A DNA stretch of 64,000 nucleotides from Hygrocybe punicea. Lineage: Eukaryota; Basidiomycota; Agaricomycetes; Agaricales; Hygrophoraceae. Where the stretch lies: assembly GCA_963556145.1 (NCBI GenBank), contig OY744461.1:8318891-8382890 (forward strand), written 5' to 3'. Shown piece after piece: positions 1 through 64,000 of this stretch; the stretch's first letter is position 1, and every line of letters begins with the position of its first letter. Both the position numbers and the translations under genes were made by a program. Below the pieces are notes generated by a model, which saw nothing but the letters and a program-made list of their open reading frames with translations, did no database searches and was not told where the DNA came from.

Positions 1-2
1 CG

Positions 3-2333
3 CTGAGCAACCTTGCTGATGTCCTTGACACGCGATTTGGCCGTACACGCCATATTGAGTATGTCAATGAGGCGATTGTACTGCACCGAGAAGCACTGGG
101 GCTGCTCCCTACTCCTAATCCCGATCGATCCGGCTCACTCAACAACCTCGCTAATGTCCTTATCAGGCGATTTGACCAGAAAGGTCATATTGAGGATGTC
201 AATGAAGCAATTGCACTGCATCGGGAAGCACTCGGGCTGCTCCCTACTCCTCATCCCAATCGCTCCACCTCACTGAACAACCTCGGCAGGGTGCTGAAAA
301 TACGATTCGGCCAGACATGCCATATTGAAGATGTGGATGAGGCAATTGCACTGCTCCAAGAGGCGCTCGGGCTGCGTTCTGCTCCTCATCCCCGTCGATC
401 CTCCTCATTCTGCGACCTTGCTGAAGCGTTCGCGCAGAAATATACCCTGTTGAGGCAGCCACTTGATCTCGAACATGCATTGGATGCCTTTCGAGCTTCC
501 GTTGCTTATGAATATGCCCCCGCACTGGAGCGTTTTCGCATTGCCAAAAGTTGGATTTTCGTTGCACATCAATTTTCACAATGTCCTTTAGAAGCTTATC
601 AGGCTGCCATCACCCTTCTTCCTCGCATCGTTACACTTGATCTGGATTTGCGTTCACGTCAAGAAGCTTTGACTGGAATTGATGGTCTTGCTCGTAATGC
701 TGCCACTTCTGCCATTCAATCAGGTAAATATGGCGAGGCGATCAAATTCCTTGAAGAGGGCAGATCAATCTTTTGGACCCAGGCATTACAGCTTCGAACC
801 CCACTAGCTGAACTAGAATCGAGAGCACCAAGCCTTCTAAAGGAGTTCAAGGATGTATCCCTTGCACTTGAACAAGGCTCCCAGCGAGAAGCATCATGGA
901 GCTTGTCTGGTTCGTTGGAAAAGAGGTTGAACACAGAGCAAGAAGCTGCTCGATACCGTGGCCTCCACAGTATTTGGCTTTCACTACTTGAACAAATTCG
1001 AAGCTTAGATGGTTTTCGTGACTTCCTCCTCCCCACTCCGTTTGACAAGCTGCAGAAGGCAGCTGTGCACGGCACCGTTGTCATCCTCAACGCCAGCGAT
1101 TCTGGCTGTGCAGCACTGGTTGTCACATCGTCAGATATTGCGCATGTACCGCTCCCACGATGCACATTGGAAAATATTGGGATGCTTGCCAAGATGATCC
1201 AAAGCGCGTGCGGCACCAGGTTTGATTTGGTTCCAAAGTCTCAAATACAAGCGCTCAGCAAGCTGATGAGAGATCTGCCTGAATCATCGCGAGAAGATAG
1301 ACATATCCGGCATGCCCCCAGTATAGCAGCCAACTCTGATGAGATATTTCAAGAGGTCCTAGCGATCTTATGGATATCTGTCGTAGAGCCGGTCTTCCGC
1401 TCCTTAAATTTACAGGTATGGCATTTTTTACATCCCTCAAGCGATTTATGTGTTTAGCTACTTCATAGAAAACAGACTCCCCATACCGGCTGTGGTGGTG
1501 TCCCACAGGACTCTTCTCATTTCTTCCTATTCATGCAGCAGGGATCTATGATGTTAATGGCACTGCAGCTGAGAGTGTCTTTGACTATGTTATTCCATCT
1601 TACACGCCCTCGCTGAAATCTCTCCTGGTCAATGAACCTCCCATCGTTGACCAGTTGAAGTTGATGGTGGTCATACAACCTGACGGTCCAAATGGAGGCG
1701 CCCTTCCATACACCAAAGAGGAACTTCGAAACATCGAGAAACACGTGAAGAGCGAGTCTCTGGTTAGGTTGGGAATTGAGAATGTACCGGCAACTGTACA
1801 GGAAGTTATCTCTCATCTTTCGAGCAGTCACATCGTTCATTTCGCCTGCCATGGTAAACAAGATCTGAACAATCCCTTGGAAAGCGGACTTGTTCTTCAC
1901 AATGGCATTCGATTGAAGGTCAAGGAAATTATGAAGCACTCTATGCCCCAGGCCTCACTAACGTTCCTCAGCGCTTGTGAGACGGCAATGGGCGCGGAGG
2001 ACTTGCCTGACGAAGCTGTGCATCTTGCTGCATCGTTGCTGTTCGCCGGATTCCGTGGGGTTATTGCGACCATGTGGTAAGTAAGGAGTTGCTTATGTCT
2101 TCGAGCCTTACATATCCCAATGTCACAGGGCAATGGCCGATGAAGACGGCCCCAAAGTTGCCGACAGCTTTTACGAATACCTATTCCGCGAAGTACCTGG
2201 GTCCATCGGCACTCAGACCCATCCGGATACGACCAATGCTGCTCGGTCACTCCATTACGCCATTTTGAAGCTGCGCAAAAGCAAAAATTGTTCTTTCAAG
2301 CGTTGGGTGCCATTCATTCATATGGGCTTGTAG
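3..2333 (+). CDS. TPR-CHAT protein (5' partial)
   Basis: Reads as exons 3-1415, 1469-2076 and 2129-2333 (introns of 53 and 52 nt, GT..AG), about 741 codons, with the start missing off the left edge. The N-terminal part has tandem TPR-like repeats of about 52 residues, each with the pattern HIE(D/Y)V(N/D)EAI and EALGL; at least three copies are visible. The C-terminal part is a CHAT (caspase-like) domain. The likely catalytic histidine lies in VHFACHG (about 1840) and the cysteine in FLSACETA (about 1975), so the His-Cys dyad is intact. The domain also has the WWCPTG and FLPIHAAGIY stretches usual in basidiomycete CHAT proteins. Family knowledge: CHAT domains are separase/caspase-clan peptidases, and TPR-CHAT proteins are expanded in Agaricomycetes with mostly unknown roles. 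A protease or scaffold function is inference. No frameshift is seen. Confidence 0.88.
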
Positions 2334-2689
2334 GCTTGATAGAGAACTCGTAATTATTAACAATAATAATTTCTTCAGTACAACTGAAATTGTGTTCCAC
2401 TTTCGTTTCGATGTTCCCTGATTTTCTCCGTCCACTCGTGGTGTCAGGTATGGCAATCGAGAGTGATCAGCTCAAAACTCAAAATTCCGGAGTCATACTG
2501 ACATTGAAATAAGGCAAAACCCAAAAGTAAAAATCAAGAATACATTTATTGTGTGACACAATTCCAAAGGCGTATTTTAGATGTCGAAAAATGTGTTGAG
2601 CGCGATATCCTATTGATGAGGTCATAAAGCTATGGATTATTATAAGAATATCTATCTATGGAATACACATAAGCAATAAAGAGTAGGGG

Positions 2690-3006
2690 GTGGGCAAAAC
2701 TAGTGAGGGAAGAGTGGGAGGGGACAGGGAGAGGGCGGGAGGCAGTGCAGGAGGGTGGGGGTAGGCTGGGGAGGTTGGAAGAGGCTGGGAAAGGGCAGGG
2801 GAAGGACGGAGAGGGTGGGGAGGGAAGGGGGATGTGGGAGAGGGCAGGAGAGGGCAGGAGGCAGTGGGAGAGGACTGGAGAGGGCCGGAGAGGCTGGAGA
2901 GGGCGGTAAGCCATGCAGGAGCTGCACAGGAGGCAGGAGAGCGCGGGAGAGGGCGGTTGATGCCATGGCGCTGGAGGGTGGTGCTGGAAAGGGTTGGAGA
3001 TTGTGA
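2690..3006. repeat. G/A-rich imperfect minisatellite
   Basis: About 310 bp of almost pure purine on the + strand, made of degenerate GGAGAGG/GGGCAGGA units. It lies in the roughly 990-bp gap between the TPR-CHAT gene and the 3' end of the SURF6 gene. Proline/serine-rich open frames on either strand are a by-product of the repeat. The rest of the gap (2334-2689 and 3007-3321) shows no gene; it has a 13-bp inverted repeat near 3117-3166. Confidence 0.8.
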
Positions 3007-3321
3007 TCTAGCAGAAGAATTGGTTAGTAACTGATAGTAAAATGAGTTACTTGCCTGCCCATGTATGCGCAGCCTGCTTGTCATCGACAATGATGGTGCT
3101 GGCAACAATGTGGAATTCGGAAGTTGCCGGGTTCCGGAAAGTTCGAGGTGCAATCCGGCGACTTCCGAGTTGTTTTCCTTGCTCGACGTTTTCAACCTCG
3201 ACGTTTTCAACATTGAGCAAATACCCTCGTCGTTGCTGATGCATGAAGTTTCAAGTTATTTTTTTTGTTTGCGCCATCGAGTACTCAAGAGCCCAGTCGG
3301 CTTGTAAAGCAATTCCTGTCA

Positions 3322-4791
3322 TCACTTGGTCTTCCCCCTTGCTTTGCTCTTGTCTTTCCTGAACGACCCGCCTTCAAAACCTGGTCGCGCCTTCCCTTTC
3401 GACTTTCCTATACCTTTCCGCCTGTCATTTCTTCTTTCGTTCCGTGTGGCAATATTATCCGACCGTTTTTTCTGCTTTGCGGCCATCGATGCGGCAATGG
3501 ATTCTTTGCGTTCCTCCCTGCATTGTAAATGCGGTAATGAGCGCAAGATGAAAGCATAACAACGTCAGAAACCGCACCAAGTTTTCTTGCTCTTTGATTT
3601 TTCTTTCCCCTTCTTCTTCACGGCTTTCTTCAGTCTTCCTTCGTCGTCCCTAACCTTCACGCCTTCCAACCGTGCTTCGGCTTTATTCCATTTCTCTCGT
3701 TCTTCTATTGCTTTGCGCTTATCATCTGGTAATGTAGCTATCTTTTCCTTGCGAGCGGCAAGTTGTTCCAGTGCTTGCGTAGGATTCGACGAAGTCTTGA
3801 GCGACTGCGCTTTTTTGCTGGAGGAACCCACTAGAGCTGAGAAAGCCACATTGGCGACAGCAGCTTGTGGGCTGTGAGGTTTTGAAACATGACGTTGGTC
3901 AGGTACGATCAACTGAGTCTGGCAACGGAGAACTATTAAACTTTTGGGGGGGCTGTAAGACGGATGCAAGAATACCTTGGTATGCGGTCCAGTGTTTCCC
4001 CTATCCTTGTTCTGGTTCTTGTCCTTCTTTCCTTTTATCTCCTTCCGCCTCTTTTCCCGAAGAGCCACACGTTGTTGTCTTCGTTCTTCCAATAACTCAT
4101 CCTTGTCAAATGCCTCACCGTTCAAATTCCTGTCCGCATGGGTTCCGCCGTAATGGTTCCGATGACCTCCTTCACGTCCCCGTCGCAGGGCAGCCATTCG
4201 CGCATGCAGTTTTTCACGCAAAACCGCTATACTACCGGATGCAGGCATGGGGATGTTTGCGTCGACCCCACCCTTGTATTCGCCGGACAAGTCAACGGTG
4301 TGATCGATTTCCATAGTAGCGTCTTCATCGTCGTCGTCTGAGTCGGAGGATGCCACGGTGGCTTTCCGTTTGCCTTTTGATGTGGCCTCCTGCTTCTGAA
4401 GGAAGGTCTCGCTTTGTAAATCGACGATAGTTTTGTTGTTTGCCGGGTCGAGCTTTGTGAATTGAAAAATCAGTTTTTTGTTTGTTTTTTTCCCCTGTTG
4501 TGACGTCGTAAAAGAACTCGCCTTTTCCCGTCTCGCCTTTTTGGACGCTTCCTTGATAGCTTGCTTTGGTGCCTTTTGTTTCTTGCTATGTTTCTGGAAT
4601 TTGGATGCTGCCTAGAAACAATTTACTTTTTAACTTGAAGAAATTCTCAGTTCGCGTTTTTAGATGATCACCTGCTCTTCGCTTTGCTCTTGAACCAAAT
4701 AGTATTTGGCGGGGATTAGTTTTAGCAAAGACTCGAAGGTATTGTTGTGCTGTTCCAGTGAGTTTCGCAGTTCTGCCGTCGAGATGGGCAT
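3322..4791 (-). CDS. RRP14: SURF6 / Rrp14 family rRNA-processing protein
   Basis: Four exons on the minus strand: 4791-4672, 4611-3976, 3918-3578 and 3517-3322 (430 residues). The three introns are 60, 57 and 60 nt; the 57-nt one is in frame and could be mistaken for coding sequence. The N-terminus carries the Rrp14 signature [13 protein letters not shown]. The middle is acidic then strongly basic. The C-terminal SURF6 domain has [35 protein letters not shown] and RPGFEGGSF near the end. Family knowledge: Rrp14/SURF6 is a nucleolar protein needed for ribosome subunit maturation and binds nucleic acid through its basic tracts. The start is the ATG at 4791, which directly precedes the conserved N-terminal motif. 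Splicing the last intron restores the KKTWEERKE motif, which supports the model. Confidence 0.93.
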
Positions 4792-5206
4792 CCTGGAGTT
4801 ATTCGGGGTATTATTACCAACTTGAAATTTAGTGTTTGGTGGTCCAACTTTCTTTTCGATTTTTTGCCTTCAAGTCCAGCCGGGATCTTGTATTTTCACA
4901 AAAAATTATATACGGTCACCAAGTTTCCCCTCCAAATGCCCCAACATCAACCAATACATCAAAAGTACTGTACAATATATACTAGAAGGACTGAGTCACT
5001 GCTGATAATTATTACACAACAGGGCCCCGATGTCCCCTAAGCTTGTCCATCGTTCCAAATGCCTACATAGCTGATAGTACTTGGTTAGAGAGAGCCAATC
5101 GAAAAAAGAAGTTCGTTCCGTTGGAGAAGATATGGAGATCCGTAGTCCCCGTCACGGGCCCTGCACAGATACTTTGTAGTTCAGAGCGCTAAAACCGCGA
5201 CGAACC
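4792..5206. other. Intergenic, no gene seen
   Basis: 415 bp between the start of SURF6 and the end of the WSC gene, both on the minus strand. It should hold the SURF6 promoter and the WSC terminator. A short run of stop-rich AT sequence is present; no RNA gene or repeat was recognised. Confidence 0.6.
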
Positions 5207-6137
5207 TCAACTAGATTCGTATGGAGGGGGTACGTCTCCGGCCACAGGAGCGTTATCACTACCCTCTCCATATCGCTGTTGACGAACCCGCGCAAGTTCA
5301 CCCGTGACCTGATCTTGTAGCGCGAGCAATCTTTGCTCAGGGTCTTCAGGCATGTCTCCTTCGGTCGCAGTATTTGGTGAAGAGGATGACTGTGGGCCGG
5401 TGCTGCTGGGTTGTTGCTGCGCAGCCCGTGGGCCCTTCTGCGGAGGTGGGTATTGTCCAATGTCTTGCCTGGCTTCTTCGTCAATGTGTCCTTGAGAAGA
5501 AGAGTAGGGTTCTATTCGAGTTGGCGGGGGTGATTCGTGCCCTAATAAAGGCGAGTCTATTTCAAATTTGATGTTGTGCACGTTGCTGTGTTGGTGTTGA
5601 TGACGATGGTAGAAAAAGTACATTGCCAAAGCGAGGACGACCAGTCCACCTATGACACTGCCGATGATCGTGACAAGGAAACCCGAGGAAGAGTGTCGTG
5701 GTTTCGAGGGATGAGATGTAATTTCATAGACTGACAAAGTCCAAGTTCCTCCACATATTTCCTTCTCGTTCCCAGCGCACGGAGTGCTACAAGCGGACAC
5801 GGTCTTATTATATGGCAGACCCGCACCGCAGAAGCATTGGTTCCCAAACTCGACTCCAGCGTACTTAAATCCCAGTCCATCACAGTACACGCTGCAGGAT
5901 TCGACTGTGTTGCCGGGTGTCTGCTTGAAAGATCCATTGAGAAGCCTGGTTGCTGAATCGTCGAAGCAACCTATATAGTTGACGGCGGCGGTTGCCACCT
6001 GCGATGCATGGAGAATGAGGGCAATTAGTGTGGTCACTGTGATGGCTCCGAACTAGTGAACTCTAAGTTGGCGCTCGATAATTGTCTTGAAGATAACAAA
6101 GGATTCATACCTGCAGCGCATGAGCCTTGATAGTCAT
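5207..6137 (-). CDS. WSC-domain single-pass membrane protein
   Basis: Two exons, 6137-6111 and 6052-5207, with a 58-nt intron; 290 residues. The nine-residue first exon joins in phase to give a hydrophobic signal peptide. A WSC domain follows (about residues 33-118) with the cysteine pattern YIGCF...CSVYC...FGNQCFCG...CSTPC...EICGG. Then come a Ser/Pro linker, one transmembrane helix (about 135-160: FLVTIIGSVIGGLVVLALAM), a His-rich juxtamembrane stretch (YHRHQHQHS) and a Pro/Ser/Gln-rich cytoplasmic tail ending in a PPPYES sequence. Family knowledge: WSC proteins bind glycans and include cell-wall stress sensors, but this arrangement also occurs in many basidiomycete surface proteins. The PPPY-type tail could be a WW-domain or ubiquitin-ligase docking site (inference). 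It is divergent to the PTPA gene, sharing about 190 bp of upstream DNA. Confidence 0.88.
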
Positions 6138-6327
6138 GGAAACGAGTCCTTGAGAGAAGGGAAATTAACTTGTTTTTTAAAATGTGTATGGAAAAACATT
6201 AAATAATGTTGGAAATACGCACAAAAAGACGACAGACTTGGATAAGCTGACGACAGCTGCAGCAGATTGAGCAACGATGATTGAAATAGTAGAGGAAAGA
6301 GGGACAGTTTGTTGTCGTTTTAGCGGC
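6138..6327. promoter_or_regulatory. Bidirectional promoter region
   Basis: 190 bp separating two divergent start codons (WSC gene to the left, PP2A activator to the right). No clear TATA box; this is inferred as a shared promoter from position alone. Confidence 0.45.
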
Positions 6328-7865
6328 ATGGCCACCACGACGGCTACACTGACTCCGAAGTCTCCGATGTACCAGATCCCGCATAAATCTCTTCTTTCAT
6401 TAGACCAGTTAGCGGCATTTCAGACATCCAACACCAGACAGGACATTGTATCATACATTGAATCTCTCAATGATGCTGTAGTGGGCGTGAAGCTGACCGA
6501 CGAGTGTTCGCAGTCCGAGGTACTCCATTTCGTTCGTGAACTGGAATTATTTGATCATCCGTGATCCAGGGCGTCAAAGCTACACTGGGTGTACTAGATA
6601 AAGTGGAACAATTGGCGAAGGACACCCCTCCAGTCAACAATTCGGCGTCTAGGTTTGGCAATCCCGCGTTTAGGAGCTTTTATGATAAAGTCAACGAGGT
6701 ATCTGCTTCCCTAAGACTCTTTCGCCATCCTTATGCAAATAATCTCGAGGAAAGACGGCACATTCTCTACACCGCAACCGTTTGAACATTCCTGAGGAGG
6801 CCATCGCAGAAGTATCAATCTATTTTACGGAGGCATGGGGTAACCGGTCGCGCATCGACTATGGGAGTGGCATGGAATTGAACTTTTTGTGCTGGTTGTA
6901 CGTCCATCAGCAATTCAAGTTCGAACAGCAGAACAGATACTCTGCTTGACAGAATCTGCCTCGAGCGACTCGGAGTTTTTCAACCTAGTGACCATGTTGC
7001 ACTCGTCATCAAAGTATTTTGGAGGTAATTTGCCGAGTTGTGAAGCCGGATTGTTGATGTGTACATCGAGACGTCTACTTCTAGGTATCTGGAGATCATG
7101 CGGGTCCTACAATCAACGTATTGGCTGGAGCCTGCCGGGTCCCATGGCGTGTGGGGTTTGGATGATTACCACTTTTTGCCATTTTTGTTCGGGTCAGCTC
7201 AATTACGAGGTGAGATTTACTCCTTATCATCTTCCCTGTTCCATTGACATGGTATTGTGGTTTGCAAGGGCACAAATATATCAGACCGAAAGCGATACAC
7301 GATGCGGAGGTTGTTGATGAGTATTCCAAGAATTATATCTACTTTGCATGCATAAAATTTATCAACTCAGTGAGTCATTTTCTAATCGCACTATAGAAGG
7401 CGAGGAACACGATCGTAGATCAAAACGGCTTCTTTGCGATGGCACTCGCCCATGCTGGACGATATCTCAGCTGTAAGCAACAGCAGCCGACCGCTCATCC
7501 CATTTGATTCACTTTATTTCTAGGTCAAAACATGGGACAAGGTCAACTCGGGCATGATCAAAATGTATCTCGCAGAAGTTTTTAACAAGCTTCCAGTAAT
7601 GCAACATTTTCTCTTTGGCTCCATTCTTCCGTATGATGGCCCTCCGCTGCCAGCCTCTGCTGCTTCTAGCGGGCTAGATGACACACACTGTGGTCATACT
7701 CGTGCGCACGGGGATCTTGGAAATTCTGGTAAAAAAGAGGTTGGATGGGGGGATTGTTGCGGAATACCGGTACCTTCTGCGTTTGCTGCAGCTCGTGCAG
7801 AACAGGATAAACAGCCGGGGATGAGACCGACAGGACCCGGAATCCGACCTGTTCCTTTCGACTGA
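6328..7865 (+). CDS. PP2A phosphatase activator (PTPA), peptidyl-prolyl isomerase
   Basis: Eight exons: 6328-6519, 6570-6698, 6755-6897, 6953-7024, 7085-7209, 7269-7369, 7419-7472 and 7524-7865; 385 residues, all introns 49-60 nt. Splicing restores the conserved PTPA blocks in order: [29 protein letters not shown], the near-invariant [48 protein letters not shown], then [14 protein letters not shown] and [10 protein letters not shown]. Family knowledge: PTPA (Rrd1/Rrd2/Ypa in yeast) activates the PP2A catalytic subunit and has prolyl isomerase activity. The tail carries [13 protein letters not shown] and ends RPVPFD, as in other basidiomycete copies. Which of the two yeast paralogues it matches cannot be decided here. 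An in-frame ATG at 6277 exists; 6328 was chosen because the protein is conserved only downstream. Confidence 0.93.
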
Positions 7866-8107
7866 TTTTACAATTGGATTTCAGTGAATTTATTTACCGT
7901 TTGCCACTTCGTACGCAGGTTACTATTTATAGTGAGCGTGAGAAATAAGTTGCTGTAACCTTCCTTCCTGACTTTGCCGGCGCATGGTGACCACCGAGCT
8001 TTCCTGTGCTTAAGTTTTCTGCAGCACACCCTCACCCAGCACGCCCTCTCTCTCTTCATTGCTGGAATCCCTCTCGTTGAATTTCCCTTCTCTGTCTGCC
8101 CGTCGCC

Positions 8108-11100
8108 ATGAACAGGCAGTCATCTACGGCCACGAGTGCCCACCAACGGCTGGAGGCTGTGGTCGACCTTTCGACCCTCTCGCCAGTCTCGGACGACATC
8201 ATCGTCTCATGTCTTCGGGAGCGTTTTATGTCGGATCACATCTACACCAAAATCGGCTCGAGTGCACTTGTAGTTGTCAACCCCCACAAGTATCTGGCTA
8301 CAAATGCCGATTCTGTCCTGCACAAGTATGCAGCAGAATACCGCGACACCTCCGAAAAGGAGCTTCTACCTCCTCATATCTTTCAAACCGCTGGTAATGT
8401 GTATTTTCACATGAGGAGAACGACTCAGGATCAGTGTATACTTTTTAAGTAAGCATATTCATTCTCCTCACCCGGACAGTCCGTTGTTCTCAAATTCCTG
8501 GCATAAAAAGTGGCGAGACTGGTAGTGGGAAGTCTGAGAACCGTAGACTTGCGATTAAAACTTTGCTCGAGCTGAGTGTCAGCAATCCTGGCAAAAAAGG
8601 TTCCAAACTCGCCGCCCAAGTTCCTGCCTCAGAATTCGTTCTCGAATCCTTCGGGAATGCTCGCACACTCTTTAATCCCAACGCCTCCCGTTTCGGCAAA
8701 TATACCGAACTGCAGTTCACCGATCGTGGTCGCCTTTGCGGCATCAAGACGCTCGACTACTACCTTGAACGCAATCGCGTAGCTGGTGTGCCCTCTGGTG
8801 AAAGAAACTTCCACATTTTCTATTACCTCGTGGCGGGTGCTTCTGCGGAGGATAGGCAGCACCTCCATCTCATGGAAAAGACAACGTACCGATATCTCGG
8901 CCAGAGGTCCGCCACGGGCCGTCCGAGTGGTACTCATGACGACGATGCATTGCGTTTCGACCGTCTCAAAGTGGCGTTGAAAAGCATCGGTTTTTCCAAA
9001 CGACATGTTGCACAGACCTGTCAACTTGTCGCCGCTATCCTTCATTTAGGCAACCTCGAGTTCACAATTGACCGCCACCGGAACGAGGACGCAGCTGTAG
9101 TGCGCAACACAGATCTTCTGGAGCTTGTTGCTGATTTCCTTGGAGTGCAAGCTCCCGTACTGGAGGCGTCACTTTCGTACAAGACCAAGCTGCTTAAGAA
9201 GGAGCTTTGTACGGTCTTCCTTGACCCGGATGGGGCATCAGATAATCGAGACGATCTTGCCAAAACCCTTTACTCTCTTCTATTCGCATGGCTGAACGAG
9301 CACATCAACCAACGTCTCTGCCGTGACGATTTTGCTACCTTCGTTGGATTGTTCGACCTCCCGGGGCCACAGAACATGTCGACCCGATCAAACTCTTTGG
9401 ACCAGTTTTGCGTCAACTTCGCCAACGAGCGGTTGCAGAACTATATCCAGAAACGGTTGTTCGAGAGCCACGTGAGCGAGTACACCACAGAAGGCATCAC
9501 GCGTTTCGTGCCGCAGGTGCCATACTTTGACAACTCGGAATGTATCCGGTTACTCCAGAATAAGCCTGGTGGGCTGATTCACATCATGGACGATCAGGCC
9601 CGACGGGCACCGAAGAAGACTAATGACACGATGGTGGAGGCATTTGGAAAGCGATGGGCGAACCATTCGTCGTTCAAAACGGGAGGGGCGGATCGTTCCG
9701 GCTTCCCAACGTTCACGGTCAATCACTTCAACGGACCCGTGACGTACTCTTCCGAATGTTTCCTTGAGAGAAACTTAGATGCACTGAATCCGGACTTCGT
9801 TTCGCTTTTCCGTGGTACTGTTGATGGAGTAGAAAGTTCTGGTTCAATCAATCCCTTCGTCAAGGGTCTGTTCTCGGCCAAAGCCATTGCCACTCAGGCG
9901 CACCCCCGGAATGAAGATACTATTGTTTCCGCTCAACAACCAGTCAAACCGATGCGGGCACCATCCACTAGGAGGAAGAACACGACCAAACGCATGCCTA
10001 CTCTCAAAGAGGGCGCAGAAGGTGAAGAAAAAGAGGAGGAGGATGTACCCGCTACTGTGGGTTCCAGTGGAGGCATACCCTGTGTTGCTGGCGAGTTCAG
10101 AGCAGCACTGGATACGCTTTTTGAGACGTTGGACGAGACTCAGCCGTGGTATATCTTTTGTGTGAATCCGAACGACTCACAGTTACCGAATCAGCTGGAG
10201 GGCAGATCTGTCAAGGGCCAGGTGAAAAGTTCAGGACTCTCAGAAATCGCTAGGCGCTGTGTCAATGTATTCGAGGTTAGGATGATGCCGGATGAGTTTT
10301 GTGACAGGTACAAGGAACCGTTGGATGCTGTTGGGGTCGTGGAAGGAGATTCACGGGAACGAGTTCAGCAAGCGAGAACAGCCTTTTCATTCAGCGACCG
10401 GGATATTGTTTTGGGTCAACACAAGGCAAGTGCAGTTTCGGACATTTGTCGACGCCCCTCCTGATTCTACGTTTTGCAGGTATTCCTTTCACAAGAAGCT
10501 TTCCAGAGGCTCGAAAATCGGCTCCGCGCTTGCGATAGTGAAGAACAGAAGCGGAACCGCCTTCGTGATGCTGAAGCGGAAGCTGGACTCGACACTCGTG
10601 GAATCAGCGATATTTACGCTCCATACCCATCTCCTAATGTGGACGGTGGCGAAACCTCGCCTTGGGCGGCTGATGGTTTCAATGCATCTAAGGAAGCGCT
10701 CCCTCTCGTATCAAATGCATCACCATTTCAACGAGCAGATATGTATGATGACGATTACGAGGAGCGTCAATCTTTGCGTAGCGAAGACTTGGACAGGCGG
10801 AGCCGGTTCACTAGCCATCGTGACGATTCAATGTCCAATGTCGGCACAGAATCGTATGCGCCCTCACGGAATATGTTCCAAACTGACAAGAAAGGTCTCA
10901 TCGATAAAGAGGTTTTAGCTGGTGAGATCCAGGAGGGCGAGACGACGGAGGTTTTGAAGGAAACATCTGCCCGTAGGCGTTGGGTAGCTCTTTGCTGGAT
11001 GCTTACGTGGTGGATACCGACACCCTGCTTATCATGGATCGGCCGAATGAAGCGAATGGATGTTCAACAAGCCTGGCGGGAGAAACTTGCTCTTAACATG

Positions 11101-14100
11101 ATCATTTGGTTCATTTGCGGCTGCGCTGGCTTTGTCATCGTCGTACTTGGCAACGTCATCTGTCCCACGGAGCATGTTTTCAGTGATGGCGAACTGGCCT
11201 CTCATTCGACAAAGCACAATCCTAACAACGTTTACACTTCTATCCGAGGAGAAGTATTTGATCTCACGCAGATCGCTTCCACCCATGGGAGAGTGGTCGG
11301 TGTTGTCCCCGCGAAATCTATCCTCCAGTACGGTGGCATGTCGTCTGATAACATCTTCCCTGTTCAGGTCAGTCCATCTTTTCAAGTTCTTCTCGAGGAT
11401 AAGCTCAGTGTTCTATCTAGGTTAGCGCGTTATGCAACGGCATAACTGGTTCCGTCAGTCCTTATATTGTCCTAGATTCCAGCAACAACACCGACGTTAA
11501 TGCGCAATATCACGACTTCCGAGTGTTCACAAATGACTCCCGTCCTGATTGGTATTTTGAGAGCATGGTCCAGATGCGTTGGAGTAGCCGTGTGGGCTTC
11601 ATGGGGTACACTCCAAAACAGCTGAAGAACATGGCGACTACAGGCCGATCGGTTGGAGTCTACAACAGCTTGGTTTACGATATCACGTCGTATATCAATA
11701 ATGGACCAGCTTTGAGGGCACCCTATGGCCAGCAAGCTCCACCTACTGATCCCCATTTTATGGACAGCAGTGTTCTGGATGTGTTCAAATTCAACTCTGG
11801 TCAAGATGTCACGAAGAAGCTCAATAACTTGGCAATCGACAAGGTTGTCTTGCAGCGGCAGAAGATTTGTTTACGAAACCTCTTCGTAATTGGAAAGATC
11901 GACAACCGATTTTCGCCGCAATGTTATTTCTCCATGTACATCCTCCTCGTCTTGTCGGTTATCATGGTCAGTGTCATCGGTTTCAAATTCTTGGCCTCAA
12001 TGAACTTTGGTGCTGCTCGTGCACCCGAAGATCACGACAAGTTTGTTATTTGCCAAGTCCCTTGTTACACGGAAGGAGATGGTTCGCTCAGAAAGACAAT
12101 TGACTCCCTGGCTCAGTTAAAATACGACGACAAACGAAAACTCCTCTTAATCCTATGTGATGGTATGATTGTTGGCTCAGGCAACGATCGTCCTACACCA
12201 CGTATCGTTCTGGATATTCTCGGCGCCGATCCCAACCTGGATCCTGAACCCTTGAGTTTCATATCGCTCGGGGAAGGTGCGAAACAACATAATATGGGCA
12301 AAGTCTACTCTGGACTGTATGAATGTTCTGGTCACGTGGTTCCATATCTCGTCGTTGTCAAACTTGGCAAGCCCACCGAACGATCCCGGCCTGGTAATCG
12401 TGGGAAGCGAGACTCCCAGATGCTCCTCATGCATTTCTTAAACAAGGCATCTTAATTCTTTTCATCTCGTAAGGTCGTTCTAACGATGTGTTTAGGTCCA
12501 TTTCAACACCCCGATGAACCCATTGGAACTGGAGATGTATCACCAGATCAAAAACGTTATCGGCGTGAATCCCACCTTTTACGAGTACTTGTTCATGGTT
12601 GACGCTGATACCACTGTGGATCCTTTCTCAGTCAACCGTCTCATCTCTGCGTCCGTAAATTTTCATTCGGTTGTGCTGGTCCACTGTTAAATCCCTTCCT
12701 TGTAGCATGATCCACGACAAGAAGCTTCTTGGTGTCTGCGGTGAAACAGAGTTAGCCAATGCCAAACAATCACTCATTACGATGATGCAGGCATGAATTC
12801 TGTTGCACCCTTGATATCCTATCCACTAACGTTCACACAGGTCTACGAGTACTTCATTTCCCATCACATGGCAAAAGCGTTCGAAAGCCTATTTGGTTCA
12901 GTTACCTGTCTTCCTGGTTGCTTTACACTTTATCGTATTCGAACGCCCGACACTCATAAACCTTTGTTGATCTCGAACCAAATAATCCAGGACTACTCGG
13001 AAAATCGGGTGGACACTTTACATATGAAGAATCTGCTTCATCTCGGGGAAGATCGTTATCTCACAACTCTTCTCCTGAAACATTTCCCAATGTTCAAGAC
13101 ACAGTTTGTCCGGGACGCTCACGCATATACAGTTGCCCCCGATGATTGGAAGGTTTTACTCTCACAACGTCGGCGATGGATCAACTCGACTGTTCACAAT
13201 CTAGGAGAACTCATGTTCTTGGAGCAACTGTGCGGTTTCTGTTGCTTCTCCATGCGATTCGTGGTGATGATCGATCTTGTGTCAACATTGACTCAGCCTG
13301 TCACCGTGGCTTACGTGCGTAGTCTGAAAGTTCCACTGATTACTTTCAAATCCTTATTCTTCTATCTAGCTCGTCTATTTGGTGTATCTAGTAGTGGCAG
13401 AACACAAAACTATTCCCCACCTTTCTCTCATCATGATCGCCGCAATTTACGGTCTTCAAGCGTTGGTGTTCATTCTGCGGCGCAAATGGGACATGATTGG
13501 TTGGATGATGTTCTACATTCTCGCTATCCCTGCATTTTCATTTTTCCTCCCTTTATACTCCTTCTGGAGAATGGACGACTTTTCCTGGGGTCAGACACGT
13601 GTAGTCTTGGGTGAGAAGGGCAAAAAGATGATTATTCATGTGAGTTTTGCTTCACCGTCTGCCCAACTTCCCACTTATTTTCACCCAATAGGATGAGGGT
13701 AAATTTGATCCCCGTTCGATCCCCTTGAAGTCTTGGAATGACTACGTGAGTCTCTTTCATCGCATTTACCGTCGTGCCTATACACATTACTTGCTCCAGG
13801 AAAATGAACTTTGGGACAAAGAGTCCAATCATAGCATCGGTTCCTGGGTACCTCCAGTCAAACTCAAAAACGAGGGCTACGCCGAGTCACGCACGGCTTC
13901 CATTTATGGCCGCGAAACTTACTACGAACCTCGAAGTCATTCGCCTTCACCATCGCAAGGTGGCATGTATGGCCCGCCTGGTTACCAGTCTGGACGCAAC
14001 ACTCCTCAATCAAATCTTCGACCGATGAGTGACGGTATGATGCATTATCAACCTGCTCCGTCGCGGCCTGTCACCAATTATCTTGATGTCGCCATACCTC

Positions 14101-14318
14101 AAACACGGAGTCCCGAGGACATCGATCTAACACCCGGTGCACCCACAGATACGGATCTTGACCGAGCCGTTCAGAATATATTGCGCTCTGCGGACTTGAA
14201 CTCGGTGACAAAGAGGGAGATACGGCGACAGCTCGAGAGTCAATTTGGAATGGATTTGACCGCACGGAAGGCCGCTATTAATGGAGCCATTGACAGAGTG
14301 CTGCTGAGTCGTGCTTGA
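8108..14318 (+). CDS. Class V chitin synthase with myosin motor-like domain
   Basis: Nine exons: 8108-8448, 8511-10425, 10480-11367, 11421-12446, 12496-12650, 12706-12790, 12841-13314, 13370-13639 and 13692-14318; 1,926 residues. Residues 1 to about 750 form a myosin-head-like domain with an intact P-loop [12 protein letters not shown] (8511) and the [16 protein letters not shown] block. A linker, transmembrane segments and a cytochrome b5-like fold (around 11230-11440) follow. The GT2 chitin synthase core has [29 protein letters not shown] and [13 protein letters not shown], then a membrane cluster. The C-terminus (about 14150-14310) is a DEK_C domain. Family knowledge: these enzymes polymerise UDP-GlcNAc into chitin at the hyphal tip, and the motor domain helps tether the vesicle. 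Three of the eight introns (10426-10479, 12447-12495, 12791-12840) start with GC rather than GT; in the last two an in-frame stop lies just past the junction, so the GC donor is forced. The length fits the family. Confidence 0.95.
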
Positions 14319-14990
14319 GGCTTTGTCTTGTTGACTGAGGACTTTTTTCTGAGATCTAATCTAAAAGGACACGTCATTCTTTCTTTACACTCCTGTTACA
14401 ACTCAAGGTTTCTGTCCCTACATCGCATCAGGACTTGACATTCACATTTTGCCCTCCCGCTTATCTTTGCTGGAATAATCAGAAATGTTGTTTTACATGG
14501 CACAGCTTGGCCTTGGCTAGAAAATCATTACCTTACTGATCACACACAGGAGATAGATGATTTTTTGTTACCTTGCCTGCAGGTTACTGAGTTGTCATAA
14601 TTGAAGCCAGAATTTTGTGAACCCGGGTTTGCCTGAGTTGTCTGTCCTCACCTGATGGGCCAACCCTTTTTGGTGTTTACCTCTCAGGTGCTTTACTTTT
14701 ACATATATATATATCATTGTTTATTCTCCTGTGTGGCGAACCATATGTCAGAGAATACAAAACACGTATACTATGTCATGTCCAAAGTCGAAGTCGCCAT
14801 AAGTAACAAAATGGGTCAGCAGTGCCAACCCGGGGTGGAACCGTGGAAGAATATCCACATCGTATAACTACCTGTAAGGTGTGAAATGTATATTAGTGTT
14901 TACAAGTGGCTTAAGCAATAATGAGTAAAACTGAAAATGAAAGTGAAAGTGAGAATAGGAATAAGAATAGGATAAGTGTTCATTGAGCAG
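14319..14990. other. Intergenic, no gene seen
   Basis: 3' flank of the chitin synthase gene followed by AT-rich sequence (AT dinucleotide run at 14701-14712) and short AGTGAAAG/AGAATAGG repeats at about 14925-14980. The latter may be the 3' tail of the minus-strand LINE. Confidence 0.5.
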
Positions 14991-17900
14991 ATCGGGGTAG
15001 CGGGAGGGCAGTGGAGGGGTCACTACTCAGGGTCCAGTATAGGTATATTCCCGAACGTTGCCTGGAGGCACCGAGATTCGCTAACGAAGTGGAGGATGTG
15101 TGGGAAGTACTTTGATGTGGAGAGAATTCGTTTAATAATGCCTGCATCTCGTCTGATCTCGCACCTTAGCTTCTCTCGCGCATGATCATGCACTTGGCAA
15201 TGCAGCAAGTAGTGTTCCACTGTCTCATTATATCGCTGACAGCATGGACAGATGGGAGAGTCAGCACGCTGTATTCTATGGAGGTGTTGATTTAGTCCAA
15301 TATGTCCTGTTTGCAGTTGCATAATTATTGCCATGTGTTTCTTCAGTAATGAGGCTGTAGCTTGTTGGTACGTCGATGGTGTGAATCCTGGGTCAATGTC
15401 CCGTATCCGTGCAGAGTGCGCTGAATTGTGCCAGTACTCTTGCACCCGCCTTCGTAATTTGTTGAGGAAGGCTCATTGCACCGCCAATTTGTTATACGGT
15501 AGTGGTTTGCAAAGGTCAGCCGGTAGTCTCCCTCGTGATGTTACGTTGCCTCCTGCTGCAGCTTTGGCTCTCTCGTCTGCTCATTTGTTCCCCTCAACTC
15601 CTTCATGTCCTGGTATCCATCTCATGGTGAGCTCCATATTCCTATGCTTCCACCTTGTCATCGCCAATCTCTTGTGCACAATATTGAAGATGTGATGCGA
15701 TGGCACCAGTTTTATCAATTCTAGAGCCTGGATTGCTGCCTGGTTGTCCATATATATCGATGTGGTTGTGACATTGTGCTCCTCCCTTAATAGTTCCATT
15801 CCTAGGATCATTCCGACACCCTCTCCTTCGTATACCCCGTGCTTCTTTGTCGAGCCCAGCCTAGTCGCTTTACTCTTCCAACTTCGCCTTCCTCTCTTGT
15901 GTAGCGTTGCAGCTGCCCCTATCCTTCCATCTATTCCTGAGCCATCTGTATATATCTTCACGTCTGCATCGTCAGTCCTTTCATCTTCCATTGCCTTCTC
16001 CTTTGTGTCCCTGATGACTGTCTTCGCCCAAATTCCCATTTAGTTCCTTGTCGTACATTTTGAATCATTTCCATCTTCCCTGGCTCTATGTCGTATGTCC
16101 ATATTAGATCGTGTAGTGGTGTAGGGTGTCTCTCTATGTGGCGCACCCTTGCGTTCTTGACGGCTTTTCTAAGTGGGTGTGCCGGGGGTAGTGTCGCGAG
16201 TTGTACTGCAGCCCGTTGCCGTATTTTGTCTATTAAGAGATGCATCGGTAGGACGTCTGTGTGTACATTCAGTACGTCTGTTGCTGTTGTCGATAGTCCT
16301 CCTGTAATCATCATCGTTGCATTTTGCTGGATCGATGCCAGCTTCCTGACGATAGCTTTCCCTTTATCCGCTCTGTCCTCTTCTGCCCCTGGTCTTTGTT
16401 TCTGCGGGGTGAGGAATACTTCAGCTGCATACAGCATTCTCGGCACTGCGATAGCCATGAATAATTGTTGAATATACTTAGCTGCTATGCCACCTGTTAC
16501 CCTCAACAGCCGGTTGAACTGTAGTATCCAGTCTTGTCCCTTCTTGAGTGCCACTGCTCCTTGTTCATGCCATTGTAGTTCATGGTCAATCGTGATCCCT
16601 AGCAATTTTACACTTGTCTTCAATGGTATTACTATATCGTCGATGGTGATGGGATTCCTTTCGATCGGGATGTGTTTTCTCGGATTATTTGGGTCGACTC
16701 ATTTGCATCGCGACAGGTCCAGTAGTTGGAACTTCTCCATTCCGAATTTGCAGTTGTGTTTCCTCGCCCACTGGAAGACTCCCCCCTCTCGTCTCATTAT
16801 GTCCCATATTCCCACGTGTGTCTCATTGAAGTTCTCCCTGACCTTTATGATGTTGGAGTCGTCGATGTATATTATGCTGAATTCCCCTCTTTTTTCATTC
16901 AGCGTGTTGAGCTGGCTTGAGTTGTATATTATGTAGCATATCTGTGAGAAAGGGTCTCCTTGATCCAACCTGTTGTCAATATCAAATGGTGTAGAGGTGA
17001 AGTCATCGAATGTGAGCACGGTACGTCGTTTCTCCAATTGCCGCTCCATCCACTCAATGATCTCAATTGGTATGCCTCGCATTTTCATATCATGCATTAG
17101 CTGGTCGATCGCCATACTGGGGAAAGCCCCTTTCATGTCCAGTGAGAGTAGTGATGCTACTTTACCTTTCCTCCACGCGTCCTTCACTATTTTGATGAGG
17201 TACAATAAGGCATTGGTCACACTTCGTCCTGGCCTCCTGCCAAAGTGGCATGGCAGGATCATGCCTGTCTTTTCACACATACATACGACATCCTCCGTTA
17301 CACATGCATTCAAGAGCCTTGTGTACCTGTTTGACAGCACTACAGGTCTCCATGATCCTGGCACCATATAATTCAATTTCCCTGGCTTTTTGAGTACCGA
17401 CGTCTCCGTTGCTGCCCATTGTTCTGGGTATATCTTGAGTGTGAAAGTAGCCCTGAATATTGGGCCCAGGAATGATACTATCATTTCGCGAGCCTGTATG
17501 AAAACCATGTTAGGGATTGTGCCTGCCTTTGTTGCTTTTTTGGGTTTCATCCTTCGAATTGCCTGGTGTATCTGTTCATCAGTGATTAGTTCAAAGTCCC
17601 ACATGGGTGGGGGGTATTCTGGCTGGGCTGGGACTGAGGTTGTCAGTGGTTTAGCAGGGAAAAACATTTCATAGAACCATTTGCTTTTCTCCTCATTGCT
17701 TACCACCTCCCTTGTTTCGCCAGTGGTTGCGCTTGTCTCTCGAAGTGTCGGAATTCTTGCCCTTCCTCCATCAGATGCTGGTCCCGTTACCAATCGGCTC
17801 GCTGTCCACATGCTTGATTTGTTTATGCCCTCTAGCCATTCGACCCAGTGCTCTGTCTTAGTCTGCCTGATTTGTTCAGAGTATGCATTCCTCGCTTTCT

Positions 17901-18258
17901 GGTACTCCTCGTGCACAGGGTGGTTACAGTTCTCACGATGTCTGTACGCTTTCTTTCCTATGCTCCTCACTCTTGTCCGCACAGCCATTAGTTCTTCGTT
18001 CCACCACCGCTTGCTGTATGGGGACAGTTTGGTTGTCAGGATTACGTTCACTATTGCGTATTGTAGTGCACTGTCCAGATTGGCTAGGGCCTGGTGAAAA
18101 TTTTCAATGTTCTCGATTTCGCTTGGTCCCTCCATTCCCACCAGTCTCTCCCCCAGTACTTCCTGGAACTTTGTCCAATTGGCCTCCTCATATTTGGGCC
18201 TTGATTTGAATCTGGACCTGTGTACCATGATGTCAAGTGTATACATTATTTGGAAGTC
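14990..18258 (-). mobile_element. LINE (non-LTR retrotransposon), 3' half, degenerate
   Basis: Minus-strand remains of the second ORF of a Tad1/I-type LINE. 18258-16699 encodes the linker after the endonuclease and the reverse transcriptase: FGRRPGRSVTNALLYL, LSLDMKGAFPS, DQGDPFSQ and the catalytic box as YIDDSN. A TGA stop near 16697 interrupts it, and the frame then continues unchanged to a frameshift near 16035. A RNase H domain follows (IYTDGSG...DNQAAIQAL...MRWIPGHEGVEGNK), broken by TGA at about 15581. The end (15445-15023) holds a zinc-knuckle-like CPCC...VEHYLLHC motif. The apurinic endonuclease is missing. The 5' break at 18258 is exactly where the plus-strand LINE fragment at 42.7-44.7 kb stops, and the two join in frame. 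With at least two stops and a frameshift the element is dead. Confidence 0.9.
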
Positions 18259-18278
18259 CCTGCAGTTACTGCATCTGA

Positions 18279-18329
18279 CCTCATGAGAGACCTGTGCATG
18301 TCAGGTGATGTGGCCAGCATCTTTCGAGG
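18279..18329. repeat. 52-bp dyad module, copy at the LINE 5' break
   Basis: Decayed copy (51 bp): outer arms CCTCATGAG / CTTTCGAGG, core changed from TCAATTGA to TCAGGTGA. Its right half (GTGGCCAGCATCTTTCGAGG) matches the copies at 44695 and 50507 closely. Confidence 0.65.
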
Positions 18330-18342
18330 TGGCAAACCGCAT

Positions 18343-18715
18343 CACTGGATGCTAGCCATAATATTTCTAATAAAAATATCATGAAATTGTTTTGAAATTA
18401 ATCCATATTATTTTAACATGTCATTTGCAGAAAACATCAAGATATATAGTGCATATTTTTTGTATATTTCTGAAAAAGGTATGATAAAGATATGATAAAA
18501 ATTATAAGAAAAGAAAAGATGTTCAAAGACTGTGAAATTGTATTTCTTTTACAATAGCACTCAAGATATTTTTATGATAATGTCCTTTGAAATGAAATGA
18601 AATTATTCAAAATGTTTTTAAACTTTTTCTTACAATGATATGTTAAAGTAATATGGATTAATTTCAAGATAACTTCAAGATATTTGAGTAGAAATACTAT
18701 GGCTTGCATCCAGTG
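18343..18715. mobile_element. MITE with long terminal inverted repeats
   Basis: 373-bp AT-rich element that begins CACTGGATGCTAGCCAT and ends with its inverse ATGGCTTGCATCCAGTG. The inverted similarity continues inward for more than 100 bp on each side. CAT flanks both ends, a possible 3-bp target duplication. The left ~250 bp recurs at 45048-45300. No coding sequence. Confidence 0.82.
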
Positions 18716-19335
18716 CATGTGTATAACATGTGCATTCTGCCTTGGTTGCGTCTGCAGTGCCAGTTAGAAGAATAAAATCAATGGAAAAAATTAATAAAAA
18801 ACATACACCACAAACACGGTTCAGGGTTCGCTGAGCCATTTGCCAGATAAGGTTTCACAATCCCAGCTCAGACGATCATTGATGGCCAATTTGGCGCCGG
18901 GCTGGGCTTGTCGAAGAAGTCTGATGGAAGCTTAGCGAATGGCCCTCCTTGAAACATTTATTTTAATGGTCATATAAATGCCATCGCAAGATCATCAAAG
19001 TATAAATATAGCGATGAGCCAAGGCAAGTTGCAGAACATCAAGAAGACATTGGTTGTCAGGGCTATAAGCGACTTGGAATGCGAAGGTTTTTCCAGGGCT
19101 CACACCAAGGTTTTTCCAGGGTTCGTGCTAAGGTTTTTCCAGCACACCGGAAGAATAAAATAGTGTCGGGAAATCAACTGAATAAATATACAATATTTTC
19201 ATCCATGGCTTTGCGACATGCGACATGAATCATGGTATATGGTATATTGTACTCTACAAACACTACGTACTTTAACACACCCCGTATAAAGTGCTATCAA
19301 AAGATATAAACAAAAAAAAGGATGTTTGTAATGGC
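18716..19335. other. Repeat-derived sequence with an intron-like module
   Basis: Holds a minus-strand intron-like stretch (18806-18752: GTATGT donor, branch-like TTCTAAC, CTGCAG acceptor) with an inverted repeat GGTTCAG/CTGAGCC just upstream of the donor, like the modules in the hAT-like elements. 19080-19145 has three short tandem copies of AAGGTTTTTCCAG. No gene recognised. Confidence 0.5.
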
Positions 19336-19336
19336 T

Positions 19337-20100
19337 TACAGAGTCGCCAACAAGTGTTGAAATTTAGCCCAGATCCCAGCAAGAATGCGCTGCTCCTCAA
19401 CAGCAGAAAATACAGGTTCATCGTCGTTGTTGTCATCATAGAGGCCATCATCAACATTGGAGTGAGCCCGCTCCATCCATGACTGTATAAATTGACCTTT
19501 GATCGCAATCTTCAGATTCCACTTTCGCCAGTCACCGAACGGGAATGATGGATGCGCAGCTGTAAAGCTCATCCAAAATGCTTCAGAACCCCAAAGCCAC
19601 TCAGGCGAGTCTCGATCGACAACAACACCGATGAGCCATTCTTCAATTGCAACCGAGAGTGTGGCCCAGCTGGAAGTACAGAGCGGATTGAAGGTTGCGT
19701 CAAGAGGAAGAAAAGTAATGGGGGGACGCTACCCAAATCTGAAGGTGAAAACAATATTGAAACTTCAGTGGAAAAAATGTACTTCAATTTGGAAGAGCTC
19801 CATGAGTTCAGCACAGCCCGAAATTTGGGGGTTGTTGACTGAGGCGTGTATGACAGGTAGAGTGAAATGACCATATTCTTTGGGAACTGATACGGAAATC
19901 TGCAATGGCTGCAAAATAACTGAATAAGCAACAAATTTTGTGACGAAAAGACTCATACAATGGTGTGTTCGGCCAGGCTGGCAGGAAGGCTACCCAGGAA
20001 TTTGACAGAAACAGAAAACGGAAGGAGGCCACAATGGGTTGAAGCCTTTTGAAGTGGATCTGGGAACACAATAGAGGTGGTGATGGTGGACATCGATGTG
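19337..20100 (-). CDS. Possible coding remnant of unknown family
   Basis: Minus-strand stretches look protein-like: 19956-19765 contains FVTKFVAYSVILQPLQISVS followed by PKEYGHFTLPVIHAS, and 19572-19336 has an acidic patch (DDNNDDEP). They are not in one frame, and no convincing splice model or start was found. It lies divergent to the long gene starting at 20192. It could be a decayed gene or part of a transposon. Confidence 0.3.
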
Positions 20101-23100
20101 TTTCGAATCATGGAGTTGAAGAACAAACGGTGGAATCAACGAAGTCACATGTACACGCGACTTGAGTCTCGTCAAGTCAACAATTGCAACAATGTCACGG
20201 TCCTGCTCCGACAAATTGGACAGGCGAAGTGAGTACATTAATTCTGTTGCTTTTAACTCTACTTATTCTATTGGAAAATTTCAGTTTTCCAACATCTTGC
20301 TGGCAATCTCGTAATGTGCCTCGTCTGCCCTGTAACGAATGGCACACGACCGACAATGAAGCCAAGCCATGTGTCATCTCACGAAGGCACTGAAAAGCAT
20401 AAACGACATGTCGACAGGTACTTTGAACGCCTACAACCACCGGAAATGGTCACAAACCCTCTTCCTTATCGACCAAACCCTGTCTTGCTGAACATTCCAC
20501 TATCGGAGACCCCTCCAATCCCCAAACGCCAAAAGACCACCATCGAAGACATACCTGAAGGCGTAGCTGAAGACCTGGAATTTCGGGACATCGATGACAC
20601 ACCAGTTTCCATCAGCGAGCTCGGCAACCGAACATTTCGGCTGGATAGGTGGGTGGATTATTTTCAGGAGGTGTTGCAGAGCGTTACTGGCGCACATAGT
20701 CCATTATTTACCCTGTCAAGGGCAGAAGAGCTCGGCATTGAAATCGAGGAAGGTGTCGAGGTTGAGGAAGATGAAGAAAGTGATGAAGACCCTGAATCTG
20801 ACCTTCCGGGAGTCCATACTCGTTGTATGTTATCTATTTTGATCAATATCCTGTCTAACATGACTTCAGATCATCAACAAGGCTTGGATTTGCCGACATA
20901 CCCATGGCCTTTGAAGGAGGTGAGTCGAAGCTCTGAGCCAGCTATTTGTCCACTAACAATCTAGATTTAGTTGTTTTTGACAGACCTCTTATTTAGTTCA
21001 CCACGACTCCGTTTTTCTGAGCAGCAAAAACGTGCTGTCCTGGGATGGGCAAAGGACCTTGGTGCACCCAAAGTCCCTATGCTCAGCGGTCTCAAACGCT
21101 GTCAAAAACACATCCAAAACCTTATCGGGGACCCAACTGAGAAAGTAATCACGGCTTCTGGCACTGTATTCTATCTCAACGCAGTTAGGAATGCCATCTC
21201 GATGGTATATATTTTTGAACGCGAACTTCTCGTCCAGCTGATCTAATGGTAAAATTCATATAGGATTATTCAAATCCTCTCACGCGCATGTGTATGTACG
21301 ACTACCCTATTGATGGCGGCAAGGCCATTGTGGATCACTTCAGTGGTGATAAGCTGCTCTTTGAAGTCCCTGTTGAGCTCGCCAGTCCTACTGTCCGCAT
21401 CGATGGAGAAATATATTTCGTCAACGAACTTCTTCAATTGAACACTGGGGGTTATTTTATACCACAACGTTTTCTCTACGCCAAGCCAGGATCTGGAACG
21501 ATGGATACAAACATGTTGGAGGAGTTAATTCTGGTGGCGCTAGGTCACAAGGCGGAAAGATGCGAGGTAAATTTGTTTCTCAAATTCAACATATTTTGTA
21601 TTCACTGCCGCAGTTGAATAAACTGTACACTTGTCTTCGTGGTCATTGATGCAAACTTGCTATTATGAAGATCGGCTTCGCAGTGGACAATGAACCAGTG
21701 GTGATAAAGATATCAGACTTCGCTCGGACATTTGAGGAGATCACCAGCAGTTCAGGCGAGTTCTCTTGTGGGTTCACAGGTAGGAGATGATTGTTCGGTG
21801 GACACAAAAGACAAATTGACACAATTTGTACAGATAGCTCTTCAGCATGGGCGACAAAAATGCCCCATCCTCTCCGAAAGCATGCTAATGGACGCATGGT
21901 GTTTTCAGTCCCATTGATAATTTTCATGGACGATGTATCCGGCAACATCTCAAAGCAATGGAATAAACACCATGTCATTTATATGTCGAATGCAAACCTT
22001 CCCCGAAATATGATTGAAAAGGAGTTTTGTGTCCGATTTGTTTCCTCATCCCCGCATGCCACGCCAATGGAGCTCATGACTGGCATGAAAGATTCAATTG
22101 AGTACGTGGAAATCATGTATATTATTCCTCTGAACTCACTTGCCCTCAGAAAAGCGGCCGAATCAGGCATCATTTCATATGACGCAAAACTCCGTGAAGA
22201 AGTGCTCCTTGTACCATATGGTTATTTTTTTGCAGGAGACAATCCCATGCAGGCTGAAGAATGCAGTCACGCTGGCCTCAAATGCAATTTCTTCTGTTGT
22301 ACTTGCAAAGTGGGGGGTAATAAAAAGTTCAAGGAATCAGATGAGGGATTCATGAGCTTGTTTGAGGTACTTAAATCATCTTTGTTGTTGATTGGAAAAA
22401 TTAACGCTGATTTACTCAGTCTGCTGAGTTACGGACACCTTCCGAGACAGCCGCTGAGGTGCTTAAACAATTCCAGCTTTCAAAGTTATCTGGGGGAACT
22501 GAAAAGGTCAAGAATGCGGTGAGCGAAACTGGTATACGTGACTCTGCCACCACTGCAATCGTAAACACTTTACTTGAGCTCGGAAAACGCCTTCGAAAAA
22601 GACAGGAAGGAAAGGAAAAATTGCCGGAGGCTCAAGTCCAGGAAGCATTGGAGAAGGAAGTTGAGAAGATGCTTCAAGACAAGACTATTGTGGACGCCAT
22701 CAACCCATTGCTTCGAATGAGAGGTGCATTCCAACCTTACAACCTTTGCTACTGATTTTCAAATTGCACAGGAGTTAACATCCATTTGGATACCCCAACG
22801 GAGATTCTACATACAGTTTTACTTGGCGTTGTCAAATATTACTGGGGGCAAACCATGTTTCTGTTGGAGAAGTCAAAATCACTTCGCGACTTTCAAATGC
22901 GACTTGATTCAGTCAATTCCGATGGCCTCCATGCTCCGCATCTGAACGCTGAATACATATGTCAGTATAAGGGAAGTCTGATCGGAAAACACTTCAAGAG
23001 CCTAGCACAAGCTATGCCGTTTCTCATTTATAACCTGGTTCCGCAAACCGTTGTCGATGCCTGGACCATCATTGGGCAGCTTGTCGTACTGCTTTGGCAT

Positions 23101-23727
23101 ACAGAAGTTGAAGACCGAGAAGCGTATCTGGTGCATTCAAAGTTCTATCTAATTCATGAAATGCAGCTGAGAGTTCTCTTGAACAGGCCACTTTGTCACG
23201 GGTGATTGACGACTTTCTGAACATCACGGCTCAATGTGCGCCGAGCATTCTCATCAGCAAACCGAAGTTTCACTTTCTTCTGCACATCCTCAAATTCATT
23301 CAACGATTCGGGCTCGCGATCATATTCTCTACTGAGCGCTACGAGGCATTCAATTACATCTTTCGACTTTGCTGTATATATAGTAACCAACAAGCCCCAA
23401 GTCGTGACACGTGTCAGGCATTTGCCTCACAGGATCGGGTCAAACACATTGCGTTTGGAGGATTCTGGAAAGATCTGATGGCGAAACGTTGGGTTCGTGC
23501 AGGACGAGCGATTCTCGACTACATGGATGAGCACCCAAAGTGTGCTCATTTTCTCGGATACCATGCCGATGCTGTCCAAAAGCCAGGTGGGCAAGTCATC
23601 CGCTTCTCAGTCATCACTAATGTCCTATGCCTCAGGACAAGTCAAGCTCTCGCATAAAAAGGGACAGCAACCAAAACCTTGTCAATGGAAGAAGACGCGA
23701 TGCTCAGCAGTTTACCCGCAGAACCGC

Positions 23728-23882
23728 TGGAGTAGTAGCGAGTGCCTAGTCACGTGACGAGGCTCCCACGGTTCGTTGTAGATAGATCCCTGTCAGTAGT
23801 CAGTCCGAATCCATCCTTCCTCGCCAGCTCTTCTGCGAGATTCTCCAGCTAGCCCTCGGAGTGGTATCTCCGTACCACTCCA
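23728..23882 (+). repeat. 5' LTR (155 bp)
   Basis: TGGAGT...ACTCCA termini. Near its end GGAGTGGTA (23858-23866) and TACCACTCC (23873-23881) form a perfect 9-bp hairpin with a 6-nt loop, which could act in termination or strong-stop formation (inference). Confidence 0.92.
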
Positions 23883-23885
23883 ACG

Positions 23886-23909
23886 TGGTGATGAGAGCGG
23901 ATTCGAACC
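23886..23909 (+). other. tRNA primer-binding site
   Basis: Begins TGG (complement of CCA) three bases after the 5' LTR and includes GGATTCGAACC, the complement of a tRNA T-loop GGTTCGAATCC. The specific tRNA is not assigned. Confidence 0.75.
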
Positions 23910-24104
23910 CAGCTTCTGTCTTGAGCGACTTTCAGCGACTTCCAGTGATTTCCAGTCATTTTTCAGCACCCCAGCGATTTTCCGAGTACAGAGCACAGAG
24001 CACAGAGCACCGCGCACCGAGCAGTTCCCCGAGCACCAAGTGATTTTCCAAGCACCAAACGATTTTCCGAGCATCAAACATTCTCATTTTCTCGACCTAC
24101 ACAA

Positions 24105-26195
24105 ATGACTACGAAAAAGAAGCAAAAAGAACGAGCGAAGAAGGAAAAAACGCGGCGGAAAACCAACACAAAAAGAGAACCAACAATCTCGCCACCAACG
24201 GCCCAGCCCACAGCGACGTGGACCCAAATGAACACAACGACGACGCTCACTGCCCCGGTGCCCGCCAACGCCATCCCAACACCACCCAGTGCCTCCGACC
24301 GTGAACATTCAACAGCCTCGTCGACCCACCTTACCGCCAACTGTGGCCAGCCAAAAACGAGGCACGGACCCCAAGATTCAACCCTGCACACCACAGCACG
24401 CCCACCTCCACCAAAAGCGTCGACGTTCGCGCCCGAGCACGCCACGTCGTTATTGCCCACCCAAATGGCCCCACCCTCGCTGCAAAACGCGTCAGAACGC
24501 GCCCCAAACCCAACCGCCACGTTCGCGTCCCCCACCCTCGCAACCACGCCCCAAGTCCCCACAACGTCAACGGCAACCCCGTCTACCGTCTCGCAGGCCC
24601 CAACGCCGTCCGCTCGCGTGCCCATCACGCCCAACACGACTGCCATGTTACGGCTGCACCCAACGCTGCAGCCTTCGCCTTCAATACTCGGACCATGGCC
24701 CCAGCGTCCAACCACACCCACGTCGACCCAGGAACGGCCAACGCGAGCACCCGTGTGCCCAAACGAACCCCAGTCCAGCCCAGCTGCTGCCGCCACGTCA
24801 CCAACGAACGTGAAGCACCGCGAAGCACCACCAGCACCTCAGCCGCAACCCCAACGTACGGCCCCGCCCCCGTTGACCCGGAAACCACAGACGCCAATGC
24901 CGGTGTACCAAGACGAGCCCCAGCCCACGTCAAACGCGTCCACCACACCGTCCCACAATGCCAACCACCTCCAAACCGAACACGGATGCGAATACCCAGC
25001 GCCCATGGCTCTCGCCACCCCCAACCCCAAGCACCCCCGAGCAGAGCGCAGCCGTGAGCTGCCTTCGAAATACCCCAACCCCAGCGCCAAAAGCGGCCGT
25101 GAGCGCGAACGCCCGGCGTGTAGACCCAACCCCAATGCAAGGCCAACCCCAGAGCCCTGTCCCGCGCCCGTTCCATCCCAGCCTGCAACCATATCCCACC
25201 CCAACCCAAAAAGCTCGCATGAGCGTGAGTGTTCAACGCCCACCGGCATGCCCACTCCCAGCACCGCGAAACCGGCCTCGAAACCCCTCCGACACGAACG
25301 TCTCGCGCCTACACCGTCTCGCGCCACCATCCCCGTCTACCCTGACCCAAAACCGAACCCTCAACACGACCATCTCGTCCCCACACCGTACCGCGCTTCC
25401 ACCATCCACCAAACGCGTCATGGAGACCCGCACGGCCAGTCGTGGCCTCTGGCATCCGAGATCGCGGAGTTCCTTGCAGGAGAGAGCCGAGACAAAGCAA
25501 ATGGCGCTGCGAGGCAAAACAACAAAGAGCAGGGTGAGAAAACGCGACAACACGCGAGCACGAAGGAGGAAACGCGCACCGGGGACAAACCCCACCGAAA
25601 GGGAATAAAACAGCACGACGAAACGTTCCAACACACGACCGCATGTGAAGGAGACCCACCTAGCCCCACAAAACGATATGCCAACGTGTCTACACAAACG
25701 GAGCCCATGGAGACACCGCCGTCAGCGTGCCGCACCAATATCCCTACCCCAAAAACTCAAGCTGTCCCCACATTCAACACCCCCTGCCAAAATCATACTT
25801 GGCGCAACACCTATCATACCCACGTCCCCATCTGGCGACCCAAGAATGTCCCCACCCTTACCTACCCCCGAGTGCAAAATCCATGGTCCACGCTTCGCTA
25901 CCGTCACCGCCGCGTCCACCCTCAAAACCTTCCCCCGAGATACCCTGTAAATAGACTCCCACCTCGTTATCAACGATACCCAATACATTTCGACGACTCC
26001 CCGTATCGAGTACAACCCCACCACCTTCCCACTATCTCTATGCGAAACTCATCAAAACTTCTGGCTCGTGTCCACCACGTTTCTCATAACCTTTCCCATC
26101 CCTCTGTTTCTCTCCCATCTTTTTTCAGACAGATTCCTGTTTCCTTTGATCCCAGTCTTGGACCTCCTTTACTAGACCCTAGTGGAGTAGACTAG
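24105..26195 (+). CDS. Pro/Thr/Ala-rich protein of the LTR element
   Basis: 696-residue uninterrupted frame filling the interior of the element. The first 30 residues are very basic (KKKQKERAKKEKTRRKTNTK); the rest is low-complexity Pro/Thr/Ala/Asn with Arg and His, containing loosely repeated HERE/REREC patches. It ends in a less biased, Tyr/His-rich region (about residues 560-680). No recognisable Gag, zinc knuckle or enzyme motif. The coding strand is strongly C/A-rich and G/T-poor. The conserved length without stops suggests it is translated; a structural, Gag-like or RNA-binding role is a guess from its basic N-terminus and position. Confidence 0.6.
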   Translation: MTTKKKQKERAKKEKTRRKTNTKREPTISPPTAQPTATWTQMNTTTTLTAPVPANAIPTPPSASDREHSTASSTHLTANCGQPKTRHGPQDSTLHTTARPPPPKASTFAPEHATSLLPTQMAPPSLQNASERAPNPTATFASPTLATTPQVPTTSTATPSTVSQAPTPSARVPITPNTTAMLRLHPTLQPSPSILGPWPQRPTTPTSTQERPTRAPVCPNEPQSSPAAAATSPTNVKHREAPPAPQPQPQRTAPPPLTRKPQTPMPVYQDEPQPTSNASTTPSHNANHLQTEHGCEYPAPMALATPNPKHPRAERSRELPSKYPNPSAKSGRERERPACRPNPNARPTPEPCPAPVPSQPATISHPNPKSSHERECSTPTGMPTPSTAKPASKPLRHERLAPTPSRATIPVYPDPKPNPQHDHLVPTPYRASTIHQTRHGDPHGQSWPLASEIAEFLAGESRDKANGAARQNNKEQGEKTRQHASTKEETRTGDKPHRKGIKQHDETFQHTTACEGDPPSPTKRYANVSTQTEPMETPPSACRTNIPTPKTQAVPTFNTPCQNHTWRNTYHTHVPIWRPKNVPTLTYPRVQNPWSTLRYRHRRVHPQNLPPRYPVNRLPPRYQRYPIHFDDSPYRVQPHHLPTISMRNSSKLLARVHHVSHNLSHPSVSLPSFFRQIPVSFDPSLGPPLLDPSGVD

Positions 26196-26294
26196 CTTGG
26201 TTGTTTTTGGTCTGTCTTTCAGTCTGTTTTCCCCCTTTTCTTTTCCTCTTTCCCCCCTGTTTCGAGTCTTTGATAGCGACGAGGACGTCGCTAT

Positions 26295-26306
26295 GAGGAA
26301 GGGGGG
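26295..26306 (+). other. Polypurine tract
   Basis: GAGGAAGGGGGG four bases before the 3' LTR, the expected plus-strand primer. A perfect stem AGCGACG/CGTCGCT (26275-26292) lies just upstream. Confidence 0.75.
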
Positions 26307-26310
26307 CACT

Positions 26311-26465
26311 TGGAGTAGTAGCGAGTGCCTAGTCACGTGACGAGGCTCCCACGGTTCGTTGTAGATAGATCCCTGTCAGTAGTCAGTCCGAATCCATCCT
26401 TCCTCGCCAGCTCTTCTGCGAGATTCTCCAGCTAGCCCTCGGAGTGGTATCTCCGTACCACTCCA
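26311..26465 (+). repeat. 3' LTR (155 bp)
   Basis: No difference from the 5' copy was found by eye across all 155 bp. Confidence 0.92.
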
Positions 26466-27442
26466 CCGCAACAAACCCTCAGACAATGAACTTTTTTTTC
26501 TGGCAGACTCGTTCACAGCAGCACATGGCGATATCATCCGAAAAGGTCAGAGTGGAATATTTCGCGGTACAGCAGATACAAGGGTGAGTTTTTTTAGGAG
26601 CGCAAATACATTCAATTAAGTCTTGTCTCTAGCCCTTCATTGCCAAAGTCAACGAGATTCTGGTTCCAGAAAGCAATACTAATGACCCTGGCCATCTTGC
26701 CATGCAGGCATATCACTTCCTGCCTTCCCTTCATCATTTACTTCACCTCCCATGTCTGGAGTTACAGCCTGTCGAAACTGAAATCATCATGAGAACAACG
26801 GTATGACAATTGATCAAGTTCTTTGTATATTTTGAATTCTTATAATTTTTTTGTAGGATGCGCTCTGTCTCGTTAATATCCAGCATGATTGCGCAACCTC
26901 TATGTGCAATGAGACCACGAGGACACAGGTCCGCCAAGAGCGGCACGAAACCACAAGAACACGGCTCACGGTTTCTCACTCCCCAACAAATCGATATATA
27001 ATCAACTCGTTTTCAATTCACAATTACCAGTACATCAATACAGTCATCCCGCCAGAACTTCATATGCCATTCCCCTATGTTACTGATGTCGAGCAACTCC
27101 GGAAGACTGCTGCGAGACAAGTACGTGAAAAAGTACAAGCGGGGACAGATTTAAACGCGGACGTCACTGTTGGGGAGAATACTGCGCCTACCGCTGCCCC
27201 AGCGTTCAATAAGGCCAAAAAGAAAACTTCCAGCTCAAAACCGGTCAGATCTCGAAAACGCAAGTGGCCGGAAATAGCAGAACGGCCAGAATTGTCATTA
27301 GTCAATCAAGATTTCGCAGCGATGATGCATACCTTTGAAGTTGGTACTGCTGGGCCTTCAAGTTAGGGAATTTGACGAGCAGCGATGGTGGGCGTCTATC
27401 ACCAGGTGGTTTACATGCCAGGCAACCGACCTCGACATGACG

Positions 27443-27662
27443 GAGCAGCCTCAAGTCGTCATCTTTCTCTCGGGGTGGAAGGTGCATTGTTCCTCAGTAT
27501 CTTGTGAAACCACGCTGTCCTCTATTCCATTCCCCTTTACTCGGCCGCTTCCACGAATCGACACATGGACGCTTATATTGGATTCATCTGTTCTTTTCCA
27601 TTTACCTTTTTTCACTATTTTCATTTCCTTGCCCTTTGTATTTTTTTCTTGCAACAGGACAC
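27443..27662 (+). repeat. Duplicated intron-like segment, copy 1
   Basis: Begins with about 22 bp matching 28125-28150 (GTCAAGTCGTCATCTTTCTC), then jumps to about 200 bp matching 28798-29028, ending in TTTCTTGCAACAG then GACACAGA. It looks like a copy of the downstream locus with some 650 bp deleted. Confidence 0.7.
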
Positions 27663-28797
27663 AGACGACTCGGAGGAGGACAACGTCCAAGGTTATATCT
27701 ATCAAACTCACGCTCAAGACGACAATTCCAAAGCTTCATTCTCTACGTCAAAATCTGCTACCTTACACAAGCCACAGCGTTCCAGTCGAGAGCCACCTTC
27801 CTCTAGTCCACACAAGCAAGCCCATTCCAAAGGTTCTCCTCAACATTCTCCGTTACATTCTGGCTCTCCCTCGAAAGTTACTCATGCCCTACCTCCAAAA
27901 CCAGTAGTTGCCAGTGTCCCTTTCATGCACCCTTCTCACCCTTCTCTCATCGAGGCGACGGCTATGTCACGGGGCCGTCCTGGTAGAGAGAAAAAGCTCA
28001 ACGGCAGTGCCAAACCTGTTTCCTCTGGCGATACGGACCCGCTCCCTCCAGACTGGGAAGAAGTGGGGGTCGGGCGGTCTATTATTATGACACACGAACT
28101 CACGAATGCACGTGGACCCTTCCCGTGAGCAGCGTCAAGTCGTCATCTTTCTCCAGAGACAAGGATCAAGGCAAAACGCACCCGCCAGAGTCGCGTTCTG
28201 GTGGTAAACTATTGTTTGACGGCACAGATACTAAAGGTGCCGAACCATCTACTGTCTTCTGTCTCAGTAGACCTGAGCCCGAGTCGCAAGTCATATCTGC
28301 CAACCTTTCATATGAAGATCGTCACTATCGTCCAGGACCAGATAATGCGCAGAAACCAAGCCAGGAAGCTAACCGTCGCGATGATCGGCAACTCCAGAAT
28401 ACCTCATATTCTGGTAACTCATACACACCTCCAGCTTCTCCGAAACTAGAGCCGGTTCGGACATCTTGGTTGCGTGATCGTGAACGACAAGACCGCCATC
28501 AACCTTATCGGCAATCGTCGCCTCATGAAACATTAGGTAACGACGCTCAACCAAGAGAGTCTCAAGGCAGTCTATCCCATTCAGAATGTCATTGGGACTC
28601 CTCCCTTGACCTACCTTCGGAGGCGGCTTCACGCCGTAGGCCAGTTTCGTCCACAAGTTATCAACAGGAGGTTGGCGGCGTGGCAGAGCCAGAGTCCCCT
28701 GCGTTTGAAGGTCCACGCAATGACGCTGTTTGGTCGTCATCACCTAGTATGTTATCCGCATCCCCTCTCCTCACCTCATCTGCCTGGCGCTTCGGCT

Positions 28798-29028
28798 CCT
28801 CTCGGGGTGGAGGGTGCATTGTTCCTCAGTGTCTCGCGAAGCCTCGGGAGTTGAGCTGCGCTGTCCTCTATTCCCTTCTCCTTTACTCGGCTCCTTCCCC
28901 GAATCGACACATGGATGCTCATATTGGATTCATCTGTTCTTTTCCATTTACCTTTTTTCACTATTTTTCATTTCCTTGCCCTTCGTATTTTTTTCCCACT
29001 CTTTCTTGCAACAGGACACAGATCCCCA
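28798..29028 (+). repeat. Duplicated intron-like segment, copy 2
   Basis: Lies inside the unusually long intron 28746-29021 of the WW gene. It shares long identical stretches with copy 1 (for example TGTTCTTTTCCATTTACC and the same 3' splice site) but has a few small insertions. Confidence 0.7.
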
Positions 29029-29640
29029 CCGCCGCATTTTCGCGTATCCCGGCCGCCCCAAACCTCGCAGCTAATCGCGTCTGTTCCGACCCCGACAGCG
29101 ACTGCTCCCAGACAGAAAACTCGCTTTGATCAGCTTGACAAATCTTCTCAACCATCTCTTCGTTCGCACGAACATGACGTCTACGCCACAGATACTTTCT
29201 GGCAATGGGATCAGCCTCCCGGGGCAATATCTGAGCAGGGTGTGGATCATGCTGCGAAGGGACTGCGGCCAGATGATTTTGCTACCAATGTCATTTCAAA
29301 TTACAGAACTTCCCCAGCAGGCCCCCCTCGTTAAGCCGCATCCCATTCTGAGAGGTCAGCTTCAGTCTCACCACTCCCTGCCGCGACGCAGTTGGAACAG
29401 TCACGTACGTACACTTCAGCCTTCCTTTGACTGCATCTCCGCCGTTTATTCCCCTTCGTGCAGGCACCCGAAAGAGACAGCCTTTAACACCGCAAAGCAA
29501 ACGCTTCTGTGACAGGTCGATGATACCTCAGTCAGAGCAAGTGTTACCTGCCACGACGGCGCCAAATAGTCATAGGGATGGCGGTATTAACTCACACCGA
29601 CCTACTTACATTGGCAGTGTCCCCTCCGGCCTGCGTTTAC

Positions 29641-30179
29641 TAGTGTTGCCGTAGTTCGGTTCCGAACCTAGCCGAACCCGGTTCAAACCCCAAACCGAAC
29701 CCGGGGTTCAGTCTAAGTTCAGCCAAATGCTGAACTGGACCGCGGGTTCGGTTCAGGGTTTCGAGGCTGGCCGGATTTCCTGAACGGCTCCAAACCGCGT
29801 CCAAACCGCGAACGCGGATATTTTTAAGGAATTTATTTCATTTGTTTTTCATATTTCTTTACTTACCATTTCGTGTTAAACGGTATCATGTGACCGGCCG
29901 TGACGAGGTAGCTTTCACGCGACACAGCAACATCAACACGGATTGAACACAACACAATTTGTGTTGTGTTCCTCAAGGTAAGTTTCCTTTTTTTCTTAAC
30001 TTTACTAATGTTATTTGCGACAGGAAAATCGACAACCACGGCAACGACAACCACGACGCCCAGCAGCAGCAGCAGCAATGTCGGCAGCAGCAGCAACAGC
30101 GGCAGCGGCAACGGCAACAGCAGCAACAGCAGGAGCGCAGCAGCAACAGCAGCAACGGCAACGGCAACGGCAACGGCAA

Positions 30180-30220
<41 letters not shown>

Positions 30221-30875
30221 ACGGTGGCAGCAGCAACGGCGGCAACAGCAGCAGCAGCAGCAGGAGCGCAGGAGCAACAGCAGCAACGGCGGCAGCAGCA
30301 ACGGCGGCAACAGCAGCAGCAGCAGCAGCAACGCTGGCAGCAGCAACACCGGCAGCAGCAGCAGCTGCTGCTGGTGCATCAAGCCCCAACATCACCATCA
30401 GCGGCGGCAACAACAACGGCAACCACCACCACGACGGCCAGCAGCAGCAGCAGCAACAGTGGCAGCGGCAGCGGCAACAGCAGCAGCAGCAGCAACAGTG
30501 GCAGCGGCAGCGGCAACAGCAGCAGCAGGAGTGCAGCAGCGACAGCGACGGCAGCAGCAGCAGCAGCACCAGCAGTGGGAGCGGCAGCAGCAGCAGCAAC
30601 AGCACCAGACGGCTCCCCCGTAGCCCAACTTCCTCGCGAAGCGTAGCGCCGTATCAATTGATACGTGCCTGCCATTCGCGAGGAGAACGGAGCTCAGGGG
30701 TGAGCCAACCTCGGTCTGGGGTTCAGACCGCGTCTGAACCCAGACCGAACGCGAAGAGACGGTTCAAAGCCGTTCTGGTCCAGGTTTGGCCATGCGCCAA
30801 ACCGGACCCGAAGTTCAGTTCGCGGTTCCGCCAAAAAGGCTCGGAACCGGACCGAACTGAACTTCGGCAACACTA
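29641..30875. mobile_element. hAT-like non-autonomous element A (1,235 bp)
   Basis: TIRs TAGTGTTGCCG...CGGCAACACTA with a perfect 8-bp target duplication GCGTTTAC (29633-29640, 30876-30883). The left 300 bp is nearly identical to the inverted right end of element B. Inside: a perfect hairpin (29945-29971), a 46-nt intron (29978-30023, GTAAGT, TTACTAATG branch, ACAG), a 600-bp CAG/CAN-type repeat open in all six frames, and the 52-bp dyad module (30632-30683). No transposase. It interrupts the WW-domain gene. Confidence 0.92.
30632..30683. repeat. 52-bp dyad module in element A
   Basis: Arms CCTCGCGAA / TTCGCGAGG around the core GTATCAATTGATAC; both palindromes share the same centre (30657/30658). 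Confidence 0.85.
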
Positions 30876-33267
30876 GCGTTTACTGCCACAGCTCGGTGGC
30901 ACTCGAGACCCCAACCATCCGGATCTCTCGCAAGCATCAAGACTGCCTTCTGGACCTTCTACGACATCTGCTCCTAGAGCTCGACATTCACATGATATGC
31001 CGTTTACTCCCAATGAGTTTCCAGCATTAAGAGATCGAAATGTAATGGATGTTGATACTCTCCCTGCGTCTAGAACATCGTTCGGATCAAATGACGTGCC
31101 CATTCGGGCAGGTTCTGGGATGTATGCTGATCGAGAGCACAATACCGATTTACCGAAGGGTCCCAGGGCAATGTCAAGCAAATCGTCGACAGCCATGTTG
31201 TATCCACCACCCCCAGTCTCTCCTTCTGTTTCCCATCGCCGTGCCCAATCAAGATCGTCCAGCCTACAGATTACGAGATCGATCAACACCGCACCTGGGA
31301 AATAGTGAGAGATGGGAGCAGCATCGTGATGCACAGGAAAGATTACCACGATCTGACGGCGGGACAGCGAGAGAGGATGCTCTGGCGTGGAGACCAGAAC
31401 ACCAGAGTGTAGATGACTCTTCGGGTAGGCGCGAATTACTTCCGCAAGATGTAGAAGGGAATCAGGTATGGCTTCCAACTTTTTCGGCTGTGTGACAGTC
31501 ATTGAGGCCATATGACAATCTCAACGAGAGTCATTCTTGAATTTGACCCGGCACACGGAATTTTTTCGACACTTTCCTCCCAATCCCCAGCCAAAGGCCC
31601 TTGGAACTAACAATACTCCTGTCAGAAACAGAAAAGCTCATCACACTGGAACTGGTCCCCAGTCGTCCCCGGCGTTTAGGGATAATCGGTACATTCCGCC
31701 AGGCGCCGGGAATTCGGAGCCCTTCCAGAATAGAGTACCTCGCATCGACACTCGATCCAGAGAGTCGTATGAACATTCGGTTTGTGCATCTCCTGAAACA
31801 TAATTTGTAGACGCAATTTAGGGCCAGGGGTGTATCGCCAGTATATAGCTGTCACCCTCCTGTCACCGCTTCTGGTCAACACAGAAGAGGAGGGGGTGCT
31901 GGTGTTGGTGGAGGAGGAAATGCTCACGCGGTTCTGTTTGTGTTCGGATAATCAATCCATTCACATATCTGCTTAGGGCTTCGAAGGCCGTCCCCCGACT
32001 CCCTTGAACACATACCAGACCAACCCGACACCAGCTCGTTCTCGACGAGACTCGATTCGTACCGATGTAGAACCTGTAAGTCTGCTTTGAAATTGTTTTA
32101 TGACTCATTGACGAATGTATCTAGCAGCCTTGTTTCGAACAACCTAGTCAAGAAAAAAACAGACTTGCTACATCGTTGGATTCCTAGTCAGTCTTCGCCC
32201 GGTGCTCCTGCTATTCGCCCCAGTTTTAGTGGGGAGAACGTTTATCAACCTGCATCACCTTTTCCGCCTCCTCAGGAACCACCCAGCGTATCACCAGTTT
32301 GGGATGCCTCTTTTGGAACAATGCCTCGCCCAGCAGGTCGGCAGCATGACAATACCCGCCAGCAAAATCAGTATGAAAATGCTTCCCGCCAAGCCAACAT
32401 GGATGGTGATTCCATTCACAGGCGTCAGGTTTCTCTGACAGATCGGGACAAGGAGAGAGTTGCAGACCAACGTATCAACAACGTTGTGGTTGGCCTCGAG
32501 AGTCGTCTCGGCGAGCGATTTGATGATCGATACCCCTCATTGCGCCGTGATCATGAGGGGTACGCTGAGGATGTGCCTCATCAAACTGATCATCGTGGTC
32601 GGCCTCATGCCCTCAGTGCAGGACGCCCCAGCGCAGGCTGGATGGAACAAGGGAGACCAAGGAATCCCAGTCCTATTCCCGCTTCAGATGCCTATTCTGA
32701 CCGTTTTCCTGGTGCCCAAGCCCTTATGCCGTCCCACGATGGTGTTCCCTCCCGAACTTCCAAGCCCAGCCGAGCCCGTCGGTTTGGACCCGCCACTCAA
32801 TCAAGATCAGATGCGATACATACGGAAGTAGCGGTTGACATGATGTCGGGCGGTGGCCGTGCAGTAAATCGGGGCGTAGACGAAGAGTTACCACGCTCTA
32901 GTCACGATCACGATCGTCCGACCACCCTACAACGAGGAGGTTTGTTGTTGGACCGACTGTCTCTCGACAACTCGACAACTAGTGGTTCGGTTGTGATGGC
33001 TTCAGCATCTTTGCGTGAGAGGTGCCAATCCCCTCGAAGAGAGATCGCGAAGAGATGATGAGTGGAGGCGATTTGCCTTCAATAGAAACTTTATTCGACG
33101 TTGACGACGGTGCTGATTCAGACAATCATATCATCTCGGACAGTTGTACTCTCAAATTATTCTCATTAATTTTTCATGTTTAATTTTTCATGTTTAATTC
33201 AAATCGCAAACACAAACAAACAAACACTTGTTTTACACTCGTTCCACTTTTTTTTCAATGCGTCGTG

Positions 33268-34902
33268 ATGAACAACCTCTTGTTGCGTTATCGTACCTCT
33301 AGAGATGCAGCACGTCCAGCACCAGTGTCTCATGGACTACCTGACCCTCCAAGGACCACCAGATTAGCTGGTCCTGCACATATACCACCGGCTTCAGATG
33401 TTTTTGAATCAAGCTTTCAAACACCGGCTCCAAGGCAAACTAGTAGATCTGGGATGCAATCTTCTCTTCTGTCGCCTATACCTGCAGCAATATTTTCCCC
33501 TGGCCCAATTAGACGCCGTGGCGCTGAGGCTGACCTTGGTGATGAAAGAGAGCGGAAGCGGTTCAAGGTACATGCTAGGAAACAATGTCTAAGATACAAC
33601 CTAGAGGAAAACTCTCTCGACGCATTTTCTCAAGTGTGTATCATTGTTTTACTCTACCACTATACCTGATTATTCTCTACCAAAGCACTCAGATTCGAAA
33701 CTCATGCTCATCGATATCATGGCCTACATGATGGGTCATCAGCAGAATGAGAAAGATGAAAAGACAAAGGACTTGCTAAAGTCCCTGGAATTCCGGGTAT
33801 CATTTATTTGTCGCGGATATTGGCTAGTGGTGCCGACCTTCTGTCACAGAAATATCTGCAAGATCGGCTTCTCGCTTGTCTTCTCTCCCCCAACTTAACA
33901 GCATATGTTACTGATCTTGCGGAGCATATTCTTGTAAGCATGATCACATACTTTCGTTCCAAGACTTCTTATTCGTATCTATGGTAGGATTTGATCCGCG
34001 ATGACCCTGGCATCTTCAAAGTACCCTCTGAAGCTCTCGAAGACCCTGAACTAGCTCAAATACTGTTGACACTCGTGAAAGAACTACTGACTAATTTACG
34101 CAGCTCGATCAAGCAAAAGGTATGCCTCATTGTGCATCACATTCGTTTTAACTGTGCTAATGCTAAAATGAGATTGCATTCTCTACTGCCACCAAACTTA
34201 AAAATGGAAAAGACAAGAGGCCGCAGCATATTGGCGCGTTATCAAAAGCACTGACCCCACCTGGAATGGAAGTAACGGTGCTCCACTGGGCACGTATATC
34301 ATATTTGGTATGCTTCATGAACTCATCGCTCTACTTTTCATCATGTTTGATTCTAGAGAGGCTGTTATGTCCACTTCGAAACCAAGTTTGGCAGTGGCAG
34401 GCCCACACCCAATGGTCCTAGCTCCACATCTAGTCACCGCCCTGGTAATGTCGACGAAGACAGAAGTGATGGTGGCCAAGGAGGTGATTTTGATTTCAGC
34501 ACTCTTGATGACCACGATTTCGGTGGAATTGCCCATGCGACAAACGGTGGCTCAGGAGAAGGCCCTGAAGCAGATGGAAATCAAGATTGGGTTCCTGTGG
34601 ACGAACGAAGCTATGGTCCGGGGAAATTTTGGACGTTTGTCGATGACTTATTACAAGAAGCCCGTCTGAAAATTCAGGCAAGTGCGCCAACGGTGGAAGA
34701 TGAGAATATTGAGTGGACAGCGTGAGTTTCTTTATTTGCGTGTCTCGTTACGAGTATTAACCCTTGTTATTAATGAAAGGATTTTTACGCTAGCTTTCCA
34801 AGACGACCTCAAGAAGTATCCTGGACACAAGCAGGGGAAACAAACTACCACAACTCCGTCGGTTGTCTGGCAACAAAAGATTGAAAAGGCTCTGATGTGG
34901 TG
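33268..34902 (+). CDS. Unknown multi-exon Agaricomycete protein
   Basis: Exon 1 33268-33633, intron 33634-33685, then further exons to a stop at about 34902. Typical small introns end in TTCTGTCACAG (33850), ATGGTAG (33990) and similar sites. The N-terminus is Ser/Pro/Arg-rich (PGPIRRRGAEADLGDERERK) and continues into an alpha-helical region reading HSDSKLMLIDIMAYMMGHQQ, then KYLQDRLLACLLSPNLTAYV and DLIRDDPGIFKVPSEALEDP. An acidic Gly/Asp-rich stretch follows (DFDFSTLDDHDFGG), and the end is LKKYPGHKQ. It follows the WW-domain pseudogene by about 70-200 bp on the same strand, so the two may once have been one locus or a transposon-borne pair. No catalytic motif seen. I do not recognise a function. 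The start could be upstream. Confidence 0.6.
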
Positions 34903-35435
34903 ATTCTGCACGACTATGTTGCTGTCGTGATATCATGTTGTCGCTCTCTTTCATACAGTCGTTTTTACATTCATTTAATGGCCTATTGTATATTCCAGTA
35001 TTTTGCAATACAGCGCTTTTCGTATGTTATAGCCAAGCCAGGGTTTACTGCCTATCAATCTGTGGTGAAGCCTCAGGCCTCAGGGACCATCAGTCAAAGG
35101 TTTGTCGAGGGTTCGCAGGGACTGTTTGAACGTGCCTGCTAAACTAGGCTTGAAATGGTGCTGAAATTTTGTATTAAAAATTGGTCTAGCAGAACCCTCT
35201 CGGATCCATCACTTCGGGTTTGAGCAACCTCCACGTCAAAGGCTTCCAGAACGCCTTCCAGAATCACTAAGACAGTAAACGCCATAAAAGGTTCAGATCC
35301 AGCCACTTCCGACGATTACCAAAGGGTGGGAACTTCGAACCCTGAGCTAGCCCTGAGCTGTGCTCGTGGTGTACCATGAAGTAGTGGGGGTGGCCACCCC
35401 CTGCTGGTTGTTCCATTTCGTTGACTTGCCCACTC

Positions 35436-35805
35436 TAGTGTTGCCACAGCTATAGCCGATGTTTTTTGAAAAATTGCCATTTTAGGCTAGTAAAATTAGG
35501 CAAAATTATGAAAATATTTGAGGAGATGGGTGAAGCCAAAAGCTGAGGGGTCACTTAAGGGTGCTAAGGATTTGGGGCTCAATTCTCAGGGTTCTTCAGG
35601 GATAGCTGTTGGATGGTAGCTGACTAGGCTCAACAGCTATGGTTGAATAACTCTGAAGATTGGGCACCAAATTCTTAGCACCCTTAAGTGACCCCCCAGC
35701 TTTTGGCTTTGCCCATCTCCTCAAATATTTTCATAATTTTGCCTAATTTTACTAGCCTAAAATGGCAATTTTTAAAAAAACCTCAGCTATAGCCGTGGCA
35801 ACCCT
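35436..35805. mobile_element. hAT-like foldback MITE (370 bp)
   Basis: TAGTGTTGCCACAGCTATAG at the left and its inverse (CTATAGCCGTGGCAACCCTA) at the right. The 8-bp target duplication GCCCACTC is perfect (35428-35435, 35806-35813). The two halves are nearly full-length inverted copies, so the element folds into one hairpin. Confidence 0.92.
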
Positions 35806-35813
35806 AGCCCACT

Positions 35814-37095
35814 CCGTTCGTTGGTGTGTGCATGCTGATATGCAATATGTAGCTATAAGAAGGGAATCCTACAACTACTAAGGTGAAAAGGTGCAAGGAA
35901 GCTTCGGAAAGCCTACACTAGTATAGGAAAGGAAAGAGAAGGAATAGAAGTGTATGAGAAACTCAATAGAAGTGCTGCAATCAAAATCAAAGTGGTGTGA
36001 TCAAATCAAAGAGTTGCAATAAAATCAAAAGTCGCAGTCAGATCAAAGGGTCAGACAGTGAGAGAACATGATAAAATGTAAAGAGAATGGAACTAGGATG
36101 AAGGGGAAGAAGGGGGAATGATGGTCTGTCTTGATTCTCTGGGGGGTTCTCTGTCTAGTGGCTCATACAGGCAGGTAAATAAGCTGTAAGGACAAAGAAA
36201 GAGGGATGAAAGGATAATACTAAAAGGAGATATGTGAGATAAAGGGCATATAGAAGAAAGGATAGGTAGAGAGAATGATAAATGAATATAGAAAACAAAG
36301 AGAACAAAGGAAATACTTCGAAGTGCGATAACTAAATATCTCCGAAGTCGCAGAAGATCACAATAGTCGCAATGTAATCGGAAGGTCAAAGAGAGGTAAG
36401 TCACATCAAATCGCAAGGAATCACAAAATATATACAATTGGAGCTCAGGATTGCTGAGTGCATATCAGCACATCTTGGGGCTTGTTCAACTTGTTGGTAC
36501 ATCTGATGTGGCATTGATTGTCACCATTGTGGTTGTGGCTGTCATGGTAGCAATTGTCATTGTCATTGTCATTGTCATTGTTGTGGTGGTGGTGGCCATA
36601 GACTTGCAACTTGATTGTTAGTGTCAAATAAAATAAAATAAAATAAAATAAAAATTTATGTGGGCATAAGGGAGTACCACGCATACCAGGGCTGCACCAC
36701 GCCTGGTCTTGCTCACCATCATCATCATTGCGTTGGCATCATCCTATGGTCAAAGGTCAGTATGGGTCAGTACCAGTCATGAAAATGCTAAGTCAAACTT
36801 ACTGAAAATGGCAAATGTGATGATATTTGGCACTCCATTTTGCCAAACTTTGCCAAATGGTCTGTGTGCGATCAAAACATATAAGTTGTGCATGCATTTA
36901 CTTGATCAGGGCATATCATTCACTTCAATTTCGTTAATACTGATTTACTTGTTTACAGATAATATGTCATACATTTCATAAGTCGTTAATAAATATAGTT
37001 GTTGTAAGGTTATGATAAAATCAATTAAATATATTTGTAATCTCTTAATTATTAATAATTGATATTGTCTTTGAATTTGCCTTGACACTCTGTCG
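35814..37095. other. CpG-poor repeat-derived sequence, no gene
   Basis: AT/GA-rich DNA with (ATTGTC)n at 36550-36580 and (AAAAT)n at 36630-36650. 36450-36720 is an old, CpG-decayed relative of the hairpin-intron part of element F (shared GGGAGTACC hairpin arm and the AAAATAAAA intron). No coding region supported. Confidence 0.5.
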
Positions 37096-37101
37096 CACAA
37101 A

Positions 37102-37405
37102 AAGGGCCACCTTTTACAAGGAGCAAAAGGGGCCAAAGGTCCCAAGAGGTAGCACCTTTTCCAAGAAAGTGACCTGGCTTAAAAAAGGTCAAACTCTTGG
37201 AAAAAGAGGTCAAAAGGAGGAAAAAAGGGAAGGGAAAAGAATCAAAAGCTCTTCTTTTCCCTTCCCTTTTTTCCCTCCTTTTTCCAAGAGTTTGACCTTT
37301 TCTAAGCCAGGTCACTTTCTTGGAAAAGGTGCTACCTCTTGGAAAAAATGCTACCTCTTGGAAAAGGTGGACCTCTTGGGACCTTTTTCACCTTGTAAAA
37401 GGTGC
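37102..37405. repeat. Foldback repeat (~150-bp arms)
   Basis: The left arm (for example CCAAGAAAGTGACCTGGC and AAGGTCAAACTCTTGG) is repeated inverted to the right of about 37250. Parts of the right arm are duplicated (CTACCTCTTGGAAAA three times). A diverged relative spans 46900-47400. Confidence 0.75.
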
Positions 37406-37639
37406 AAAAGGTGCAAAAGGTGCAAAAAAATGGCTTGTAATTTTCCTGATGTCACTAGGAACCAGGACAACAATGATGAGGACCACAACACAACAACTGC
37501 AATGATGTTTATATGTGTACAATGTCTATAAGGAAGGAAGTTAATCCCTACAACACCATAGCACTATTTGAGTTCTGAGGGGCCTGATCTCAACCCTAAT
37601 GGTCAGAAACAATAATAAGAAGGATAGCTGTGATGATGT

Positions 37640-38395
37640 TGATATGCACTCAGTGGCACTGACCCCTGAATCGCCAAACTGGACACATCCTCGCTATCCA
37701 TTGAAATGACCTCAATACTCTGTGATTTCACAATGGTTGACAATCATGAGTGCAACTGCTTGACCCTTTTGCAATCGTCTCCGACAAAGTCATGGATGAT
37801 GATAAATAACCTTCAAATTGGATCAACCCACCTGCTGTCAGATAATCAATTGCCTTTCATCCATGTACTGCCCCATTTCAACATAGACAGACTAACCCCT
37901 TTAGTACATTTAATCCCTTTCTTTCTCAAAACCCCTTTCTTCTTCTATTGTTATGAGACCATCTTTGTCTTCCTTTTAAAACCCTTTCCAATTATTTTCC
38001 CATGTGATTTCTTGTTCTCCCTTTCTCTCAATTCCTTTTAGAGTACATTTCCTTTCTATCCACTACATCTCAAGTCATTCTGATCTCCAATTCTCATTGT
38101 ATAAAAGAGATGTGTAGATTAAGCTTAATGCAAGCAGATGAATGCATTGTTCTATCCCACTTCACAATACATTCCTCTTGAGTCAGTGTGATGTCACCCT
38201 CTATGAAGTCAACTAAGATTTATCAATTAGTGCCCCTTCGACCTAAAATTGCCATCATGAAATTGATCACTACAGTCACACAATTGGTCACAATTGTCGC
38301 AGCAGTACATTTTCAATTGGCAATATTTACTTTAGTAGTTTTCTCTTCTTCATACCTTGTACCAAGCTTGTAGAAGCTTTACTTTTCACTTCCTT
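37640..38395. repeat. Decayed LTR-like sequence
   Basis: Aligns by eye with 48915-49086 plus 51595-52100 (shared blocks around CGTCTCCGACAAAGTC, TTAGTACATTTAATCCC, TGTATAAAAGAGATG and CTTGTAGAAG). The TATA-like TATAAAAGAG suggests an LTR promoter. Probably a solo LTR or truncated copy of the gypsy-like element at 49-59 kb. Confidence 0.5.
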
Positions 38396-40254
38396 ACATC
38401 TATACCAGTTGTAGGGTGTAGGTTTAGTGCTTTGCACTACAACTAGCTCATAAATGTTTCCAATGTGTGCAATATGTGTGAAACAGTTGTGACATTTGTT
38501 ATACCCATCCCATATGTCCCCGGTGTTGTGTGAACTGTGTATGTCCATGGGTCAATGTGTACCTGCACCCACAGTGGGTATGGTGTGCTCGGGTGCGGGT
38601 ACAGTTTTCAAACTCCAACCCGCGGGTTCACCCGTGTGATACCCTACATTTGTGACATATATGTAGAACTTGTAGAAGGACCACGAAGCTTAATAGAGCT
38701 TATCAAAGCTATTGTATGGACAGCACAGCAAAGAAGTAATATGATAGACTGGAATCAAGGTATACAAGATGTCTTTTATGGCTATTCTACAGAGAGTATT
38801 CATGCAAACTTAGTTCTCAGGACAATAAAGGGTGAAGAAGAGACAAGACACATAGATGGAGCACAATGGAACTATGATGCAATAGGGATGAAACAGAAGT
38901 GAGATGAAGGGAATAGTACCAGGTGAAACAATATCCAGGATTGGAGCTATAATGTTTGAAATAAGTGAAACATGTTGCAGAAAGGCTTCCCAGAGATGGC
39001 GATGAAGATAGAACAGAATAGGAATGACATGGGATGAATGGTATATGCATGGCTAATGTTGGAGAGACTCAAAATATACTTCTGAAGGGCTCAAAGAGCT
39101 TTGAAGAGCTTCAAAGAAAATTGCAGTAATGTCAAAGCATCGTGTGCATATTGCACTTGCATCACAATGAAGATATGTCAACATCAGGATGTTTCATGGC
39201 TAATCACAGTGTGTTGAGGCCAGAATAGGTCAAATAGAAGGATTCCATGCTTAGGAATGTGTGCTGCATATCAGTGTTGGCAAGCACACCATGCCCAGAG
39301 TGCTGCCTTGCAATCTTTTGAAAGAAAAATTCCCCTGTAATGATCATTCAAAGAAGAGGGCAAGCATACTGGCAAGTAATATGTTGTGTTAGTACAGCTG
39401 TAGATCGATCACTGTAATAGCCAGAGCAGAGCTGCCATCTGTCACAAGAATTACATTCTTCCACCCCCACCCTTCAATATATGCCCTCCCTGTGGATTGA
39501 TCACACCCAAGTCATCCAAACCACCTGCACACTGTAGAGGGCAGGGTCCCTCTATACATGAAAACCTGACATATATGACACAACCCGACTCCGCACTAAG
39601 ACGTGTAACGAACCCCTGTGCCTAATTCCACCAAACCTGGATCCAGACCTGACCCACAACACAGCACAACTCTCAACATGTTTACATCGTGATGACCATT
39701 GACACTGGTTCATGCCTCCACCACAACTCCAAGAAGACCCTATCACGTCTCATAGAAACACTGACCAGTTTGATATATTTCAGTAGATTTCATATTTACC
39801 GCCTCTCCTCCTAACAAGCCTGTGCAGAACACCACCTCAATTAGTACTATAAATATAGGAATAGTTGTACCAAACAATACGAGTTGATTCTTCACTCCAA
39901 AATGCACAGAACTCTTTCATACTAAAGTCTCTCATCACTCCTTGCTATCCCGTAACAAACCTGCCTTTGCTTTATCTGAAAACTCTCCGTCTACTCCATG
40001 ACCCGGCCGGATCCGATTCCCAAATCAATCTGGAATCCAACCCAACCGATCAGATAGGTCCAATCCTCTCTGGTTCCCACTTACATGACCTTGGATTCCC
40101 TACTTGCCACTCCTCTGTCACTTCTACTAGCTGATCACCCTTCAAAGTAGATTCCCATTCCAGATCTACAACCCCACTCGCTGTCACAACACCATTCCCA
40201 TTGATAACAAGAGGCTGGGGCCCTGCCTACCACCCTCAAACACAAGAGACAGAC
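38396..40254. other. No gene recognised
   Basis: AT-rich, CpG-depleted sequence. 38527-38650 contains a GGGTA-rich block ending CCCTA that resembles the ends of the TAGGG-type hAT elements at 41.4 and 54.2 kb. Short frames here look random. Confidence 0.5.
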
Positions 40255-40832
40255 AAAAAAATTATGATCAAATGATGTGCAAATATCTTGTCACATTTTA
40301 AAACTGTTTGCATTGTTATCTTGTGAAAATATTGTAGAAAATAATGTTATCTAAATGCAGTATTCATACAGAAAATAGTGCATACAGAAAATACAATTAT
40401 TTAGGCCTTTATTGTTTTCATTATTGTGTGCATGTATTCAGAAAAAAGAAAAAGACCCAAATATTTAGGATTTCTGGCTGGATATCTGTGGATCCTGTTG
40501 TCAGGCAGATCTTCAAGATATTTGGTCTCAAGATAATTCAGGCACAAGCTAGGTCCCGATTATCTGGAGACCAAATAGTCTAAAATTCTGCCCTCACAAT
40601 AAAAGCCATAGATATCAGTCTAGAAATTCTAAATATTTGAACCATTTCTCTTTTCTGAATACATGTTTACAATAATGAAAACAACAAAGGCCTAAATAAT
40701 TGTAATTTCTGTATGCACTATTTTCTGCATAAATACCACTATTATTTTCTGCAATATTTTCACAAGTGAGATGACAACACAAATAGTTTCAAATGTGATT
40801 GGATATCTGTGTATTATTTGATGGCAAAAAAT
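40255..40832. repeat. Foldback element (~235-bp arms)
   Basis: Left arm about 40255-40490 and right arm about 40595-40832 are inverted copies: blocks such as GTGAAAATATTGTAGAAAA, AGAAAATAGTGCATACAGAA and ATTTAGGCCTTTATTGTTTT recur inverted. No coding sequence. Confidence 0.78.
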
Positions 40833-41424
40833 CCTCATCCATCTCCTGTGAAACCACCTCACAAATGGCACTGCATTCGTGAGGTTGCAGAACAGTGGTA
40901 GGAACCTGGTACAGGGTGACACAGACACCCATGTCACACCCATGGGTCATATGGGTCATGATGGGTGTTACCCATAACAGGTATGGTTTTCACAGGGGCA
41001 GGTGTGGTCATGACAATCTGAACCCATCCTGCACCCATGGTCAACCCTAGAGGTGTGTGGGAAATTGGTTGCAGGGGTGCCAAATAGAACTACCCTTGAT
41101 GAAAACAATAAGTTGTATTTTCTGTACAGTTTATCAACTGTATTAAACATATTTCATTACACAGTGGCTGTGATCACCTGAACAAAATGTTTTCTCATAA
41201 ATGTATTTTTAATGCTGCAGAAAGTCACCCAATCATTCCTAAGCAACTATGTAATCAAACCAGACTACTATTTTTCTGTAAGGATCTAGAAGTGTTAGCC
41301 TACTAAATGCAATTTCTCTAGAATTTTATAACTGACAGAACTTGAATGAAAACCAATTCATTAGGGCCTATTGAAACTATCCCACTTAGCTACCACTATA
41401 TAAGGCAAGGGTTGCATGGGAAGT

Positions 41425-42068
41425 TATGGCCAGTCAGGGGTACACCCGCAGTGCTCTGGGGCTGTACTCGGACCCGTACCCGTCACGGGTACATACCCAA
41501 GGCCAAAAGTACGGGTATGGCACGGGTTTTGCAGGGGTACAGGAAGAAACATGCAAAATACCCCATTTTTACCTGTTTTTGGTGGTTTTTATGGTTATTG
41601 TGGACAGAATACTGGCCGGATCCCTTTAGTGTAAAGGAACACAATGTTTAGAATACTGTGGGGAGTGTTGAGAGCATTTTTACATATTTTTACAAGCAAT
41701 GATTCTCATTATATCCCTCAAAAACATGCAAAATACCCCATTTTTACCTGTTTTTGGTGGTTTTTATGGTTATTGTGGACGGAATACTGGTCGGATCCCT
41801 TTAGTGTAAAGGAGCACAATGTTCAGAATACTGTGGGGAGTGTTGAGAGCATTTTTACATATTTTTACAAGCAATGATTCTCATTATATTTCTCAAAAAT
41901 AGCGAAGAATATTCCAAAAATTGAGTTTTTGATGTTTCTTCTCCCAAAAAAAATACAGCCCATACCCGCGTGGGTACTGCGGGTATTCTGAGGCTGGACT
42001 CGTACCCTTAACCTGTGGTACCCGTACTCTTAACCCCTGGGGGTATTGCATACCCTTGACCTGCCCTA
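41425..42068. mobile_element. hAT-like element L (644 bp)
   Basis: 8-bp target duplication TGGGAAGT (41417-41424, 42069-42076). Imperfect TIRs TATGGCCAGTCAGGGG and, inverted, TAGGGCAGGTCAAGGG. Ends rich in GGGTA/ACCCG. The centre is an almost perfect tandem duplication of about 175 bp (41549-41723 and 41724-41898). No gene. Confidence 0.8.
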
Positions 42069-42266
42069 TGGGAAGTTGGTGTCAAATAGCAGAATTCTTA
42101 TGAAAATCGCAATCAAAATGTGACTGGATATTTTGTATTAGGAAGTGCCAACTTAGTTGGCAAAAACCTTGCTTGCTGGCTAGACAATGTGTACAAGTGA
42201 CATATATACAAAATTTGACCTGAGAGCACCACCATTCCTAGATAGTCTGGCATAAGCTCATGACAC

Positions 42267-42495
42267 TAGTGTTGGGGAAGTTCGGTTTGGTCCGGTTTGG
42301 GGCCTTTTTGCCCAAACCGGAAACCGAATGGTCCGGTTTTCCACCCAAAGTCCCCAAACCAGACCGAAACCGATGCAAACGGTTTGCATCGGTTTCGGTC
42401 TGGTTTGGGGACTTTGGGTGGAAAACCGGACCATTCGGTTTCCAGTTTGGGCAAAAAGGCCCCAAACCGGACCAAACCGAACTTCCCCAACACTA
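42267..42495. mobile_element. hAT-like foldback element D (229 bp)
   Basis: TAGTGTTGGGGAAGTTCGG at the left and its inverse at the right, palindromic over nearly its whole length. Flanks do not match (CATGACAC / GTTGCAAG), so the site was rearranged after insertion. Confidence 0.75.
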
Positions 42496-42670
42496 GTTGC
42501 AAGGTCAGAATGGTGCAGGGGGACTGGCCACTAACCAAAACCGAACCGATGCAAACGGTTTGCATCGGTTTCGGTCCGGTTTGGAGATTTTGGGTGGAAA
42601 CCGGACCATTCGGTTTCCGGTTTGGGCAAAAAGGCCCCAAACCAGACCAAACCGAACTTCCCCAACACTA
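42496..42670. mobile_element. Half element E abutting LINE ORF1
   Basis: Starts with 35 bp related to the flank of the 52-bp module (CAGAATGGTGCAGGGG), then a right-end half of a TAGTGTTGGGG element ending CCCCAACACTA at 42670. It replaces the 5' end of the LINE ORF1. Confidence 0.6.
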
Positions 42671-44675
42671 TTATAGTCAAGAAAGACCTGAAATCAGTGG
42701 ACAATATGCTCGGAACGCTGACCGAGAGAGAACTTGTCGAAAAGGCTAAGCTTGCACTAGACATGATGGGGATTATGGCGGCTGACAAGCCAGACAGCAT
42801 GACATTCGTCAGGGCACGACGTACCCAGGCAGGCGTGATCATATACTCACTGAACACCACAGAGGCAGCACAATACATGCGCAGGAGTGATGTCATGAAA
42901 GAATTCATATCCCACTTTGGCGGAGCATCCATGATGATGGCAGGGCTATGCCAGGTAGTAGTGGAATATGTCCCTACAACGCTTGACCCAGAGAGACAAG
43001 TGGCCCTCAAAGAAATTGCACAAGATAGCACACTGCCAAAGATGTCAATATGTGAAGCAAGATGGCTAAAACCTGCACATCTACGCGTGGAAGGTCAGCA
43101 ATATGCCTTTCTCATATTGGGTCTTGCATCGCGGGACGCCACAAATCACATTCTGGAATATGGAGTGTTGAAGGGAAACAATGTCAGACTAGGAAGCTAC
43201 TACAGGAGCCACATTGATGTATGAAATGTCAAGGCTTCGGACACATTGCAAAGGAGTGCAAATCGATACACAATGTATGCACAAGGTGTGCCGGGATGTA
43301 TTGCACATCCGACTGCAGCTGTGGAGTGGAAGGGGGGACACCCCTCAAATGTGCCAACTGCAAAGAATCGGGCATGGTGCAGCAGACCGGAACTGCAGGG
43401 TATTCCAGGAAAGAGTAAAGAAAATGAGTGAGTATAACATGGAGGCGAGGTATAGGCTGTTTCCAACAAATGAGCCCAGGACATGGGGATGTGCAGATGA
43501 GGGTGGTGCCCAAATGGGCAACTTCGACCAAGCGTGGAGAAATGATGGAGGGAGACAGGAACAATGACCACGGGAAGGGGGCACACACAACAGTATAAAA
43601 GGTGGATATAGCACAGAGGCCCAAAACAGACAGGGATGGAGTATGGGTCGAGGCGGCCCCAAGACGGCATGAAATCAAGGCTCGGTACATGGAGTTACAA
43701 GGGGAGCTCTGGACGCTGTCAGTGCAGAACAGCGTAAGTCAGGGAGGGCAGGGTAGCAATAGGATATCACAACAGACCCTGGACAACATTTGGGGAACAC
43801 AACCTGGGCCGACGTCCACGCCAGGAGGCTGGGGAGATGAACCATTGACAGGTCCAGCATACATCATCACCCCGCTAGCAAAACAAGCACCCACGAATGC
43901 GATGGACACAGAACCACCAAGCCAATATAGACAGGAAATGCCATCCACACAGTCAATCGAGGACCTGTATGCATGAAGCAGGTATCCATATGGCAACAAA
44001 ATGTAAACAAGTCATTAATAGCCCAGCTGGATATGCTTGAGGCTGTAAAGAAAGAACATGCATTCATACTAATACAAGAGCCCTACTTCGACTTCAAAAG
44101 CCTCACAAGGGCCAATGGATACTACACCATTATATACCCCCCCCCGACATCACGACACACACAGTACTAACCCGACAAGATCAGTAATACTCATCAGCAA
44201 ATTAATCGACTCTAATACATGGTCACCCATACTTATACCAGCCACCGACCTGACCGCAGTCCAGCTTGTCGGGCCGTTTGGCACTATACAAATCATCAAT
44301 GTGTACGTCAACTGCACCAACGATGACACCCTGATAAAGTTGGGGGAATATATGAACAGTCAGGTGGCACAGAATGCACCCGCCAGACCAATACAATACA
44401 TATGGGTGGGGGACTTCAACCGACATCACCCACTATGGGACAAGGAAAGAAACGCCCACCTATTCACTACGGCCAATTTAGAAGCAGCCACAACACTGTT
44501 GGAACTTATTGGGCGACATAAGATGCGAATGGCACTACCGGAAGGGATTCCGACACTACAAGCACTGGCGACCGGCAACATGACAAGAGTAGACAACGTA
44601 TTCTGCACTGACACACTCCTAGACCAATTCATAACATGCGATACGCAGCCTGAGGACAGGCCGGTGAAATCAGAC
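42671..44675 (+). mobile_element. LINE, 5' half (ORF1 and endonuclease)
   Basis: 42671-43224 encodes a Gag-like ORF1 (LTERELVEKAKLALDMMGI...SICEARWLKPAHLRVEGQQ). After a frameshift near 43217 come CCHC zinc knuckles (CMKCQGFGHIAKEC, 43220-43262, then more Cys pairs). 43973-44675 encodes the start of ORF2, an apurinic-type endonuclease: SIWQQNVNKS, FILIQEPYFD, WVGDFNRHHPLWD and RVDNVFCTD. A frame change lies near 44150. It stops at codon GAC in PVKSD (44673-44675), where the next LINE residues would be the FQIMYTLDI that open the minus-strand fragment at 18258. The N-terminus of ORF1 is missing. Confidence 0.88.
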
Positions 44676-44694
44676 CCAGGACACCCCAATCCCA

Positions 44695-44746
44695 CCTCGC
44701 AAAGATGCCAGCCACTTCAATTGACGTGCGTGGCTCTCTCACAAGG
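44695..44746. repeat. 52-bp dyad module at the LINE 3' break
   Basis: CCTCGCAAA ... CTCACAAGG with core TTCAATTGAC. Left flank CACCCCAATCCCACCTCGC matches the inverted flank of the copy at 50507. Confidence 0.75.
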
Positions 44747-45047
44747 TAGAAGTTGTCTGGTTCAATGTGGATGCATCAGGACACCCAGACAAAGAGGCCC
44801 ACATATGGCTGAAGGCCAGTGCAAGGCCCCAGCACCGAAATTGCACCTTGCAGACAGGCTGGCCACACAGGGTGCACAGTACCACTGGCATACTATATAC
44901 TGAAGTATCTTGAATTTATTGGGGGTATACTACATATTGTTATCATATTGTTGCACCAGTATTCAAAAAGCATTCAAAATCATGATGATCCAATATTTTG
45001 AAACAAAGTACATTACCAGTGTTGATTGACAATTTTACAGTACTTCT

Positions 45048-45300
45048 CACTGGATGCAAGCCATAATGTTTCTAATAAAAATATCATGAAATTGTTTGGA
45101 AATTAATCCATATTATTTTAACATGTCATTTGTAAAAAACATTAAGATATGTAGTGCATATCTTTTTTAATATTTCTGAGAAAGGTATGATAAAGATATG
45201 ATAAAAATTATGAGCAAAGAAAAGATTTTCAAAGACTGTGAAATTGTATCTCTTTTATGATAGCATTCAAGATATTCTTATGATAACTTCCTTTACAGCC
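45048..45300. mobile_element. Partial MITE, second copy
   Basis: Left ~250 bp of the MITE at 18343-18715 in the same orientation, starting CACTGGATGCAAGCCATAAT; the right end is absent. Confidence 0.75.
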
Positions 45301-45413
45301 GTTTTAGTAATTCATGGCACTCGCGGCTTTTTTTTTTTCATGTCCAAAGTTTGGACTTGTTGAATTCTCATAGTTCATTGTATCATAACCTGTACATGTA
45401 CTGACCCATCAGC

Positions 45414-45803
45414 AGAGATGTCAAGTTAGCTGCCATCCGCCTCCACAACCATGGTGTCCTCACCCTGAACGAGATCCTTGAGCATTGCAGGTTCTCACTA
45501 AGGACCTGGTACCAAATCCAAGCTCACCTGTGCACGACTGGTGATGTTGTCAGTCTCCCAAGGGGATTCCATGGCCACATTCGCTCCCTTGACCATGACG
45601 ATGTATAATATCTTCTTGAAGTCATTCACCATAATCCTGACTACTTTCTGGATGAGCTTCTCAGCTTGCTCAAGACTAACTGCTTCATCTCTGTCCATTA
45701 CACCACCATCCATGCTGAACTCCTCCATCTCAATGTCAGCCACAAGAAATTACAACACATCGCCATTGAGAGGGATGAAGACAGACGTGCCTTGTTCATT
45801 ACA
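45414..45803 (+). pseudogene. Tc1/mariner-type transposase, N-terminal fragment
   Basis: Translates as VKLAAIRLHNHGVLTLNEIL, then TGDVVSLPRG, FLDELLSLLKTNCFISVHYT, HKKLQHIAIERDEDRRALF. This is the homeodomain-like DNA-binding half of the fungal Tc1-like DDE transposases (family recollection). A TAA stop at 45606 interrupts it, and the sequence is cut at about 45797 by an inverted-repeat element; the DDE domain is absent. Confidence 0.72.
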
Positions 45804-48500
45804 AAAATAAAGAAAAACACGGTATATGTACTTTTAGCCCTTGAAAAAATGAACAATTTTCTCTCTACAATCTTTTTCATAGGAGCTCCTTTGATGCCAT
45901 AATTTGACAATGTCATTTTGGGTGTCAAAAAGTACTGGTTTACCTTTTGTTTCATCTACAAGTCACCAAATACTAAATATTGTCCAAATGTAATTATAGA
46001 AGTAGATAGCCCTTAAGAAATAGTACAACTTTCCCTCTATAACCATGTTAATCCATGCAGTATTTCATGAGATACAAGGTAGAGCACAGAAAATTTCACT
46101 AAGTCCATATCATTTCTTTTATTGCGACTTTCAGAAAAGCTGTCGCAGCTTGAAATGTGCATCAAATTCAGCAAAATCACCATTTTTTTAATAACTCATG
46201 GAATACTGTATGGATTGTTAAGGTGTAACAGGGGGCAATCATCTATTTTACAAGGGCTAGGCAGCCCCAGGCTTAGATTCTGAATATTACATGTATTACC
46301 AAATATCCAAACAATTCACCTGTTTTCAGTCACCCTTCTGTGGGAGACAAATAAGTCAGCAACCAGACCTCAGATTGGCAAGTATGTAGAGGCAAAATCC
46401 ATCTATGGTTCTGGGGCTAGGCAGCCCCACCTGTCATTCAAGAACTCATGAACATGTGAACAATCTATGCAAGACCTATTAGTCTCATATAATTTGCATT
46501 ATTTTGGGTGTTCATAACTTCATGTAAAATTACATGTGTGTAACATTAAGTATGGGGCTGCCTAGCCCCAGAACCATAGGTAGGATTTTGCCTCTACATA
46601 CTTGCCAATCTGAGGTCTGGTTGCTGACTTATTTGTCTCCCACAGAAGGGTGACTGAAAACAGGTGAATTGTTTGGATATTTGGTAATACATGTAATATT
46701 CAGAATCTAAGCCTGGGGCTGCCTAGCCCTTGTAAAATAGATGATTGCCCCCTGTTACACCTTAACAATCCATACAGTATTCCATGAGTTATTAAAAAAA
46801 TGGTGATTGTGCTGAATTTGATGCACATTTCAAGCCGCGACAGCTTTTCTGAAAGTCGCAATAATTAAAATTTTCAAAAAGTGCCAAGATCATTCAAAAC
46901 AACCTGTAAAAAAAGGCTAACAAACCACAAAAGGTATGGAAAAGCTTTCAAGAGATTCTTCTTTTCCAAAGACAAAACAACTTTTTCAAGAAATGACCCA
47001 GCTTAAAAAAGCTCTTTGTCTTGGGACAAGAGGTATCATTTTTTCCAAGTAATTTACTTTTGAAAAAGATGGGAAAAGTAGAAAAAAAGATGAAAAAGCA
47101 TAAAAGATGAAAAGTGATCTAAGGTCATAAGGTCAACAGTAGTAAGACAAGTAAAATGATTAATTTTAAAGGGTCAACAAGTAAGCAAAGTGCTAAAGGA
47201 GTCAAGTTTGAAAAGGTGGGAAAAAGTCAAAAAGGGTGAAAAGGAGTGCAAGGGATATTATGTAGTAAATATTTCCAAGTGACTCAAAGTGCCATAAGGT
47301 AGCAGAAGTTGTTAAAAAAGATGAAAAAAACCTCAGAAAAATGTTCAAGAGGTTTCAAAAAAGGTCAAGAGCCTCCAAGGTGCAAAAAAAGGGCTTGTAA
47401 TTCTCCTGATGGCCTACCACCCATTTTGCTACCTTGCAAAGGTGGTGCCATGTCAATTTGATGTGGTTGACACAGCGTGCATGGTGTAAGGGTGGTGTCA
47501 TTGTTGTTGTTGTTGTCCCTGTTGTCCCATTGCCATTATTGTCCTGGTGGTTTTTAAATGGTGGGCATTGTGGTCCTCGCTGGCCTGGTCCTCCTTGACC
47601 TTGTCACCCTCATTGTTATCATGTCATTTCATAGTCCTCCCTGTCTCCATTGTTGGTGTCATTGTCATCACCCCCACTGTCCCTGTCCTCATTGTCACCC
47701 TTGGCATCCCTGTGCTCAGCATTGTCACCCTTGCTGTCCATGTCACTGTCACTGGCACTGTCTGGGTTGCTGTTGTGGTTGAACTCATTTGAGTTATATA
47801 TGATTATCTAAGCAAACATGGTTAGTTTAGTGTTTAATTACAAAAGAAACTCACCTTAGGGCAAATAGCCCTGTTGTAGTTGCCAACTTGGAATCCATGG
47901 TGTGGTTGTGGTTGCCAAATTTGGCAATCATACCTGCACCCATGTCACCTGTGACCTAAAAACCATGGGTGAACCTGTACCTGTGGTCAACCATACACAC
48001 ACCTCTTGTGGTAGTGAAGTAAAGGAATCAGTTTTAATGCTGGTGATAAAATCATATAGAAATTGTGATCAGTAGGCTTATGCTTCTGTTTTGATTGCAT
48101 AGTTGTTGAGAAATTGAGAACTCATCCTGGATTACAGCTGTTTGTGTAAATGATGTCACTTTTTGAAATTTTTTGAATCAATTGAATAATATGGACTTAG
48201 AGATAATTTCTGTGCTCTATCTTGTATCTCATGAAATACTGCATGGATTGACATGGTTACAGAGGGAAAGTTGTACTATTTTCTAAGGGCTATCAGCTCC
48301 TGTAATTACATTTGGACTATATTTAGTGTATGATGAGTGGTGGATGAAATAAAGAGGTAAAGCAGTATTTTTGACACCCAATATGATATTTTAAAATTAT
48401 GGCATCAAAAGAGCTCCTATGAACAAGATTTTAGGGAGAAAATTGTTCAGTTTTTCAAGGTCTATCAGCTCATATACCTTATTTTTCTTCATTTTTGTCC
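45797..48500. mobile_element. Large inverted-repeat element (2.7 kb)
   Basis: 45797-46121 (continuing at 46864-46890) is the inverse of about 48150-48500; blocks such as GGGAAAGTTGTACTATTT and AATTATGGCATCAAA match inverted. The interior (46900-48150) holds decayed repeats related to the 37.1-kb foldback and T/G-rich (TTGTTG) sequence, and no intact gene. It landed in the Tc1-type transposase fragment and was itself hit by the 740-bp TA element. Confidence 0.75.
46122..46861. mobile_element. 740-bp foldback element flanked by TA
   Basis: Near-perfect inverted arms of about 300 bp (46122-46423 and 46550-46861) with only a few mismatches, starting TTGCGACTTTCAGAAAAGC, around a 126-bp loop. TA on both sides fits Tc1/mariner target choice. 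It sits inside the left arm of the 2.7-kb element. Confidence 0.85.
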
Positions 48501-48775
48501 TTTGAGTCAAATATTACACTGTATTCTATATGTATGCATTGGGCTTGAAATATCACATAAATCATAATTATGGGATCAAAGAACAAAAATGAAGAAAAAT
48601 ACAGTATATGAGTAGTGTATTGCATGGGTAACCCCCGTGTATTTTTGGGGATACCCGTAACCCATGAATACCGGGTATGGGTTTTGTGCCAGGTCTTTTT
48701 TTTCCTACCCGTACCCAACCCATACCCATACCCGTGGGTCTCACACTCGCGACACCGGACATGCATGCCCTTTGA

Positions 48776-48826
48776 CCTCGTGACACCGGACATGTGTCAA
48801 TTGACACATGCCGTGTGAGCACAAGG
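48776..48826. repeat. 52-bp dyad module (51 bp)
   Basis: CCTCGTGAC ... GCACAAGG around the core GTGTCAATTGACAC. Lies beside a GGGTA-rich block (48620-48760). Confidence 0.7.
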
Positions 48827-49157
48827 TGGAATGGGTGCGGGCCTGGTGCAGCATAGTTGGTGGGTGGGCACAAAGCCAGGTGATGCGTTGATACCCACTC
48901 ATATGCGCTGACCACCGAATCGACAAATCGGACAGATTCATACTATCCTTCGAAAACAAGTCCGACATCTTGTGACTTCGCGATGGCTTGTGACAACTAG
49001 TACGACTTCTCGATCGTATTGCGATCATCTCCGACGACATCGCGGACCAAGATAGAGAAACCCCCAAATCAGATCGAGCCCCAGACTAGTGTTGGGGAAG
49101 TTTGGTTTGGTCCGGTTTGGGGCCTTTTTGCCCAAACCGGAAACCGAAACCAACGTG

Positions 49158-50044
49158 ATGAGTTTCCCCAGATGATAAAATGGCTTTCGCGTCAAGAGAA
49201 GATGTTTACTTTCCAAAATTACATTTCCTGGAGAGAAAACGAACATATTGCTGACAATCCACCATCCAAGTCACTTTCATGCAATGTGGCTGGAAAAGCA
49301 ATCTCACTTCCTAAATATCCGACTCAGCCTCGACGTTTAATTTCTGATATCGAAAAACAACATTCAGCTCCTGGACTTTCTACTGCTCTCAAGGACTATC
49401 TAAATCATCTCGCACCCCACCCAGCACCTTCTCAGATCACTGCATTGCATACCCTACCATTCCAGAGGCTTGACGTCTACCATATGTTCAAATTTCATCC
49501 TCCCAGTCTTGAAGACAGTGAGGAAGAATGTGACGTCCTCAAAGCTGCTCCTGCAATGAAGAACAGGCCTAGTCGATTTGACACTGCTGTCATCCTGCAC
49601 ACAGATGATGCAGAATCCACCGGCCTTGAAGGTCTGCCCCCATTTCTACCACATTGACTTCTGTTGACCACGAAAATGCTAGGAACAAGGATAGGACGTC
49701 TCCGAGTCATTTTCACACTTCCCTCATCATTAGATTATGGCCTTGGACCATCACCATCATTTTGGCCCCGGATGCCTTTGGCGTATATTGAATGGTACAC
49801 GAGGACGAAGCCTGCTGCAGAACAAAACCACAACATGTACTCTATCAAGAGGTCTTACCGTACTGATGGAAGTCCTGCTGGTTCTATCATTCCATTGACC
49901 AGCATACATCAAAGTTGCATGTTAATGCCTACTTTTGGACGGTGCGTAGAAAGAACATGGACCGCTCATGATGTTCTAGATAAATGTTCAACATTCTTTG
50001 TTAATAACTGGCATAACATGTATGCATACAAGACTATATGGTAG
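49158..50044 (+). pseudogene. C-terminal fragment of a Plavaka-like transposase
   Basis: Two consecutive frames. 49158-49657 has KMFTFQNYISWRENEHIADN and a DAESTGLEGLP end. 49664-50044 has RLRVIFTLPS, MPLAYIEWYT, MYSIKRSYRTDG, IIPLTSIHQSCMLMPTFGR and TWTAHDVLDKCSTFFVNNW. I associate this C-terminal layout with the large Plavaka-type proteins of Agaricomycetes (recollection, not searched). The N-terminal and catalytic part is missing and the frame is broken between the two pieces. It lies inside hAT-like element F. Confidence 0.6.
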
Positions 50045-50506
50045 CAATAGTATTAGAATGTTGTAATTTCCAGCAGGCGGTGAGGCAACAGTGGGGCCAC
50101 TGGCATTGCAAACAGCTAAGGTAGATAAATACATTGTGTGGCATAATATACTCCATAAGACGTTAAACAATCCTAATCAGTATGCCTCCAAGCACCTGGC
50201 ATATGTTTATTTAGTATTTCTAGGTCAAGTGTGATTCTGAACTTCTAAGATGCTCTGAGAAGCTCTAAGATGCTCTGTGGAGCTCTGTGACACTCCCTGG
50301 TGACCCTGGGAAATTTGGGATTTCCCAGGACCCCATGGGACCAGAAGTGTTTTTCCTGATGTACAGCTAAGCTTTGGTCCGGTTTTCCACCCAAAGTCTC
50401 CAAACCAGACCAAAACCGATGCAAACCATTTGCATCGGTTCGGTTTCGGTCCAAACGCGGTCTGAACCGCGGACCGCTAGTGCTCAGTGCCCCTGCACCA
50501 TTCTGA

Positions 50507-50558
50507 CCTCGCAACAGTGCTGCGCACGTCAATTGACGTGGCCAGCCTGTTTGCGAGG
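50507..50558. repeat. 52-bp dyad module in element F
   Basis: CCTCGCAAC ... TTTGCGAGG around ACGTCAATTGACGT, centre at 50532/50533 for both. Confidence 0.85.
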
Positions 50559-51300
50559 TGAGATTGGGGTGCTGGGGTGCTGGCACACCCTGCGCCGGCA
50601 TTGAGCCGCACGCGGGCTTCTCCATGGGTGTCCCGATGCGTCACACACGTTGTACATGCAATGTGGGTTGACCGCATTGGCCGTTTTCGGTGGACGCGTG
50701 ATGGTGGTGGTGGTGGTGCCCCGTGCGTCATACGCGTTGTGCACGCGACGACGGCTGGGCCGCTTTGGTTGTTTTCGGCGGACGCGTGGTGGTGGTGGCA
50801 TAGGAGCCTCTTCGCGAGGGTGTCCGGATGCGTCATACGCATTGTACACGACGATGGCCGGGTTGACCCCGCGTTGGCCTTCCTCGGTGGTGTTAGTGTT
50901 CCGTGGTGGTGGTGGTACGGTGCCGCGTTCTATAATGGACAAATAAATCAGTGAAAAAATGAATAAAGGTACATACCACGAAGGAGCGGGGTGGATGCAC
51001 CACCCCTGCTGCTCTTCCACCTTGTTGACTCCACCCCATTCACGTACGTTTGGCACGCATTTTGAACGTGTTTGGCATGGCGCTGGGGGTGGGCCGTGGG
51101 CGTTGCTGTTGGCGCGTCCGGTGTGGCGTTGACGGTGGTTGTAACCGTCACTGTTGTCGTTGCCATTGTCGTGGTGGTGGTGGTGGTGGTGGCCGTGGTG
51201 GTGCATCAACCTGTAATTTGTAAATGCGTTAGTTAAGTTCGAATAAATAAAATTAAAAAACATACGCGGGCAGCAGGGAGTACCCCGCCGCCTGTTTTGT
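50559..51300 (-). CDS. Spliced low-complexity ORF of element F
   Basis: On the minus strand, exon (to 51266), intron 51265-51211 (GTATGT, CTTAACTAACG branch, ACAG), exon 51210-50978, intron 50977-50930 (GTATGT...TATAG), exon from 50929. The translation is His/Gly/Asn-rich then Pro/Arg/Thr repeats (PPPPRVRRKQPKRPSRRRVH). Start and end are uncertain. Whether it is translated is unknown; the splice signals are good. Confidence 0.45.
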
Positions 51301-52149
51301 CAACCTCGGGTGCTCCATCGTCTTCGTTTGGCATATATCGGGGGTGTTGTTGGTGGGGTTGGTGACTTTGGGTGACTTTCGAAGTCAGCCATGTAGCCGA
51401 CTTTGGACTGTCAGTTTGCGGTTCAAACTGAGTTTGAAACTGTTTCAGCCTGCGGCCAAATCTCCAAACCGGAGACTGAACGGTTCAGTCTCAGCCGAAA
51501 TTTCCCAAACCGGAACCGAAACCGGCAGTTTCGGTTCGGTCTAAACCGGGTTTGGGTCGGTCTGAGACCGAACTTCCCCAACACTACCCCAGACCCTCGC
51601 ATAATAGTTCGCCTTTCATAACAGTAATACCCTGTTTCATCTTAGATACACTAACTCGTTTAGAGTACCTATTCCCTTTCTTCCATCCAACTCCTTTGTT
51701 CTTCCTTTGTTACAGGATCATCCTCATCTTCCTTTCACCACCTCTTTTGGCTGCGTTTACATGTGATTGATACTCAGTCCTTTCTTTCGACCCCTATTAG
51801 ACTAGGTTTCTTTCTTTACACAACTTTCTCACTTTGTCTCCGATCTCCGACCGTCTTCGTATAAAATAGCTGTTAGATTACATGTAGAAACAGTGAACTA
51901 GAGAGCATCATTCCTGTCTCCTCACTCAGTTATACCTTTCGAACTCCAATATGACTTTACTTTCCTCACATTCGACCATCCCCGACCGTAGTTCTTTACA
52001 TCGATCTTCTTTAGTCGCCGTGACTTTAATCGCCAAAGTCGCACTATCGATTGCGATCGTCGTGAGACTTGTAGAAGTTATTCCACTTCACTTACTCGCA
52101 ATCTGACCAGTTGAAGAGTGTTGTTGTTAGTGCACAGCACCTCGATTAG

Positions 52150-53367
52150 CGTATCATTTGGAGCCCACCGCGAGCGGGTGATTTCTCATTTTGAAAAATA
52201 GCTTCTACACCTTCTCCCTTCTCTTCGCCATTAACATCCCTCTCATCCTCAGATTCTTTACCACCATCACCGATCACTGCAGGACCCCTACCAACGCCTG
52301 CGACCCACCAATATCATCTCCAATCTAGGCCCTGAGACCTTTCACCTATAGCTACCCAAAGACCACCAAGCAGTCCATCGTCGCCCCCATCCCCCTCATT
52401 GTTGACCGAAGATTCATCATCGACGATGTAGATGCGGGTTCTTGGTGGCTTCGGAACTATATAAAAGAAATAAATAAAGATCCTAACCAGAGGGTGTCAG
52501 CGTAGAAGTGACTGGATAATTCAGTGTCGGGAATAGTAGTAAAAGAAAGTGAAAGTGAAATAAAAGTAAAGCCGCCGCATAAACGGGACTAATTACGACG
52601 AATCCGGCGATGAACGGAGTGAAAATGGATAAATGACGATGAACCCGATGGTGAACGGACTGAAAACGAATGAACCCGACGATGCCGACGATGTCGGGTA
52701 CGACGGGTCGGGTCGGGTCGGGTCGGAAACGATGAATGAATATACGGGAACAATGAGGAAGACAACGAAGTAAACTATAAAAAGGCTAAGGAACTACGTG
52801 GACGAGCATTTGAAGGGATTTAAACGATTCTGACTATGAGGGAAACGGGGACTAAGGGTATCTTATTGTACGGTCGTCGGGGACCGTTTTTATAGTACAG
52901 GAAACAGTAATCTACTTTCGGACGTGTATACTTCGGCCGATGGTAAGCTACAAAGAAAGGTTGGAATGGGGATGTGGAAAGGGGGGTTGCAAAGCAACGA
53001 AGACAGGAAATGGAGGGGAAAACGAATATGCAAGGAAAAGATCTAGAAAGTCCTACATATCTCCGAAAGGACGATGGGATGCATAAATAAAGTAAATCCG
53101 AAGTCGGGGATTGAGTCCGAAGAGATCCATCTCCTGGAATTGGAACTCCGAGGCGTTTGAGGCTGCCGGATTTAGTCTGAGAGCGGCTGTGACGAAGCGG
53201 CATACGTCGGGTTATGTCGGTCACATCGGGTCACGTCACGTCACGTCACGTCGGGTTGCGTCGGGTTACGTCGGGTTCGAATGCGAGTTGGATAGAGGCA
53301 TCGGGTTCGTCCGGATTCGTGATATATCGATGATACGGACTCAGAGGGACGTCGACCCTCTCCAACG
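52150..53367. other. Leader of the gypsy-type element, no gene
   Basis: C/T-rich then GA-rich DNA with short tandem repeats GGGTC (52700-52725) and CGTCA (53230-53270). Contains no supported ORF. Confidence 0.5.
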
Positions 53368-54233
53368 ATGTCTACCAATCATCGTACACTCGATCAAGAA
53401 CTTCGAACAGCTCTCCGACGTGTCGATTCCTTAGACGACATCAATTCCGATTGCAGTCTCTCACGTTTCTTTACTCATCGCCCACGAAATTGTTCCGTTT
53501 CTACCTCATCAACAACTACATCTGACTTATCCGAAACAGCATCTACGATGGTCACACAACCTCGTACAACTCCTATAATGCTCGCTCGGGGTCATGCAAC
53601 CACTCTGACATTTTCCCCCTCTCAACCGAGAGAACTTCAGCGATACTTCAACAATCTCGAACATTTATTCACCAGCTGCATGATCGCCGATGACGAAGAA
53701 AAGAAGAAATTCGCAAGACATTACCTTGACATCGACTTGTCCGACCTATGGGGAGAACTTGGAGAAAGTGGTGTAGGTCACTCATACGATGACTTCACGA
53801 AGGCAGTCATAAAGCTTTACCCGGGTGCCGAAGATGAAAGAAAGTGGTTGATCGCTGATATGGACAAACTTATCGGCGAGCAGTTGCGACTTGGCATCCG
53901 TGACTTGACAGAGCTCGGCACGTATTTCCAAAATTTCTACAACATCATGTCTTTCCTTCGCAAGAAAGGTCACATCTCTGACACCAAGATTAGTTGCGCT
54001 TTCATCAGAGGCTTTCAGGAGCCGTTATGGCAGTCTATCAAGCATCGTTTAGAGCTCAAATATCCCAATCACTTGCCCGACAATCCTTACCCCCTCCTCA
54101 ATATACATGCCGCTGCGCAGTACATCCTTCATGGAAGTTCACCCACATTATATATTGTCGTGACCGCGTCGCTGACTATCGAGAGTACAAGTGTGCAACC
54201 GACAGTAAAAACTGAGGACTTCGCACAGATTAT
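53368..54233 (+). pseudogene. Ty3/gypsy-type Gag, 5' part
   Basis: Starts MSTNHRTLDQELRTALRRVD. A retrotransposon Gag core follows: LTFSPSQPRELQRYFNNLEH, KKKFARHYLDIDLSDLWGEL, DDFTKAVIKLYPGAEDERKW and LGTYFQNFYNIMSFLRKKGH. Open until the hAT-like element K enters at 54234. The first eight bases after K join in frame to the remainder of gag at 55094, so K entered an intact gag. Confidence 0.82.
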
Positions 54234-55085
54234 TAGGGATGACGACGGGTTTGGGTCAACCTGCGGTATTACCAAAACGGGTTGCACGGGTATGGGTAGG
54301 GTGTTCGGTTTCGTCACCTGTGACCATACCGTGACCCGTACCCGCGGTTTGGCGGTGTGTCACGGGTTCATCACACAACCACCACAACCACCTCGACGGC
54401 TACAACCAAGGGCGAGCAAGCACGCGGCGACCAGACGACCGACCGGAACAGTCAAAGGAAGGAGCAGGGAAGCGGCCAGGGGGTGGTGCTCCCACTTCCT
54501 GGCCTAGGTAAGTCTCAATTTCTGATCAAGTAATGAACTGTAGCTAACTACGCTATGACAACAACAACAACAGCATGGGGCAACAGCATGCAATGACAAT
54601 GACGCATCGCCCTCTCGTCCACCTCACGGACATGCAACAACAACAACGCGTCACCCTCTTGTCCACCTCGCGGACATGCAACAACAACAACGCGTGCCCC
54701 TCTCGTCCACCTCGTGGACAAGCAACAACAACGACGCACCCCCTCTCGTCCACCTCGTGGACACGCAACAACAACAACAATGTGTCCCCCGGCCCGGGCC
54801 TTTGTCCACCTCACAGACACGCAACAACAACGCGTCCCCCTTCGTCCACCTTGCGGACACGCAACAGCGATGACGGCGACGCGTCCCCCTCTCGTCCCTC
54901 TTGTCCACCTCACAGACGCGCTACAATGTGTCCGACGGCACATGCCCCCCTCGTTCCCCATGTTGATCACCTCGCGGACAAGCACGTCGCGTCAATTGAC
55001 ACCGGCGCTGCATCTGCGAGGTTGCAGAGCGGAACGGGTGCGGTGTCAGCCGAGCCGACCCGTTCAAGACCCGTGGTCATCCCTA
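54234..55085. mobile_element. hAT-like element K (852 bp)
   Basis: TIR TAGGGATGAC...GTCATCCCTA with perfect 8-bp target duplication CAGATTAT (54226-54233, 55086-55093). Interior: GGGTA-rich end, a hairpin GGCCAGG/CCTGGCC (54474-54504), a donor GTAAGT three bases later (54508), a short intron with AGCTAACTACG branch ending in AACAACAG, then seven or so 43-bp minisatellite units (54614-54945; GTCCACCTCGCGGACA plus CAA repeats), and the 52-bp dyad module (54970-55021). Same plan as elements A and B, although the TIR differs. Confidence 0.9.
54970..55021. repeat. 52-bp dyad module in element K
   Basis: CCTCGCGGA ... CTGCGAGG with core GTCAATTGAC. Its left arm is also the CACCTCGCGGACA part of the neighbouring minisatellite unit. 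Confidence 0.78.
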
Positions 55086-55093
55086 CAGATTAT

Positions 55094-56562
55094 GGATAGG
55101 TTCACGACGACCCTCATCAAAGCGCTCATGCACCCCAACTGCCACCAACAGCACACCGTTAATGCGATTCCAGCCTGTGTGCAAGAAGGGCCCCGAACCA
55201 ATAGTGTCGACAAGAGCTGCAATTTTTGCGGTGAGTTAGGCCATTTCCTAAACAACTGCTGACATGTCAAAGAGTACATCACAGATGGAAGAGTCAGGTG
55301 AAACCACGAGGGATGACTCGTTCTTGGCACAGGAGCCTTCATACCCCGAGTGGCCGCTGGAATGAACCTTCGCGATTGCATCGACGAATGGCATCGTCGC
55401 AATCCCAACCAGTGAGCCGCCGCGCAGATTACCAGCAATGCGACAACTACCGGTCAACTTATGTACGAAATAAATGTCCCTCATCTGGCCGTGATGTTCC
55501 ATTTGACATCTGAAGATCAAATTGCCATCCTTGAGCGAGAGCTTTTCGCACTGAGGAATAAAGAGGTCTTCGATGGTGTCCAAATTCCGAGATGCAAGAG
55601 GCCCGTCCCAACCCACGAAGAATGCCCGCCAGTCGCACCCCCGACCGAATGATCACCTCCAGTCGCAGAACCCGAAGTACAGGCTCCTGCACCAGCGAAA
55701 GAAACCGAGTCTCCGGTTCATCCATTCGCCAAAGCCCGCGAACCCGTGTATCTCCCTCCGCATGAGAGAAACTTCATGGCCCTGCCGACCAAGGTAGCAA
55801 AAGACAAAGAGGCCACGTATCGCACAAAGGCACCGGTCTAGGATTCGAAAATTGCGGATGAGGTTTACGATTGATGGTTAAAGACACCTTGTGTATTGCT
55901 CATGAAGGAACTTTTAGCACTTTCTCCAGAGGTTAGGCAAAAGACGCGCGAAGAGATTATGCCAAAACGAGTGACGACATCAAACACTCGTGATACGAAT
56001 GTCACAGCTATAAATGAAGATGACCTGTTACCGTTTTGCAATGATTTTCTTTTTGATGACCTCGATCCTCGATCCAAACCTATCATCATAAGCAACCCGT
56101 ACAAAACATATCTCAACACTCTTCGTCCAGGAGATACGGATGAATTTTGCGCAGTCACGAAAGAGTGGCATGCACTTCGCTCGATCTACATGACCGTCAA
56201 CAACCAGGAAAAAGTTGAGAGCATTGTCAACCCGGGATCGCAGATTATCGCAATGTCGGAAACTATCTGCCACGATCTTGGTCTAGCATATGACCCAATG
56301 ATAAGGCTCAACATGCAGTCCACAAATGGCGAGATCAACCAGTGGTTGGGACTCTCGAGGAATGTACTTTGTCGCATCGGAAACATAACACTGTATCTTC
56401 AGATGCATGTCATCTGGTCTCCCACCTATGACATTCTGCTCGGATGACCCTTCGACGTCTTAACCGAGAGCATCGTCAAGAACTACGCGAACAAGGACCA
56501 AATGATTATGATATGCGACCCGAACTCTCGACAGTGCGCAACGATTCCCACTGTCACGAGAG
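55094..56562 (+). pseudogene. Ty3/gypsy-type Gag end and protease
   Basis: 55094-55260 ends Gag with a CCHC knuckle CNFCGELGHFLNNC, then a TGA at 55261. After stop-broken sequence, 55896-56562 encodes a retropepsin-like region: SIVNPGSQIIAMSETICHDL, LGLSRNVLCRIGNI and PTYDILLG then TGA. The usual catalytic D-P-G-S is N-P-G-S here, another sign of decay. The frame continues after the stop (PFDVLTESIVKNY) until element J enters at 56563. No reverse transcriptase or integrase is found in the window. Confidence 0.78.
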
Positions 56563-57398
56563 TAGTGTTGCCGCAACTACAACTAGCAGTCAACTTGAAG
56601 TCGTAGTCATAGCCGATATTAGCCGAGTCGACCTCTGACTCGACTACAACTATCCAATCAACTCGACTTCAACTATGCCAATCTGGCAAGCCGTAGTTGA
56701 GCTGACTTAGCCAACTGTAGTTGGTACGGTAATAATTATATAATTTTATTTATTTATTTATGACCTGTAAATTTAAATGGCTCGAGAGCAGATTTGAAAG
56801 AGTTTGGGGGCGGCTTATATACCTTTCTCACCGTGCACGGACCATGTGACCTTGTTTGGTCAGCTGGAACAAACACAATCACGCAACGATTATGCGTAGC
56901 ACCCAAGGTAAGTGTAATTCGGGTTCGGGTGTTTATTCTACTAACTACTTAAACACCTCTAGGTTTTTTTCCCACACCCTCGCGCCAAATGAACGCGAAC
57001 ACGGCAACAGCAACAAGCAGATGGGACGCAGCCGAGAACGGGGACAACGCAGGCCGACCATGACAGCAAGAACGAGGATGACGGGAATGATGACGATGGG
57101 GTAAACGAAGACAAGAACGACGACGAACGCAACGATGGCGAGAATGGGAAGACGACGACAGAGCGGGAACGGCAACTACAACAACGGGAAGACAACAACG
57201 GGGGAACGGGACAACCAGGACAATGGAGACTGGGACAAGAAGGACAACAGCAACGGGGACGATGATGATGGCAATGACGAGGACAGTGAGCACGGGAACG
57301 GGGACGGGGGCAACGGACGACAGAAATGAGGCGGATGCCCATGGGACGTCCCCAGTGCCATCCAACCTCGCGAAAACATAGAGCGCGTCAATTGACGT

Positions 57399-57759
57399 TA
57401 GTGTTGCCGAAGTTCAGTTCGGTCCGGTTCCGACCCTTTTTGGTGGAACCGCGAACTGAACTTCGGGTCCGGTTTGGCGCTGGGCCAAACCTGGACCCAG
57501 ATGGCATCGAACCGTCTGTCTGCATTCGGTCCGGGGTGGGCTCACCCCATGAGCTCTGTTCTCCTCGCAAATGGCAGGCATGTATCAATTGATACGGCGC
57601 TGCACTTCGCGAGGTAGTTGGGCTGCGGGGGAGCCGTCCGGCGCTGCTGCTGCTGCTGCTGCTGCCGTTGCCGTTGCCACTGTCACTGTTGCTGCCGCTG
57701 CCGTGGCTGTTGCTGCTGCAACTGCTGCTGCTGCTGCTGCTGCTGCTGCCGCCGCCATT

Positions 57760-57793
<34 letters not shown>

Positions 57794-57813
57794 CTGCTGC
57801 TGCTGCTGCCACC

Positions 57814-57848
<35 letters not shown>

Positions 57849-58585
57849 CGTTGCTGTTGCTGCCGGCGCTGCTGCTGCTGTTGCTGTTGCCGTTGCCACC
57901 GCTGGTGGTGGTGGTGGTGGTGGTGGTGATGTTGCGGCTGTCCCGTGGGTGGTGTTGCTGCCACGGCTGCTGCTGCCGGCGTTGCTGCTGTTGCCGGTGC
58001 TGCTGCTGCTGCTGGCCGTTGCCATCGTCATTGTTGCCGTTGCCGTTGCCATCGTCGTTGTTGACGTTGACGTTGACGTTGCCGTTGCCACCGCTGGTGG
58101 TGGTGGTGGTGTTGCGGCTGTCCCGCATCCGTTGGCATTGCGTTGGCGTTGTGATCCATTTTGTGCCGCGGTGGTGTGCTCGCGATATGCTCGCGGTCAA
58201 GTTTCCTGGAACAGATAATATTAGTAAAGTTAAGATAAATGTTGAGACTTACCTGTGTCAATGAACGCGACACAATGTCGCGTTCATTGGCCTTGCGTTG
58301 TTGTTGTTGGTGAAGAAACCTCCCTGTAATGGTCACATGATACCGTTTAACACGAAAAAGTAAGTAAAGAAATACGAAAAACAAATGAAATAAATACCTT
58401 AAAAATATCCGCGTTCACGGTTTGGACGCGGTTTGGAGCCGTTCAGGAAATCCGGCCAGCCTCGAAACCCTGAACCGAACCTGCGGTCCGGTTCAGCATT
58501 TGGCTGAACTTAGACTGAACCCCGGGTTCGGTTCGGGGTTTGAACCGGGTTCGGCTAGGTTTGGAACCGAACTACGGCAACACTA
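57399..58585. mobile_element. hAT-like element B (1,187 bp), nested in J
   Basis: TIR TAGTGTTGCCG...CGGCAACACTA, perfect target duplication ATTGACGT (57391-57398, 58586-58593). Same family as element A in opposite orientation (about 95% or more over the first 300 bp by eye). Minus-strand intron 58252-58206 and a perfect 14-bp hairpin (58259-58289) ending six bases before its donor. GCT/GCC repeat (57640-58120) and a dyad module (57563-57614). The insertion point lies inside another dyad module. Confidence 0.92.
57563..57614. repeat. 52-bp dyad module in element B
   Basis: CCTCGCAAA ... TTCGCGAGG around GTATCAATTGATAC, centred at 57588/57589. Confidence 0.85.
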
Positions 58586-58659
58586 ATTGACGTGCCCCCA
58601 TTGTTCGCAAGGTAGTGAGCACGCGTGGATGCCCATGGAAACTCCCCAGCCCCAACTAA

Positions 58660-58713
58660 CCTTGCGAAAACAAATGGAGCGCGTCAATTGATGCGCCCCC
58701 ATTGTTCACATGG
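58660..58713. repeat. Dyad module, second tandem unit in J
   Basis: CCTTGCGAA ... TTCACATGG, core GCGTCAATTGATGC. It repeats the unit split by B (57366-57398 continued at 58594-58612); both are preceded by GGATGCCCATGG and CTCCCCAG. Confidence 0.75.
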
Positions 58714-59032
58714 TACTTAGGATGGAATGTGGTGGGTACCTGCTGTCGTCTTATCCCCTCACCCTCACCCTCACCTCATCTCCCTCCCTCCTTCTCTGTT
58801 TCCCCTCCCCCTCCCCCTACTCTTATTTTATTTTTATAATATTATTTATTTTAATATATATTCTTTTTACTAATGGACTGACTGATTGGTCCATATATAT
58901 TAGTCAAAGTCGTGGCTTGACTAGTCAAAGCCATGACTTCGACTTTGAATACATCAATTTATGTGTATATAGTCTAGCTGTAGTCATGACTACATAGTCG
59001 CGACTACGACTAGTCGAGTCGCAGCAACACTA

Positions 59033-59375
59033 CGTGAGAGGTCCACCGCGTCATCAAGCCCCGCTTATGAGGCAGAACCAAAAGGATTTTCACAATTCGA
59101 GCAACTGATCGCGGATCAGGGAGAAGCTGCGTGCATTGTTTCTTATGACCCCAGTACTGCTTCAGTCTCTATAGATGCGTATACTTGTGTACCACCCCCC
59201 CATGCCAACTCGAGTTCTCCTTCGTCTAGACTAGCCCATGTTTATATCTCAGCCTGCGACTTTCCTGTAGTTGCATCTCAATATCATTCCAAAACCGTTT
59301 CCCACTATATGAACCAGTCTGATACAACTTCGCAGAAGAAGTTTTCCATCACCAACTTCGTGTCAATATTTCTAT
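59033..59375 (+). pseudogene. Continuation of the gypsy-type pol remnant
   Basis: Resumes the frame interrupted at 56562 (PPRHQAPLMRQNQKDFHNSS) and then meets stops. No conserved pol motif beyond this. Confidence 0.5.
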
Positions 59376-59393
59376 CCACAAAAAAGAAATACA

Positions 59394-59670
59394 GTGCCGG
59401 CACTGCTGTTGGTGCCAGTACTGGTGCCAGTGCTGGTACTGGCACTGGTGCCCATGGTGGCACTGCCATTGCTGCTGGTGCTGGTGCAGGCATTGATGCT
59501 GGCACTGGTGCATTGCTGGGGATGGAGCCACCTTGGTGCTGGTGCTGGTGCTGGTGCTGGCGTTGGTGCTAGCACTGGCACTGGCACTTGTGCTGGCATG
59601 GCGCTAGTGTCTGCATTGGTGTTGGTGCTGGTGTCTGTGATGGTCCCTGGTGCTGGTGTCCACGCTGGCA
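59394..59670. repeat. GGTGCTGGCACT minisatellite
   Basis: About 275 bp of degenerate 6- and 12-mer repeats (GGTGCTGGTACTGGC type), open in several frames on both strands. 59671-60757 shows no gene. Confidence 0.85.
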
Positions 59671-60757
59671 CTGGTGAGAGAGGGGACGGAGCAAGAGGGA
59701 AAGTGAGGGAGGAGGAAGAGGGAGACACTTACCAATGGGTGTGGGTACACCAAACTACACACTGGAGTGAGGAAAGGGAGAGGAGTGGGAGCTGGTTTGC
59801 AAGGGCTGTGGTCAGGAAACGGGGGCAGTGGGAGTAGTCAGCAAACAGCTTAAGTGAGAGACTCACCTCGGCGATGTCATCATTTGGCGGCGAGCCGAGC
59901 CTCGTTCACAATGGAATCGAGGTGTGGGGGTGAGAGTTGGCGGTGGTGGGGGTGGAGTGAAGTGAGAGGTGGATGAAAATGAACCGTGGACAAACAGCTG
60001 CAAAGTGAGGACTTAGAGAAATTTGCTCAAGTTCACTCAGATGTATCTATTGGGTTAGTGGGGCCATGTAGAATAGAACTATATAGCGAAGAGGCTATTC
60101 TACATAGTGCTATAGAGTGCTATGTAGGGTGCATTGTTGTTATAAGTGCTATGGTCGTGCTATAACCGTTATGGAAATTTCGATTTGCTACAACCTAAAA
60201 TCAGGTTTTGCTGATGAGGATACAAAGTATGAGGGTGTGTTTGATAATTCTTGTGAAGAGATCAAATATGTTCAAAAATAGATCCAAATGGCGTCCAATG
60301 CATTTACAGTGAGCCAAAGACCGATAAGAACTGGAAAATACAGAATAAGTGTTGGGTAAAGAGAGAACAAATAGTACTAACCACCATTGCGGATGGAAAA
60401 CATGGTGGTGAAGGGCCAAGGGCGAGTCGAGTGGGCGACATACCGGGAGGCGCACACATATGAGGGTTTGATTGGTGGGAAAACCAATAATCATGCTGTT
60501 CCTGCCATGTGACATACTGATCGATGGGCGCTTAATGTTACGTTGTGTTTGATATAAAAGTACACCACCGCAACAGACGTCTGCCATATAACCCCAGTCA
60601 TCAACAGATGTCCAGCCAGCCCAACGGCGCTATCTGAACACAAGTGGAGTTGGACCTTCCGCCGCCTTCCCGTTGCCTCACTCGTGGAGAGAGCCTTGGT
60701 CTTCTGGTGAGTACCCTGTTCAAGATTTATTAGGCACAATTGAAGCCTGCAACAAAA

Positions 60758-62008
60758 ATGGAGGTCATCGTGGTGTCAGGGGTTATCTCTCTTATGGCAA
60801 TTGTAACGATCTTTGCCCTTATTCTCGTGAGTCTTACCTCGAGTTGTAACTTCAATGTTATCTACCCACCAATAATAGAGAAATGTAATCCGTACTGCGT
60901 GGTCTCGAAGAAGCGATTGGGCCAGCCTGGTGTGGGTATTTGAGGTTGAGAGGCGTATGAATTTGTATTTGGCAAGTTGTCTCGTTGCGTCTCTGGCTAG
61001 CTTTGACGAGCTATTATATACCTAACAGCTCTCATTGTTCACCGCCAACCTGCTCCAGGCACTGGCGGTGGACCTTGGAGTCAAATGGATCAATGACGGA
61101 ATAATACAACCTTCAGGAATTTGCACAGCTCAAGGTCAGGGAGCACATCAGTAAATGTGAGGGCTTCAGGTTTCAAAACATTCTCATTACGGGAGTATTC
61201 GAACACCCTGGCCAGACAGCGGTGGCTATGTCGACCATTGTGAGTACATATCATCCAATGTAGTTACCCTTCCTGATTGTGCCTTGTTGGAGGTTATCAC
61301 ATTGCACACATTCATCAAAGCCTGGCAACCTGGTGGACCAGCCTGGGCCATCATCGGAGTTCAATGGCTTTTCCTGACCCTTTTCATCACCATTTCCACC
61401 TCAATTCACAGGAACCCACCATTTTATTCCCCAACGCTGGTGAGGTCTTTATCCTAGGTGGCAAGCACTAGTCTTACCACTTGTGTGGGTGGTGCCGGTG
61501 CTGGATCAATGACAAATATCCGAGTTTCCGTCACACTGGGGAAAACATCTGGCTGTGGCTCACATTTGCCAGTTCAGTATTGTGCATACCACTGGTCTTC
61601 TGGAATCTAGGATACATCAGTCTCGATGACGACATCTGGTAGAAATTTAAGATTAACAAGGGGGATGAGGTGCAAAAGGGACACAGCCAGGTCTCATTGG
61701 CGCTAACTATGTGTGTCACTGTGACATCTGATCATTGGCAGCTCCTTGCCTCATATTACTTACACTGTCGTAGCTCAGCACTTGCTTACTGCATCCCGGT
61801 TCTACCTACAAGCTTAGCTTGTTTCTTCCAGCTTATTCGCGATGGCTTGAGGCCCCCCGGGTATGCTAATGCCCAATTTAGTGTCAAAGTTATCTTCAGT
61901 CTTAGCGGAGTCTTTGATGTTGTTGTCTTCCTCATCACCCGAAAGGGCCTCCTGCTTTTTGAGAATGACACCAAAGTAGCAGAGACCGCAGAGCAGGAGA
62001 GATATTGA
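60758..62008 (+). pseudogene. Git3-like G-protein coupled receptor, broken
   Basis: The ATG at 60758 opens a first transmembrane helix (VIVVSGVISLMAIVTIFALI) with a GTGAGT donor at its end. Later pieces: LLQALAVDLGVKWINDG then GICTAQG (about 61050-61135), AWAIIGVQWLFLTLFITIS (61340-61400), CWINDKYPSFRHTGENIWLW then LTFASSVLCIPLVFWNLGY (61500-61620), and RDGLRPPGYANAQFSVKVIF then SGVFDVVVFLITRKG (61835-61950). The order fits fungal Git3/cAMP-receptor-like GPCRs (family knowledge). A TAG at 61640-61642 falls where a Trp is expected, and one or more exon frames do not join, so it is read as a pseudogene. Nearly all changes look like C-to-T at CpG. Confidence 0.65.
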
Positions 62009-62097
62009 ATCTTTGCCATTGTGTAGCGAATCACGCCTGCACTAGTCGGAAAGTGTTGGAGAGACTGACTAAATGAATATTTTGCACATGACTTAGC

Positions 62098-62615
62098 ATG
62101 ACTGTGACTTTATTAATAATTCCAGTGTTGTCAACTGTCCCGCTGTTGCTCATGAACCACCCTTCTACACTGCAAATCCGTGGATATCAGAAAGGCCAGC
62201 AACAATTTCCAGATTGGTCCTATGGTCATGTGGGTGCCACATTTAATCTGGATGTAAGCATCGTTGCATTCGAAGCTGTTCAACGCTTCAACCCCTATCC
62301 ATCCTTCATGACGTTCCCAACCACACCACCCAAGAACTTCCAGTTGATAATACCCTCACAGGTCACATCACGCATTTTGGGCACATCATCGCGCTTGATT
62401 TTATCGCTCCTGGCATTGCGGCTCGGGTAAACCCCATCAACTTGACTGTCATATGTATGGATGAAAATCAAACGCCAGTTCCAAGTGTTGGGGCTGTCTT
62501 CGGCCAAATGTATCCAGTGTGGTACCTCACTGAAGAATGCATTTACCAAGTGCGATATGGTCAGATTAGCAAGAGGATTGTGTTCCCAAGGTCACTCAGT
62601 ATTCAGTAATCCTAG
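62098..62615 (+). pseudogene. Coding-like fragment, unknown
   Basis: One frame (about 62310-62610) reads TGHITHFGHIIALDFIAPGI, ARVNPINLTVICMDENQTP, VPSVGAVFGQMYPVWYLTEE and GQISKRIVFPRSLSIQ. It looks like real protein sequence but was not recognised, and it is preceded by a different frame starting at 62098 with a signal-like N-terminus. It could be one more decayed gene with lost introns. Confidence 0.4.
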
Positions 62616-63222
62616 GTAAGTCTTCATGCCACTTGCAATGCTTGGATGACTAAAGCCGATGGTGAATGTTCACCCCCACCTACTAGGCTATTGGCTGTCT
62701 CCCCACCAGTATGGGTTTTGTTGAAAGGCACCCTTGTATGATTGCAAGTTAACTCAAGAATGAAATAGCGGTACCATAGCCTGTGATAACTGTATGCACA
62801 CCCCTGTTACATTTAACACAGTGTAGAGTTGGAAAATATGATTTTGTTGATACACAGAGACTCTAATTATGGGGTGCAAGGGCTGATCCAAGGGTCTCAA
62901 GCTCTGAGTGAAAGGGGAAATCCAATCCTGTCATTGCTACAATAAGTACATAACCAAAAACTAACTACTAAAAATAGTAAAATATGACTGATCGGAGGTC
63001 AGACACACAGCATGCATATCATTGTCAAATTCTCATAACTTCTAATGTGACTGGAATGTGATGAGGATGTGCCAGATTGAGAATATGACAGTAGCATATC
63101 TTCATCATCCTTGTATGTCACAAGAATATACTTGGAATATGATAACTGATTGGGGACTCAGTGAGTTTTCTCTTGCGTGACCTTGTACAAGCTGGTGCAC
63201 AAAGAGTGCACCTGTTATCTGG
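62616..63222. other. No gene seen
   Basis: CpG-poor AT-rich DNA between the coding-like fragment and element C. Confidence 0.5.
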
Positions 63223-63375
63223 TAGTGTTGCCGAAGTTCAGTTCGGTCTGGTTCCGACCCTTTTTGGCAGAACTGTGAACCGAACTTTGGGTCTGGTTTG
63301 GCACAGGGCCAAACCTGGACCCAGACAGCATCGAACCATCTCTCTGAGGTGGGCTCACCCCATGAGCTCTGTTCT

Positions 63376-63427
63376 CCTCGTGAATGGCAGGCACATATCA
63401 ATTGATATGGCACTGCACTTCGTGAGG
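63376..63427. repeat. 52-bp dyad module in element C
   Basis: CCTCGTGAA ... TTCGTGAGG around ATATCAATTGATAT; the paired changes from element B are explained by CpG decay of an ancestral CACGTATC...GATACGG. Confidence 0.8.
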
Positions 63428-63615
63428 TAGTTGGGCTGCGGGGGAGCCATCCGGCACTGCTGCTGCTGCTGCTGCTGCCATTGCTGTTGCCACTGTCATT
63501 GTTGCTGCCGCTGCCATGGCCGTTGCTGCTGCTGCTGCTGGCATTGGATGAGCTGCTGTTGAAATGGGAGCGTGGGCTACACCCACGCTCCCATTATCCT
63601 TCTTGGTGCTGAATA

Positions 63616-63668
63616 CCTCGCAAACGATGTCCATGCATCAGTTGATGTGTCAGCTCGTGTTTGCAAGG
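63616..63668. repeat. Dyad module, variant core
   Basis: CCTCGCAAA ... TTTGCAAGG (53 bp) with core GCATCAGTTGATGT, the only copy with CAGTTG in the centre. Confidence 0.65.
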
Positions 63669-64000
63669 TTCCTTGGCATTGGATGGCTTGATGCAGCACC
63701 TCCTGCTGCTGCTGTTGCTGCTGTTGCTGCCACTGCTGCTGCTGCTGCTGGCTGTTGCCATTGCTGTTGCCGCCACTCATGGTGGTGGTGGTGGTGATGT
63801 TGCAGCTGTCCTGTGGGTGGTGTTGCTGCCATGGCTGCTGCCGCTGGCATTGCTGCTGCTGCCGGCGTTGCTGCTGTTGCCAGCGTTGCTGCTATTTCCG
63901 GCGCTGCTGCTGGCCATTGCTGTTGTTGTTGTTGCCATTGCCGTTGCCATCGTTGTTGTTGCCATTGCCATTGCCATCGTTGTTGTTGATGTTGCCATTG

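What the first reader, a model, noticed from the sequence alone, without database searches (positions are those of the whole stretch)
29945..58289. Hairpins of unrelated sequence just upstream of the 5' splice site in hAT-like elements
Seen directly. Element A: perfect 13-bp hairpin 29945-29971, then 6 nt, then GTAAGT. Element B (minus strand): perfect 14-bp hairpin 58259-58289, then exactly 6 nt, then GTAAGT. A and B are nearly identical on both sides of this segment, yet the hairpin sequences share nothing. Element K: GGCCAGG/CCTGGCC 3 nt before GTAAGT (54508). Element F: a 10-pair hairpin (two G-U pairs) 3 nt before GTATGT (51265), and a 7-bp hairpin before its second donor (50977). A relic at 18806 and element J show weaker versions. 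Pairing kept without sequence conservation implies selection on an RNA (or DNA) stem next to a splice site, for example splicing control, small-RNA precursor formation, or a cassette that is replaced. I know of no described element class with this layout.
Basis: partly seen in the sequence, partly recalled or inferred. Interest (0 to 1): 0.88.

Follow-up and report, generated by a model that had tools for sequence, protein, structure and literature searches.

The report
Transposon RNA hairpins beside splice sites
In a fungal genome, short DNA transposons and related repeats carry a small hairpin with a near-constant tip at an almost fixed distance before a predicted splice site, which points to an undescribed RNA signal linked to splicing.

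Summary
But "A and B share nothing" is wrong: their core arms align (GAACACAACA / GAACGCGACA), differ by CpG transitions, and loops are flipped. K and F's second hairpin led further: they belong to a family with a conserved cap (GTGG-TGCNC-CCAC) and family-specific lower arms that pair with each other, ending 2-7 nt before a predicted 5' splice site. The exact 14-nt cap occurs 773 times in the 92-Mb genome; 602 matches have GTANGT within 4-34 nt, 97 of 100 listed rows at 11-16 nt; reversed control 0. Of eight places picked by a different motif, 6 had cap and donor. Downstream lies a 52-nt palindrome (CCTCGCGA...TCAATTGA...TCGCGAGG, 592 exact places). Best reading: a transposon-borne transcription unit whose exonic hairpin is positioned from the 5' splice site, over the spliceosome-exit / exon-junction-complex zone. 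Function is inferred; there were no RNA data. Template switching at the DNA level has visibly edited the A/B hairpins and is the main rival. Family G has the donor without an adjacent hairpin.

The parts
29641..30875 (+). Element A: hAT-type ends, TIR TAGTGTTGCCG, 8-bp target duplication GCGTTTAC; no Pfam match in its long frame
29945..29971 (+). A 5' hairpin, 13-bp arms, 1-nt loop, ends 6 nt before the donor
29978..30023 (+). A predicted intron GTAAGT..CTTAACTTTACTAAT..CAG (not shown to be spliced)
30632..30683 (+). A 3' palindrome CCTCGCGA..TCAATTGA..TCGCGAGG
57399..58585 (-). Element B, same TIR family as A, TSD ACGTCAAT; inserted inside another copy of the 3' palindrome
58259..58289 (-). 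B 5' hairpin, 14-bp arms, 3-nt loop, ends 6 nt before the donor
58206..58252 (-). B predicted intron
57563..57614 (-). B 3' palindrome
54234..55085 (+). Element K: hAT-type ends TAGGGATGAC, TSD CAGATTAT
54474..54504 (+). K 5' hairpin of the cap family (GTGG-TGCTC-CCAC), 13 pairs incl. two G-U, ends 3 nt before the donor
54508..54573 (+). K predicted intron
   Evidence: sequence; bounds by reading donor, CTAAC and first following CAG
54970..55021 (+). K 3' palindrome
49087..51586 (-). Element F: TIR TAGTGTTGGGGAAGTT, TSD GTCTGGGG; this copy is longer than the 1.1-1.3-kb copies read
51269..51292 (-). F first hairpin (cap GGGG-TACT-CCC, a different type), 3 nt before the donor at 51265
51211..51265 (-). 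F predicted intron 1
50984..51014 (-). F second hairpin, cap family (GTGG-TGCAT-CCAC), before the donor at 50976
50507..50558 (-). F 3' palindrome
63223..64000 (-). Element C (runs off the window), same right end as A/B, palindromes at 63376-63427 and 63616-63668

Best explanation
Several families of short transposons in this fungus (hAT-type where their ends could be found) carry a transcription unit: a 5' exon ending in a hairpin, a predicted 5' splice site and short intron, a low-complexity exon, and a 52-nt palindrome. In the main hairpin family the tip (GTGG-TGCNC-CCAC) is conserved and its distance to the donor nearly constant; the lower stem differs between families but mostly still pairs. 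Shown: the hairpin family, its link to the donor, its spacing, arm pairing, and the order hairpin - donor - palindrome. Inferred: it acts in RNA. It sits about -3 to -40 with the loop about 15-23 nt before the junction, where the 5' exon leaves the spliceosome and the exon-junction complex (EJC) is laid down. I propose that it must be melted to splice, or keeps the EJC off the junction, so that the element controls splicing efficiency or the fate of the spliced RNA. Template switching in DNA replication supplies repaired and flipped stems.
For: Exact cap: 773 places; with GTANGT at 4-34 nt: 602 matches, reversed control 0; with GTGAGT: 11. Of 100 caps listed on C1, 80 have the donor; gap 11-16 nt in 97 of 100 listed rows though 4-34 was allowed; in viral contigs the same pattern has 13 hits with scattered gaps, 2 of 13 at 11-16 nt. 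Seven loci chosen by the 3' palindrome alone: 6 of 7 have cap hairpin and donor; with an eighth 6 of 8. Own arms pair better than swapped arms, 1 of 20,000. Loop centre 14.5-23.5 nt before the donor in the 18 hairpins I tabulated. Palindrome lies near an exact cap in 11 of 50 listed (0.9 expected), downstream of the donor in 11 of 11. Introns have donor, branch site and acceptor, with no AG between branch site and acceptor in the six I checked by eye (A, B, F1, K, L121, L123), although intron sequences differ. No conserved protein frame between F and its relatives L062 and L011. No Rfam match.
Against: No transcript, splicing or small-RNA data. Family G (17 of 100 rows): in the 8 rows whose printed part reaches the donor there is no adjacent hairpin (7-bp stem about 30 nt upstream); the other 9 are cut before the donor. 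L125 has a weak hairpin without the cap, L128 none, and one F copy, L098, gives no match to the cap model. In a fixed register 72.8% of cells pair (4 of 500 shuffles as high), but pairs changed on both sides do not beat shuffles (200 of 500) and sliding by -1 scores higher on covariation. For L121, L123 and L126 own arms are not better than swapped ones. Sense-strand folding advantage above 2.5 kcal/mol in 5 of 18 5' hairpins against 1 of 18 the other way: only a hint of RNA-level selection. hAT elements move as DNA, so a need for spliced RNA is unexplained. The EJC is assumed to exist in this fungus. 5 of the 80 rows printed with letters end in GTAGGT, a poor donor.
Confidence: 0.5

Rival explanations
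1. Neutral DNA palindromes made and kept by template switching during replication (fold-back copying). Perfect stems, flipped loops and apparently compensatory changes are mutational; families spread whatever hairpin the master copy had.
For: Loop flips with intact stems: A loop T vs A (L002, L025, L026), B loop TTG vs CAA (L034, which is B, vs L011); inverted extension TTG-T-CAA in L037; these match signatures described in PMC8794818 (passages read). Elements hold other palindromes. A/B arm changes are mostly CpG transitions.
Against: Does not predict a conserved cap, nor cap-to-donor gap 11-16 nt in 97 of 100 rows, nor 6 of 7 blind hits.
Confidence: 0.22
2. Inheritance without present function: all cap-type elements descend from one cassette, and cap, spacing and order are shared by descent.
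For: Fixed order hairpin - donor - palindrome and shared cap suggest common ancestry of the cassette.
Against: Lower arms and introns look unrelated between the families read while cap, spacing and arm pairing remain; no full family alignment was made.
Confidence: 0.13
3. DNA-level role: hairpin and palindrome are protein-binding or cruciform sites used in transposition or silencing.
For: The 3' palindrome shows no sense-strand advantage (better in sense by more than 2.5 kcal/mol in 1 of 13, in antisense in 5 of 13) and B is inserted inside one. 592 exact places.
Against: For the 5' hairpin, a DNA role does not explain the tie to a splice donor. Two relatives with transposase domains and A/B-like TIRs (L069, L070) show neither the CATGTGACC anchor nor the A/B branch-site motif.
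Confidence: 0.1
4. Small-RNA precursor or a Helitron-type 3' terminal hairpin.
For: Layout recalls the non-conserved hairpin upstream of Helitron CTRR ends (recalled).
Against: A, B, F, K have hAT ends with 8-bp target duplications; stems of 5-16 nt per arm are short for a Dicer substrate (recalled).
Confidence: 0.03

Closest known systems
oskar SOLE (spliced oskar localization element), Drosophila
   Same: RNA stem-loop at an exon junction whose structure matters and which works with the neighbouring EJC (PMC10484445, passages read, abstract among them)
   Different: SOLE is formed across the junction by splicing in one host gene; here the hairpin lies wholly in the 5' exon, in repeats with hundreds of copies
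Exonic hairpins at 5' splice sites (tau exon 10, SMN2 exon 7; recalled, not read)
   Same: stem next to a 5' splice site that affects splicing
   Different: those occlude the donor itself in single genes; here the donor is left free and cap and spacing are repeated across families
Non-autonomous hAT elements / MITEs
   Same: 8-bp target duplication, TAG..CTA ends, no transposase found in A, B, F or K, high copy number
   Different: carry a predicted intron, donor-linked hairpin and second palindrome
Template-switch RNA hairpins (PMC8794818, passages read)
   Same: perfect stems, loop inversion, stem repair
   Different: does not account for conserved cap and spacing to a donor
SCANR, RNAi triggered by poorly spliced transposon introns in a basidiomycete yeast (PMC5851062, passages read)
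   Same: links transposon intron splicing to genome defence, a possible reason for transposons to tune splicing
   Different: no hairpin described in the passages read

Membership tests
hAT superfamily (A, B, F, K) | 8-bp target site duplication | tested here: met
   A GCGTTTAC, B ACGTCAAT, F GTCTGGGG, K CAGATTAT (flanks printed)
hAT superfamily (A, B, F, K) | short TIRs of type YARNG | tested here: met
   TAGTGTTGCCG, TAGTGTTGGGG, TAGGGATGAC; the consensus itself is recalled
hAT superfamily (A, B) | transposase with PF05699 in full-length relatives with the same TIR | tested here: met
   L062/L069 and L068/L070 carry PF05699 matches beside TAGTGTTGCCGAAGTTCGGTTCGG, 1 mismatch in 24 to the A and B right end
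hAT superfamily (cap-family carriers L121-L127) | 8-bp TSD plus TIRs around the cassette | tested here: inconclusive
   strict ends found in 1 of 7 stretches, L124; a weaker candidate for L122; ends may lie outside the stretches
Helitron | hairpin followed by CTRR terminus, no TIR or TSD | tested here: not met
   TIRs and TSDs present in A, B, F, K and hairpins internal
Known structured RNA family | match to an Rfam 15 model at gathering score | tested here: not met
   0 matches in the window and in six loci
Spliceosomal intron | donor, branch site and acceptor in order | tested here: met
   49 of 50 A/B copies keep donor and branch
Spliceosomal intron | removed from RNA in vivo | not testable with these tools
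   no transcript data for this genome
Splicing- or EJC-controlling RNA element | stem disruption and repair changes splicing or EJC placement | not testable with these tools
   needs a reporter

The most novel reading that the evidence does not exclude
A new class of transposon-borne RNA device: a hairpin with a fixed tip and freely re-encoded stem, held at a set distance before a 5' splice site in hundreds of transposon copies, by which the element controls its own splicing or EJC loading, for example to escape splicing-coupled RNA silencing, and which together with a downstream palindrome forms a module passed between transposon families with different ends.
Probability: 0.3. Interest if true: 0.9.

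Novelty: new variant of a known kind. Interest (0 to 1): 0.72.

Why it matters
If it works in RNA, it would be an undescribed structured element in DNA transposons, a kind of sequence that screens for conserved RNAs tend to skip (PMC8216456 says, in a passage read, that well-annotated query genomes help to avoid screening transposable elements). It would make the open question of whether transposons tune their own splicing to evade splicing-coupled silencing testable with one reporter. It also gives a natural data set on how stems are rewritten by template switching.

Tried and rejected
Rejected: A and B hairpins as unrelated sequences (they align). Rejected: Helitron ends; a coding explanation for the F exon (frame not kept in L062 and L011; no Pfam match for the A and F frames). 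Weakened: A/B covariation as proof of selection (CpG transitions). Led nowhere: two full-length relatives with transposase domains, which lack the A/B motif; sense/antisense energy test (only a hint); fixed-register covariation; the mirrored control pattern (donor upstream of cap), never answered.

Literature searches (listings seen); none of the rows listed showed this layout by title or abstract start, but the library is open-licence PMC only and lists were capped. Passages were read in four papers. One search was rejected for its wording.
Full report
What was checked. The window lies in a 92.2-Mb genome of 42 contigs. I take it for a fungus: the window holds Myosin_head, Chitin_synth_2 and WSC matches (reading the first two as a fungal myosin-chitin synthase is recall). 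The hairpins of A, B, K and F exist at the given places with the given spacing to GTAAGT or GTATGT. The relic at 18806 is weak (rank 10 of 56); J had no coordinates and was not checked.

A and B are one hairpin. Anchor TTAAACGGTATCATGTGACC has 623 matches with at most 2 mismatches. I read 50 exact-anchor copies: the 30 loci cut out, which were the first 30 listed, all on C1 and including A and B, and 20 of the places listed on C2 and C3. 49 of 50 keep donor and branch site; 40 of 50 keep perfect arms of at least 10 bp; 46 fold at -12 kcal/mol or better (one search was a first count with a narrower pattern and found the donor in 34). A is GAACACAACACAA-T-TTGTGTTGTGTTC; B is CAATGAACGCGACA-TTG-TGTCGCGTTCATTG; L014, L015, L090, L114 and L115 lie between. 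The core arm differences are CpG to TpG or CpA on both arms (by reading), and 10 of 11 arm changes inside B-like copies are CpG transitions. So this 'compensation' can arise by methyl-CpG decay. Outer pairs (CAAT/ATTG in B, GTT/AAC in L115) differ without CpG. Loops are flipped between copies with stems intact (T/A in A; TTG/CAA in B), a template-switch signature (PMC8794818, passages read). L024 lost the hairpin and kept the donor.

A second structure. The elements share a 52-nt palindrome near the 3' end, CCTCGCGA-N-TCAATTGA-N-TCGCGAGG. The strict pattern has 592 places and none in the reversed control (being palindromic, each place is found on both strands). Middle arms differ between families and pair better than swapped ones (31 of 20,000 permutations as good, 17 sequences chosen by me from the listing). 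It folds with z from -3.3 to -7.0 in the six copies folded, but shows no advantage of the sense strand.

The blind test. I picked seven places by hand, all on C1, with different middle arms, and fetched about 2.2 kb around each. Six of seven (L121, L122, L123, L124, L126, L127) have a hairpin ending just before a donor, and these hairpins share their tip with K and F's second hairpin: GTGG-TGCNC-CCAC, with variants in L124 and L126. L125 has only a weak hairpin without the cap. An eighth place, L128, shows none in the 1.1 kb held. Two more carriers (L005, L018) and two F2 relatives (L011, L062) turned up in stretches already held. A covariance model from 12 of these sequences gives 2 matches below 1e-7 in the window (K and F2) and 20 below 1e-3 in 275 kb of held loci (87 loci); most of these, K and F2 included, are families it was built from.

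The genome-wide test. The exact cap GGTGGTGCNCCCAC occurs 773 times, 0 in reversed control. GTANGT follows at 4-34 nt in 602 matches, 0 in control (a few caps count twice: 98 distinct caps in the 100 rows listed); GTGAGT in 11. Of 100 caps listed on C1, 80 are followed by GTANGT, 20 are not. The gap is 11-16 nt in 97 of 100 rows, 12 nt in 54. Of the 80 rows printed with letters 5 end in GTAGGT; for one of them (C1:3961187) GTGAGT follows further on. The same pattern in viral contigs gave 13 hits with scattered gaps (2 of 13 at 11-16). Several different right arms are seen. Since F2, L005, L018, L122, L124, L126 and L127 depart from the exact cap, 773 is a lower bound for the family. The mirrored control (donor upstream of the cap) did not complete.

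Pairing of the stems. With 11 families and a standard cap, own arms fold at -241.2 kcal/mol in sum against a mean of -191.0 for permuted arms; 1 of 20,000 permutations was as good. L121, L123 and L126 do not contribute. In a fixed register, 72.8% of cells pair (4 of 500 shuffles as high), but pairs changed on both sides do not beat shuffles and a slide of -1 has the higher covariation score, perhaps because some stems carry a bulge.

Order. Of 50 palindromes listed on C1, 11 lie within 800 nt of one of the 78 exact caps listed there below 7.013 Mb (0.9 expected) and all 11 are on the donor side of the cap (two share one cap, and four belong to the L121 and L123 families read before).

Mechanism. 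The loop centre lies 14.5-23.5 nt before the donor in the 18 hairpins tabulated. Established knowledge (recalled) puts the 5' exon channel of the spliceosome at about the last 15 exon nucleotides and EJC deposition at about -20 to -24. A stem there must be opened for splicing or would hinder EJC loading. oskar SOLE is a precedent for a stem-loop at a junction working with an EJC (PMC10484445, passages); in a basidiomycete yeast poorly spliced transposon RNAs feed RNAi (PMC5851062, passages). This is inference; nothing here shows transcription.

Limits. One genome, no RNA data, partial loci, families picked by hand from capped lists that start on C1, hAT ends shown for A, B, F, K and L124 but not for the other cap carriers. 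Family G is a counter-example where its donor is visible (8 of 17 rows).

Noticed in passing
30632-30683, 50507-50558, 54970-55021, 57563-57614, 63376-63427, 44695-44746, 48776-48826: 52-nt palindrome CCTCGCGA..TCAATTGA..TCGCGAGG with pairing but variable middle arms; 592 exact places in the genome.
   Followed up: partly
57366-57398 and 58585-58640: Element B is inserted in the centre of such a palindrome (target duplication ACGTCAAT within it); a possible target preference.
   Followed up: no
23728-26468: C- and A-rich 696-codon open frame (24105-26195) between two 158-bp direct repeats at 99% identity: looks like a small LTR-type non-autonomous element.
   Followed up: no
42265-42497: Near-perfect inverted repeat (116-nt arms, 1 nt apart) made of F-type TIR sequence.
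   Followed up: no
46112-46871 and 35435-35807: Large inverted repeats (289-nt arms 98%, 177-nt arms 90%).
   Followed up: no
L123: 868-908 (+) and 2013-2053 (-): Two copies of the cap hairpin with donor in opposite orientation in one 2.2-kb stretch.
   Followed up: no
L113: Another GTGACC-GTAAGT family with stem ACCTGCAGG/CCTGCAGGT ending about 18 nt before the donor.
   Followed up: partly
L069, L070: Longer elements (about 3.3 kb) with A/B-like TIRs and hAT transposase domain, without the A/B hairpin-intron motif.
   Followed up: partly
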